Assembly (NCBI RefSeq): GCF_006716565.1
Contig: NZ_VFPG01000001.1
Span: 372,001 to 436,000, forward strand
DNA from: Nocardia bhagyanarayanae
Lineage (GTDB): Bacteria > Actinomycetota > Actinomycetes > Mycobacteriales > Mycobacteriaceae
Direction: 5' to 3'
Length of the DNA stretch: 64,000 bases
The notes under the pieces were generated by a model, which searched no databases, was not told the origin of the DNA, and saw nothing but the letters and a program-made list of their open reading frames with translations. Both the position numbers and the translations under genes were made by a program. Positions 1 to 64,000 of this stretch are shown here, in pieces (the stretch's first letter is position 1; the number at the start of each line of letters is the position of its first letter).

Positions 1-16
1 AGTTCCGAAGCGTTGA

Positions 17-805
17 CTAGGGCATCCACCTTCCTCCGGGCAAGGTTTCGATCAGAGCCGAGATCGCCTGGGCGATCCGGTGATCGGTTCCCGGGGTGAA
101 GGTCGACCAGACCCGCAGGTCCGGCGCAGCGCCGGGGCTGGCGGCGATACGACCCCGTGCGGTGTCGTATACCGCGACCGCCCCGGACGATCGGGTGGTC
201 ACGCCGTCGTCGTAGGCGTAGGCGACGATCTCGGCGTGCGCGTGGCAGCTGGACATGGCCAACCCGAACTCGATGGCATCGCGTTCGGCCACGCCGCGGG
301 CATAGAAGATATCGGAGTAATCGCTGGATTTGGTTGCTTCGTCGAGTCTTTCGCGCAGTTCGTCGACCGGGGCGCTGATGCTCGGGATATCGGCGGCCGG
401 TGCGCGGCCCAGCGCTTCCAGCACCGGGCGGGCCAGCGCTGGACCGCCGCCGTCGCACCAGATGGTGCCCACGTCGAAGGTGTCGCCGGTGCGGGTGGCC
501 AGCGCGTGCTGGGCTCCCTTGCGCGCCACGCAGACCTGTCTGGTCCCCGACTCCGTGTAGATCCGGGCCGCGAGCTCACGCTCCGGGTTGGCCAGGATGA
601 ACAGCGCATCGGTGAGATCGGCTGCGACATCGTCGTAGGCGTCGACCAACCCGGACGCGCGCAGGTCGCCGATCGCCTTCTCGCGCGCGGCCCGCCAGGC
701 ATCGACCGAATCCTGCTGCGGTCCGACCCCGAGCACCAGCGGCAGGGTCTGCACGCCGAGCAGGTCGGACACCGCCAGCAGACCATCGTTGGTCATCGTC
801 GTCAT
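17..805 (-). CDS. EspG-family ESX chaperone (second copy)
   Basis: Predicted 262-aa cytosolic EspG-type protein. EspG proteins bind PE-PPE heterodimers and keep them soluble for the ESX translocon. The assignment rests on length, the opening (short strand, then LLAVSDLLG), the regular alpha/beta composition without signal peptide or membrane segment, and above all its place as last gene of a PE-PPE-EspG run. The ATG sits in an ATGA overlap with the PPE stop, which implies translational coupling. It is clearly diverged from the other EspG-like gene at 4782-5576, so the two probably serve different substrates. The stop is TAG at 17-19, so the gene is complete. The family call is pattern-based and not verified by a profile search. 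Confidence 0.7.
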   Translation of the reverse strand: MTTMTNDGLLAVSDLLGVQTLPLVLGVGPQQDSVDAWRAAREKAIGDLRASGLVDAYDDVAADLTDALFILANPERELAARIYTESGTRQVCVARKGAQHALATRTGDTFDVGTIWCDGGGPALARPVLEALGRAPAADIPSISAPVDELRERLDEATKSSDYSDIFYARGVAERDAIEFGLAMSSCHAHAEIVAYAYDDGVTTRSSGAVAVYDTARGRIAASPGAAPDLRVWSTFTPGTDHRIAQAISALIETLPGGRWMP

Positions 806-1773
806 GCCGCCCCCGATGCCGTGGCCTTCGGCGCGGGTTCGGCGCCGCCGATCACCGCTGGGGCAGCGGCGAATCCGGCTTCGACTTCGAACGGCTTGTC
901 CGGTTGCGCCGAGGCGGCGCCGGCCCGCAGCGTACGGTCGTCGTCCTGCATGGCCGCGCCGGGCGCCATCGCGGCCGGGACGCCCATGCGGTTCGCCGAC
1001 GATGAATCCCCGGCCACCGGAGCCGTTTCCACGGGCACCGGGGTCGGCTCGACGGTCGCGGCGGCCACCGCCTGGGTGGTGAACGCCGTCTTCGCCCGCG
1101 GCGGCGGTGTAGCCCGGGCGAACGCCGCGGCGAGCGAAGCCGGCACAGCGGTCGCGGGCATGGCCGTGGAACGCACCTCGGACGCGGCCCGCTCGGCTTC
1201 CAGCGCAGCGCTATTGGCGATGACCGGTGGCGCGGTCTGCGTCCACGGCGTCTCCAGCGGCTTGGTCGCCTCTTCGTAGACGCGCATGACGCGAGCCGCG
1301 TTGACCTTGACCAGATCCTGTTCGGCGGCGATATCGGCGGCCGCGCCTACCAGTGGCGCACCCATCCCGGCACCGATCGCCTCCACCGACTTCTTCGCCT
1401 CTTCGAGGGCGGCGATCTCGGCGACGTGCGGCATGGCCAGCCGTGCCACCTCGTAGGCCAGCGCTTGCGAGCCGGCCTTGGTGGCGTTCTGGGCCGCGGA
1501 ACCGGCCGCCTCCAGCAGCCACTCCCGCAGTTTGGTGATCCGGTCCAGGATCTCCGGGCTCGTCTCCGAACGCCACGATTCGCCGATGGCCTTGACGATC
1601 TGGTCGTATTCGGGCACAGCGGCACCGAAACTCACGCCGAGGCGAGTCCAGGCCTGGGCCGCTTCGGCCATCGGCACCGCGCCGCGACCGGTAGTCAGAT
1701 CCTGGGCGAGTTTCTCCGTTGGCCTGGCTTCCCAGACCACGCCGGTGAAACCAGGGATCGGCGGTTCGACCAT
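802..1773 (-). CDS. PPE-family ESX substrate
   Basis: Predicted 323-aa PPE-type protein, the partner of the PE-like protein encoded just upstream. The N-terminal ~180 residues are helical and begin MVEPPIPGFTGVVWEAR, a variant of the PPE start (PP, then W and R), followed by a conserved-looking stretch with the helix SFGAAVPEYDQIVKAIGESW, whose W fits the WxG-type turn. The C-terminal ~130 residues are Ala/Pro/Thr-rich and probably disordered. The gene lies 17 nt downstream of the PE-like gene and overlaps the EspG-like gene by 4 nt. PE/PPE pairs leave the cell through ESX as folded heterodimers guided by EspG. There is no signal peptide, as expected. Confidence 0.75.
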   Translation of the reverse strand: MVEPPIPGFTGVVWEARPTEKLAQDLTTGRGAVPMAEAAQAWTRLGVSFGAAVPEYDQIVKAIGESWRSETSPEILDRITKLREWLLEAAGSAAQNATKAGSQALAYEVARLAMPHVAEIAALEEAKKSVEAIGAGMGAPLVGAAADIAAEQDLVKVNAARVMRVYEEATKPLETPWTQTAPPVIANSAALEAERAASEVRSTAMPATAVPASLAAAFARATPPPRAKTAFTTQAVAAATVEPTPVPVETAPVAGDSSSANRMGVPAAMAPGAAMQDDDRTLRAGAASAQPDKPFEVEAGFAAAPAVIGGAEPAPKATASGAA

Positions 1774-1790
1774 ATGTCCCCCGCTTCGCG

Positions 1791-2087
1791 TCAGGCCGAC
1801 GCCCCGAGACCAGCGGCGTTCTCGGTGTCCATCGCCACCAGCGACTGCGACTGCGAGCGCAGCGCGGCGGCCAGTTTGCGTAGTTCGAGAACGCCGGCGG
1901 TCGCGGCTTCGTCATAGGAGGCGGCCACACCGCGCAGAGTCTGCGCGGCACGCTGCGAAACCTCGTCCAGCCCAGCGGCTTCCACCGCCAGGGCGGGCGT
2001 GTTGGCCTTCAGATCGGCTTCCAGCCGGTCCGCGAGGGCGTCCAGTGCGGTGGCGGACTTGATTGCCCCGGCGCGATCGAATTCCAT
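1791..2087 (-). CDS. PE-like small ESX substrate
   Basis: Predicted 98-aa helical-hairpin protein. Length, lack of Cys, Ala-rich helices and the tail (DTENAAGLGA, comparable to the ATEAANAAA ending of mycobacterial PE domains) fit the PE family, although the literal Pro-Glu signature is absent near the start (it begins MEFDRAG). The ATG follows a GAGGACGTC stretch and lies 12 nt after the stop of the EspA-like gene. It is followed by the PPE-like gene, the standard order for a PE/PPE pair. A YxxxD/E secretion signal is present in the second helix (YDEAAT region). It could instead be classed as a generic WXG100-like protein. Confidence 0.65.
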   Translation of the reverse strand: MEFDRAGAIKSATALDALADRLEADLKANTPALAVEAAGLDEVSQRAAQTLRGVAASYDEAATAGVLELRKLAAALRSQSQSLVAMDTENAAGLGASA

Positions 2088-2099
2088 GACGTCCTCCTA

Positions 2100-3461
2100 T
2101 CAGAGGGTGAGTGCCTGGTCCGGCGGTTCGTTGAGTCCATCGGCGTTGGCCGCGCCGACCACCGGCAGTGAAGCGCCTTCGATATCGCCAACCACCTCGT
2201 TGCCGTGCGAGGCGGTCACCAGTTCGTTGCGCAAGCCGTTCGCGGCGTCCTCCGCGCCGCGGCCCATGCCCGCGGCCGCCATCGGCGACATCGGCATCAT
2301 GCCGCCCGGCGAGCCGGCCGCCGTGGTGCTGCTGCGGGCCGCCGAACTGGCGCCTGCCTGCATCGCCGAGGCCGGGTTGCCGACGCCGCTCGCGCCTGCC
2401 GCGCCCAGATTGCCGGCCGTGCGGCCGTCGACCCACGGGCTGAGCTGGCGCGCCGCGGCGGCCACGGCACCGCCGCCGCCACCGAGACCACCGAGCCCGC
2501 CGCCCCCACCGGACTTGGCGGCACTCTTGCTCAGCGCCGCTTGGTCGGCCTTGTCCTTTTCCAGTGCCGGGTTGGTGGAGGCCACCGGGTTCAGTGTCTT
2601 GTGCAGCGAGACAGCCGAGTCCATGCCGGACTTCACCGCGGTGGTCAGCGTGGGGATCATCTGCATCAGCATGCTCAGCATCTGCATCTGGTCCATGCCC
2701 TTGGGGGCATTGGTGACCGGCACCTTCTGGCCCGTGGCCGTCATCTCCGCGCTGTGCACGGTCATCTCGGCGCGCGTCTTCGCCACGGTCGCCGTGGCCT
2801 CGGCCATCGTCTCGATGGTGGCGGCGACCAGGAAGGCCTGGCCACCGGGGGTCGAGAGGAACGGCGCGGAGGCCGCGACCTGTGCCATGTACTTGGCGAT
2901 GATGGCCGCCATCGTCGCGGCGCCGATGCCGACCGAGGTCGCGGCGGCGGCGACGCCTGCCGACTCCTGCGCGGCCTGGGTGGCGATCTTGCCGCCGTCC
3001 TTCTGCGCCTCTTTGCCTTTTTCCTCGGCGGCGGCCGCGGCCTGACTCTGCCACAGCTGCATCGCCATCGTGAGCGCCGTGCTGCCCAGCTGCACCGCCG
3101 TCGAGACGACGCTGGAGACCTGAGACAGCACCTCGGTCGGATCGACGACCGGCGCGGCGGCCGCGTTCCCGGCGGGCTGCGCGGCCGGATCACCGTTGGC
3201 CGCGGGCGCGGCGGCCGGTGTGGGAGCGGGGAATTGGCCGGTGCCGAAGGTGGCCGCCAGATCGGTAAGCGGCTTGGCCAACAGGGACAGGTCGATCACC
3301 GGCAGCGGCGGCAGGCCCGGAATCGGTGGCAGCGCCGGGATTTCGGGCAGCTGCGGCAGGCCCATGTCCTGGAGGACCGCGTTCACCGGCCGGTCCAACA
3401 TCGGACCCACCGCGCTCTGGCGCAGCATGTCCAATACCGACTGATCGACCAGCTCCGACAT
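2100..3461 (-). CDS. EspA/EspE-like ESX-secreted protein
   Basis: Predicted 453-aa protein. Residues ~20-90 are Pro/Leu-rich, ~110-300 are Ala-rich helices with many Met and Gln and a GIGAATMAAIIAKYMAQ segment that could be amphipathic or membrane-active, and ~300-350 is a glycine run (GGGGGLGGLGGGGG). The tail is again low complexity. The overall plan, and the position directly after an EspC-like gene, match EspA/EspE-type effectors co-secreted by ESX-1. Start and stop codons interlock with the EspC-like gene (TGATG, 1-nt overlap), so the two are made together. There is no signal peptide. EspA of Mycobacterium tuberculosis forms disulfide-linked structures, but Cys is absent here, so that property is not expected. 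Confidence 0.6.
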   Translation of the reverse strand: MSELVDQSVLDMLRQSAVGPMLDRPVNAVLQDMGLPQLPEIPALPPIPGLPPLPVIDLSLLAKPLTDLAATFGTGQFPAPTPAAAPAANGDPAAQPAGNAAAAPVVDPTEVLSQVSSVVSTAVQLGSTALTMAMQLWQSQAAAAAEEKGKEAQKDGGKIATQAAQESAGVAAAATSVGIGAATMAAIIAKYMAQVAASAPFLSTPGGQAFLVAATIETMAEATATVAKTRAEMTVHSAEMTATGQKVPVTNAPKGMDQMQMLSMLMQMIPTLTTAVKSGMDSAVSLHKTLNPVASTNPALEKDKADQAALSKSAAKSGGGGGLGGLGGGGGAVAAAARQLSPWVDGRTAGNLGAAGASGVGNPASAMQAGASSAARSSTTAAGSPGGMMPMSPMAAAGMGRGAEDAANGLRNELVTASHGNEVVGDIEGASLPVVGAANADGLNEPPDQALTL

Positions 3462-3802
3462 CAGGCTCTACCGACCGCGTCGATGTCGGAGCCCGAGAGC
3501 CCGTCCGTCACTTGGTATTCGGTGGCGGCCTGCTGGCAGGTCAGCGCGGTCATGCCGTGCACGTAGGCCAGCTCGGCGACCGAGGTGAGGTGATTGGCCT
3601 GCGCCACCGCGAAGGAGGCGAGGAAATCCTGGCCGATCAAACCGAACACCGGGATGGCCGCGGCCATGGTGGCCGCCTGGTTCACCGAACCGGCGCTCGC
3701 CACGCTGGCGGCCATCGCCGCAGCCGTGTCCGCGTAGGCCCGAATCGCGTCAGGTTCGGCGGCCACATGGGGCCAGGGATTGATGTCAAAACCGTGAGGC
3801 AT
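3461..3802 (-). CDS. EspC-like WXG100-fold ESX protein
   Basis: Predicted 113-aa helical protein of the EspC / T7SS-target type. The start chosen is the internal ATG at 3800-3802 (MPHGFDINPW), preceded by an AGAGGG ribosome site; the longer open frame to 4120 runs antisense-like through the next gene and is ignored. Two Ala-rich helices (YADTAAAMAASVASAGSV, then the stretch around GQDFLASFAVAQ) are followed by a C-terminal YQVTDGLSG that fits the YxxxD secretion signal. It overlaps the EspA-like gene by one base, mirroring the espA-espC pairing known from mycobacteria, though in reverse order. It heads the left operon and is probably transcribed from the candidate promoter at 3879-3907. Confidence 0.65.
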   Translation of the reverse strand: MPHGFDINPWPHVAAEPDAIRAYADTAAAMAASVASAGSVNQAATMAAAIPVFGLIGQDFLASFAVAQANHLTSVAELAYVHGMTALTCQQAATEYQVTDGLSGSDIDAVGRA

Positions 3803-3878
3803 CGGAAACACCCTCTGCGCGAAAATGATTGGAACGTCCAGACCGAATGTACCGGATCGCAGGATGAGCCACGCAGTA

Positions 3879-3907
3879 ATTATTCGGGTGGAACATCTTA
3901 AGGGAAA
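3879..3907 (-). promoter_or_regulatory. Candidate promoter of the espC-like operon
   Basis: Reading the minus strand, TTTCCC (3902-3907), a 17-nt spacer and AATAAT (3879-3884, 5/6 to TATAAT) lie in the most AT-rich stretch of the left part, about 75-105 nt upstream of the EspC-like ATG. The -35 element is weak. This is inferred from sequence only. Confidence 0.35.
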
Positions 3908-3926
3908 GTAAATCTTTGGTGCCGCG

Positions 3927-4238
3927 CTAGGCCTGAGCTGCGGACTCCTCATTGAACTGGGTGATGAGCTCAGCCATCCGGGCCATGGCTTTGGCCGCCG
4001 CGCGATGGGCCGTGGACACCACCGCCTGCTCGAATTCGCCGGGTGACATTCGCGACACCGCACCGGTGAATCGCAAGTCCCGCAACGCTCCGCTGCCGTC
4101 GACCTCGACGGTGACCGCACCGTCCTCCGACGACTCCCGCTCGCGCACCTTCGCCATCTCGTCGCCGAGATCGCGCAACCGGTTCAGCGCCCGCTGCGCC
4201 CGCGCCTCGATCTCGTCCATCACCGGGTTGCTACTCAT
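3927..4238 (-). CDS. YbaB/EbfC-family protein (ESX-linked)
   Basis: Predicted 103-aa YbaB-like protein: an N-terminal helix (DEIEARAQRALNRLRDLGDEM), a beta-hairpin (VTVEVDGSGALRDLRFTG) and a C-terminal helix rich in Ala and Met. YbaB/EbfC proteins form dimeric nucleoid-associated folds, and versions near ESX loci are common in Actinobacteria, some being Esp proteins rather than DNA binders. The start is the ATG at 4236-4238, with GGCGGAGGC just upstream; the longer frame upstream of it has no better site. It is 78 nt downstream of the EspD-like gene. A second YbaB-like gene precedes the giant gene (57506-58000). Role unproven: secretion accessory or DNA-binding. Confidence 0.65.
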   Translation of the reverse strand: MSSNPVMDEIEARAQRALNRLRDLGDEMAKVRERESSEDGAVTVEVDGSGALRDLRFTGAVSRMSPGEFEQAVVSTAHRAAAKAMARMAELITQFNEESAAQA

Positions 4239-4316
4239 GCCTCCGCCTCGCTGACGCTCGGCTCCGGCATGCGTACCGCACACTGGCACATGATTCGCTC
4301 TCTGCGTTCGCTCATG

Positions 4317-4631
4317 TCAGGCTTCCCTCAACCAGCTCTGCGGCTCTTCGTCGTACTCTTCTTCCTCGACCCATTCCTGCGCCGCGACGTCCTCCGGCTT
4401 CGGCAGTCCGGTCAGCGCGAGTTGCTGATTGGTCAACCCCGCCGCCTGCAACTCCTCCCGCCGCGCCAGCCCGGCCCGGTTCGCCGCCTGCCTGCACAAC
4501 CGCATGATCTGGTTCGCCAGCTCGGCCGGATTCCGCCGCAGCTCGTCCGCTTCCACCGAAATAGCAAGCGGCAAGCCCTGTTCGGTGGTCCGCACCGAGA
4601 TCGTGCCACTGATGTTGGCCGCTGTGGACAT
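4317..4631 (-). CDS. EspD-like (DUF2694-type) protein
   Basis: Predicted 104-aa protein. Its core reads as a strand pair plus helix: ISVRTTEQGLPLAISVEADEL followed by a helix LANQIMRLCRQAANRAG, then an acidic tail (EWVEEEEYDEE). This pattern (VSV..T..G....V.L, then a long helix ending in a run of Ala/Arg) recalls the DUF2694 core of EspD, a small protein needed for EspA/EspC stability in Mycobacterium. The ATG at 4629-4631 has GAGGGG nine bases upstream. It lies between EspG-1 and the YbaB-like gene. The EspD relationship is from memory of the EspD sequence; a YbaB-like fold is the alternative, since the two folds look alike at this level. Confidence 0.5.
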   Translation of the reverse strand: MSTAANISGTISVRTTEQGLPLAISVEADELRRNPAELANQIMRLCRQAANRAGLARREELQAAGLTNQQLALTGLPKPEDVAAQEWVEEEEYDEEPQSWLREA

Positions 4632-4781
4632 CGCATCAACCCCTCATCGCTTGTTGCTCAGTGTATGTTCCGCGCCCGGGGTTCCAACCTGCTCGTCCTC
4701 GAGCGCACGGACCACCACGGTGATCTCGGCGTCGATCGAGGCGGTCAGGCACGCCGATGGCCACCGGCCGTCCGCGCTCGA

Positions 4782-5576
4782 TCAGGCACGGCGCGAGAGC
4801 CTCTCGTCCTTGATGTTCTGGACGACCTTCGCGATCTCCTTGTTGATCATGATCGCAAACTTCTTCTCGTCGACGGGTTCCGCGACCGGTGCCGGGCCCG
4901 GAGCGATCAGATATCTGCCGTCATCGGGTAGATCCCGCCATTTGAGCTCGAAGGTGAGCCGTCCGCGCGGGCCGTACACCGAATAACCCTGGCTTACCCG
5001 CACCACCCCGCGCGACGCCGCGATCGTCTTTTCGAACCGTTCCCCGGACACCGGTGTGGAGCCGCCATAGGGGTCGTCCCACAGGCCGGAACTACTCGTG
5101 TCGACCATCTCTTCGCTCTTGGGTACCGGCAATTTGATACTGCCCTGTTTTCCCGGTTCGACTTTCGGCAGTTCAGCCACCACCGCATCGGCCAGAGCCA
5201 GTGGCTCGCATTCGGTGACGGTGAAACCGGCGGCGTGCTCGAAGGTCTTGCCGGTCACCTGCTTCAGCAGGTACCCGCGGTCGCCACGCCGGACCGCGAG
5301 CACACGGACCCAGCCTTCCGCGCGCTCGTACTCCCGCTCGTCGAATCCGCGAACTTCGAGAGCGATATCCGGTTGCAAGACAGCCTCGGAAATCTCATCG
5401 AGCACCCGATCGTCCTTGCCCCGCCACCGTTCCCGAACAAGGTGCAACGCACGTTCGTATTCATCGGTGGTCTGCATTTCACAGATGTAAGTGAACGGAC
5501 GCGGCAGAATCGTGCCCTCGGACCGCGACCACAGGGCCATGAACTCGGTGTCGGTGAATTTCCAAGTGCGGCTCAC
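4782..5576 (-). CDS. EspG-family ESX chaperone (first copy)
   Basis: Predicted 264-aa EspG protein. The start (W-x-F-T-D-x-E-F, then L-W, then LPRPF) is the typical EspG N terminus, followed by a mixed alpha/beta body and a basic C-terminal helix (NKEIAKVVQNIKDERL). The start codon is GTG within a GTGA overlap with the stop of the 687-aa gene upstream, so expression of the two is coupled; that makes the 687-aa protein its probable client. EspG acts in the cytosol by binding the tip of the PE-PPE heterodimer, but no PE/PPE gene is directly adjacent here. It is a stronger family match than the copy at 17-805. Confidence 0.75.
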   Translation of the reverse strand: MSRTWKFTDTEFMALWSRSEGTILPRPFTYICEMQTTDEYERALHLVRERWRGKDDRVLDEISEAVLQPDIALEVRGFDEREYERAEGWVRVLAVRRGDRGYLLKQVTGKTFEHAAGFTVTECEPLALADAVVAELPKVEPGKQGSIKLPVPKSEEMVDTSSSGLWDDPYGGSTPVSGERFEKTIAASRGVVRVSQGYSVYGPRGRLTFELKWRDLPDDGRYLIAPGPAPVAEPVDEKKFAIMINKEIAKVVQNIKDERLSRRA

Positions 5577-7636
5577 TGTTCGACCACCGGCCTGACCACC
5601 TTCGGTGCCTCACCGAGCATTTCGTCCAGGTGCTGGTCGGATTCGAGGTAGGCAGGACGCTTGTAGTTCTGCTGACCCTGGCCCGCGCCCTGGCCGGCTG
5701 CACCGGCGGGCCCGGGGGAACCGGGCATCGCCTGCGGGGCTGCCCCAGCCCGGCCGAGCGCGCCGAGACCTGTTCCGGCGGCGGTCGCCATCGAGGCGGC
5801 GCCCGCGCGGGGGAACAGCTTCGCGGCTTCGGTCAGACCCACTCCCTTTGCCATGGAGCCCGGGCCAGGACCGGGACCGCCGAGTTTCGCCGCCAAGTCG
5901 CCCGCCTTCGGTATGCCGTTGGCCAAGGCGTTCTGCGCGGCTTGCTGCGCGGCCGCCAGCGCCTCGCTCGCACCCTTCTGGCCACCCTGGAGGGCTTGCT
6001 GCGCAGCCTGCTGCGCGGCCTGCAACCCTTGCTGTGCGGCCTGCTGTGCCGCCGACGCGGCTTCCCGCGCAGCGGCTTGCGCCTGCTGCTGCTTCTGGTA
6101 GGCCTCTTGCTGCGCGGCCGCGTTCTTGGCGCGCTGCTCGGCCTCGGCCTGCCTGCGGTCGTTCTGGGCCCGCTGCTGCTGCTCGTAGGCCTCTTGTTCC
6201 CTCGCGCGCCGGGCCGCGTCTCTGCGCTGTTGCTCGGCGAACTCCGCGGCCTTCCGCTGCTCGTTCGCCGCGTTGGCCTGTGCCTTCTTCTGCTCCGCGG
6301 TCAAGCCTGGACCGGGGCCGGGGCCCGACTTGAGGTTGGCAGGACCGGGACCAGGGCCGGGGCCAGGACCGGGGCCCTGAGTTCTCGCCAGCGCCTGCCT
6401 TTCTTCCTCGGAGAGCTTGCCGTCGTTGTTGGTGTCGCCCGGGGTCTTTTCGTTGTCACCGATCTTCCCGTCCTTGTTCTTGTCTCGGGGATCGTAGATC
6501 GGCGGGACACCCGCGAACGCTTCGGTCGGGTATACGAGTTTCGGAATGCTCCTTGCCGTGAATTCGACTCCCCGTACATAGGTTTCGCCGAACATCTGCT
6601 GCCGGTCGGTCAGGTAGTAAGTGGGGTCGTCTTCTTCCCTCGCGTACGGCGGCGCCCAGTAGTGAGTATCCACCAAGAATTGCGAGACGTATTCGAGGAG
6701 AGAATGGTGCTGTTTGGCGGTCGCCGCAAGTGGCTCGAGGGAGACGCGGTAGTTGTCGAGTGCGGTTTTGATCGCCTGTGCGCCTTCACCCTGCCACACT
6801 TTGTCATCCCCCGCGGCAGGGTTCAGATGTTTCGCGACCGCGTTACCGAAGTCCACGCTCCACTCGCTGATCTTTTCGCCGATGTACTTCCATTCGGCGG
6901 CATCATCGGCGACCAGGTCGGCGGTGACCCCGCCTTCCAGGTAGTTTCGGTTCGCATGGAGGGCGGCCCAACTCCTGGCTCGCGTTTCTCCGATACCCGT
7001 CTTCAGAGTTTCCTTGGCCTTCAGATCGGGCTGCTTCCGGTTGTCCTTCACATGGAAGTCGCTTTGATACCCGCTCGGCGCCCCTTTTCGGGTGGTCGGC
7101 ATCCCGTCTGCATCGTAGTTGTAGCCTTTGCGGTATTTTCCGTGATCACCCTCGCGTTGCGTGAGAGCACCCGGGGCCTTGCCATCGTTGTATTGCGTCT
7201 CTTGGAGCGGGGTCGTAATCCCGTCCAACTGGCGGAGCAGATCCTGGACGTTGCCTTCCTCGGTGTTGGCCATGTTCTTGCCCGCCGCGACAACGGAGTC
7301 GAGCATGTCGTCGAGGATCTTGTGATGCGCGCAGAGAATTCGGTACATCTCTTGGCCCTGCTTGCCGAACTCCTTGGCGAGCGCCGGACCCGAGGTTATT
7401 TCGGGCGTGGCAAGGTCGACCATCTGGGTGAGCGTGGTCGCATTTCCCCGCAGGGCGAACAACTTCCATTGGAAATTCGAGATCGCCTGCCCCAACTCGA
7501 TAGCCGCCTGCGGATCGAACTTGAGCCACCCCGCGTCCCCCGCGCGTTTCTTGATGTCCGGCCAGGGATTGTTGGGCATCTCCAGGTCCGGCATCGCAGG
7601 ACCGGTGCTCCCGCCGTCATCTTCCCTAGGTGGCAT
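5573..7636 (-). CDS. ESX substrate-like protein with EF-hand pair and Q/A-rich coiled coil
   Basis: Predicted 687-aa protein. The start chosen is ATG at 7634-7636 (MPPREDDGG), with GAGGAG nine bases upstream; an open frame extends 22 codons further without a site. Residues ~1-370 are mainly helical with WXG/EspB-like hairpins (NPWPDIKKRAGDAGW near the start). Residues ~382-415 hold two consecutive calcium loops, D-K-N-K-D-G-K-I with E at the last position, then D-T-N-N-D-G-K-L with E. Gly-Pro runs (417-445), a Gln/Ala/Arg coiled coil (446-580) and a Gly/Ala tail follow. There is no signal peptide. It overlaps EspG-1 by 4 nt, so it is probably an ESX-exported protein chaperoned by it. Calcium binding outside the cell is a family-based inference. 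Confidence 0.6.
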   Translation of the reverse strand: MPPREDDGGSTGPAMPDLEMPNNPWPDIKKRAGDAGWLKFDPQAAIELGQAISNFQWKLFALRGNATTLTQMVDLATPEITSGPALAKEFGKQGQEMYRILCAHHKILDDMLDSVVAAGKNMANTEEGNVQDLLRQLDGITTPLQETQYNDGKAPGALTQREGDHGKYRKGYNYDADGMPTTRKGAPSGYQSDFHVKDNRKQPDLKAKETLKTGIGETRARSWAALHANRNYLEGGVTADLVADDAAEWKYIGEKISEWSVDFGNAVAKHLNPAAGDDKVWQGEGAQAIKTALDNYRVSLEPLAATAKQHHSLLEYVSQFLVDTHYWAPPYAREEDDPTYYLTDRQQMFGETYVRGVEFTARSIPKLVYPTEAFAGVPPIYDPRDKNKDGKIGDNEKTPGDTNNDGKLSEEERQALARTQGPGPGPGPGPGPANLKSGPGPGPGLTAEQKKAQANAANEQRKAAEFAEQQRRDAARRAREQEAYEQQQRAQNDRRQAEAEQRAKNAAAQQEAYQKQQQAQAAAREAASAAQQAAQQGLQAAQQAAQQALQGGQKGASEALAAAQQAAQNALANGIPKAGDLAAKLGGPGPGPGSMAKGVGLTEAAKLFPRAGAASMATAAGTGLGALGRAGAAPQAMPGSPGPAGAAGQGAGQGQQNYKRPAYLESDQHLDEMLGEAPKVVRPVVEQ

Positions 7637-7836
7637 GCCTCGTACTCCTCGACTATCTCCGAACCCCGGGACCGTCACGTGCGCCCGTGTGCCGTCTCGC
7701 AATCCATCTTGTCACGGAATCGCCTGCGGAACACCTCCGCACGACCCGTAAGACTCGGCTACGCAGGGCATCCGGACATTCGGTCATTATCGCTCGCCCG
7801 TTGCTATCCGAACATGGTGGCCGCCAAGGAAAGTGC

Positions 7837-7853
7837 TAAGAAACGGTTAGGAA
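7837..7853 (+). promoter_or_regulatory. Direct repeat TAAGAAA-CGG-TTAGGAA
   Basis: Two heptamers with 10-bp period, the second overlapping the stop codon of the broken CxxC gene copy. It resembles the elements at 8063, 58512 and 60496. See the finding on a shared response-regulator-like box. It is about 200 nt upstream of the 687-aa gene, in opposite orientation. Confidence 0.3.
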
Positions 7854-7990
7854 ATATGCGGGTAGTGGACGCGGTCGTCCTCGGACAGCGCGGTGATGCG
7901 GAGTTCGCCCGCTCCCCCACAGGTCGGGCACAACCGTGACCCCTGGCAGTTGCGGCAGCGGTGGCGGCCGGTGGCGGTGGGCGCCTTGGT
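7847..7990 (-). pseudogene. Remnant of the 3' end of a CxxC zinc-ribbon gene
   Basis: In the right frame this stretch encodes about 46 residues that match the C terminus of the 220-aa protein at 8408-9070: KAPTATGRHRCRNCQG, then CPTCGGAGELRIT and a final ...HYPHIS before TAA. The match carries only a few substitutions and keeps both Cys pairs. The similarity ends sharply near 7990, and no start codon or N-terminal part exists, so it is a broken duplicate. It shows that a tandem copy of this gene, perhaps with its own toxin gene, once existed here. Confidence 0.75.
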
Positions 7991-8062
7991 CCCAGTTCTC
8001 GCACGCAACCCTTGTGTGCCCTGCCATCCAGTGCCGGATCACGGCGACCGAAGCGATCGCGC

Positions 8063-8079
8063 TAAGGAACGGTAAGGAA
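8063..8079 (+). promoter_or_regulatory. Direct repeat TAAGGAA-CGG-TAAGGAA
   Basis: Perfect heptamer repeat with 10-bp period, 75-90 nt upstream of the small plus-strand gene at 8154 and on the same strand. It is the most perfect of four similar elements in the window and a candidate operator for an OmpR-family regulator. Confidence 0.4.
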
Positions 8080-8153
8080 TCGATCCGCGCATGTCCGGCG
8101 GTCGGTCACCGCGCAACCATGTAGTGAGAAGACCCTTTTCGGAGGTGGAGTAC

Positions 8154-8324
8154 ATGTCCGAGGAATCGATCTGCACCGCGATCATCGGCGAGGACGATGT
8201 GGCGCACGCCCACCGGCTCATGCAGGTGCACCGTTCGTGCCCGCGATCCTGCCCGTCTCGCCGCGCCGCACTGGAAGTCCTTGTCGCCGCAGGTCATTAC
8301 CGGTTGTCGACGCGGTTCGGGTGA
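8154..8324 (+). CDS. Small conserved-looking protein, function unknown
   Basis: Predicted 56-aa protein. The ATG at 8154 is preceded by GGAGGTGG, the best ribosome site near it, so the longer frame from 8091 is not used. The sequence has a compact signature: HRSCPRSCPSRRAALEVL followed by AGHYRL. Two closely spaced Cys (C29 and C33) and several Arg could bind metal or nucleic acid. It has no signal peptide. It is one of only two plus-strand genes in the window and sits between the two copies of the long direct repeat, with a TAAGGAA direct repeat upstream. It is followed by convergent transcription from the CxxC gene. Function not recognised. Confidence 0.55.
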   Translation: MSEESICTAIIGEDDVAHAHRLMQVHRSCPRSCPSRRAALEVLVAAGHYRLSTRFG

Positions 8325-8376
8325 CGCCGCCGAGGGTTGGCCGCGATCGGCGCGACGGCGAAGGCAATTGAGTAGT

Positions 8377-8556
8377 TATCCGGACATGGTGGCCGCCAAG
8401 GAAACGGTCAGGGAATGTGCGGGTAGTGGATGCGGTCGTCCTCGGACAGCTCCGTGATGCGGAGTTCGCCCGCTCCCCCGCAGGTCGGGCACACCCGTGC
8501 CCCCTGGCAGTTGCGGCAGCGATGGCGGCCGGTGGCGGTGGGCGCCTTGGTCCAGC
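8377..8556 (+). repeat. Long direct repeat, copy 2
   Basis: Partner of 7804-7994, spanning the 3' end of the intact CxxC gene (stop at 8408-8410) and ~30 nt beyond it. The two copies are about 570 nt apart, flanking the small gene at 8154. Confidence 0.8.
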
Positions 8557-9070
8557 CGGTGCCGTGGCAGGTGCGGCACAGGCCTTGGCCGTCGCATTCG
8601 TAGCAGAGGACGGCGCCGTCGCTGACGGTGTCCGGGGTGACGGCCGGGGCGGGGCGGGCAGGCGGGGGATCCGGCTGGTAGAGCTGGATGTTGGGGGTTT
8701 CACCGAGCAGGACGATGCCGCCGTAGCCGTCCTCGATGCGGGCTTGTAAACGGTAGCCCTCGCGATCGCCTCGCACGATGACGACGGCCGGGGCCTGCGG
8801 ATCCCGCTGGACCTGGACGGCCCAGCCCGCGGTGTGCAGCACCTGGGCGGCGCGGTCGGCGCGGGACGGATCCGGTGGGCCGGACATGTTGGCGAGGGCC
8901 TCGAACCGATGGCGGGGCGGATCGGCCCAGTCCACCTGGCTGGGATGCTTCGGAATGACCACGTACGGTGTCGACCCGGGCACGAGCTGGGCACCGAACC
9001 AGCGCATCTGGCCGCGGAGGAACTCTGCGGAGCGGTCCAGCCACTCGCGCACGCCCTCGATCTCCGCCAT
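8408..9070 (-). CDS. CxxC-rich (DnaJ-like zinc ribbon) protein coupled to the giant gene
   Basis: Predicted 220-aa cytosolic protein. The ATG (9068-9070) shares its A with the TAA of the giant gene (TAATG), so ribosomes ending the giant gene can restart here. Residues ~1-135 form an alpha/beta domain (REWLDRSAEFLRGQM, then ...TPYVVIPKHPSQV), reminiscent of YbjN/TY-type chaperone-like folds. A proline linker and four CxxC knuckles (residues ~156-203: CYEC, CRTC, CRNC, CPTC, with GxG after most) follow, the arrangement of the DnaJ zinc-binding domain. The layout suggests a dedicated chaperone or adaptor for the giant protein; an immunity role is an alternative. A truncated copy of its 3' end lies at 7847-7990. 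Confidence 0.65.
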   Translation of the reverse strand: MAEIEGVREWLDRSAEFLRGQMRWFGAQLVPGSTPYVVIPKHPSQVDWADPPRHRFEALANMSGPPDPSRADRAAQVLHTAGWAVQVQRDPQAPAVVIVRGDREGYRLQARIEDGYGGIVLLGETPNIQLYQPDPPPARPAPAVTPDTVSDGAVLCYECDGQGLCRTCHGTGWTKAPTATGRHRCRNCQGARVCPTCGGAGELRITELSEDDRIHYPHIP

Positions 9071-12000
9071 TACCGTGCACCACCTTCGAGATCTGCCGTT
9101 GCCGGACGGTAACCGGCGGGCTTGTACACGATCACCATACGGTCGGTCGGCTGCGGCGGCGAGTACTTGGCCATGGCGTCCGGGTTGAGCACATTGCTGG
9201 CGCCGGTGTCGATGGTGAACAGGTATTCGTCGCTGCCGTCGCCCTCGAACTCGGTGTGCTCGATCACCTCGAAGGCGGCCGCGAGCGAGGGCGGCAGCAC
9301 GCGGCTGATCGCGAGCATGAGCTTGTCGCCCTGGATATGCCCGCGGTCGCCGGGTTCGCCACCCTCCACCAGTTCCGACTTCATGTCCCACTGGATTTCG
9401 ATGTGCGCGCCGGGCACCAGGGTGTGTGGCAATTGCCGGGCCAGGGTGTCGTAGTCGGTGTCGCCGTAGTGGGCGCTGACATTGTTGATGTAGTAGCGCG
9501 CCACGCCGCCGTTGCCGCCGACATTGAGCACCGCGCCGTGCAGCAGGAAGTCGGCCCACACCATGAGCGAACCAGGGCGGGTCAGCGGACCGGCGTCGAG
9601 GATGCCGAGGTTGCGGCGGCGCTGGCCGGCGTCGGCGTAATCCATGGGCAGTTCGGTTTGCAGGACGAGGCCGCGACCGGAGGTGTCCTGCGGGGGCGTC
9701 AGTTCGACCGCGAACCCACCGCGCCCGACACCCACGTCCACGGTGTGGCCGCCCGCGACCGCCGCGGGCACCGACGGGCGCGGCACGAACCGCACCGGAT
9801 GGCTCTGCTGGGCGGGCACTCGATACTGCGCGCGTGGACGTGAGAGCACGTCGACCGAGGATCGGCCGTTGGCCTCGTCATGGATCACCACGACGTACTC
9901 GATGTCCAGACCGACCGCTTCGGCGCCGCGGTTGGCCCGGTCCATGGCGTGGAAGAAGTCGAGCATGGACATGGTCTGCCCGCCCGGATGGGTGGCGGTG
10001 GTCGGGAAGTACACCTGGCCGGTGGACCGATCGAGCAGGCCGCCGACCCGATCCGGCATCTGGGTGTAGGCGCGGGCTGCCTGCCGCATCCGTTCGAAAT
10101 CGATGAACCGGTTGATCTGCTGCATGTGGCCCGGGGTGTTCTGCACCTCGGTGATCGCGGCCTCCAGCGCGGACCGCCGCCACTCCGGGGGCATCGGATC
10201 GTTGAAAGCGCGTTTGATCGGGGCCAGGGCGGCGACCAGGTCGTCGGCGCTGAACAGTTCGGCCGCTTCGAGCTGTTTGCGGATGGCGCTGACGTCGCGG
10301 TTGGCGAAGATCGGCTCGAACAGGCGGCGGCACTGTTCCTCGCGCATCCGGGCATTGAGCGAAAGACCTTCCGCCATCAGCACTTCGGCGGCGTGCTCGC
10401 CGGTCAGGAAGCGCGCCAGCCTGCCGAGGTGGGTGAGCGCGGCCTCGTGGAACGCGGGGTCGGTCAGTGTCTTGCCGAAGACGGGCCGGGAGGCGACGGC
10501 GCCACCGTATTCCAGCCCGATCCGGCGGGAGAGCTCCGGATCGTGGGCGGCCAGCGCTTCCGCCGCCGGACCGACCGGGTGCACGTCCATGCCCAGGTGG
10601 GCGATCAGGTCGTCGAAATCGGCCCGGATCTCGGCGGTCAGCTTGCTGCGGGCGGGGTCGAAGATCGACTGATCCAGCTGAGTGGCGAGCACTTTCAGTT
10701 CCGCGAAGCGCGGACCGGGGTGCTGGAATCCGGGGTCGGTCAGCTGCCGGATCCTGGTGAGCATGTGCGCGACCGCCCGAGGCACGTCCCGGGTGCGCAG
10801 CCCGTCGGACAGGATGATGTCGAACGCCGCGCCGCCGGGACGCAGCTGGAAGCTTCCGGCCTCATCGCCGATGGTGCTGTCGACCTGTACGTGGACGGTA
10901 CGGCCGTCGGGAAGCATGAAGTGGCCGTCGCGGTGCCAGTCGGTCTCGGGGGGCATGATCGCGCGGAGCATGTTCTGCACCGCCTGCCGGGCCACCTTGG
11001 TGGTCAGCACGCCGTCGTCGGCGGTGCGGCCGTTGCCGTCGAAGTTGCCCAGGCCCTCGATGATTTCGCCGAAGCCGTCCGGCAGGACGACGGTCTCGGG
11101 TTGCGACGGCTCGAGGTATTCCGGCCCGTCGTCATCGGGCTCGGAATCGAGGTACTCCGGTCCCTCGACCTCCCGGCCCGGCACGACCGCCTCTGGCAAC
11201 GACGGATCCGCACCGAGGTACTCCGGACCCTCGACCTCCCGCCCCGGCACGACCGCTTCCGGCAACGACGGATCCTCACCGAGGTACTCCGGACCCTCGA
11301 CCTCCCGCCCCGGCACGACTGCTTCCGGCAACGACGGATCCGCACCGAGGTACTCCGGACCCTCGGTACTCGGCGCGCTGGGCAGGATCTGGGTCGGCGA
11401 CAGCGGATCGGAGCCGCCGAGACTCGATTCGCTCGACTCCGTGGACGGGCCGGACACCTGCTGCGTGGCGGTTTCGGGCTCGACGGTTCCCGGCAGCTCG
11501 ACACCGGGCATGGTCTGCGCCTGATCGAGCTGCTCGGCGGGGGCGACACTGGTGTCGATCATGGTCGGTGGGTGTGGCACCGCGGGCGTGGCCGGTGTGG
11601 GAATCGCGGTGATCGTCTCGGCGCCCGCCACCTGCTCGGCGGCCGGGTCGATACCGAGCTTGTGCGCGATCCGGGCCACATAGGTGGCCACGGTGTGCTC
11701 GGAAATTCCCAGCGCTTCGCCGATTTCGGCGTTCGACGCGCCGTCCAGACGCCGGGTGCGCACCTCGGTCTCCCGGGGGCTCAACCCGCCGTGCCCTTCA
11801 CCGGACGACGGCCGGAGGGCGACCTCGGCATCCATCGGCAGGATCCCCGCCCGCAGCGCCGTCGCCACCATGCCCGCCCGGCTGCTGATGCCCAGGATGC
11901 GGCCGATCCGGACCAGGTGGTTCTTCACCACGGACTCGGTGGTGTCCAGGGCCAGACCGACCTCTTTGTTCGACCAGCCGTCCGCGACCAGCGCCAACAC

Positions 12001-15000
12001 CTCGAGCTGGACGGCATCCAGCGCGTTCGGCCCCAGCCCGCCTTCGATCTTCGCGGCGACATCCGGCTCGGAGAACGGCACCAGGCCCCGGCGCACGCCG
12101 ATCGCCGCAAGCGCGGCCCGATCGCCGGTGCCGAGCTTGTTGGCGATGCCGGTCAGGTGGGTGTGCACGGTGGCGTCGGCCATCGTCAGCCGCTGCGCGA
12201 TCTGCTTGTTGGTCAGGCCCTCGGCCACCAGCTCCAGCACTTCGGTTTCCCGGGCGGTGAGGTCGGTGTGGGTGATCAACTGGTCCGGATGGGCCGCCCG
12301 GTCGGCGGCGTGCTCGGTGCTCGGCAGCAGCGCTTTTCCATTGGCGCCGTATGTGATCGCGGAGAGCTTGCGAGAGCCGGGGGTGACGGTGCCCGGCACG
12401 TACTCGTGCCACGCGCCGTTGTCGATGTTGGGATCGCTGACCATGACCTTGCCGTGGTCCAGCCGCATCATGGACAGGTGCGCGACCTCCATGTCGCCGA
12501 TCGAGTACTCCTCGACCAGCAGCATCGCGGTCGCCGGATCGTCGGGGTCGGTCAACCGGGCGGCGGCCGCGTCCCTGGAATCGATCTGCCGCATCCGGCC
12601 GTGCGCGTAGTCCTCCTCGACCTCGAGCGCGGTCCGGCCGGACAGCTTCGACTCGGCGGGGACGGTGACATCGAGCCCGGCCTCGTCAGCGGTGCGCATG
12701 GTCTGGCGGACGCAATCCTCGGCCATGGGTTCCGGCCTCGGGGGTCGCGCGACCGGCTGCGGGTCGGTGAAGGCCGAGCCGCCGTCGGTGCTGTCCGAGC
12801 CCGTGCGGGGCCCGCTGTCCATTGGCTGCGCCGACGGCGGTGGGGTGCCCGGGCCGCTCGACTCCCGCCCGAGTACACGATCGGTGAAACGCCTCAGCAG
12901 ACCCTTCTTCGGGGCCTCGTCCTCGGATTCCGCTGCGCGGCTTTCGGTCTCGGCTTGCGGCGCTGTTGCCGTCTCGGGCGCCACCGCGGTGTCCCCGGCC
13001 TGCGCAGGCGCAGGAGTGCGCGCGGCGATCAGCGACGGCGAGACCAGCGGCGCGATCCGTGCCGACCCGTCCTGGAGCAACTGGGCAAGGTACTCGGTGA
13101 GTTGCAGTGGGCTGGTCCCGGCCAAGCCCTGGAACCACACGGACAGCACATCCGCCGGATGACCGGAATGGGTCGGCGGTGCGACCCGCCAGCCGCCCGC
13201 GCCATCGGCCTGCAGCCGGACGACGAAGTGCGCGGCCGGGATCGGCAAGTCCTTCTCGACGACCTTGCCCGCGGGACGGGCGGATTCGCTGTGATCGCGG
13301 ATCGGCAGCGGAATCTGGCGGGTGACCATCTGGTGGGTGACCACGGCGGGATGTGGCTCGGTGATCGACGGATCCGCTTGCACCATGCGGAAGCCCACGT
13401 GTTCGAAGCCGTGTGCCAGCGTGCCGGTGCCGTCGTCACGGGCGGCGATGAAGGCCTCTGGACCGAGCAACTCCAGCCACTGCTGAATCGAGAGATCGAA
13501 GGTGAACGACGGATCCAGCTCGGCCCGCAGCCGGTAACGCAGATAGCGGTTCAGCATCTGCGGCGCGACCTCGTCGTACCCCGGCGCGCGGAACATGCCT
13601 TCGGCCTCGTCCGGGAGCATCTCCGCCACCACGACCTCGCCGTCGGGTCCGAGGGTGACCGACAGGTATGCGAGCTCGTGCGAGCCCCGCCACAGCACGC
13701 CATCCCAGTCCGGCTGCTCCAGCTCCAGGTCGCGCAGCAGGTCGACGTGCTCGCCTGGTTCGGCGAGGACCAGCAGGCGTGCCTTGTCACCGCCCGGATG
13801 CGGCGGGAGCAGCGCAAGCCGGTCCGCGAGCGGGCCCGCGTCCACTACCCGTCGCGCGCCGGGGTTTTCGGCCAGCACGCGAGCCATTTCCCGGCCGAAG
13901 ACCGCGGCATCGATCCCGGGCGCGGCCGACTCGAGCTCGACGGCGATGGCCGCTTCGATCGCGGCATCCAGTGCGTCGAGCGTGAGGGTGCCCGGAGTCT
14001 CCTCGGTATCCCACGGCAGGCGTCGGTTCAGGTCCTCGCTGGCGAAGCGAGCCAGGTCGAGCGCGATCTGCGCATCCGCAAGGCCGGTGTCGCTCAGGTA
14101 CGCCTTCATCGCCGCGAGACGCGCCGCGGTGGTGTCCTCGGCGGCCAGATACGTCTGCTCGGCCGGACCGCGCGGTACGAACACACCCTGGGCACGCTGC
14201 CGCATCAGCTCTTCGACGGCCTCGACGAAGCGGGCGGCCTGCTTGTCCAGCTGGGCGTCGGTGAGCTCCGCGGCGGCCGCGTGCTCCGCGACCGCCCCTG
14301 GGACCGCCGCGACGGACGGAATACCGTGCGCGCGATCCCATTCCGAGCCGAAGAATTCCGCCAGATCGACGCCGTCGATCAACGGGCCGTTGGCGGCCAG
14401 CTGCTCGCGGATCGTGCGGGCCGCGAACCGGTAGGCCATCGCGTGCATCGCCGCTTTCGGCACCTGGTTGTCGTCGCGGAGATTCGGGTAGTCCGACTCC
14501 ACCGTGTAGACGTTCCGCAGCACATTCTCGGCGCGGTCGTAAGCGGCGTGGAAGGCCCGCGCCAGCGGACTACTGGTGTAGCGGCTGTACCCGCTCATCT
14601 CGCGCCGGTGCTGGAAACGGCGGGCTTCGGCCTCGGCCCGCAGATCCTGCATCGCCGCCACATAGTGGCCGCGGCTCTCGGTCAGCAGAACCAGCGGGTC
14701 ACCGCCGGACGAACGCGCCGCATCCGCCAGGTAGGCGGCGACGACCAACTGGTCGGCGTTGGATATCGGACCGCGGCCGAAGGGCAGCACGAGGGTGTTG
14801 GTGGTGGTGTCATAGCCCGCTTCGCGCGTCAAGTTCTCGCGATCCATGGACCCGGTCGACCCGGTCGACTCGAAACCGAACCGGATCCGGACGTTGAGGC
14901 GCTCCAGCGTCCGCATGGCCCACCGGCCGGTCGCCGTGGCCTGCAATTCGGCCCGGACGACGCTCATTTCGCTGTTCGCCGTCTTGTCCAGCGACGGCAG

Positions 15001-18000
15001 CATCGACCGATGGGCGATCTCCAGGTCGTCCGGCGGAACCTCGACCCGGTCGCCCGGGCGTCCGTTGATGGCGGCTATCCCGTTCTGAATCGCCGCGTAG
15101 CGCGCCCGCGCCCGCTGCCACAGCTCGGTGAGTTCGACCAGCGCACCCACCTGCTGCCGAGACTGCAAGGCCCACATGGGGATCGCGGCGCCACGGAAGT
15201 GGTCGTACATGGTGTCGATCACGAAGCGCAGCCGCGCCGCCAGGTCGGTGGTGTCGGCCATCGCGTCGACGCGGGCGGGCGTCATCGCGCTCATCTGGCT
15301 CTGGACCCGATCCCATGCGGTCTCGAGAGCGTCGATCTCGCGCTGCACGGCCGCGCCTTCGCGCATCAGACGCTGCCGGGCCCGCACCTGCTCCACCGTC
15401 AGGTCCAGGCCGCGGCCCATGTCCTGCCTGCTCTGCCACTGCCCCTCGAGGGTTTCGCGCAGATCCGTTGCCGTGAACTCCGCGCTCTCCAGCAGCGCGT
15501 CGACTCCAGCCATCCGCCGAATCCGGTTCGCCAGCGCGTCGTCGGTGCCCGGGGCCACCGGCGCCTCCGCGTAGGCGGCGCGGTAACGGGCGAACAAGCC
15601 CTGCCGGAGCGCCAGATCGGCCGGGTCGGCGCCGAACAGATCGGTCCGGGCGAAACCGGCTTCCTGGATCTGCGAATCGAATTCGGCCTGCCAGGCGATC
15701 GCCGTGGCTTCCGTGCGCAGCCACGGCTGCACGAACGCGTCCCGATCCATATCGCGGATCAGCATCGGCTCGGTTTCCACCGCATCGGCGGCGACAGCTT
15801 GCATCCGCGCCGCGTGCGCGAGGACCTGCTCGGCCACTGCGATCAAACCGCGTCCGGTGGTGTCGATCGTGATCGCGCGGACTCGGCCGTGGAAATGATC
15901 CCGGTCGCCGAACTCCACGTGGGCCTCGGCGTTGTGCAGGACCGCCATGGCTTCCTGGCCGATGGCGGTGCGGAACAACAACTCCCACACCGGGTGGGTG
16001 GCGCCCTCCGGCTCACCGGCGACCGGCGGTCCGAGCAGCGGGTCCGGTGGTTGCGTCCGGAGCTGCACCCGTGTGGTCCGCGGCTCGTCCGCGAATGGGT
16101 CGTTCGGATCCGGTTGCGCAGGCCCCTGATCCGACGGGCTCTTGCCGATACGCAGTTCGCCGTCGGGCAGCGGGGCGGTGCGGTCGCCGACATTCTGGAC
16201 GACCTGGCCGTCGCGCCACACGACCGCCCGCGTGCGAGCGGTCTCCGCGCGGGAGCTACCGGTCAGCTCGGCCAGTGCGACGCGGTCGCCCGCGGCGGTC
16301 CGGAACCAGGCAAGGCCATCGGCGTCCGGGCTGCCCTCGTAGGTGACGCGCTGTCCGTCGACCTCGAAAACGTTGTCGCCCAGGTACTTCACCGTGTACG
16401 CGTGCGCACCGATTCCGGTCTGCTCGTCGGCGGTGTGGCGCTGGTCGAGCACCCAGGCCATCGCCCCCGGCCCCGCCCGGTGGATCAGGCCCTCGATCAG
16501 ATTCGCGTGCGCTTCGTGCGCCCCGGCGGTATCGAACCCTTCCGGCCCGGCACCCCGCAGCAGCCCGCGCACCTCCCGCCACCGCCGCCCGAACGGACTC
16601 CGCGTCCGCTCATCCGGCAGGCCGGCCACATCACCCTGATCCGCGACGACTCGGCCCAGCGACCGATCGACACAATCGGCGATCGGCAGCGCGTCCGCCG
16701 CCGGATTCGACGGAACCGGCTGCGAGGCAACGGCATCCGGCTCACCGAACTCGTGCCCGCCGTCGGCCTGCGGCCCGTCGGCCGATACCGCCGCGCCATC
16801 GATCGGCCGGGCGGTCACCCGCGGATCGTGTGCGGCGCCATCCCAGCCGCGAAGTCCCTTGGCGACCTGCGCGATTCCCTCACCCGTGAACGCCGACGCC
16901 GCGGTGGCACCGACGACGCCGCCGACCCCGGCGGCGCCCGCGGCCTTCCAGTCGACGGCACCGGCGATCCCGGAACCCGGGGCACCGGCGGCGTCCCCAT
17001 CGACCTCAGCCGGGAGATTCGCGGCCATGCCCGCACCGGCCACCGCGCCGGCCCCAGCGGCGGCTGCGGCATCCCAATCGACCTTGGCGGTGCCCTCCTG
17101 TGCCGGGATGTTCGCGGCCATGCCCGCACCGGCCACCGCGCCGGCCCCAGCGGCGGCCGCAGCATCCCAGTCGACGGCGCCGGCGGTGCGCGCCAGGTCC
17201 AGGCGGATCGGCGGCACTGTGCCGGTGCCCTTCGCCAGGTTGTCGTCGTAGTGGACAGTCTGGTCGGACAGCGCGTCGAGGCCGGTGGGCGCGTGCGCCG
17301 GTACGGGCAGGTTCGACAGGATCTCGGCCACGGCGTGCAGGATCCGCGCCGACTCTGGGTTCGGCATTAGTTCGGCGAGGGCACGCAGGCGTTCCGGTGC
17401 GACCAGGCCGGCGATTCGTCCGGCGTCGGCCGCCGCGTCGAACGGTGAACCGCAGGCTTGCCACAGGGTGTGCTCGTGCAGGGTCAGTTCCAGCGTGCCC
17501 GCGTGGTCGCCCTCGTTGGGCACCCGGACCGGCAGCAGGATCTCCGCGTGCTCGCCCTGCGGCAGCATCAGCCGGAAGGCCTGCCACAACGTCCGCAGGT
17601 CCGCGTCCGCCGCGAAGGCTTGCGGATTGGTCTGCGCCCAGTCGGTCAGCCTGGCGGAAACGAGCTGGTTGACGCCCGACGGCGGCGAGAGCTCGACGAT
17701 GCCGTGTTCGTTGAAGCCGCGCGCCATGATCAGCCATTTGAGCGCGTAGGCGGCTTCGGCGTAGGCGGCGCGGGCCTCGGTCGGGTCCACAGCCGGCGCG
17801 GATTCGGGACCGACGGCAGGGACTTCGGCGGGGACCAGTACCGCGGTGAGAATCGTGTTGCCGCGCACCGCGAATCGACCGTGCATCTCGGTCAGCGGCA
17901 GTCCGTCCTTGCCGGTGGCCTCGACCATCAGCTGCACGTGGAAGGTGCCTGCCTCGATATCGAAGGTGACGCGCGAGTTCTGGAAAACGTGTCTCAGGCG

Positions 18001-21000
18001 CAGGCTCTGGTCCCCGGTCAGGGTGTACCAGGCCTTGAAGATGCTCTCCTTGGCGGAGAACAGCACCTTGTCCCAGGCCACGCCGGAGTCCGGCAGGCAG
18101 TCCAATTGTTCCTGCACCCAGAGCAATTCCTCGACACGGCCCACGCTGGAAATGGTCTGGCGGATCGATCGATTGTTCTCGGCGTCGATGCCCACCGACC
18201 GGAACCGCGCCGAATCGCCCACGACCGCGGCGTAGTAGGTGTGCTGGGTGGCCGGGTCGATCGTCTTGTTGGTGAGGCTACCCACCAGGTCGTCCGGGAA
18301 CACCGGCTCGCCCAGCGGTCCGCGCCCCACCGGCACGCCGTGGTGACCGCGGCCCGCCATCGCGCGCCGGGCCGCGGTTCGCGTGTTGGCTTTTTCCCGC
18401 ACCAAGAACGGCGACGATTTCTCGTCCAGGAGGATGGCGGCTTCCTCCGGCAGCAAAGTCGCGGTCGGATCGTCGCCGATGATCTCGCAGGTGGACAGTT
18501 CCGGCAGCAACCGACCGATGAGCGAGCCCACGGATTCTCCGTCGACGAGCACACCCGAGACGGGCGCCGGGCCGGTCTCGTAGGCGCGGTTCTTGCTGGC
18601 GTCGACGCCGAGGTCGGCGGCGTCGAAGATGTCCTTCGGGGTGAGGCCGGGCAGGATCTCGGTGACGCCGACGTGCAGGCCCAGGCCGCGGTATGCCGCG
18701 TCGCCCGGGCGCTTCGGATGCTCGATCAGGTCCAGCCCGTGCTCGGCGGTGTAGGCGGCGACCCGGGCTTCGATTTCGGCGAGGATGCCGGTCAGTGTTT
18801 CCTGATCGATGCCGATGACGACGGCGGACAATTCGTCACCGCCGGTGCGCATCGGCACGACGGCGCCGCCCGCCGCGTCTAGGGCATAACGGAACGCCTC
18901 CGCGATGCCGCGGAAGTGCACGTTGGCGGCCGCGGCGCGGTTGTTCATCGCCGCGTTCAGTCCGCTGAGATTGGCGATATCGGCGGACAGGTAGAACGCG
19001 GGCACCCCGGTTTCGGCGACGAACCGCTGCGCGCGCATCACCTCGGCGGTCTTCACGCCGGAGAGCCGGGCGTCGTAGAAGTCGGTGACCTCGTCCCGGG
19101 CGACCGGGCGATACATCGCCTCCGCCACGAGCTCGGGGGTCAGCTCACCCAGGGCGTGCAAACCCTCCGCGAATGCGAAGCGGCGCAGTTCGTCCGGCGA
19201 CGGGTAGCCGGCGAGCGCGGCGAGGTTGCGATTCAGTCCGCCGAGGGCGAGTCCGCGCGGCGCCGCTCCAGGTCCGCTCGCAGCTCCGCTTTGGCCGCTG
19301 CTCGCTTGTCCGCCAGTTCGCGTTCCAGTTCCTGGATCCGTCGTGCCCGCTGTTCCGGTGTCAGCCCGGTCAGTCCCAGTCGCTCGTCGCGGGTCTCCTG
19401 CGACATCGGTCCTCCCGTTCTTGCTGTCGTCGACGCCGAGGTCGGCGGCATCGAAGATGTCCTTGGGGGTCAAGCCGGGCACGATCTCGGTGAACCCGAC
19501 ATGCAGGCCGACACCGCGGTAGGCCGGGTCGCCCGGATGCTTCGGGTGCTCGATCTCGCTGAGCCCCTCCTGCCGAGCATAGGCAGTGACGCGCCGATTC
19601 ACCTCGGCGACGATCTCGGTCAGTGTCCGCTCGTCGATGCCGAGCACGATCGCGCCGACCTCGTCACCGCCGGTGCGCATCGGGATCACCACGCCGCCGG
19701 AGTCCTCCAGCGCGGTACGGAACGCGGTGGCGATGCCGTGATAGTGCGTGTTCGCCACCTCGGCCTGGTTGTTGCAGAACGCGTTGAGGCCGCTCAGGTT
19801 GGCCACGTCCGCCGAGACGAAGAACGCGGAAGCGCCGGTGTACGCGACGAAGTTCTGCGCACGCAGCACCTCCGCCGTCTTGAGCCCAGACACCCGCGCG
19901 TCGTAGAACTCGGTGACCGCGTCCCGCCCGACCCGCTCGTACAGCGCATCGGCGACGGCCTCCGGCGAGGAGAGATCGGTCTCGAAGACCTTCCGCTCGA
20001 ATTCGGCGCGGTGCACGTCGTCCGGGGACGGGTAGGACTTGGCCACCTCCTCCGGGGATCGGGTCGAACCCGACTCGGCAGCAACGATATTCGTAGTCGT
20101 TTGCTTATCGGAGTCGGCTGCCGGATCGGTCCCGGGCTGCCAATCGAGCTGAAGCAGCCTCTGGTAGAGGACGTTTTGCGCTGTGGTCGCCGCTACGGGA
20201 TCGAGCCGGACCGCGGCGTAAGCCTCGGCATAGGTTTCGTAGACGTCCAGGGAGCCGTCTGCCTTGAAGCAGTAGCCGGTGAGCTCGACTTTCAGCCACA
20301 GCTTGAAGAGCGTGGCGAAGAACGGGTCCGCCGCGTCATGCTGGACGCCCCATCTCCCCTTCAAGTACTCGCGGAATGCCGCTTTCAAGTCGTCCTGCGC
20401 TTGCGCCCAGTCCGCGTCGCGGGCCGCCACGGAGGCGGTCCGGCCGCCCGCGGCATGCATGGCGTGCCCGAGCTCGTGCGTGATCACCGTACGCACCGCC
20501 GAGTAGTAGGCCGGACCGACCGAGAAACGGTAGGCAGCGTTTCGCCGGACCCGCTGGTGGAGCAGATCTGGGTTGATGGCGAAGCGCTCGTTCAACACGA
20601 GAACCACTGCGGTGGAACGCATCCCGGGAACCTCGGAGCCCACGAAGTGCGTGTGGGCCAGCACCTGGTCCCCGAGCGGAGCGATGTCGAGCGCGACGAC
20701 GTCGAGCGCCGGGTTGGCGCGCAGCTCCTCACGAACCGTCTTCAAATAGTCCCGGAGTGTGTAGATGCCGACATCGGGGATGACCGCGCTCGGTGCGCAG
20801 ATATTGGTTTCGGCCGTGAACGCGGCCGCCTCTGCCAGCGCCTCCCGGCGCTGCTCGGCGAACGCGGGATCGACGGGCGCGGAGGCGTCGTATGGAGTGC
20901 GGCGGTGCCATGCGGCGGCCTCGCGCTGTAGCAGTTCGAACAGCGTGCGCTTGCCGTCGGTAGCCGGTGTGCCGTCCGCCGCTTCGCGCTTGACGGCCTG

Positions 21001-24000
21001 GAACGAATCCGCCAGTGCCGGAGCGAGCCGGAGGGAACCGTCCCGCTGATCGAACAGTGCGGCACCGAACTCGTCGTACAGCCACTTCCCGAACGGTGCG
21101 GTACCCCGATAATCGTTGGCGTGCCAGTGCCGCAAGGCGTCCATCGCGTGTGCTTCGGCTCGCCACCGCCCGGCATACACCATCGCTTGACCGAAGGCGC
21201 GAACCGTAGCCCAATACACCTCTCCTTGCGGGAGCTTCGGGCCTTTGGCGTACTCCCGGCGCAATGTGATCCGCTTCGTGAACACTTGCTGATCGAGCCC
21301 GGGTTCCACCGCGATGGGCGAGTCGGCGTCCTCGTCGCGCCAGGAAATCGCGACCTCGCGCAGATCGATCTCCGGGTGCTCTGTGAGCATGTCGTGCACC
21401 GCCTGCACGAACTCCCGCGCCCGGTCCATGTCGATATCGAGATCGGGATCCAGGAACGGCAGGACCATCAAGTCGGGGTGATGCCGCTGCAACGCCACCT
21501 CGAGGTCGATGAGACGGTCGGCCTCACTGATATCCCATGTCAGCGGGTTGGCCTCGGCTGCGTCGGCAAAGTCGGGTATCGCGTCGAAGTCTGCGGGGGG
21601 CAAGACGGCGTCGAACCCGCGGAACCCACCCGCGAACAGTCCGGAGGGCTGCGCAGCGGCCCCGATAGCGCCTCCGACGGCCCCCGCAATCCCGCCGAAG
21701 CCGAATCCTGGTGCCTTCGCCTGGTTCTCGGGACCGTCCAGCGACTCCGGTCCCTCGACCATGGCGGAGGTTTCGGTCAGCGTCGAGGTCGACGGATCGG
21801 TGGGGTCGCCGGTGCCGGGTCCTGGGGCGACCTCGTCGGTGTCGGTATCCGGCGATGCGGGCGTATCACCCTTCGGCGCAGTGGGATCGGTCGGTTCGGC
21901 CGGATCGTTGCCGGGATCGGGATCGGTGCCGGGATCCGGGTCGCTGTCGGCCATCGAGCGGATGAACCAGATCGACTTGCCGCGGCCGTTCGCGAGCGGG
22001 GCGTAGTCCCAGGCGTCGGTCTGAGTGTGCAGGATCTGGATTCCGCGACCGCGTTCGTCATAGGCCGCGGCGTCCTGCTTCTCGGCTTCGGTCCGCTCGG
22101 GCGCAGCCGGTGCTTCGTTGTCGTCGGATTCGGCGGCGGCCAGCGCGTCCAGGTCCAGGTTCGCGATCGCGTCCTCGTCGATGCCGTCCAAGAACGCATC
22201 CAGGTCGTCGCCCTGCAACAGCTCCGGCTTCGCATCGCCATCGGCATCGGCATCCCCGGCCGCCAGCGCGTCGAGATCGAGATTCGCGATGGCGTCCTCA
22301 TCGATACCACCCAAGAACGCATCGAGATCATCGCCCTGCAACACCTCCGGCTCGGCGGCCTGCTTCGCGGCGGCCTCCTCCGCCAGGCGGCGCTCCTCCG
22401 CCGCCGCCACCCGTTCCTCCATCAGGTTGGCGTTCTCGCGGATCGGACCGCTCGGCGGGTGGCTCGCGACATTGTCGATGCTGTGCACCAAGAGTTGACC
22501 GGCACCGGGCAGTACGCGCAGCGTGACCCGCACCGGGCCGGTGCTGTGCTCCAGCGAGTTCGCCACCGCCTCGCTGGTCGCCACCCACACCATCTGGAGG
22601 TGCACGGGTGCGTCGGCGCTCCAGCCGATGGCCGCGAGCTCATCCCGTAGCCAGCGCCTCGCGATTCCGGCGGGACGGACGCGCTCGCTCTTGGCGTGGT
22701 CGTGTTCGTAGAGGTCGTCGGGGCGCTCGGTATCCGTAACCTCCTCGCCCACGGTCGTTTCCGCATAGTGCCCGGGGTGCCCCTCGAACACCGCACCGGA
22801 CCGGGCGAGCCACGGCAGGAGCACCGATTCGTGCATTTCGACGAACGCGTCGGCGAGCCGGATCGGGTCCGAACCCGGCTGGAAGGCCGGATCCTTGGTG
22901 TCGACACCGGCGTAACCCAGATCGAGGTCCCGGTACCGCATCGTGGTGCCGTTCGCGTCACGGGTGAACTCCAGCGTGACCTGGCCCGAGCCGCCGCGCG
23001 CGAGGTCGAGGGCCAATGTCACCGACAGCGTGTCGACCGGCCCGTCGGCGGTCTCCAGCTGCCGCATGTCCACGCTTTCGACCCGCACCGCGAAATGGGT
23101 TCCGTGACCGGTGAATTGGAATGCCTGCGCGCCGTTGCCGTCGAGGAGATCGCCGACCGAGATGGCCGGGGCGCCGGCGAGCCACAGGCTCGGAATCGTC
23201 GCGTCCCCGTGGAACGGTATGGCGGCGACATCCACATTGTGGCGCAGTAATTCGAAGCTGAACTGCGCGGCGAAGACCGGATCCTCGCTCGCCTGGCGGA
23301 AGGTCTCGCTGAATGGCTCGACCTCGACGAGGTTGCCCTCGACGATCTTCCATTTACCGAACGCCGCCGGGCCGGCACCGGGATCGCCGTAGGTGCTGTA
23401 GAGGGCCTGATGATCGGCGGTCGCCGAGGTCCGGAACGCACCATCGGCGCCCATGAGGAAGTAGTCGCCGTCAGAGTTGGTCGTGGTGAACAGCTCGTTG
23501 TCCGGCCCCCAGCGGAACAACCCGTCGGCGCCCAATCGGACGACCCGGTAGTCCGTTTCGCCCAATTTGTTCGGCTGATCCGCGTCAATCGTGTCCGGCT
23601 GCGCGACCTGGTATTCGTCACGGGTCGGCACCGGTCCGGCCAGCCGTTCCGGCGCGTGTTCGGGCTCGGCCACCGGCTCGGAATGCACTGCGACAGGTGC
23701 GTTTTCATCGAACTCGCCACCGTCGATGGACGGCACCGGCGCGGCAGCCGAATTCGGCGAGACGTCGGGGTTCGGGGTCGGCCGCGGCCCATCGGCCTCG
23801 TTGCCGTCACCGTCCCACGGCACACCCCAGTGATCGAGCCACGAGCTGAATCGCTGGTGGAACGCCTCCAAGACCGCACCGGTCCGCTCGGGCTCCTGAC
23901 CCAGTTGGACATCGGTGTACCGCGCGGTCGTGGTGTCGCCGTCCGAGGAGACGGTCACCGTGATCCGCCCCGGCTCGCCGCGGACCGGGTGCAGGTCCAA

Positions 24001-27000
24001 GGTCATTTCGAACCCGCCAGGCACCGGTGACGTGGAATGCACCGCCACCCAGAAGAAGTCGCCGTAGCCGCCGAACAGGCGACTCGGTTCGTGCTGGACC
24101 AAATAGGTTACGTCGGCCAGTGATGGAATCGCGGCGCCGTCCGCCCAGAACACGCCCTGGTTCTCCAGCACCGTGGAGCCGCCCGGGTAGTTCCAGAAGG
24201 GCACCGTCCGCAGATCCACACCCATGCGGTGCAGCTCGAATCTAAGCTGCGCCACGAAGTTCGGATCGTAGTTCGACTCGTGGAACACCAAGCTGAACGG
24301 CACGATCGAGACGAGCCGTCCGTCGACGATCTCCGCGACACCGTAACCGCCGACGCCCTGCCCAGGATCCTCGTACGAGTCGTACGCATCCGAGTGCGTG
24401 CCGTCCGGTGTAGTGCGGAAATCGCCGGGGCCAGTGCCGATCACGAATGGATCGCCGCCCTCGCTGCGCGTGTTGTACAGCCGGCCGTCCGAGTCACGGA
24501 ACAGGCCGTCGGAGTCGACGGTGAGTTTCACGACCGTCGCATCGCCGATCGCGTCGTGCTCGCTCGGCAGCGCCTTCTCGTACTCGGGCTTGCTCGGCGC
24601 GTCGAGATCGGAGTCTCGAACGGGCGGTTCCGACAGCTCGGCGCGCGAGTCCGGGGAACCCGCGTCCTCCGTCGACTGTTCTCCGACCGTCGTCGTATTC
24701 CCTGTGAAGTCGACACCCCTCGCAGCCAGCCAGGGCAGTACCACCGATTCGTGCGCGTCGACCAGCGCCTGGTCTGCACCGGGGTTCGGGTCCAGATCGC
24801 CCTCGCCGAGATCTATCTCCGTATACCGTGCCGTGACCGCGTCGCCGTCCACCGCGAGCAGCAGCGTCACCCTGCCGGGCCGCCCACCCGCGGGGGTGAG
24901 CGCCAGCGTGATCGACAGGCCCTCGTCGGTCATGCTGATCGCGGCGGGTCGCAGGGCGAAGCCAGCTCTGTCGGCACGCAAGGCCATGAGCGCCGAGACG
25001 CCCGCCTCCTCCAGCACCGCCCGCGGCGTCGGCCCGGAATCGCCTGCGCCGATTCTGCTGTGCGGACGATCCACGCCCGCATGCGGCGACGGCTGCTGCC
25101 CTTCTTCGAGCGGTCTTTCGAAACCGTTGTCGTTGCGGACGATTCCGTATACACCCGCGACGTCCGGGTGCTCGCGGCCGAATTCGAATTCGTGATCCAG
25201 GACTACGCCGTCGACCTTCTCGTGCACCATCACCGTGCCGGAAGGCCCGCGGTGCAGCACCATCACGTGCGCGCCCACTGGATCACCGGCGGCGAGCCTG
25301 CCGGCGTATTCGACCACCACGTTGACCACCGCGCCGGTGTCGCGCACGAGCGCGGCGGCCTCGTCCAGCGAGGTGAAACCGCCCCGGCGCCAATCGCCGC
25401 CCATGTGCTGGGCGAAAACGTCCGGATCGGTGCCGGCGAGCGCGGTTTCCGCGTCGTCCGGCAGGGTGCGAATGGTCAGGTCGCCGGTCAGCTGACGGGT
25501 GAAACGCTGGGCTTCGGGAGCGCAGTTCTTCGGGGCTGTATCAGACGGGCGGCTGTCCTGCCCCGGCGCGGCCTGCGCCACGAAATCCGTCGTCCCGGTG
25601 ATCGCGCCGGGCTCGGCGACCCCGCGCGACACCGTATCCGGAAGCGAACGGTTCTCCGGTGGGCGTGCGCCCGCCGATGCGTTGTCGGCGAAGGTATTCC
25701 GCTGCGTCTGGGGCCGAGCAGCCCTGCGGCCCGTGGTCTTCGGAAGGCGCGAGGCGGGCTGCTGCCGCGCGGCCGCGGACTGGCCGTCTTCGACGTTCGG
25801 CTGCCGGATGGCGTCACGGATGGAATTGCTCCATTCGGTGCCGAGATCACCGATGAGCAGCGTCGCCATTCGCGCGTAGGCGCGACGTTGCAGACTATCG
25901 ATCGCGGCCGTGGACTTCCCGAGCGCAGCGCCGATGACCACATGTTTGCGACCCTCGAAAATACGCATCGTCATGAACCGCTGTTCCAGCTCGGTGAGCC
26001 CGGACAGGTTGCGCCGCAGCGCGTCCCGTGGAGCGGCCGAAACCAGTGCGGCGGCTTCCGAAACGGTCAGAACAGGACGTCCGGTCAACTCGCCGGCCAA
26101 TTTCCGCACGGCCTCGCGGAAGATTCCGTCGACGGACCTCGAGGCGAGCGGGTGCATGGCCTCAGCCGCTTCAGCACGCGTCTTGCCCTGGACTATCCGC
26201 AGCCGCACAATGCGCTTTTCGTTGGCATTGAGCACCCGCATCGCCCGGGACACTGCTTTCTTGTTCGTCCGCTGGGTCTCGTGCACCAGCTTCAAAGCGT
26301 TGCCCGGTTTTCCGGACGGTATCGGGTCGGGGCCGCCGGACAGCATGTCGGCGATCTTCTGAACGGCCCGGCGCTGCGTAGCCCACAACGGGCCCTGGTT
26401 GCGCCCGGTCAGCGCGGCGATCTCCGGGATGCTCAGGCCCTGTCCGAACCGCAGCTCGACGAATTTCTTCGCCGCGGGCGACAGCTTCGCCGCGGCTGCC
26501 AGCACGGCATCTCGGTTGGCCGGGTCTCTGACCAACCGCATCGCGGGGCTGCTGTCGACGGAGCCCGGCTCCGCGGTCGTCGCGCTCTCGGCTCGTTCGT
26601 CGGCTTCCGCCACGTCGACGGCCGAATCGGCTGCGGTGACTCTCTCCGGTGCGCCGTTGACGAGCCAGTCCGCCAGTTGCCGCGCGGCGTGATTGCGCTG
26701 CTGGCGTACAGCGCTCTCGGTGCTGCCGGTCCGAGCGGCGATCTCCGCGAGCGTGTCACCGTGCAATACACCCTCGATGACGAGCCGACGATTGGCGGTG
26801 AGATACGCGAGCAACGGCTCCAGTGTGGCGCGGTCTGCCTCTCGAACCGCCGCCAAAGCCTCGTCCACGGTCAGCGATACCGCTTTGTCCGCCAGCAGGT
26901 TCGCCAGTTGTTCGGCAGCTCGCCAGCGTGCTACGCGCACCGCCCTCTCGCTGCGGTGCAGTTCGGCGGCGATCTCTTCCGTCGTTTTGCCCCGCAGAGC

Positions 27001-30000
27001 CAATTCGACCACCGCACGACGAGTGGCCGGAATTCGGGCCAGGTGCCGAGCTAACTCGTCGTTGCGCTCGTCGTAGGCGTCCGCGACGGCCTCCCAGTTC
27101 GGGTCGGCGCCCGGACGCGGGACGCCGGTGAGCGCATCCGACAACCGCTGCACGGCCCGCTTCCTGATGCGCGAGAGCTGTTCCGGGTCCCTGCCCATCT
27201 CGGCTACTACCGCGGGCCATTCGCGGGATTGGAGAATCCGCAGAGTGGCGAACTGCCGCTGCGCCGGAGTCAGTTTCGCGATCGCTCGCTCCAACGTCCG
27301 CCGATTCCGCGGCTCCTGCGCGGCGCGCAGCAAGCGCGATTCCGGATTGTTCCGCTCCGCGAGCGCGGCGGCGATGGACTGGGCAAGATCCCGGATCGCC
27401 CGCTTCTCCACGACCCGGGCGTTCGCCCTTGCCTGCTCGGAATTCAAGTTCATGGCTGCGCACGCGTCCTCGAAGGACATCGCGTCGCGTACTCGCAGCA
27501 GCAACCACCGGCGCTGGTCCCGCCGCAGCCCCTCCAGCGCCGCCTGCACGTCCGAACGGCTCGCCGTAGCCAACGCCCGACTCTCCGGACCGTTCTCCGA
27601 CAGGTGCGGCGCGACGGCGTGCAATTGGTCGCGCAGCCGCCGCCGGAAGTTGTCGAACCAGCGTTCCTCGGCCACCTTCGCTGGGTCCGTGGTGGCCGAC
27701 GCTTGCTTCGGTCCGGTATCGAGCCCGTCCCGCACCAGGCCCGGCAGTCCGTCCGGATACGGCCAGTTGTCGCCGGTGATCTTGCCGTTGTCCTTGATCT
27801 CGGTGAACCTGTCCACCGCGCCCTGAATGGCTTCGGGTTCGAGGCCGTCGAGGATCGCGCGCACGTCCGTCTCGGTGACCGCGGCGACCAGCGCCATCGC
27901 ATCGGGGTGGAGGTCGCGGCCCAGCGCGTCGGCCACGAAGACCGACTGAGCCTCGAACTGTGCGAAGGAGTCCTCGTCCACCGGGAAGGTGGCTTCGTCG
28001 TCGGTCGATACGGCGCGACCGGACGGGGTTGTGATGATGTCGCCCACGTGGCGGTCGCGGTTGCCCGCGATGTAGTCGACGATCGCGATCATGTCGCGGA
28101 TCACCTGGTCGTAGCCGCGCACCGCACGTCCGCTCGCCGCGTCCGGCACGTACTCCTGCAGGGTGCCCGTGCCCTTGCTGCCTTCCCACAGATAGGTGGG
28201 TGGCTTGAGCTGGAAGTTCAGCAGCTGGTGGAGCAGGTAGGTCTTGACCTCGCGCAGCGCGCGGCCCGAAGGCGGGACGCCCACCGTGTCGGCGTCGCCG
28301 TGGAACGGCTTGTACACCCAGACGGTGTCGCTGCCCTCGAACGTCACGCGAATGAGTCCGTGCGTGCTGAGTTCGGTGTCGGTGAAGGCGGATTCGCGAG
28401 CCGGTCCGAGGGTTCGCGGGTCGACGGGCTCGAAACTGTCCTGTTCGGTGTCGGTTTCGGCCTCCGGGTCCGTTTCGGAGTCGGCGTCACCGGCGTGATC
28501 GCCATGGATGCGTCCGTTGGCGCGAACCTCGTCGAGCCGGTTCAGTACACCGTCGATCTGGGTCGCGGTGAGCCCGCCCTGCTCGAGCAGCTGCCGCAAC
28601 CGCTGCGGCTCGATCGACGCGACCTGCTCCAACACCGCGGCGTCGATGGGCCGGAACAGCGATGAGGCGACGAAATCCGAGCTCTCCCAGAAACCCGCGA
28701 GGTAGTCCACCACGCCGTGCGCGGCGCGCTGGGTTCGGGTGGCGACGTCGAAGTCGCGACCCGGTTCGAAATCCGGGAAGAACGCGCGCAGCACGTCGCG
28801 CACGACATTGCCCGCGCCCCTCGGCTTTCCGCCGCCGCCCGGCGCGCGGTGTGCATGCGTATCCGGGCCGCTTTCGGGATCGAAGGCGAACACCGTGCCC
28901 GGGTCACGTCGGTTCCGCGGCTTCCGAGCCGGACTGTCCGTTACGTCGGCGCCGGTAGTCGGTGTCGCCGATTGCTGTTGCGGTGCGGCATTTTCCAGCT
29001 CAGCGAAATCATGCCCCCCGTCGGTGACCGACGGGTCTGCCGCGCCACGCGGAACGCCCATCGCGGCAGGGCGCGGCGGCTCGGAAGCCGGGCGATCGGT
29101 CTCGGCCGAAGGGGCGCTATCGACCGAGGCCGGCGCGAACTCGCTGTCCGCGAAGGCTTCCCGCAGCAGCGCGCCGACAGCTACCGCGGTGTCCTCGACG
29201 ACCGAGCTGGAGACACCGAGCCGGGCACTCACCACGTCGGCGTCGAGCCCACCCAGGAAATGCAGGCGCACGATATCCCGGGCCAGCTCCGGATCGGGCA
29301 GCGCCGAAAGCGCGGTCTCCAGCGTCAGCCGGAAATCCACGTCGGCGAACGGTGACCCGGTCGGATCCGCGACATCACGCTGCTCGGTGCGAGCGTCCGC
29401 CGGCCGCATGGCGCCGATGGCGGTCGACCGCCGTCCCAAGGTGACCCGAGCATCGATGACCTCGGACACCTCGAGATTCAGCGCCTGAGCGATGTCGGCG
29501 TCGGACGGCTCCCGGCCGCTCTTGTCGACAACGCTGTCCATGTAGCTGTCGATCGAATAGAGCCGCCACCGCGTCGCCTTGTCCACATTGGGATACTTCT
29601 GCGCGTAGTAGGCGTCGCGGATGGTGGCGCGTGCGGTTACCCAGGCAAACATCGTGAAGCTGCCGCCGGACGGCACGAAGTTCAGTACCGCCTTGAGTAT
29701 TGCCTCGCTGACCGCCTGCGACAGATCCTCGAACTCGCCGGCCTGCGGCCAGCCGCGGGGCGCCAGCTCGGCAATCCACTGGTACCGTTCGGCGATCCGC
29801 TGCTTCAAGACGGTTTCCGCATTCGACCCGGGTGCGGTCTCGATGAGATCCCAGAACATTTCGTACTCGGCCGGATCGATCGAATCGCTCCCGGTACGCG
29901 CATAGAACTTGTGGATCACCGCCCGGAAGACATCGCTCGGAATCTCGAGTGCGTCACGGATCCGGCGCATACGGCGGATCTGCGGCAGGTGATCCTCCTC

Positions 30001-33000
30001 GGTCACCCGGTTCGAACGCGTGCCATCACCGACCTGAGCGACGAATTCCTCCACGGTCGAGCGCTTGTACAGTCGGACCGCCTGCATCCATTGGTGCAAT
30101 GAGTCGAAATCTGCTGCGGCGGGCCATGTTTCGCCGGACGTATCCATCCGGTAGTGGTATCCGTGCTCGGACGCCGGCCCCCACGCCTCGGCGAACTCGT
30201 TCCACGGACCGGCGTGGTGCAGCGCGAGGTCGTAGACCTTCAGCAGGGCGAGTTCGATCGGCGCGGTGGCACGACCCTCCTCATGCGCTCGGATACTCGC
30301 AACGGACATTCCGAAGATCCGGGCCTTGTCCAACCGGCTGAGCTTGTTCCTGCGGCCGAATTCGATCAGGTATTCACCGAAGGACGCACACTCCCGCGGA
30401 CCGGGATAGTCCAGATCCCCACCGCGCAGCCTCGCGGCCACCGATTGCAGGACATCCGCGTCGATGTCCACATCCGCCGCGACGGCGCTATCGGCGACCT
30501 GCCTGACCGCCTGAGCTTGGGCCTTGGTCACCTTCCGCTCGCGGCCCAGGTCGGCGAGCACACGCTGGAGCTCGGTCGGCGCGGTGCGCTGGGTATGGCG
30601 GACCAGCATGAGGTCCGGGTTCGCATTTCCACTGACGTCGGTGTCGAGCAAGTCCGCCAGTTTCTGGACTGCCTTGTACAGGTGTTTGCGCACCTTGGTG
30701 GCGTCGATGCCGAGTTCGGCGGCAATCTGCTGGTCGGACAGCCCCTCGATCTGGCGCAGGTGAGCAACCTGCCGCTGCATCGGGTTCGGCAGCTGACGGA
30801 TCAGGGGTTCCAGCTTGGCCTTGCCATCAGCGGTCTCCAGGAGGGACCGGATGCGTTCGGCGGGAGTCGGCGCCGACGCCGGTTCGGACAGCAAGGTCGC
30901 CAGTTTCTGCAATGCCTTGGGCAGATTGGCGTGCAGTCGCTTGCTGCTCCAGCCCAGCGCCGCTGTCGCCTCCTTGTTCGACAGCCCGTCGATCACGCAG
31001 GCCTGCACGACCGCACGCTGTGTGGGGGTCAACCGGGGCAGCAGAGCCTTCACCGCCGCCTTGTCGTTCTGCACGGCTCGATCGACGATCGCTCGTGGAT
31101 CGTCCGAATCGCCCTGTACCGCATCGGGCACTGGAGTTGTGCCGTCCACGGGCTGCGCCGCTCGCCCCGGAGCCTTGTGTGCCTGCACTTCGTGCGGGCC
31201 TTCCGGATCGAAGGCGAAGAACGTGCCAGGGTCGCGGCGGTTCCGCGGCTTCCGAGCCGGACTGTCCGTTACGTCAGCGCTGGTATTCGGCGTCGCCGAT
31301 TGTTGCTGCGGTGCAGGCCCATTCGAAGCTTGGCCCGTCAGGGTCTCGTTGGCCGCGTCCGCCTGTGCCGGGGTCGTGGTCTCAGCGTTCCCGAGCAGGC
31401 TGTTGTAGAGGTCGGCGGCCTCGAGGACCCCGGTGTGGGTCAGCCAGTCGGTGTACAGCTCGAGCATTTCCGGGGCGGTATCCGGGTCGCCGGACAGGTC
31501 TCGTTGCTCCAGTACGGTTTCCAGCTCGGCGACCGAGGTGTCCAGCGCCTGCGCCAGCGCCTCGGCGAGGCGTGCGCATTCGGCGCGCAGCTCGGCCAGT
31601 TGTGGTGTGCCCGCGGTCAGCACGGTGGGATCGAGGGAGAGCAGACCGGCCATCTCGGCCAGATTCTCGCGCGCCGCCGCCAGCGCGGTGTCCTGGTCCG
31701 ATTCGGTCTGCGGAGTCGGCGGCAGGACCTCGGCACACAGGTCCACGAACGCGGCTAGTTCGGGTGAGCCGATCGCCGCCGCGACACGACGTAGCTCGGC
31801 TACCGGGTCCACGTCGCTCTGCGCGAAGTAGCCGCCCAGCTCGTCCAACGCGAGCAGCTCGGCCAGCTCCTGCTGCAACGCGGCATTGATGTCCCGCAGG
31901 CGCTGCGCGGCGGCCGCGTCGACCGACCCGGTCCGAAGTTCCTGGACCTGAAGTAGCTGGGTGGCGTTGTCCCAGGTCATGCGACGACCGATCCACTGCC
32001 GCAACTCCGGCAACCGACCTGCGTCCACCGCCCGCTGCCACGCCTCGCCATCCAGGGCGCGCAACTGTCCCTGCACGACATCGACGGCTTGGCGAAGCAG
32101 GCCGGGCCGCTGCATCAGCTCCGGGTCGACCCCCAGGGCTTCGGCCAGATCTCGCTGTGCGCGCGGCAGATCGATAGCGTCCGAGTCCGGTTCGTCGGCC
32201 GGATCAGGCAAGCCGGTTTCGGGCGACTCGACAGTGGCAGGGGTCTCGGCGCCGGTCTCCCGGAAGATCTCCGCGAGTCGCTCGACGAGATTCGCACCCG
32301 AGCGGTCCACGCCGCGGCGAGTCTTCTCCACCCACTGCACGGCATTGTTGGCCGCGGGGCCGTCGATCATCTTCCGCCCGGCCTTGGTTTGCAGGAAGGC
32401 GTCGACTTCCGGACCGGCCAGCCGCTCGGCGTCGGCCAGTGGCATGCCGAGCCGGGTGAATTCCTCGATCTTCGCGGCAAGGGCATCGCGCCGGACACTT
32501 GCCGAGGGCGTTTCCTGATATTCGCGATATTTCTGCAGGACAAGGGCTTTCGCCTGCTCGGCGACCACTGGATCACCGTGCTGGGCGATTTCGTCCAGCA
32601 GTTTGCGCAGGGCCTTCGGCAGCTCGAGCTCGGGCGGGGCTGCTTGCGAATCGGCGAGGAACTGGGCGAGTTCCTTCTCGACCCACTGCTTGGTCCGGTC
32701 CGCGGCGTCCCGGCCGATGCGGTCCAGCGACCGCTCGCCGACGAGCTGCTCGTCGGCGAACCGCCGAGCCTCCGACTCAACCTCGGCTTCCGGATTCTTC
32801 GCCTGGAGCTGGTTCGTCTTGTTGTTCACGAACTCTCGGTGGGCGCGTACCGCCCGCTCCTGTCGATACTCCTGATAGCGCTCGACCACAGCGTCTTTCA
32901 CACTGTCGGCGAAATCCGGGTCGGTGGCGGCGCCGTCGATCCGGTCCAGGATCGTATACAGCGCGTCGGGCAGTTCGGTATCCGGCAGCGGCGGAATCGA

Positions 33001-36000
33001 GGACTGCTCGGGGCTGCTCGAATCCGGCCGGATCCGGGTGTTCGCGTGATCGACGACCTCGACGCGATGGTCCTCGAGCACGTGGCCGTTCTCGTCCTCG
33101 ATGCGAACGGCTTCGATTCCGGCCTTCTCCGTCGGCGCGATGCCGTCCAGGAAATGCCACACCACCTTGGGTGGCTTCCCGTCGACCCACAGGGCCCGAT
33201 TCAGGTACGCGATCTGCAACTGCCGACGCACCTGAGCTTCGGTGTCGGGCTTCATCCGCCGGTCCTGCGTGACCGTTCGCTGACGCGTCTTCACCTCGTT
33301 CCAGGTGGCGCCGCGGTCGGTGACGATATCGACCTCGCCGTCGATCGCACCGCCCATCGGCAGGTTCGCGTCGATCAGCATTCCGACCCGGACCACGCCG
33401 TCCAGCCGCGACGCCATCGTCAATTCACCTAGGAGCCCGCGCACCACGACATCGAAGCCGTGCAGGAACGACGTGTCGTCCGTACGAGTGACCAGTCGGC
33501 CGGTCGGCGTCTTGCCCTCGAAGTAGTCGCCGGCCCACTCGGCGAGCTGGTTGCGCATCCCCGTGATGGTTGTCTGCCAGTGGTCGGCACCGTTGTCACG
33601 CAGGTCGGGCTTGGCTGCCAGCAGCGCATCGAAGGCCTGCTGCGCCTGGGTCACGCGGTCGAGCAGGGCTTCGATCCGGTCGATGAACGCGCGCTGCTCG
33701 GAGGGCAACTCCGGATCGACATCGGAATCGATCCCGCGCAGTGCCAGGTCGATCCGGATGAGCCGAGCGCAGAAGTCGCCGCCCGCTCGTTCCGCGCGAG
33801 CGCGGATCTGGTCGACCCACTGGGCGGTGTTGTTCGCGGCCTGCTGGCTGATGCCCCGCTGCGCTCGCTCGCCCGCTACGGGCTCGCCCGCCTGCCGCGC
33901 GGCCTCCTCGACCTGCTGGCGTTTCACCTGGTATTGCCTGCGCACGAAATCCCTGGCTCGTTCGGCAGCTCGGGGATCCGTTGCGGTGGCATCGATCTGC
34001 GCCAGCACACTCCGCAGCGCTGATGGCAGCCGCGCGTCCGTCCGTCCGGCGGCCGCGGCATCGCCTTCGTGCGAACTCGAGGAACTCGTGCCGAAGGAGA
34101 TATCGTCGGCGGGCGGTGCGGCGTTCGGGTCGGCGAACTGCGGGGACAGCAGAGTGGCCTGGCCGTCCTTGTACACCGTGGCCCAGAGGGCGGTGGTTTG
34201 GTCGGTGCTGCCGCCGGTGAGGTGGGCCAAGGAGACTTCGCTCGTGGTGGCGCGGGTGCCGGTGGTGAGTTCGCGGGTACCGGTGGGGGCCGGGCGCTGG
34301 AACCATTCGTGGCCGTTCGGGTCGACCCGGTTCAGGATGACGGTTTGCCCGTTGAGCTCGAAAGTGTGGGTGCCGTCGGCATTTTCGCCGATGTAGGTGA
34401 GGGCGGCGGCGTGGCCCATGGCGCCGTGGCGGTCGGCGGTCGCGCGCTGTTCGAAGAGGTAGGCGGTGGTGCCTGGGCCGGAGTCGAGCAGGCCGCGGAC
34501 GAGGCGGGCGTGGGCGGTGGAGTCGGCATCGGCGACGAAGCCCTGCACCGGTGCGCCGTTGAGTTCGGGCACGATATCGCTCCAGAGCACACCCGCCAGC
34601 GACGGCTCGAGCAGATCGGCGTCGGTGACATTCGTGCCCTGCGCTGCGTTGACGAAGCGCGCGGCGACCGGCACGCAGTCGTTGTCGTGCTGGTCCAGGT
34701 AGTACCGGGTGCGCGGGAAGGCGCCGTCACCGTCCACCTCGACCGTGACCGAGAGCACCTGCTCACCGGGCCTGCCGGCGACGCGCGCCGAGACGTGCAC
34801 GCCGCCGCGGGCCAGATCGTGGTCGTTGGTCGTGAAGGACCGGGTGGCCCGGTGGACGATGTCCTTCACCTCGGCCAGCGCCTGGTCGACCTTCGCCACG
34901 GGCCAACCACCCAGGACCGCGCGCAGCCTGCTGTCCACCCCGTCCAAGCCCTGCACGCCGTAGTACAGCGGGAGCGCGAATTGGCGGGTGCGCGCCGGAT
35001 CGTTGACGTTCGGGTCCAGCCCGGAGGTGAAGTCGAGCGGGTCGGCGCGGCGGCCGGTGAGGCGCTGCCACAGCGTGCGCTTGCCGGGCAGATGCGGGCG
35101 GTTGGCGTCCCAGTCGTAGCCCGCCGCCTTGGCGGCCGCGTGCGCCTGATGCCCGGTGGCCTTCGGATTGCGCGCCAGGAACTCCGCTTCGAACAGCGCG
35201 CCTTCCAGGGCGATGATGTCCTCGCGCACCGGGTGCCCATCGATCAACCGGTTCCACATGTGGACGACGTCGGCGATTCGGTTGACCTCGGAATTGCGCA
35301 ACAGGTAGTCGCGCGCCCGGTTCAGGTTCCGCACCACCTCGTCGGGGGTGCGGGTGTTGCCCGCGTGATCACGCAGCCAGGTCGAGCCGTCGGACCGCTT
35401 GGGCATGTGCGTGCCCTTGGGGTCGCGCACCCACGCCTTGCCCGGACCGCGCACCCAACGCTTGGGGTCGCCGCCGGAGTAGGCGTCGGGGTTCGAGAGC
35501 GCGTTGTCGGCGATCTGCGCGAGCAGGCTGTCGTGCTCGTGCACGCGATTGTGCTCGAAGTCCGCGTAGGCGGCGTCGGTCTCCTGCTGAATCCGCTGGC
35601 GCGCGAGATCGTTCGCGCGCCAGTCGGCGGCCAGGCTCTCCGGGATGTCGACGCTCTCGCCGGTGAACGGGTAGACCACCGTGCCGTCCAGCCGCCGCTG
35701 CTCGGAGTTCAGCGCGACCGGCGCCAGCTCGTCGCGGTGCAGCGACTGCGGGTCGGGCTGGCCGTCGTTGAACCACGCGTAGGTGCGGGTCCCGCGCACC
35801 ACCGGGATCAGATGGATCCACTTGCCGTCGCGCACGGCCGGAATCCATTGCGTCACATCGGCCATCGCCTGGGCGACGTGCGGATGCCGGTTCACGAAGT
35901 CCACCGAAAGCGGCAGGCGGACCGACTGGCCGTGCGCGGTGTTGGCGGGCAGCCATTGCGTGGCGCGCAGGACGGTTCTGCCGATCCACGGACGGTTCTG

Positions 36001-39000
36001 GATCAGGTTTTGCGTCCACGGATGCGTCGGAATCCGCTGGAGGATACCGATGACCAGGATGCGGGCGTGGAACATGTTGAGGCCGACATCCGAGCTCCAC
36101 GCGTTCACGCCCTCGGGGACGGAGTAGACCTCCTTCGCGAACGGCAGATTCTGCGGGAACAGGAACGCCGGAACCTCACCCGGCTCGAACTCGTGCAGCC
36201 CGGCCATGATCTTGTCGAAGGTCGGGACCATCGAGACCTTGAACAAGAACGGCGGCTGCGGGTCGGTCCACTTCTCCTTCTCCCACTTGCGCGGGTGCTT
36301 GGCCGGATCCCAGGAACCGGCCCGCGCGGTGAGTTCGGCGTCGGTGGACGGCAATGCCACCGACTGCTGGTAGGCGCCGTCGGCGTCGACCTCGACCCGT
36401 CGGAACTGCACGCTCACCGGGATGTCCAGCGAATTCGCCATGCCCAGTAGCAGATTCAGGTCGGTCATCGGCGGAAGCGCCGCGTGCAGGGCTTGGCGGT
36501 AGCTGTTGACGTCGGTATCGGTGCCGACGACCACTGTCTCGGTGTCGACGGCCGTGGGACGCAGGGACGGCCGGACACCCACACGCTCGGAGACGGGCAG
36601 CAGCCCGAGGTCGTCCAGCGCGTCGAGCGCGGCCCGCCGCTCGGCGAGCTGCCCATCGAGATGCTCGGTGAGCCGGGCCTGTTCGGCTTCCGCCTCCTGG
36701 ATCTGCTCGATCAGCGCGCGCAGCTGCTGGATCTGCTGGGCGCCCGGCTCCAGCGGTCCCTGGTATTCCGGGTCCAGCTGGTTGTCGTCGTCGATCTGGA
36801 AGACGTCGGCCAGCGCGTTGCGCGCCCGGGTGCCCGCCAGGATCTCCTGGGTCAGTGCGGCGCGCAGCTCGATCAGCGGACCGGGCGGGGTCTTCTCGTG
36901 CAGCGCCGACTGCGCGGCTTCCAGCTGCGCCAGCGCGTGCAGCGCGTCGCGCAACTTCAGCCGCAGCACCGCCAGATCGGCCTGCTTGGCGCGCGAGGAG
37001 GCCCGGGTGTCGACGGGTTCCGCTTCGAGATCGCGGATGGCCTGGCGCAGCGTCTGCACCGCACCCTGGCCGCGGGTGATCTGCTCTTCGAGAGTGCGCT
37101 CGAACTGCTGGGCCATGTCCACCCGATCACGGAGCGCGAACGCCGCGGCGAGGTTGTCGACCAGCTCCAGATCCCTGCGGAACTGCGCACTTTCGGTCTC
37201 GCCACCGAGTACGCCGTCCAGCTGTGCTTGCAAGGCGGCGACCTGCGTCCCCAGTTCAGCCAGCCGCGCATGCGTCTGCGCCTCGGTCCGGTTCAGCGCG
37301 TCCTCGTGCGCACGCACCGCGGCGGCTCGGGCCGCTTCGGCCTCTTGCTTCGCGAGTTGCGCTGTTTCCGTGAGCTCTTCGGCCCGCGTCGACAAGACCT
37401 GCGCGTCCCCGGGGCGACCAGCCTCCATCGCCTCCCGTGACTGTGCCACCAACCGCATCGCTTCCGCGCGGGCCGCGCTCTCGCGGGCCAGCGCGTCGGA
37501 CATCTCGGCGCGCAACGAGGCGATCCGAGTCGCGGGCGGCGCGTGCGCGGGTGGCTGACGATGCGCGGGGACAGGCGAATTCGGGCCGGGGGTCTGGCCG
37601 ATGCGTAGATCCGCGTCGGGCTGGGCGGCGAACCTGTCACCGAGACCCTGGATCACTTGGCCGTCCCGCCAGACGACCGCCCAGGTCGCCTCGGTGGTGT
37701 CGGTGGTGCCGCCGGTGAGCTCGGCCAGCGAGACCTCCGAGCCCTCGGGGCCGATGAACAACGCGACCCCGTCGCTGTCGGTGTGGCTATAGGTCACAGC
37801 CAGACCGTCGACCTCGAAGCTGTTGCCGCCCAAGTACTTCAGCGCGAACGCATGCGCACCGATGCCGTGCGGATCCGCATCCGGCGGGCGCACCTCGCGC
37901 TGATCGAGCACCCAGGCGATCGAACCCGGGCCTGCCTGATTCATCAGCGCCTGCACCAGGTTGGCATGTGCGTAGTTCACGCCGAAGTCGAAGCCCTCGA
38001 CCTGCGCGCCGCGCAGCAACGGCTCCACATCCGACCACATCCGTCCAGCCAGGTTGTCCCGCTGCGGAACAGGCTGGCCGACGACATCCGGCTCCCCCGG
38101 TACGCGCTGATCGTCGGCTATCAGCCGCAGTGAATCGTCGACACAGGTGTTGATCGGCGCCCGGTCGAGCGCGGTTACCGGAGCCGCCGCGGGAGTCGGA
38201 ACCGTGGTCGTCGCGTCCACCACATCGGCGACCGCTGGAGCGTCGAATGCCACACCCGACTCTGTGAGCCACGGTGTCAGCTGTGCCCGCAGATCCCGCA
38301 GCACCGCTCGGATCCGGGCGGGATCCGCCCCGAGGTCGACATTGATCAGGCTCGCTGTCGTTGCATCGCCGGTCCGGTCGAGCAGCAGCGTGACAGCACC
38401 GACCTCGCCACGAACCGGGTTGAGCCGCAACGTGATCGCCAGCTCGCCCGGACCAGCCCGCACACCGTCCACCGAGATCCAGAAGTGGTCACCGAACCCG
38501 TCGAAGAGGCCGGCGGCACCCTGGCCCGCTCGATCGATGAGATCGTCGACCGAGGGCATGCTCACGTTCGGCTGCCACAACCGGCCTTCTTCGGTGAGCT
38601 CGAATTCGACATCGCTGAGATCCACACCCAGCCTGATCAATTCGTAGCGGAGCTGCGCGATGTTCCGGTGCTCGGACATGCCGTCGGTGAACCCACCGGA
38701 CGCGGGCAGCACTGCACGCAACTTGCCGTCGACGATGTGCCACATCCCGTACATGGCCGGGCCCTCGGCCGGACTGGCGTAGGTGTTGTACAGGCCGGGA
38801 TGCAGGACGGCCGCTGAGCTCGCCGATCGGATATCGCCGGGCGTGGCGCCGAACAGGAAGTTGTCGCGGTTCTCCGGGTCACTGCTGTAGAGATTGCCGT
38901 TCTCGTCGCGGAACAGGCCGTCCTCGTCCACCCACAGCTGGCTGTAGGCGGTGTCCGAACCCGCGAAAGGCATGTGAGTGGTCCCGTTGCGCGGGGTCGC

Positions 39001-42000
39001 CAGTTCGTAGGTCGGCTTGGTCGCGGCGATCTCATCCGGTGTCGCGGCCACCTCGGTGAACTCGGCCCACGCCACTTTGCCCGCGTCACCGGCGAGAACC
39101 GCAACGCCGGCGCGCTCGCCCACCACGGCATCGCCCGGCTGAGTGTCGAGCACCTGCAACAGCACCTGCCGCGCGCCCGGCGCGCCGACGAGACGCAAAC
39201 CGACCCGCACCGGGGCGCTGCCCGCCCGCGACACCAGATCCGCGGCCGCGTTCTGCACCGAACGTCGTTGTCCGACATCACCCCACTCCGCCGCGGCCAG
39301 TTGCCCGCCGACCCAGTCCACGATCCCGGCCATATCCGCGTCCGATGCCAACGTGGTGTCGACCGCGCTACCGGCGTCCCCGAGGAAGGTGGCGCCCGTT
39401 CCGCTCAGCCACGGCCCGATCTTGGCGTGCACCTGATCAAGGGCGGCGGCAACCCGGACCGCGTCCGGCCCGAGCCGGACATCGGTGTAGTGGGCGGTCG
39501 GTGCGCCCGCGGTGTTCTCCAGCACCAGCGTGACCTGCCCGGGCACACCGCGCACCGGCGCCAGGCTCAAGGTGATCGACAGCCGGTCACCGGCCGCTTC
39601 GATATCGGTCACATCGACGGAGAAATCGGCGCCGAAACCGCGCAAGCCCTTGCTGATCGCATCCCGGGTCGCGGCATCGCCCGCGGCCTGCTCGATCAGC
39701 AGGCGCGGGGCAGCCAGCATCCGTGGTCCCTTCCAGACCCCCTCCTGGTTGTAGGCGCGGAAGTCGACCTGGGCGAGGTCCACGCCCGCGGCGACCAGCA
39801 GATGCTGGAGCTGGGCGGCGAACTTCGGGTCGAGCGAACCCGCCCAGAACGCCTCTGCCGACGAGGCCCACACCCCCGTGATCCGGCCGTTTTCGATGAT
39901 CCACACACCGAATGCGATCGGGCCGGCCTCCGGATCATCGAACGAGCTGAACAACTCGGCGTGCGAGGTCACACCCGTCGGCGCGCTGCGGATCTCCTCG
40001 GGGAAGATGACGAAGACTTCGCCGAGCTCGCCGGTGTTGTGCAGGTTGCCGTGCTGGTCGTAGACCAGGCCGTCCTGGACGGTCAGCGTGCCGAACTGGG
40101 CGAGAGCGCCCAGATCGCGCCGATAGGTATCCGGCCGGTTGGGTTCGGCGACATCGTATTCGGGCACGCTCGGCTCGACACGAGCGTTCATCGGGGGCGG
40201 CGCGGCGGCCGCCTGGGAACCGAGGTCCGCGACCGCGGCTCCGGGATCGTCCGCCTCCGCGCCGAACTCCAACTCCGCGGCATTGCGCGAAATCATGGCA
40301 AGGATGTCGTTGATCTGGCTCTGCAACACCGCGATCTGGTCGGGGTATCCCGGCCGCTGTTCCCGGCGGGTCTGCTCCAGCCGCTCCTGCGCGCTCGCCA
40401 GGGCATCGGTCAGCACGCGCTCGCGCTCCTCGGCGATCGCGGCGCGCTCGGCCGGGGTGACGAAGGACAGCACGGGCGGCTGTCCCGGCCGGAACAGCAC
40501 CAGCGGCTCACCGCCTTCGGAGTGGTCCTCCATCATGCCGACGTAGGCTTCCCAGTCCCCCAGCTGGTCCGGGTTCCAGTAGGCCAGCGGCGGATGCTGC
40601 ACACCCATATCGGCGGCCAGCGCCACCTCGAGGAACAGGAAGTTCTCCGTCGGCGACAAGCGGCTGCCGTCGGGGTGCCGCAGGTCGAACAGATCGTGGT
40701 CACCGGTCAGCGGTTTCAGGACGCCGCGCCTGGTGAAGCCCTTCACCACGCCGTTCTCCACGGCGAACCGGCCCTCGGCGATGAAGGCGTCCATCTTCGT
40801 GCGCAGTTTGACGTACTCACGCACGCGCTGTTCGTAACGCGCTTCGAGGGCTGCCCAGTCCGCGTCGGATTCAGTGGTGCGCGGCGGCATCCGCAGGTCG
40901 TGCCGCCCGTCGTCCGGGAATCGGAAGAAGCCCACCAGGCCGACCGCCTTGGCGGGCGCACCCAGCATCACGTCGTACTTGTTGATGGTCTTGGCCTTCA
41001 TCAACTCCGGCTTGTCCGCGGCATCGTCGTAGATCCACGGCACCGAGTCGGGGTTGGTCGGGCGCACCCAGAGGTGGAGGTCGTGTTCCTCCACGAAGTT
41101 CTGTAGCTGTTCCTGGCGATGTAGCGGGATACCGCGCTCCGATTCGAGTTGCGCTGGTGTAACCGGCGTTTCGCCGGATCGGTCGGCCGGATTCGAGCCG
41201 ATGTAGGCGTTGTCGCCGGGGCGGGGGGCGTTCACATCGCCGGTGTCCAGGACGATGGCCTGTTGGTTCTGGTAGGAGGTGGCCCACAGGGCGACCGTGC
41301 CCTCGCGGGTGCCGCCCGCGAGATCGGCCAGGGAGACCTGCTGGGGCCGGCCGCTGGGCAGGGCCGCCACCGGGGCGTCGAAGTATTCGCGGCCGTTCTC
41401 GACCCGGTTCAGGGTGACCTGTTCACCGTTGAGCTCGAAGACGTGGCGGCCGTCGACCTCGCCGACGTAGTGCAGCGACATGGCGTGGCCGATGGCGCCG
41501 TGCCGGTCCGGGTTGCCGCGCTGTTCGATGACGAAGGCGGTGGTGCCGGGGCCCGCGTTGATCAGACCCTGGACGAGGCGGGCGTGGCCGCTGGCCTGGT
41601 CGGTGGAGGCGAAGCCTTGCAGCGGTGCGCCGTTGAGCGCGGGCACCAGATCGCCGAACCGCACACCGGCCAGCGTCGACGGAGCCAGCAGATCCGCGTC
41701 GGTGACGACTCCGCCCTGAGCGGCGTTGACGTGCTCGCCGGCCAGTCGCACGCAGTTGTTGTCGTGCTCGTCGAGCAGGTAGCGCTGCGGCCCGAGGGTG
41801 CCGTCGCCGTCGGAGACGATCTTCACCTCGAGCACGCCCAGGCCGGGTTCGCCGGTCACCCGCGCCGAGACGTGCACCCCGCCGCGGGCGATGCCGTGAT
41901 CACCGTGGTGGGACTGGGTCGCCAAGGCGACGAGATCGGTCACCTCGTCCAGCGCCGTCTCGACCTTCGCGGCCGGCCAGCCGGACATGATGGCGGACAG

Positions 42001-45000
42001 CTGATCTCGGATGTGGCCGAGCCCCTGCACGCCGTAGTACAGCGTGCTGCCGAACCGGCGGGTGCGCGCCGGATCGTTGGCCGTCGGGTCGATCTCGGAC
42101 GTGAACCCGAGCGGTGTCGGGCGCGCACCGGTCAGGCGCTGCCACAGAGTGCGCCTGCGCGGGTGCGGCGGGCGCTGATCCCAGTCGTAGCCCGCGGCTT
42201 TCGCCGCCGCGGTCGCCTGCTGCACGGTGGCGCCGGGGTTTTGCGCGATGAACTCGATCGAGGCGAGCGCGGCCTCGATCCCGACGATGTCCTCGCGCAC
42301 CGCCTGGTTGGACAGCAGCCGCTGCCACATGGCGGCGATATCCGGGTTCTGCGGAATCTCGGTGTTGCGCAGCAGGTAGTCGCGCACTTGGCGCAGCGTC
42401 TCGATGACCTCGTCGCGGGAACGCAACTTGCCCGCGTGGTCCTTCAGCCAGGTCGAGCCATCACGGTGTCTGGCCATGGTCGACCCGTCGGGGTCGCGCA
42501 CCCAGGCCTTGTCCTTGCCGCGCACCCACCGCTTCGGGTCACCGCCGGAGTAGCGGTCGGGATCGGCGAGGGCGTGGTCGGCGATCGCGCCCAGGTTGCT
42601 GTCGGCCTCGAAGACCCGGTTGTGCTCGAAACCCTCGTAGGCGGCCTCGGTCCGCTCGCGGAGCTCGGCACGTTCGGCTTCGTTGTCGGCCCAGCGCTGC
42701 CGCAGCGCCTCCGGAATCTCGACGCTCTCGCCGGTGTACGGCAGCGCGTGCGAGCCGTCCAAGCGCCGCTGTTCCGAGTTCAGTTCCGGCGTGGCCAGTT
42801 CCGGGTTGTGCAGTGTCTGTGGATCGGGCTGGCTGGTGTCGAGCCAGCCGTAGGTGCGGGTGCCGCGCACCATCGGAACGAGCTGGATCCAGCGGCCGTC
42901 GCGCACCGCCGGAATCCATTGCGCCGCATCGGCCATCGCCCACGCCAATGCCGGATGCCGTGTGGCGAAACCGGCCGAGAGCGGCAGCTCGATCGACTTG
43001 CCGTGCGCGGTGTTGGCGGGCAGCCACCGGGTGGCGGAGAGGACGAACTTGCCGATCCAGGGCCGGTTCTGGATCAGGTTCTGCGTCCACGGATGGCCCG
43101 GAATCCGGTCCATGATGCCCAGCGCGAGGATGCGCAGGTGGAACAGGTTGAGCCCGACATCCGAGCTCCACGCGTTCACGCCCTCGGGAACGTTGTTGAC
43201 CGTCGGCGAGAACGGCGGATTCTGCGGGAACAGGAACCCGGGAACCTCACCGGCCTCGAATTCGTGCAGCCCGGCCATGATCTTGTCGAAGGTCGGGACC
43301 ATCGAGACCTTGAACAAGAACGGCGGCTGCGGGTCGGTCCACTTCTCCTTCTCCCATTTGCGCGGGTGCTTGCCCGGCTCCCAGGCGCCCGCGCGCCGGG
43401 TCAGTTCGGCGTCGGTGGACGGCAGATCGACGGTGCTCTCGTAGTGGCCCCGCGCGTCGAGCTGTACCCGAGTGAACCGCACGGTCAGCGGCGTGGTGTC
43501 CGACTTCGCCATGCCGAGCAGCAGATTCAGGTCGGTCCGCGCCGACAGCGTCGCTTGCAACGCCTGCCGGTAGTCGTTGACGTCGGTGTCCGTGCCGACC
43601 ACCACGATCTCGCTGTCCCCGAACAGCCCCGTGGGCTGCGCGGCGGGCCGCACGCCGACCCGCTCCGAGATCGGCAGCAGGCCGAGGTCGTTCATCGCGT
43701 CCAGCGCGGCCTGCCGCTCGGCCAGCTCGCTCCGTTGCGATTCCGCGTCTTTCAGCTGCTTGGCGGCCTCGCGCAACTGCTGCACCAGTTCGGCGCCGGG
43801 TTCCCGCGGGCCGGGGTACCGCGGGTTCAGGTGATCGGTATCGCTGATCTGGAAGACCTGGGCGAGCGCGGCCCGCGCGTTGGTGGCGGAGATGATCTCC
43901 GTCGTCAGCGCGGACTTCAGCATGGTCAGATCACCCGGCGGCAACTTCCGGCGCAGCAGTTCCAGCGCGCTCTCCACCTCGCTGAGCGCGTGCGTGGCCT
44001 GTCGCAGTTCGGCGCGGGCCGCGGCCAGATCCTGGTTCCTGGCCCGCTCCGCTTCTGGAGTGTCGGCCTCGAGCAGCGCGATTCCCGCACGCAGCTTGTG
44101 CCGCAAGGTTTTACCGCGTTCGATCTGCTCTTCCAGCGTCTGCTGGACGCGCTCGGCGGTCTCGATGCGGTCCCGCAGCTGGAACGCGGCCTCGAGGTTG
44201 TCCACGAGGTCGATATCGGAGCGGAACCGCGCGATCTCGGTGTCGCCGCCCAGGTGGGCGGCCAGCTGCGCCTCGAGCGCATCGATGCGGGCTTGCAGGT
44301 CGCTGCCCTGCTGCGTGATCGAGGTCTGCCACACCTCGACCGCCGCGGCGCGCGCGGCCTCCGCCGCACCGGTTTCCGCGACGCGCTGCTCGATGTCGGC
44401 CGCCAAGCTACGGGCCAGCTCGCGATCCCCGGCGTTCTGCGCGGCCATGGCCTGCCGCCGCAGATCCGCGATCTCGGCGCGCAGGTCGGCTTCCCTCGCC
44501 ACCGCGGTGGCCATCTCGGCGCGCAACCGGGCCACCTCGGCCGCCGGGCTGGGCGGCGCGTTGGCCGGCGGCTGCCGATGCGCGGGCACCGGGGCGTTCG
44601 GGTCCGGTGTCTGGCCGATGGCGAGATCGGCGGCGGGCAGTGCGGCGCCGAGGTCACCGAAGTTCGCCACCTGCTGACCGGCCTTCCAGGCCACGGCCCA
44701 GGTTGCCTTGGTTTCGTAGCGGCTACCGCCGGTGAGATCGGCCAGCGAGACCCGCGTGCCGTCCGGGGCCACGAACCATTCCAGGTTGCTGCGCTTGGAG
44801 CCGACCTCGTCGTAGGTCACGCGGCGGCCGTCGATCTCGAACTGATTGCCGCCCAGGTACTTCACGGTGTAGGAGTGCGCGCCGACACCGTGCGCGCCGG
44901 GGGTCCAGCGCTCGTCGAGCACCCAGGCGATGGCGCCGGGGCCACCCTGCTCGCGCAGCGCCTGGATCAGTTTCACGTGGCCACGGGCGTCGCTGTTGTC

Positions 45001-48000
45001 GAAGCCGCCCGGCTGGGCCCCGCGCAGCATCGGCCGCACGTCCTGCCAGTCGAAGCCGGACAGGTTGCCTGTCACCGGAATCGGGACACCGACAATATCG
45101 CCTTGATCGGCCAGCACGCGGCTGAGCGAGTCGGAGACACAGGTGTTGATCGCCGCCGGGCCTGCGGGATCGATCTCTCTGGTGTAGTAGGTCACCAACG
45201 CCGTCAGGGCCTTGATCTCGGCGTCGGTCTGGCGGACCTGGGCGCGCAGCTGCTGGTGCAGCGCGGTCAATGTGCCGGGGTCGCGGACGAACAGGTCGGC
45301 GAACTTCTCGGCCTTGAACTTGCCGAAGGCCGCCTTGTACTGCGCGTCGGTGGCGTTGTAGATGTCGGCGCCGTGCAGGCGCACCCAATCCTGATCCGGC
45401 ACCGGCACTCCCGGCACGGTGGCGGGACCGGCCAGTGGCAGCTGGGCGAGCAGCCGATCGGCATCCGCGATGAGCGAGGCCAGGTGTGCGGGGGCGTCGG
45501 CCAGGTTGATCGGGGCGATGTCGTCGGCCACCCGCGGATCCCGGGTGAACAGCTCCGGATCGGCCTCCAGCTGCTTCAGCAGCGCGTCGATCTCCTTGGC
45601 CAGCTTCGGTTTCGCGGTCTTCAGCGCCTCCAGCGTGGCCTTGGGGTCGGTAGCCAGGTCGGCCCGGGAAAGCTCCAGCTTGTTCAGCGCGGTGTCGAGC
45701 TTGTGGTAGGCGTCCAGGGCGTGCAGGTTGCGCGCGTACTCGACCAGCGCCTCGATCTGGGCGGCGCGCACCTCGTTGTCGAAACGCAGCCGCTCCAACG
45801 TGGCGTCGATCTGGCTCGGGGTCAGATCGATCCGGCCGATCGGCAGTCGACCAACCAGTTCGGTGATCGCGGCCTCGATTTCACCGCGCGACATGCGGGA
45901 CAGGTCCAGCGCCGGGCCACTCGGCTCCGCCTGCGCCGGATCGGCGACCGTCTGCCAGGGGCCGCCCTCGTAGCGCACCATGGTGACGGTCAGGTTCCGG
46001 CCGTCGAAGTCTTCCGAGATGTGGCGTACCGCCGGCGAATCCACCGCCGCGGTCGCCACCCGCCACGTGCTGCCGACCTCACGTGGCCAGGCCACGCGGT
46101 ACTCGACCTCGAGGCTGCCGTTGTCGATCAGCTCCACCAGTTCGGAATTCGCCGGGTCGGCGAGCGCCTTCGCCAGTGCCGCGTCGTGATTCATGGCGTT
46201 GTCGATGACGACCAACTTCATCGGCGAACCGACCAGCCCGACGCCCGGATGGTTGGCCGGATCGATCAGGAACCCGCCGCTGACCCGAATCCATTCGCTG
46301 CCCGCGATATTCGCCATCACCTCGGCGTGCTGACCGAAATTGTCGTCGGCGTCGAGGACCTGCTGCGCCTGCCGCTGGAACGCGGTGACCGCGTCCTGGA
46401 GGTCGGTGAGCCGAGTCTGCAACTCCGTCAGCGCATTCGGGCTCTCGGGGTCGATGCCGAGGATGTGCGCGCGGTGGTCCAGCTCGGTGCGGATGTGGTG
46501 GCGGCGCAGGGCCTCCTCGAAGAACCTGCGGCCCGCAGGCGTGTCCCGGTGCGACAGGTCCCACCACTGGCGGCCGCCCTGCATGTTGTTGTTGACGCCG
46601 GTCCAGCCCATGAGGGTCGCGCGACCGTTCCGGGCCGCCTCGACCTCTCGCGCGTACCGCTCCAGCGGGCTCGGACGGTTGATGACCGCGGCCGGTAGCA
46701 GATGCGACAGGTCGATATCGGGCAGGAAGGGAATGTCCGCGTTCTCCGCGTCGTACCGGGCCAGCGCCGCCTTGAACGCCTCGGCCGAAACGGCTTCGCG
46801 GGTCAGCAGATACCGCGCCTGATCGATGGCGGCGCGCACCGACTCCGGGCTCAGGTCCGGCAGTTCGATGCCGAGCGGGCCCGCCAGCGCCAGCAGCGCC
46901 CGCGCCTGCGCGTCCAGCTCCTGCGCGGCCTGCCGGACCTCCTGACCCCATTCGGCGAGCTCGTCGTGCGCCAAGGCCGACGGATCGTGTTCGGCGTCGG
47001 CGGGGACCGGCGGTTCCAGCGAGGCGTCGATTCCGGGCGCGGGCTGCGCGGCCGGAAGTGCGGGTGGCGGGGGCGGTCCCGCGAGGAAGCGGTCGGCCAG
47101 CCCGAGACGGCGGAGTTCGGCCTCGTTCTCGCTGATCTTCCGCGGGTCGGCGTCCTCGCGGGCGTAGTCGTAGACATCGCCGGTGCGCGCGACGGGTCCG
47201 TGCGACTCCGCCGACCTGACCTGGCCGAGCAGGAAGGCCTTGATCTTCGGCCAGTTGCGCTTGAGATTGACCACCTCGCGCACGGTGAACGCGGGGTTGG
47301 CCTCGAAGTTGCCCCAGAAGTCGCTGTCGGCCAGCTGACCGAAATTCTGCACCGTGAACGACTGGCCGAGCGGGACGATCTCCGACGGCGGATGCTGCGG
47401 GTTGACCACACCCTGCCGGTCCCGCAGGGTCTGGATGACGCCCGGGTCCGCCTCTGGCGCCTTGACGATCGCGGCGGTGGCCACGTCTGGGGCGGGCAGG
47501 CGGGTGGCCGGTTCCACACGCCAGCCGCCGGAACCGTCCGGCGTCAGCTGGACCGGGATACGTTCGCCGCCGACCTCCAGGTCGATCCGCACGGGCCCGC
47601 CCGGTCGCCGACCCGCCTGCCACACCTGGGTGACATCGGCCAGGTCCACGATCGCCTGGGCGCGGGCGAGTGTCTCGGATCGCAGCCGCTCGAGGGTGTC
47701 GGTCAGGTTCGCCGGCGACAGGCCGTCGCTCGGTATCCGGAGCAGCTGGGCCCAGACCTCGGTGATCTTGTCGATCTCGGTCTGCTGCTGCGGGTCCAGC
47801 GCGCGATCGCGGCGGCCAAGGGCGGTGGCCAGCGCCTCGATAGCACCGGCGCGCAACAGGATTCGATAGCGTTCCTGCGCGACGGTGGTCGCCAGGTTCG
47901 CCGGATCGCGCTGCTCCGCCGTCAGATTCAGCTGATCGGCGAGCGAGGCCTGAGCCTGCTGCATGGTGAGCGGGCGCGGTGGGTCACTCGGATCCGGCGG

Positions 48001-51000
48001 CGACACCAGCGGCCCGGCGATCGCGTCGGGGTGGGCGAGCGGAATCGCCGGCGCGGGCTGCGTTTCCGGCGGTCGCCCGATCGAGCGCTGGAACGCCTCG
48101 GCCGCGTCGCGCGCGGCGAGGAAATCGGCGTCGGACGGATCGGACGGGTAGCGCCAGTACCGCTCCCCCGGGAACTGCTCGTCGGCGGTCAGCGTGTCGA
48201 AGTTCGTCGGGAACAGCATGTGCTGGTTCGCCAGGCCGTCCGGCGATGCGTCCAGGAAGCGGCGGGCCAGCGCCATCTGCGACAAGTCCTGGAGCGCGGA
48301 CTGCGGATCCGGCAACGCCCCGAGGGTTTCCGCGAGACCGAGGCGCTCGGCCAGTGCTTGCGCGTAGGCCAGGTGCGCGGCGGAGGGCTCGGCCCCGGAT
48401 TCCGGTTCCGTACGCAGACTCGGTGTTTCGTCGAAGAACCGCGCCGCCTGATGCACCGGGTCCTCGGGCCGGCGCGGCGCGGGCGGATCCTGGCCGACGC
48501 GCAGATCGGCGTCCGGCATCGGACCCTCGTCGCCGAGACCGGGGACGTGCGCGTCGTTCTGGAAGATGCTCGCCCAAGTGGCGGCGGTCTCCCCCGTTGT
48601 GCCACCGGTCAAGTCGGCCAGCGACTGCGGATCGGTGCCGCCATTGGGGCCGAGGTCGAACAGCTGCTCCTGGCCGTTGTCATCGATATCGGCGAGCAGA
48701 ACCCGCTGGCCGTCCACGTCGAAGACGTCACGACCCAGGTAGGTCACGGTGTAGGCGTGGCCGCCGACACCGTAGTCGTCGACGGTGGTCCGCTGGTCGA
48801 TCACCACGGCCGAGGCGCCACGGCCCTGCGCGCGCAAGGTGGTCAACAGGCGGGCGTGCGCGCCGCCCTCCTCGTTGGGCAGGAATGCCCGGGGCTGCGC
48901 CGCGCCGAAGTGCGCGGACAGGTCATCCCACGCCACACCGCTGATCCGGCCGGGATCGACGGCGAACCCGCCGAGCACGTTCGGGTGCCGCACGGCGAGC
49001 TGGTCGAAAGCCCTCGGCACACAGTGGTTGGTGGGCGTGCCGCCGGTCGGCAGGCGGTAGTAGGTCTCCGAGAGCGCCGCCAGAGCGGCCAGATCGGCGG
49101 CATCCGCGCGGACGTCGGCGCGCAGTTCCGCCAGCGCCTCGGCGATCTGCGCCGGCGTGCGCAGCGCGGCCGCATCGAGCTTGCCCGCGCGGAAGTTCCG
49201 GTAGATCGACTCCAGCTCGGCCGGGGTGGCGGTGTCCAGATCGACGCCGAGCAGGTGCACCCAGTCGGCGTCCGGGTCCGGGATGCCGGGTACCTCGCCG
49301 GGCAGCGTCTGGCCGTGCCTGGCGAGCGCCAGGAAGTCCGCCAGATCGTCGACGAGCAATCCCACCTGGTCGTGGGCGTCGACGTGATGCATCGGCAGGC
49401 CACCGGGCCGCAGCTGATCCTGCGCGTCGTAGAGGTTCGGATCGAAATCGATCAGCTCGGGGTTCCGGTTCAGCAGCTGGGCCAGGGCATCCAGCTTCTT
49501 GGCCCGCTCGGGATGCCGCTGCTTCAGCTCCTCGAGCGCCTCGAGGGGGCGCCCGCGCAGCTCGGACCGGTTCACCTCGGCCTCGTGCAGCGCGCGCTCG
49601 AAGGCGTTGAAGCGGGCCACATCCGCGTGCAGGCGGGCCAGATCGGCCATGGCCTCGATCCGCACCGCGCGCAACCGGTTGGCGGCGCGCGCCGCGTCGA
49701 GGGCGGGTCCGACACGATCCGGAGCCAGATCGGCCAGCTTCACACCCTGCCGGGCCGCCGCGTCCTCCACCCGGGCCACCAGCTCCGCGGTCGACAGCGT
49801 GGTGGGGTCGGGCACCGGAATCCCGTTGTCCGGCGGCGTGAGCGCGTTGTCACTGGGGATGGCCCGCCAGGGGCTGTCGTCGTTGTCGCGGACCATGGTC
49901 AGCTCGAGCCCGCGCCCGTCCAACGCACCGGAAAAGTGCCGGACCTGCGGCGCGTCCACCTCGGCCACATGGATTACGCCGGTGCGGTCGGCCCAGGCGA
50001 CCCGGTACTCGAGCTCCAGCTCGCCCTGGGTCAGCATCTGCGCGATATCGGTATTGCGCGGGTCGGCGAGCGCGTTGGCCAGCTGCTGGTCGTGATCGCC
50101 GCCGTCGTTGATCACCACCAGGCGCTGCGGATTGCCGTCCAGCAGGCCGATTCCCGGCGCGTTGTCCGGATCCAGCAGGTCACCGCCCTGGTCGAGCAAC
50201 CACCGGTGCCCCGCCGCGGCCGCCATCTCCTCGGCGATACGGGCGAACTCGTTGTCGGCATCGGTGTAGGCGGCCGCCAGTTGCGCGAATTCCGTTGCCT
50301 CTCGCGCCAATTCGGCGGCACGGTCGTGCAGCGCGGTCAGCGCGCGTGCGACATCGGCCGGACTGTGCTTGGCCGGATCGACATCGAGCAGATTGGCCCA
50401 GGTGCCCAGTTCCGCGCGCACCTGTTCGCGCTGCATCGCCTCCCGGAACGCCTCGCGGGCCTCCGCGCTCGGGTTGCCCTCCGGATCCCACCAGAGCTTC
50501 AGCCGCGTCGGATTGTTGTTGACGCCGCTGGCTTCGGAGTCCGCACCGGGCAGACCGTCCGCGATGGATTGCTCGCGCATGTAGCGCTCGAGCGGATCGG
50601 GACGCATGTCGTTGGTCGGCAGATAGCCGAGGCGCTCGTTCTCGTTGTGGAACCGCGTGGCCGCCTGCGCGTACGCCGCGGCGGCCGCGGCCTGCCGCAT
50701 CGCACGGTAGTTCGCCTCGCCGACCGCGGTGCGGACCGCGTCGGGGCCGAGGTCGGCCAGCGAGAGCGACAGCGCGTCCGCGCCTTCGTAGAGCGCGATA
50801 CCGGCGGCATTGCGGGCGGCGATGGCGTCGCCGAGTTCCGCGCCACGGCGCGCCAGATCCGGATCGGGCGCCTGGCCTTGCGGTTCCGCGTCCGCAACCG
50901 GCGGCACCACGTCCTCATCGATACCGGCGCGCTCGTCGGGTGCGACCGGATCGGGCGCCTGCGGCTCACCGATCTGGGGACCGTCCGAGTAGCGGCCGGT

Positions 51001-54000
51001 GACCAGGGCCCAGAACGCCTCGCGGCCCTTCCACAACTTCGACGCCTGCAACGCGAAGAACGCCGGATCCCAGTTGAACCCACTGACATTCGCCGCCGCG
51101 TCACCGGACAGCAACTCGATCTCCGCGCCGAACGCGTTGTAGAGATCGCTGTTGTTCTCCGAACCGAGCGCGTACTGGATCGGCCGGCCGGTGCCGTGGC
51201 TGCCGAGGTGGGTGCGCAGGAACTTCATCGCCCGCTTCCACCGGCTCTGCGGTTGCCCGTCGGGGTCGCTCGACGAGTCCGGCACCGGCACCGGCGGCGG
51301 CGCCAGCGGCTCGGCGGGCCGCACCCGCCACCCTCCGGAACCGTCGGCGGTCAGCGACACCGGCACCCGCTGACCGTCCACCGCCACCGTGTACCGGCGG
51401 GTCTCGCCCTCGGCCACCTGGGTGGCCCGGCCCTTGACCTCGTGCACCGCCTGGGCGACATCGGCCAGATCGTTCAGCGCGACGGCACGGGCCAGCACGT
51501 TGTCGCGCAGCCGCTCCAGCGTCGTGTCGACCTGCCCCTCAGCCAGGTCGCTTTCCGGAAGCTGGAGCAAACGGGCCCAGTGATCGGCGATCTTGTCGAG
51601 ATCGATCTGCTGGTCCGGGTCGGTGGCCACGGCGCGCCGGGCGAGGGTGTGGGCAAGCGACTCGATCGCGCCCGCCCGCAGCATCGTCCGATACCGCTGC
51701 TCGGCAATGGTTTCCGCGAGATTCTCCGTCGTCACCCGGTCGGCGTTCAGTCCCAGCTGACGCAACAGCTGCGCCTGCGCCGACTCCGGCGCGAGCGGAT
51801 GCGGGGCCCGGGAATCGGGCCGGGCAGGCGCGGGCCCCAGCGCGGGTGCGATCGCGTCCGGCACGGCGATCTGCATGGCGGGCGCCGGCGCATCGGAATC
51901 GACCACCGGCAGCGCGTGGGCTTCGTCGCGCCGCCCGGCGAAATTCGAGTCGCTCGGATCCGGCGCGTAGTTCCAGTACCGCTCGCCGAGATGATGCTCA
52001 TCGATGCTCAACGGAGCGAAATCGGCCGGACCCATTCGCTCGTTCATCCGCCCGGAAACCGGTGTCGGGTCGAGGAATTTCCGCGCCCAAGCCATTTGGG
52101 CCAGATCCGCGAGAATCCGGCGCGGGTCCGCCAAGCTCGACAGCGAGTCGCCGAGGCCGAGTGCCCGCGAGAGGCGGGTCAGGCGGTCGCGGTCGGCGTC
52201 GGTCAGCGGGGACAGGTCGCCGGTGCGGGCCGGGCCGGGCCCGGGGACCGGGCCGGTCTGCGGACCAGGGGCCGGTTCGGAGGTCTGCCGCGCCTCGGGG
52301 GCGGGCTGTGCGCCCGGGTCTGGGGCCTGCTGCGCGGCCGGATCGCGCTGTGCTTCCGGATCGGGTGTTCGCTGCGCCTCGGGATCGGGCTGCGCGCCTG
52401 AATCCGGAGCCTGCTGCGCATTCGGGTCCGGCTGCGCGCCTGACTCCGGAGCCTGGTGCGCATTCGGATCAGGCTGAGCACCCGGATCCGAAGACTGCTG
52501 CGCATTCGGATCAGGAGTTTGTTGTGCTCCCGGATCAGGCCGCGTACCCGGGTCCAAGGCCTGCTGCGCCGCCGGATCGCGCTGTGCTTCCGGATCGGGC
52601 GTTCGCTGCGCCTCGGGATCGGGCTGCGCGCCCGGGTCCGGAGTCTGCTGCGCATTCGGATCAGTCTGAGCACCCGGATCCGAAGACTGCTGCGCCGCCG
52701 GATCTGGCTGCGCACCCGGATCGGAAGTCTGCTGCGCCTGTGGATCAGGCTGCGCACCAGGGTCCGGGGCCTGCTGCGTATCCGGGTCGGGGGTCTGCTG
52801 CGAATCCGGTTCCGGCGCAGGCTGGTTGGCGCCGCGCTCTTCGTCGCGCCTCCGCTGCTCCTCCTGCTGTCGCTGTTCGTCCAGGAAGCGCCGGAGATCG
52901 CGCATCGGATCCCGCCGGCCCTGATCGTCGCCGACCCGCGGCAGGTTCCGATCGTCGTCGTCGTGGCCCTGGGTGGCGGCGCCGACCGCGAGCGGGCGAA
53001 CAGCCAACGGGCGCACGGCGTTGCCGTCCGCGTCGTAGACCATGACCCAGGTCTTCTTCGCGTCGGGCAGGTTGCCGGGATCGAACTCGACCGGGCCGTC
53101 CGGGTGCTTGTACGGGTCGTCGACCATGATCTTGCCGGTCTCGGCGTCGTAGTACATGACGTACGCGTGCGCACCGACACCGTGCTCGTCGACAGTTTGG
53201 TTCTGGTCGACGACGATGACCGTCGCCTTGCCCTTCATGAAGTCCAGCGCCTCGGCGATCGCCTTGTGCGGCGACTTGCCCTTGCCGACCTTGACCTCGG
53301 TCACCTGGGAATCGGCGTGCTCTTCGAGCCTGCGCATGGACACACCGTCCAGGCCGACATCGGTCGGCACGGTGATGTCCGGGTTACCGGTCCGCTGGCG
53401 TGCCCGGTACAGCGCCTGCTCGGAACACCCGTTCTCCCGCAGCGGGGGCCGATCGGTGTCCAGGAACGACTCGTTGTCGGGCGCTTGGAATTCGGTGGTG
53501 CCCGCGGCGATGTTCTCCAGCCGGTACATGCGGTCGACCGGCACGCCGTTGTCCGGCGGCTTCGGGCCGGTGGTCTCCGAGGCGTTGAACTGGTGGAACA
53601 GGCCGTTGGCGCGATCCTGGATGTGCACACGGACGTCGTCGCCGAAGTGCTTCTTCCGGATCAGCGGATCGTCTTCCTGGCCGGAGAAACCGATGAGCAC
53701 GACGTCGTCGACCAGGCGCTCCAAACGCCCCTTGTGGCCGGAGGATTCGACGACGTCGACGCCGTAGCCGCGCGCGACGATCTTGTTCGAGACCGCGATC
53801 TCGGGTTGCCCCTGCGCCACCCGCTCCGCGTTGAGCGCTGCGCGGGTCGCCTGGAACGCCGCCAGATCCCGGGCGAGCAGCTTGCCACCCTGACGGGCAT
53901 GCCAGGTGGTCATGGACTGGGCCTTGTTCGGCGTGCCATAACCGACCCACGCGATCGAGGCCGCCGACTCGCCCGGGCGTAGTCGACCGGCGGTCGCGCG

Positions 54001-57000
54001 GTACTGGCTCGCCATCTCGTTCACGGTGCTGCCGATATTGGCCAGCGACGCGTCCCGGCCCGGGACGTGCCAGGACAACAGGGTCGCGGCGTCGACCTCG
54101 CCCATGGCGATGGCCGCCCGGCCGCTGCCGTTGAACGCGGTGGAGTCGAAAGCCATGACGTACACGGGCGTGTTCGGCGCGACAGTTAGGGCCACGCCCT
54201 GCGCCATGGCGATCGCCTCGCGGGTGCGCAGCAGGTTCACCAACTGCTTGTGCGAGGCGGAGTTCAGCTTGCTCTGCCGAATCAGACTCTCGAGCTCGTT
54301 CTTGACTCGCTCGACCGTCTTCGCGGCGTCGGTGCGAGCCTCTTTGATCCGCTGTCTGGCTTCGGCTCGTTCTTGGGCGGCCCGACGGCGGGCCGCCCGC
54401 TTCTCCGCCCCGCTGCTGTCCGGATTCACCTGTGTCCGCGCCCGCGGCTGCTCGGCTTTCGCCTGCGCCAAGGCCGCCGCGGCCCGCTCTTGCCGGGCCA
54501 GCAGAGTCGCCAACTGCGCCTGTTGATCTGTGGTCAACCCGCTGCGGGCGATCAGATCCTGCGATTCCCGGACGATCTGTATCCGGTTGGCGGTGTCGAC
54601 ATCCGGTGCGGGAATGCCCGGCGCGTTGTTGCCGAAGCTGGCCGGATGCACCCGGAGCAGGACCTGCTGCTGCTCCGGCGTGAGCGAGTTCCACCGCTCG
54701 GAGTTCTTGCGCGCCAGCGCATCTATCTCGGCCTGCGTCGCCTTGGGACCGATCTGGAAATCGGCGGGATTCGGCTTGCCCGCCATGCTGTCGAGGATCT
54801 CGGCGGCCTGCTGCTTTTCCGCGTCGGTCGGTGGCCTGGCGTCGGTCACCCGGCGCGGGCGGGCGTTCTCGTCGGTGCCGGGATTCGGGTCGGCCGAATC
54901 GTCCGGCTGGTTCTGGGTTTCCGGATCGTTGTCGGGATCCGTGCTGGTGTCGGGGTCCGAGCTGGTATCGGGATCCGTGCTGGTGTCCGGATCGGTGCTG
55001 GAGCGTGCCGGAGCCGGGGCCGCTGGGGTGGGCGGCGGAGGTGGGAGAACCAGCGCGGAATCCTCGTCGACATCCGGACGCGCCGCCGAATCTTCGTCGC
55101 TGTCCGGACGCGCGGGCGCATCCTCGTCACTATCGGGACGTGCCGGAGCATCCTCGTCGCTGTCCGGTCGCGCCGCCGGGTCCTCGTCACTGGCGGGGCG
55201 AGCGGGCGCATCCTCGTCACTATCGGGACGTGCCGGAGCATCCTCGTCGCTGTCCGGTCGCACCGCCGGGTCCCGGTCGCTACGGGGACGCGCGGGCTCA
55301 TCCTCGTCGGTGTCGTTCTGTGTCGCCGGATCCAGGGTGCTGTCGGTCCGCGCCTGGGCGACCTGCGGGTCGCTCTCCGGTGTGACCTGCACCTGGCCGT
55401 CGGCGTCGCTCTCCGAGTCGACGGTGGTATTTCGTTGCGGTGCTTCGGTATCCGAGATCTGAGTCTGTACCGGACTGGCCGGGGCCGCGCCGGGGGTTGC
55501 GGCCTGAGCGGACGAGCCCGCGCGCGACGCGGGGGTCGACGCGGCGTCGGTGCTCGGGGCGACGTTGGCCGTGCCGTCGTTGAAACCGGCGACGGAGGTG
55601 TCCCCGGCGCGAGGCATACCGGGCAGGTTGGGCGTCGTCGGCCGCCCGGCGCCCGGCTGGCCGGTGGCGGTGCTCGACTGGCCAGTTGCCGGAGACGTGG
55701 AGGTGGACCCCGGCGCGGACGACGAGCTGCCCGGCGCGACACTGGACGCACCCGTGCTCGTGGACGCTCCCGGCGCCGATGTGCTCGCACCCGGCGCTGC
55801 CGACCCAGGTGCGGCCGCCCCCGGCGCGGCCGCACCCGGCGCGATCGTTCCGGCCCCGTTGGTGGCGGTGTTCGAGCCGGCGTTCGGACTCGAGTTGCTG
55901 TCGCCCGAAATGCTTGCGCCAGCGCCGATTTGGGAGTCGCCCAGCGGTGAACCGGCGAGGTTGTTCACCGCGCCCGGATCGGTTACCGGGCTAACCTGCG
56001 CGGCCCCCGCACCGGGATCCGTAACACCCGCACCCGAGTCCGAAGCCCCTGCGCCCGGCTCCGAAACACTCGCTCCAGCACCGTTATCCGACACTCCCGC
56101 GTTGGGATTGCTGGCGGCCGAACTCGAATCGCCCGCCTGCGGAGCCGAATTGCCCTGGTTCGCACCGGCGTTCGATGAATTGCCGTCGGTTGCGACGGCT
56201 TCCGGTCGCTGCTGACCTGCCTGCGGTCCAGCGCCGGTCTGCTGCTGGTTGTTCGCGCCTGAATCGGCGGCACCGGCCTGCGGGGCGTTCGTGTCCTGCC
56301 CGGCCGGCGGTGCGGAGGTATTGCCGGCGCTGGCGGCGTTCGTGCCCGGGCTGTTGTCCCCGGCCCCGTTCTGGTTCCCGGCGCCATTCTGATTTCCGGC
56401 GCCGTTCTGGTTTCCCGTGCCCGAGTTGTCCCCGGCGGGATTGGCGGGATCGGTCCCGTTGGTCGGCTCACCTGGCGGCGCGGTGCCGTCCGGCGGGGTC
56501 ACGTTGAAGTTCCCGCCGCCGATGTTGGGCCCGCCCAAGTATTGACGGTTGCCACGGAAACTCGACGCGGCGGACGGGACCGCACCGGAAAGGCCGCCAC
56601 CGACGAACGCGTGCGGAGTGAACTCACCGGTCAGCGCCCACGCGGTGCCCGCACCGACAAGACCCGCGCCGGTACCCACGAGCGCGCCACCCAGGGCGCG
56701 GGTCCACCGGTTGTCGCTCGACATCATCCGGTTGAGCGCCGGAATATGTCCCAGGCCATAACCGGCGCCACCGCCCGCGGCGCCCGCCGCGAACGAGACA
56801 CCCACGTTCTTCAGGTAGCCGCCCCAGTCGAAGGGCTGCGACTTCAGGCCCTCCGCCTTGAGGATGTTGTGGATAGCGGCTTCCTCGATGGTGGTCTGGA
56901 GGACCTCGACCAAGCCCTCCTGAATCATCTCGTAGACGACCTTGGCGATGACGGTGCGCGCCGCCTCGGACAGGAAGCGCTGACCGATGATGCGGGCGAT

Positions 57001-57489: not shown

Positions 57490-57505
57490 CTAAACCGCGC
57501 GCACG

Positions 57506-58000
57506 TCACCAAACCGAGTCGGTGACGCCCTTTCCGGTTTCGGGCTTGTCCTCGATGGTCTCCACATCGGTGAAGACCAGTTCCGCGTCATCGCGCTCGG
57601 CGGCGCCCGGCGGCGCGACGGAAACCGGCGGCTCCGTCGGGATCTCGCTCTGGAAGTCGGGCATTCCGGGGATCACGTCGGAGAGCTTGGGCAGCCGCGC
57701 CCGCTCCTCCGCCAAGGGCGCCATGACTTGCTCGCTCTTTTTGAACACATCCTCGGCGGCCTGCTGGGCCAGCCGAGTGATGGCTTTGGCGATGTCCTCG
57801 TAGCTGTATTCGTCGATGCCGCTGCCGAATTTGGTTTGGATGACCACCCCGTTGGCGTTCACCGTCACCGAGATCTGCCGGTCCCTGGTGCTCGCCGTGG
57901 CGGTGAGCTTGACCCGCTGCTGCTGCATCTCGGCGATCTCGCGGATGCGGCTGCGGAATTCGTCCATCACATCGGCGATCTCGGCATCGCGTCTTGCCAT
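57506..58000 (-). CDS. YbaB/EbfC-family protein upstream of the giant gene
   Basis: Predicted 164-aa protein. The start chosen is ATG at 57998-58000 (MARRDAEIADVM), with a GGAG about 15 nt upstream; the open frame before it is longer but shows no domain. Residues ~1-100 have a YbaB-like core (MDEFRSRIREIAEMQQQ, then ISVTVNANGVVIQTKFG and a final helix), followed by a Pro/Asp/Glu tail. It ends 16 nt before the giant ATG and is therefore in the same operon. Related YbaB-like proteins serve as ESX-linked accessory proteins; DNA binding is possible but unproven. Its position suggests a role in expression or handling of the giant protein. Confidence 0.65.
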   Translation of the reverse strand: MARRDAEIADVMDEFRSRIREIAEMQQQRVKLTATASTRDRQISVTVNANGVVIQTKFGSGIDEYSYEDIAKAITRLAQQAAEDVFKKSEQVMAPLAEERARLPKLSDVIPGMPDFQSEIPTEPPVSVAPPGAAERDDAELVFTDVETIEDKPETGKGVTDSVW

Positions 58001-58076
58001 CCAGTTCTCACCCACTCCACAAACTCTCATGGCGGTCCGAGAGGACCGCCCGCCAACTACCAGCAACCGGTCCGGA

Positions 58077-58394
58077 TCAGATGTTCTCGAACTGCTCTCG
58101 GCGCTTCTGCTCCTCGCGTTCGGCGTTGGTCGCGTTCTGGAACTGGCCGTCGGAGAGCTTGCCCCAGGACTTGGCCATGGTCCGTGTGCCCTCGACAGCG
58201 CCCTCGAGCTGGTATTTGAGACCCTTCGGATCATCCATGAACTTCTTGCCGAAGACCGGGTCGGAACTGACGATCGCGATCAGCGAATCCAGTTGCGCCT
58301 GCACTCGATCCGCGAGGGCGTCCATGCGGTCGCGGACCTTGCCGGTGTCGGTGCCCGCGATGCGCTGCTTCTCCACAAAACTCTCGACGTCCAC
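58077..58394 (-). CDS. Small helical ESX-locus protein, function unknown
   Basis: Predicted 105-aa, charged helical protein starting with GTG at 58392-58394 (ribosome site AGAGAGG upstream). It has a coiled-coil-like RDRMDALADRVQAQLDSLIAI, a loop with DPVFGKKFMDDPKG and a C-terminal helix with SWGKL. It is not a WXG100 protein in the strict sense (no WXG) but has the size and composition of ESX-locus small proteins. It lies 76 nt upstream of the YbaB-like gene and begins the giant-gene operon. Function unknown. Confidence 0.55.
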   Translation of the reverse strand: MDVESFVEKQRIAGTDTGKVRDRMDALADRVQAQLDSLIAIVSSDPVFGKKFMDDPKGLKYQLEGAVEGTRTMAKSWGKLSDGQFQNATNAEREEQKRREQFENI

Positions 58395-58511
58395 GGGGCA
58401 CCTCTCTTCTCACAACGCCCGTACCAGCCACAAAGCGGCTGATACGCAGATCTTTCCGACCATTCTGGCACCTCGGCCGACGATGCGGGCCGATTAACCG
58501 GCGTGAGAAGC

Positions 58512-58529
58512 TAAAGAACCCGTTAGGAA
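58512..58529 (+). promoter_or_regulatory. Direct repeat TAAAGAA-CCCG-TTAGGAA
   Basis: Heptamers 11 bp apart, 118 nt upstream of the 105-aa gene (in opposite orientation). It is part of the four-element set at 7837, 8063, 58512 and 60496. Confidence 0.35.
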
Positions 58530-58546
58530 TTCGCCATCGATCCGTT

Positions 58547-58582
58547 CCCTGTTGTTAACCCGCAATGGGCAGGCAACCAGGG
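58547..58582 (-). terminator. Possible stem-loop after the 531-aa gene
   Basis: Reading the minus strand: CCCTGGTTG, then CCC-loop-GGG, then CAACAGGG, starting directly after the TGA. The outer stem has a bulge and no U-run, so it is a weak terminator or attenuator candidate. Confidence 0.3.
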
Positions 58583-60178
58583 TCAGGCGTCGACCATCCC
58601 GTTGCGCTCCTGGAAGCGCTGCTCGAACTCCGCGATGTAGCGCGAGGGCGCGATCGAGGACGAGGACTGCTCCAGCACACCGTCATCGGCGATGTAGAAC
58701 AGCGCACGGCCGATGGCGATCTCCCCCGGCGCGGTCGGCACGTAGACCATCCAACCGCAGCTGATGCGGTCGGCGCGCAGCTGATCCAGCGGATAGCCGG
58801 TGGTGTCGAGATCGCGCTCGAGAATGTAGCGGCGCACCTGATCGATGGCCTCGTCCTCGGCCATCGGATCCGGCAGCGTGGTGGCCACGCCTGCCATGGT
58901 GAGCTGGTAGAAGGCGCTGTCGATATCGTAGCCACCCTCGTCACCGAAGACGCTGATCAGCGTATCCCTGGTCACCACACCGGCTTCCGCGGCCGAGACC
59001 AGCGTGGCCACGGCGGCGACCTGTCCGTCGGTGGGCTCGCCGACCAGGCTGGCGATCACGTTGGTCACCGTCTGAGCGGTCCAGATACCGGGCACGGCCT
59101 CGGCGAGCTGATCGGCCCCCGGCGATTCGGCGCGGTACCAGCGACCGCCCTCCCACCAGTAGCAGAACGACAGCAAACCGCTGGCGGCCCGAGGATTCAG
59201 CACCGGGTTCGCCACCCACGCCGGAGCGCCCGCGTAGTACGCGGGCAGCTGCTCGCCCTGGTTGTACGCCGCGTCCAAGGCGGGCGCGTTCCAGACACCA
59301 CCGGAGAGCACGGCCCGGCCACCAGGCAGCATGTACAGGGTCGAGCCGCCCCGCTTGGCGCCTTCGAACCAGCCCAGCGCGGGCAGAATACGCGGCCCCC
59401 ACTCGGAACCGACGGCGACGAACGCGGCCGCCAACACCGCCCAGCGGGCCCACAACGTGGGCAGCGCCGGGAAATCGCGCTCCGAGATCGTCCCGCGCAC
59501 ACCGGCTTCCCGGTCCGCGCGCGCCAAGGCGGCAGCCTCGGCCGGGGTGCGGGACTGGCGGTTGCCGTGACTCACGTACGCGGCCAGCCACACCGGCAGC
59601 CGCTCGCGCGGATTGGCTTCCAGGTCGGCCTGATACACCTCGGCCGGGAACAGGTGATCGTCCGGGAAAGGCTCGTCACCGTAGTCGTAGTCGATATCCA
59701 GCTGACCGGCCGGCGTCAGCTGCAACAGCAGCCGCCACCACGGGCCGTCGCCCATGGCGGCGGACACCTCCCGGTGCCTGCGCACCAGCTCCAGCACCGC
59801 CTCCGACGGCTGGATGCGGACCGAACGCTGCTGATCGTCGCTGAACACGATCTGCGCGACCTCGGCGACCGCGGTGAAAGCGAACACCGCGTCCAGCTTG
59901 GACCAGCCCTGCGGGCCGCCGGTGGCCAGTTCGCGGGCCAGATTGTGGCCGATCTCGCGGGCCTGCTCGGCCGGGTCGACGGTTTCGGGCTCCGGCTCCG
60001 GCTTGGAATCACCCAGCGAGAACTCCACATCGGGTTCGTCGCTGCTCTCCTCGAACGCCTGCTGGAACGCCTGCTGGAACTCCTGGTCGGCGCGCTGCTC
60101 GGGTGTGAGATTCGGCTGCTGATCGCCCGGGACCTGGTTGTCGCGTGCCTCGTCGTTCGGGCCTTCTGGGCTGGTCAC
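58583..60178 (-). CDS. Large cytosolic protein of unknown function (ESX-linked)
   Basis: Predicted 531-aa protein. The start chosen is GTG at 60176-60178 (VTSPEGPN), since AGAGGAG lies nine bases upstream; the frame opens a little earlier. Residues ~1-60 are acidic and disordered (QAFQQAFEES, then PEPEPETVDPAE). Then follow an alpha/beta region (SKLDAVFAFTAVAEVAQIVF ... DDQQRSVRIQPSEAVLELV), a long middle with GGSTLYMLPGGRAVLSGGVW and a C-terminal ~90 aa with RISCGWMVYVPTAP... and an IGRALFYIADDG strand, vaguely like immunity proteins of the Imm35/YrhB type. There is no signal peptide. It is a candidate partner or immunity-like gene for the giant operon; unproven. Confidence 0.5.
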   Translation of the reverse strand: MTSPEGPNDEARDNQVPGDQQPNLTPEQRADQEFQQAFQQAFEESSDEPDVEFSLGDSKPEPEPETVDPAEQAREIGHNLARELATGGPQGWSKLDAVFAFTAVAEVAQIVFSDDQQRSVRIQPSEAVLELVRRHREVSAAMGDGPWWRLLLQLTPAGQLDIDYDYGDEPFPDDHLFPAEVYQADLEANPRERLPVWLAAYVSHGNRQSRTPAEAAALARADREAGVRGTISERDFPALPTLWARWAVLAAAFVAVGSEWGPRILPALGWFEGAKRGGSTLYMLPGGRAVLSGGVWNAPALDAAYNQGEQLPAYYAGAPAWVANPVLNPRAASGLLSFCYWWEGGRWYRAESPGADQLAEAVPGIWTAQTVTNVIASLVGEPTDGQVAAVATLVSAAEAGVVTRDTLISVFGDEGGYDIDSAFYQLTMAGVATTLPDPMAEDEAIDQVRRYILERDLDTTGYPLDQLRADRISCGWMVYVPTAPGEIAIGRALFYIADDGVLEQSSSSIAPSRYIAEFEQRFQERNGMVDA

Positions 60179-60418
60179 GGTGCAGCTATCTCCTCTTCCA
60201 CGCACCTGTGACCGGAATCCCGACGGGGCGTCCGGTCACAGGCTAGAGCCGACTTGCTGTCCTTCATCCTGGCACAGGATGTCGAAGAGCGACCCGGCAA
60301 GCCGAAACCCTCACCCCTCGGCAGGATTTGCGGGCCCGCCGTGGCGGACCTCGGCCGGCCTTCGTAGGGCAGGACGAGGCCGCGGTGCTGCTGGCGGACC
60401 GGGGTGCTGGTCATCGAC

Positions 60419-60430
60419 TCCTTCGAAGGA
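60419..60430. promoter_or_regulatory. 12-bp perfect palindrome TCCTTCGAAGGA
   Basis: Dyad-symmetric operator-like site about 150 nt upstream of the response regulator. No match to a known site recognised. Confidence 0.3.
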
Positions 60431-60495
60431 AGCAGCTGCGAGGAATTCTCGCGCACCCGGCAGTCGTTCGTCTCGCTCACGAGCGGCGACTTCCC

Positions 60496-60512
60496 TAAGA
60501 ATCTGTCAAGGT
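60496..60512 (+). promoter_or_regulatory. Direct repeat TAAGAAT-CTG-TCAAGGT
   Basis: Imperfect heptamers with 10-bp period on the plus strand, ~70-86 nt upstream of the response regulator. Similar to the perfect element at 8063, so possibly an autoregulatory site. Confidence 0.35.
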
Positions 60513-60581
60513 CTCGAGTGCGCCGGTCCCCACCACCCGATACCCCTGCGGACGGAACCTCCGATTTGCGAGGATCTGGAC

Positions 60582-61256
60582 GTGAGACTTGCGATAGTCG
60601 AAGACGACCCCGGAGTCGGCGACGCCCTCGTCGCGGCGCTGCGTGCCAAGGACTATCAGGCCGATCATCTCCGGCGCGGCGCCGACCTGCTGCTCACCCA
60701 CGATCGCTACGACGCCGTCATCCTCGACCTCGGGCTCCCCGACATGGACGGGCTGGACGTGCTGCGCAAACTCCGCGAGGTCAGCTCGGTGCCGGTCCTC
60801 ATCCTCACCGCGCGCAGCAGCGAACGTGCCATCATCCGCGGCCTGCGCGCCGGAGCCGACGACTACCTGACGAAGCCGCCGCGCGTCGGCGAGCTGGTGG
60901 CGCGCCTGGAAACCGTCACCCGTCGCGCCGGTACCCCCACCGCCCCCGCGCAATTGGTTGTGGTGACCGGCGATGTCCGCGTCGACCTGAAAGCACGCAC
61001 CGTCGAGGTCGCGGGCGCCCCGATCACGCTCACGCACAAGGAATTCGAACTGGTGCGCGTCCTCGTGGAACGGCCGGGTTCCGCCGTCAGCCGCCAGGAA
61101 CTCATGGACCGCATCTGGGGCGACGCCTTCGCCGCCATCTCCCGCGCCCTCGACGTTCACATGGCCGCGCTGCGCGCCAAACTCCAGCGACCCCACCTCA
61201 TCACCACCATCCGTGGCTACGGGTACCGATGGGAGACGGAGCACACGGGTCTCTGA
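60582..61256 (+). CDS. OmpR-family response regulator (orphan)
   Basis: Predicted 224-aa DNA-binding response regulator starting with GTG at 60582 (VRLAIVEDDPG), eight bases after AGGA. Receiver: D8/D9 pocket, phospho-acceptor D49 in LDLGLPDMDG, T76 in LTARS and K98 in YLTKPP (note P rather than F after KP). C-terminal winged helix (~125-220): TLTHKEFELVRVLVERPG, DVHMAALRAKL and TTIRGYGYRW. Its histidine kinase is not in the window, since the next genes run opposite. Its direct-repeat-like upstream site recurs at three other places in this locus, suggesting it controls ESX genes. It is one of only two plus-strand genes here. Confidence 0.85.
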   Translation: MRLAIVEDDPGVGDALVAALRAKDYQADHLRRGADLLLTHDRYDAVILDLGLPDMDGLDVLRKLREVSSVPVLILTARSSERAIIRGLRAGADDYLTKPPRVGELVARLETVTRRAGTPTAPAQLVVVTGDVRVDLKARTVEVAGAPITLTHKEFELVRVLVERPGSAVSRQELMDRIWGDAFAAISRALDVHMAALRAKLQRPHLITTIRGYGYRWETEHTGL

Positions 61257-61335
61257 CGGCTACTGCCATCCACGTGCCTGGAACACGCGCCGCAAGACTC
61301 GTCGCCACGCGCCGACCACTCTCGGCAGGCCCCGG

Positions 61336-61352
61336 GCGGTTGCCGAAACCGC
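61336..61352. terminator. Weak stem-loop between convergent genes
   Basis: GCGGTT-GCCGA-AACCGC (6-bp perfect stem) between the response regulator and the proline-rich gene. There is no U-run, so it is a minor candidate. Confidence 0.25.
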
Positions 61353-61387
61353 TCGCGGGGAGGCGGAGCCGACCGACGGGCCGGTGA

Positions 61388-64000
61388 TCACGCGGAGAAG
61401 ATGCGTTCGCGGCGAGCCGGATCGGACAGCACGTCGCGGATCAGCATGCCGAGGTCGAGATCGGGCGCCACAGCGGGGTAACGCACGTCGCACAGCACAG
61501 AGCCGGCGACCGACAGCACGAAACGCGTTGTGCGCTCGTTGATTCGATCCCATCCGACGATGACTTGCCCGGCCTCGAGGTCGACCGTCCGGCCGGCGAC
61601 ACGCAGCAGGAGCCGACCGCGGTCACGGTAGAACACCAGCCGCGTCTCACCGACAGTGCCGTAGACGCCGGCCACTGGACCGAGACCCGTGTTCATGGCG
61701 CGCAGATCACCGGTACCCAAATCCAGTTCGGAGAACTCGCCGAACCCGGTGTGCGACCGGACGACAATAGTGTTCCCCCGCGGCTGCGCGCTCTCGCCGC
61801 CGGGACCGCGCCCACTGCCGAACACCGAGGCACGCGGCAGCGCCCGCGAAGAACGCGCGGGCGCACTCGGGGCCGCCGCACCCGGCATCCCGGCCGCGCC
61901 CATCGCACCCGCCTGCGAACCATTCGAGGCGGGGAAACCGTTACCGGAGTGACCGTTCGCGCCGTTCGGCTGGTCATGACCGTTCGACGACCACGGCGCC
62001 CGCTGTTCGCCGGTCTGCCCTGTGGATTCGCCGCCGTTGGAGCCGTTCGAGGGCGAGTCGTACTGCGGCGCGGGCGGATCCTGACGAACCGGTGCGGGCG
62101 CGTCGTAGTGTCCGGCGCCGGGCGCATCCGGAAGACCGAATCCATTGCCGCCTTGCCCGTTACGAGTTCCGTCACCTGACGGATACGGCACGTCGACCGC
62201 GGATCCCGGCGGTTGCGGCGAACCACCGGGAGACCCGAATCCGTTGCCCGAACCCGGCTGCCCCAGGTTTGGCGGCGATTCCGGGCGCTCCGGCAGTGGA
62301 GCCTGTGGCGAAGGCGGAACCGACTGCGGTGGGACCTCCGGAACCCCCGGGATCGGTGACACCGGCGGGACCGACCATTGCGGCGGCGTCACCGGCGCAA
62401 CCTGTTGCCCAGGCGGGAACGGCTGCGCGGAGGAAGATTCGCGCGCAGACGAAACCGGGAACTCCGGCGGCACCGATGGTTCCGACGACGGCAGCCACGG
62501 CGAGGCCGTCTGCCCGGGCGGAACCGGCTGCGGGGGCGCGGACGGCTGCGGCAACGGAGGTTCCGGCGCTGACGGAACCGAAAACTCCGGCAGCGTAGGC
62601 GGCACCGAAGGCAGCGGCGTCTCCGGCAACGACGGCGCAGGCCACGATGGGACGAGCTGCCCGGACGGAACCGGCTCCGGCGTCCGCAATTCCGACGCAG
62701 GCGGAACCTGGAACTCCGGCAGCGCAGGCGTCGAAGGCACAGGCGGTTCCGACAACGACGGCGCATGCCACGGTGAGACCGGCGACAGGGGCGGCACCTC
62801 TTGCCCAGGCGCGACCGGCTGCGGTGACGGAGATTCCGGAGCAGACGGAACCGAAAATGCCGGCGGCACAGGCGTCGAAGGCAACGACGGTTCAGGCGAC
62901 GACGGAGCTGGCCACGATGGGACCGGCTGCCCAGGCGGGAACGGCTGAGCGCTCTGCGATTCCGGCGCAGATGGGACCGGGGACTCCGGCAGCGCGGGCG
63001 GCACCGAAGGCACAGATGGTTCCGGCCACGACGGCGCAGGCGACGATGGGACCGGCTGCCCAGGCGGGTACGGCTGCGACGACGGAGGCTCCGGCGCGGG
63101 CGCGACCGGGAACTCCGGCGGCACCGAAGGCACAGATGGTTCCGGCCACGACGGCGCAGGCCACGATGGGACCGGCTGTCCCGGCGAGTACGGCTGCCCG
63201 GGCAGGTACGGCTGCGACGACGGAGGCTCCGGCGCGGGCGCGACCGGGAACTCCGGCGACACCGGCGGCACCGAAGGCACAGATGGTTCCGGCCACGACG
63301 GCGCAGGCCACGATGGGACCGGCTGTCCCGGCGAGTACGGCTGCCCCGGCGGGTACGACTGCCCAGGCGGGAGCGGCTGCGACGACGGAGGCTCCGGCGC
63401 GGGCGCGACCGGGAACTCCGGCGTCACCGGCGGAACCGAAGGCACAGGCAGCGACGGATCCTCGAAGGCCGGAGTGCCCGGAGGCTTCGGCGCCGTAGGA
63501 ATCTCCGGGAGCGGCGGAACCGGCTGCCCAGGCGGGAACGGCTGCGGGAGCGGCTGTTCCGGCGACGGCGGCGCAGGCCACGGTGGGACCGGTGGTGCCG
63601 GCCACCCAGGCGGCAAGGGCTGCGGCAGCTCGGGTTCGGGCAGCGGCGGTCGCGGAGGTACCGGGAACGGAGGCCTCGGCGGCACCGGCCCGCCAGGCGG
63701 GAACGGTTGCGGCGGCCGAGGTTCCGGCATCGGGGGACGCGGCGGGGCCGGGAACGGAGGTTTCGGTGGCACCGGCCCGCCAGGCGGGAACGGCTGCGGC
63801 GGCCGAGGTTCCGGCATCGGCGGACGCGGCGGGGTCGGTCGCTCCGGTGGCACGGGCAGAACAGGAGGCACAGGCGGCGACGGGTTCTCCGGGATCGGAG
63901 GCTGCGGTGCCGGAGGGATCTCCGGGCGCGGCGGGACCGGCGGTCGCGGTTCCGGAGGAGCCTCCGGGAGCGGCCGCACCGGCGGTTGCGGAGGCTTCGG
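61388..64000 (-). CDS. Proline-rich repeat protein with C-terminal domain (5' partial)
   Basis: The open frame continues through the right edge, so the N terminus is missing. The first ~500 visible residues are almost pure Pro/Ser/Glu repeats (PEPPSSQP, PVPSWPAPSWPE, PPGQPVP), followed by Gly/Ser/Asn segments and a compact C-terminal ~125-aa domain: NTIVVRSHTGFGEFSELDLG, then GVYGTVGETRLVFYRDRG, RTVDLEAGQVIVGWD and LDLGMLIRDVLSD. That domain looks like an all-beta fold with a final helix; I do not recognise the family. Low-complexity Pro runs usually mean an extended surface or cell-wall spacer. The stop is TGA at 61388-61390. Confidence 0.5.
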   Translation of the reverse strand, partial: PKPPQPPVRPLPEAPPEPRPPVPPRPEIPPAPQPPIPENPSPPVPPVLPVPPERPTPPRPPMPEPRPPQPFPPGGPVPPKPPFPAPPRPPMPEPRPPQPFPPGGPVPPRPPFPVPPRPPLPEPELPQPLPPGWPAPPVPPWPAPPSPEQPLPQPFPPGQPVPPLPEIPTAPKPPGTPAFEDPSLPVPSVPPVTPEFPVAPAPEPPSSQPLPPGQSYPPGQPYSPGQPVPSWPAPSWPEPSVPSVPPVSPEFPVAPAPEPPSSQPYLPGQPYSPGQPVPSWPAPSWPEPSVPSVPPEFPVAPAPEPPSSQPYPPGQPVPSSPAPSWPEPSVPSVPPALPESPVPSAPESQSAQPFPPGQPVPSWPAPSSPEPSLPSTPVPPAFSVPSAPESPSPQPVAPGQEVPPLSPVSPWHAPSLSEPPVPSTPALPEFQVPPASELRTPEPVPSGQLVPSWPAPSLPETPLPSVPPTLPEFSVPSAPEPPLPQPSAPPQPVPPGQTASPWLPSSEPSVPPEFPVSSARESSSAQPFPPGQQVAPVTPPQWSVPPVSPIPGVPEVPPQSVPPSPQAPLPERPESPPNLGQPGSGNGFGSPGGSPQPPGSAVDVPYPSGDGTRNGQGGNGFGLPDAPGAGHYDAPAPVRQDPPAPQYDSPSNGSNGGESTGQTGEQRAPWSSNGHDQPNGANGHSGNGFPASNGSQAGAMGAAGMPGAAAPSAPARSSRALPRASVFGSGRGPGGESAQPRGNTIVVRSHTGFGEFSELDLGTGDLRAMNTGLGPVAGVYGTVGETRLVFYRDRGRLLLRVAGRTVDLEAGQVIVGWDRINERTTRFVLSVAGSVLCDVRYPAVAPDLDLGMLIRDVLSDPARRERIFSA

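What the first reader, a model, noticed from the sequence alone, without database searches (positions are those of the whole stretch)
9070..57489. A 16,139-residue reading frame with CpnT-type N terminus
The frame is open over 48.4 kb, with no internal stop and protein-like composition and recognisable domains throughout. A protein of about 1.7 MDa is exceptional in an actinobacterium. It starts like an ESX/CpnT-type effector and carries many enzyme-like modules. How such a chain could pass an ESX pore, or whether it is cut first, is open. The lack of a clear ribosome-binding site suggests coupling to the YbaB-like gene.
Basis: partly seen in the sequence, partly recalled or inferred. Interest (0 to 1): 0.85.

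Follow-up and report, generated by a model that had tools for sequence, protein, structure and literature searches.

The report
Giant modular ESX-linked effector chain
A Nocardia bacterium carries, next to a protein-export machine, a real gene for one enormous protein built from exchangeable parts, several of them pieces of bacterial gene-control machinery, and related species carry even larger versions.

Summary
The 16,139-codon frame is real: one stop, even coding composition, and the same frame open in three other Nocardia genomes (14,395, 14,538 and 19,807 codons; dN/dS 0.33-0.47). It is no lone oddity: in 118 genomes of the genus, 21 listed frames of at least 10,000 codons carry a similar head; I read frames of 33,513, 36,589 and 40,807 codons without a break. 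Constant ends (WXG100-like head, methyltransferase-fold tail) enclose cargo that is swapped between species and shrinks to about 1.9 kaa in small relatives. The gene follows a conserved YbaB-like gene, about 18 kb from an EccC gene. Cysteine is scarce, and 164 of 358 cysteines in 11 chains sit in 170 papain-like Cys-His domains (9 here), many ending in an Ile/Val-Gly motif. Cargo includes a SigF-like sigma factor, sigma region-4 and LuxR HTH arrays, RsbW-like folds, a PptT-like transferase and a cyclase-toxin-like module. Best reading: an ESX-exported multi-effector polyprotein, possibly self-cut, acting mainly on bacterial regulation. Export, cutting and target are inferred, not shown.

The parts
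9070..57489 (-). the whole giant frame, 16,139 codons (aa i starts at window 57492-3i)
   Evidence: dN/dS
56455..57489 (-). constant N-terminal domain, WXG100-like (PF25547 at aa 43-150)
   Evidence: aa 1-340 found in 108 of 118 genus genomes
53677..54129 (-). alpha/beta hydrolase-like domain PF06259 (aa 1121-1271)
   Evidence: E 1.1e-11, over cut-off
52903..53451 (-). papain-like domain 1 (aa 1347-1529)
48463..49047 (-). papain-like domain 2 (aa 2815-3009); PF15644 E 0.0015, below cut-off
44587..45165 (-). papain-like domain 3 (aa 4109-4301)
41170..41778 (-). papain-like domain 4 (aa 5238-5440)
   Evidence: weak fold match to AvrPphB/SpvD
37570..38169 (-). papain-like domain 5 (aa 6441-6640)
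34060..34701 (-). papain-like domain 6 (aa 7597-7810)
25018..25548 (-). papain-like domain 7 (aa 10648-10824)
16117..16698 (-). papain-like domain 8 (aa 13598-13791)
12244..12738 (-). papain-like domain 9 (aa 14918-15082)
49060..52152 (-). unknown A-B-C unit, copy 1 (aa 1780-2810)
   Evidence: internal repeat
45184..48333 (-). unknown A-B-C unit, copy 2 (aa 3053-4102)
   Evidence: internal repeat
41770..44622 (-). helical (CC) plus D unit, copy 1 (aa 4290-5240)
34693..37605 (-). helical (CC) plus D unit, copy 2 (aa 6629-7599); 48-70% identical to copy 1 by segment
41752..42036 (-). RsbW/SpoIIAB-like fold at end of D copy 1 (aa 5152-5246)
34675..34962 (-). RsbW-like domain at end of D copy 2 (aa 7510-7605)
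   Evidence: no HATPase match in Pfam
39094..39354 (-). RsbW-like domain (aa 6046-6132)
   Evidence: no HATPase match in Pfam
22408..22692 (-). RsbW-like ATPase domain (aa 11600-11694), PF13581 E 0.0016, below cut-off
40390..41157 (-). adenylate-cyclase-toxin-like module (PF03497 relative; aa 5445-5700)
   Evidence: 36% identity, E 4e-41 to P0002, whose precomputed domain is PF03497; no Pfam match of its own
33100..33492 (-). restriction-endonuclease-like stretch (aa 8000-8130), by eye only
   Evidence: UPF0102 E 0.052; not established
30640..31068 (-). sigma region-4-like HTHs (aa 8808-8950)
29110..29877 (-). SigF/FliA-type sigma-factor-like module, regions 2-4 (aa 9205-9460)
   Evidence: SigF model E 8.9e-12; below the curated cut-offs in the short piece
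27790..28827 (-). SCO1664/PI3-4-kinase-like module (aa 9555-9900)
   Evidence: TIGR03843 3.8e-9, below cut-off; PF00454 0.01, below cut-off
25840..27597 (-). array of sigma region-4-like HTHs (aa 9965-10550)
20170..21612 (-). HExxH metalloprotease-like module (aa 11960-12440), by eye only
   Evidence: no Pfam or PDB support
18577..20112 (-). two GGDEF-like repeats (aa 12460-12971), tentative
   Evidence: no Pfam match; NF040885 E 0.0059, far below cut-off,
17800..18537 (-). PptT-type 4'-phosphopantetheinyl-transferase-like module (aa 12985-13230)
   Evidence: E 2.1e-28 to 6qwu; Pfam ACPS and 4PPT_N just below cut-off
13030..16062 (-). unknown J-K unit (aa 13810-14820)
11620..12297 (-). three LuxR-type HTHs (aa 15065-15290)
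   Evidence: GerE 1.9e-34, 3 stretches
9073..11052 (-). constant C-terminal domain (aa 15480-16139); methyltransferase-like fold at about aa 15887-16125
57506..58000 (-). YbaB/EbfC-like partner gene, 164 aa from its likely start
   Evidence: relative within 1.5 kb upstream in 26 of 29 loci tested
58077..58394 (-). 105-aa small protein, candidate WXG100-like partner
   Evidence: same-strand relatives in 13 of 29 loci; no Pfam match
58583..60205 (-). 540-aa protein between the two giants, relatives in 116 of 118 genus genomes
   Evidence: YezG-like 0.036 only
61388..64000 (-). C-terminal tail of a second giant gene (14,240 aa from its ATG at G000:C1:476110)
17..2087 (-). ESX genes: EspG, PPE, PE

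Best explanation
The frame encodes one ESX-linked multi-effector chain of the polymorphic-toxin kind. Shown by sequence: a constant WXG100-like head, a constant methyltransferase-fold tail, exchangeable cargo in between, nine papain-like Cys-His domains punctuating the chain, few other cysteines, a YbaB-like gene directly upstream, and an ESX export cluster beside it. Inferred: the chain is translated coupled to the YbaB-like gene, kept unfolded and cysteine-poor, and exported by the ESX machine through its head. It then folds outside or in a target cell, where papain-like domains cut at or near the conserved Ile/Val-Gly tail motif and release cargo. The released parts (SigF-like sigma factor, RsbW-like anti-sigma folds, sigma-4 and LuxR HTH arrays, PptT-like transferase, cyclase-like module) would disturb transcription and signalling, most plausibly in other bacteria.
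For: Intact frame in four genomes with dN/dS 0.33-0.47; highest single window 0.76; 12,280-12,907 of 16,139 codons aligned, the rest had no match and were left out. Same head and tail on chains from about 1,900 to 19,807 codons. Cargo swapped between species. ESX genes (EccC at 359.8-362.9 kb, EccB, a subtilase taken as mycosin, WXG100, EspG, PPE, PE) adjacent. YbaB-like gene within 1.5 kb upstream in 26 of 29 loci. 170 papain-like domains in 11 of 12 chains searched, Cys aligned in 151, His in 152; all nine here keep Cys and His. 164 of 358 cysteines lie in these domains, which fill 4-19% of each chain; overall Cys 0.16% against 0.63% in neighbouring ORFs. Tail motif: Gly in 78 of 105 domains, preceded by Ile in 52 and Val in 19. 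Regulator cargo recurs in the 40,807-codon chain. Zhang et al. 2012 describe Tox-PL1 in WXG proteins as toxin or, in some versions, releasing peptidase (PMC3482391, passages seen).
Confidence: 0.55

Rival explanations
1. Same ESX-exported multi-effector chain, but the papain-like domains are payload (glutamine deamidase or protease toxins), not processing enzymes; the chain acts whole or is cut by mycosin or by the target.
For: Pfam calls the family 'Papain fold toxin 1, glutamine deamidase'; Zhang et al. state that most Tox-PL1 versions are toxins; the paralogue lacks them over 11.5 kaa.
Against: Interspersion between cargo units, up to 35 copies in one chain, and a conserved motif at the linker boundary are not obviously expected of a payload.
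Confidence: 0.3
2. The chain stays in the producer as a giant intracellular signalling scaffold that tunes its own sigma factors.
For: SigF-like sigma, RsbW-like folds, PP2C (in G051) and HTH arrays look like partner-switching parts.
Against: WXG100-like head, ESX neighbourhood and cysteine depletion. Modules are far from the cell's own copies (36% to its nearest PptT-like protein, 24-27% to three sigma factors), though this alone does not exclude the reading.
Confidence: 0.1
3. The frame is coding but is made as several shorter products through internal starts.
For: Very long mRNA; 701 in-frame ATG/GTG codons.
Against: Shine-Dalgarno-like matches of 6 or more before in-frame starts are no more common than before out-of-frame starts (6 of 701 vs 6 of 392 and 1 of 112), although the giant's own start has none either; both ends and the frame are conserved.
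Confidence: 0.1
4. Assembly artefact or decaying gene.
For: Internal repeats with segments 60-73% identical in protein could mislead assembly.
Against: Same frame in four genomes, no N in the three fetched, dN/dS well below 1; giant frames also in single-contig genomes.
Confidence: 0.03

Closest known systems
T7SS/WXG polymorphic toxins with Tox-PL1 domains (Zhang et al. 2012, PMC3482391)
   Same: WXG-type head, ESX neighbourhood, papain-like domains with Cys/His, several effector-like domains
   Different: constant C terminus with exchangeable middle; many papain-like copies per chain; sigma/anti-sigma/HTH cargo; frames up to 40,807 codons
[quoted passage not shown] Streptomyces example)
   Same: one actinobacterial chain with several toxin-like domains
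   Different: that example has caspase, ART, lethal-factor-like and MCF1 domains; none of these was recognised here
Unnamed 7,559-aa hypothetical protein of Nocardia sp. NPDC049707 (P0001)
   Same: head, papain-like domains and D unit (63% identity over 74% of the queried 1,141 aa; 4 papain-like domains)
   Different: half the length; no published description found
CpnT of Mycobacterium (recalled)
   Same: WXG100-like N-terminal domain and two small upstream partner genes
   Different: no C-terminal TNT-type toxin recognised; YbaB-like rather than clear EsxE/EsxF partners; about 19 times longer by recalled CpnT length
MARTX toxins (recalled)
   Same: constant ends enclosing exchangeable effector modules with an internal cysteine protease
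   Different: no RTX repeats recognised; ESX neighbourhood rather than type I export; many papain-like domains instead of one processing protease

Membership tests
T7SS polymorphic toxin | WXG100-type N-terminal domain | tested here: met
   PF25547 29.9 bits vs cut-off 27
T7SS polymorphic toxin | ESX export genes in the neighbourhood | tested here: met
   EccC, EccB, subtilase, WXG100, EspG, PPE, PE within about 22 kb of the giant's stop
T7SS polymorphic toxin | variable C-terminal toxin domain after a constant rest | tested here: not met
   last 660 aa are 94-95% identical in the two nearest genomes and 67% in G115; variation is in the middle
T7SS polymorphic toxin | adjacent immunity gene | tested here: inconclusive
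   540-aa neighbour only YezG-like E 0.036, with relatives in 116 of 118 genomes
Tox-PL1 papain-like domain | catalytic Cys and His | tested here: met
   9 of 9 here; Cys 151 and His 152 of 170 over 11 chains
Tox-PL1 papain-like domain | papain-like fold | tested here: inconclusive
Tox-PL1 papain-like domain | Pfam PF15644 over cut-off | tested here: inconclusive
   20.1 vs 24.1 bits here; 25.5 in one G051 piece
CpnT | C-terminal TNT NAD-glycohydrolase | tested here: not met
   C-terminal domain is methyltransferase-like; no family match at all for it
CpnT | two small Esx partner genes upstream | tested here: inconclusive
   YbaB-like (PF02575 4.7e-7) and a 105-aa protein without Pfam match
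MARTX | RTX repeats and a single inositol-phosphate-induced protease | tested here: inconclusive
   no such Pfam match, but long pieces are scanned with reduced sensitivity and not all of the chain was rescanned in short pieces

The most novel reading that the evidence does not exclude
Nocardia makes self-processing secreted polyproteins of up to about 40,800 residues: ESX exports one giant cysteine-starved chain, its own papain-like domains cut it at conserved Gly sites, and the pieces are a kit of sigma-factor control parts (sigma, anti-sigma, PP2C, HTH arrays) that reprogram transcription in a rival bacterium.
Probability: 0.22. Interest if true: 0.95.

Novelty: new variant of a known kind. 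Interest (0 to 1): 0.78.

Why it matters
Nine of the ten frames I read run from 14,240 to 40,807 codons (the tenth has 10,828), among the longest known in bacteria; [quoted passage not shown] They raise a directly testable question: how can an ESX channel handle a megadalton substrate, and is it cut on the way? If the regulator cargo is delivered, this would be a weapon class acting through sigma-factor control rather than by plain destruction.

Tried and rejected
PF13332 in the own genome and 14 control genomes: no match anywhere, uninformative. Long-piece Pfam and NCBIfam scans missed domains that short pieces found, so absence in long pieces was not used. PDB searches by sequence: aa 1-4200 matched only a repetitive malaria surface protein through a low-complexity stretch, aa 3901-8200 nothing; the kinase-like, metalloprotease-like and papain-like parts gave none. 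AlphaFold of aa 4600-5740 is poor (pLDDT 43); Foldseek found nothing at E <= 0.001, so the RsbW match rests on VIA-align plus an iterated HMM and is moderate. That HMM gave 26 hits in 8 of 12 chains; it was iterated, so later hits helped train it; reversed-chain decoys reached 9.5 bits against a floor of 14, and the three weakest hits are 14.6-16.6 bits. Pfam did not confirm three of the four sites here. Idea that cargo was freshly copied from the host's own genes: rejected for the two modules tested, 24-36% identity. Idea that the 540-aa neighbour is a specific immunity protein: not supported, nearly universal in the genus. Plasmid search for the head: no match. First self-BLAST returned nothing and was replaced. 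Literature: in the listed parts (titles and abstract starts) of searches I saw no paper on these Nocardia chains; lists were capped, subscription papers and preprints are not held, and papers such as PMC9239197 (Nocardia, mentions type VII) were not opened.

Full report
Observation. The minus-strand frame 9070-57489 is 16,139 codons with one terminal stop. Coding signal is even: GC3 0.81-0.90 in all blocks. Position-specific composition predicts about 225 chance stops. The other five frames hold 34 to 309 stops; the longest antisense open run is 2,508 codons, a usual effect of high GC.

Is it one conserved gene? Three other genomes of the genus carry the same frame: G084 14,395, G083 14,538 and G115 19,807 codons. 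Nei-Gojobori dN/dS over aligned codons is 0.331 (12,551 codons, G084), 0.352 (12,907, G083) and 0.470 (12,280, G115); the highest single window is 0.76. Windows without a BLAST match were left out, and some variable windows may pair paralogous modules, so these are averages over about 76-80% of the chain. Purifying selection is seen in head, tail and every aligned window between.

Not alone. The head (aa 1-340) is found in 108 of 118 genus genomes at E <= 1e-5; 21 listed matches lie in frames of at least 10,000 codons, in 14 of the 118 genomes, and the list is truncated. I read ten such frames: W, G084, G083, G115, the own paralogue (14,240 from its ATG), G051 40,807 / 15,942 / 10,828 in tandem, G089 33,513 and G088 36,589; none of the fetched stretches holds an N. 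Lengths for G051, G089 and G088 are stop to stop. In a family-wide draw, 20 of 251 genomes matched at 1e-10, all in this genus (1 of 31 genera; 8 candidates scored per genome). The papain-like profile matched 7 of 298 genomes of the order, one genus of 76, with only 11 candidates scored per genome, so misses are likely.

Papain-like domains. Nine in W. Of 12 chains searched, 11 hold 170 above 15 bits, while the best reversed decoy reaches 8.5; the Streptomyces protein P0002 has none. Cys is aligned in 151 and His in 152 of 170; 100 and 100 of 105 in an earlier set. They hold 164 of 358 cysteines in 224,357 residues; overall Cys is 0.16%, against 77 of 12,317 (0.63%) in neighbouring ORFs picked mechanically. 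The paralogue has 4 Cys in 14,240 residues, 3 of them in these domains. Each domain tends to end in [I/V/L/F]-G (Gly in 78 of 105, 6 with a gap there) followed by a Pro/Asp-rich linker. I read this as a candidate cutting site; that is inference. Against a general rule, the paralogue has none after about residue 2,720.

Cargo. Firm by sequence: sigma region-4 HTHs and three LuxR HTHs (over cut-off), the PF06259 hydrolase (over cut-off), and a PptT-type transferase (E 2.1e-28 to a solved PptT-family chain; Pfam just below cut-off). Good: a SigF-like sigma factor over regions 2-4 (E 8.9e-12, below that model's cut-off; FliA by PDB sequence 2.4e-4). Moderate: SCO1664-like kinase part (below cut-off), cyclase-like module by 36% identity to a Streptomyces protein annotated PF03497, four RsbW-like folds. 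Tentative: GGDEF-like pair, metalloprotease, nuclease. In 20 of 36 thousand-residue pieces of the G051 40,807 chain, Pfam found PP2C, LacI-type, LuxR and sigma-4 HTHs, PF06259, PF15644 and DUF2332 over cut-off, HATPase and 4PPT_N below it, and nothing at 0.01 in 10 of the 20. Sigma, anti-sigma and PP2C parts together resemble bacterial partner switching (recalled). That bias, more than any single hit, suggests a bacterial target, though a cyclase toxin would also suit a eukaryote.

Neighbourhood. The giant lies between ESX genes (EccC, subtilase, EccB, WXG100, EspG, PPE, PE) and a second giant, beyond which come what look by eye like adk/secY/ribosomal-protein genes. Order upstream of the giant: 540-aa gene, 105-aa gene, YbaB-like gene, giant. 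A YbaB-like relative lies within 1.5 kb upstream of the head in 26 of 29 loci tested, and a same-strand 105-aa relative in 13 (L006 was not tested). The YbaB-like stop lies 16 nt before the giant's ATG, which fits coupling.

Literature. Zhang et al. 2012 (PMC3482391, passages read) described Tox-PL1 in WXG toxins, with some copies probably releasing peptidases, and giant multi-toxin actinobacterial proteins. So the kind is known. What differs is the constant tail, many papain-like copies per chain, regulator cargo, cysteine scarcity and size. PMC11573180 (passages) surveys huge proteins; the word Nocardia does not occur in its main text.

Verdict. Export, cutting and target remain untested.

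Noticed in passing
G051:C1:1856633-2062110: Three giant frames in tandem on one strand (40,807, 10,828 and 15,942 codons), about 205 kb in all, in a single-contig genome.
   Followed up: partly
G088:C1 at 712318, 2067078, 2953302, 6935810, 7974672: Five head copies with the same score (85.5 bits) in frames of 17118, 32451, 648, 644 and 36589 codons, suggesting recombination of one head onto different cargo; each has a 540-aa homologue close by.
   Followed up: no
window 58583-60205: 540-aa protein with relatives in 116 of 118 genus genomes, repeatedly next to head genes; function unknown.
   Followed up: partly
G000:C1:322830-326300 and 359787-362894: Two full EccC genes about 36 kb apart, so probably two ESX clusters near the giants.
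   Followed up: no
window 5573-7702: 709-aa minus-strand frame without a Pfam match between the ESX genes and the giant.
   Followed up: no
window 52285-52824 and 55060-55308: Tandem repeats of 42 and 30-90 bases that encode low-complexity linkers of the chain.
   Followed up: no
P0002 (Streptomyces sp. NPDC055886, 6259 aa): Another giant actinobacterial protein with two tandem cyclase-toxin-like domains.
   Followed up: no
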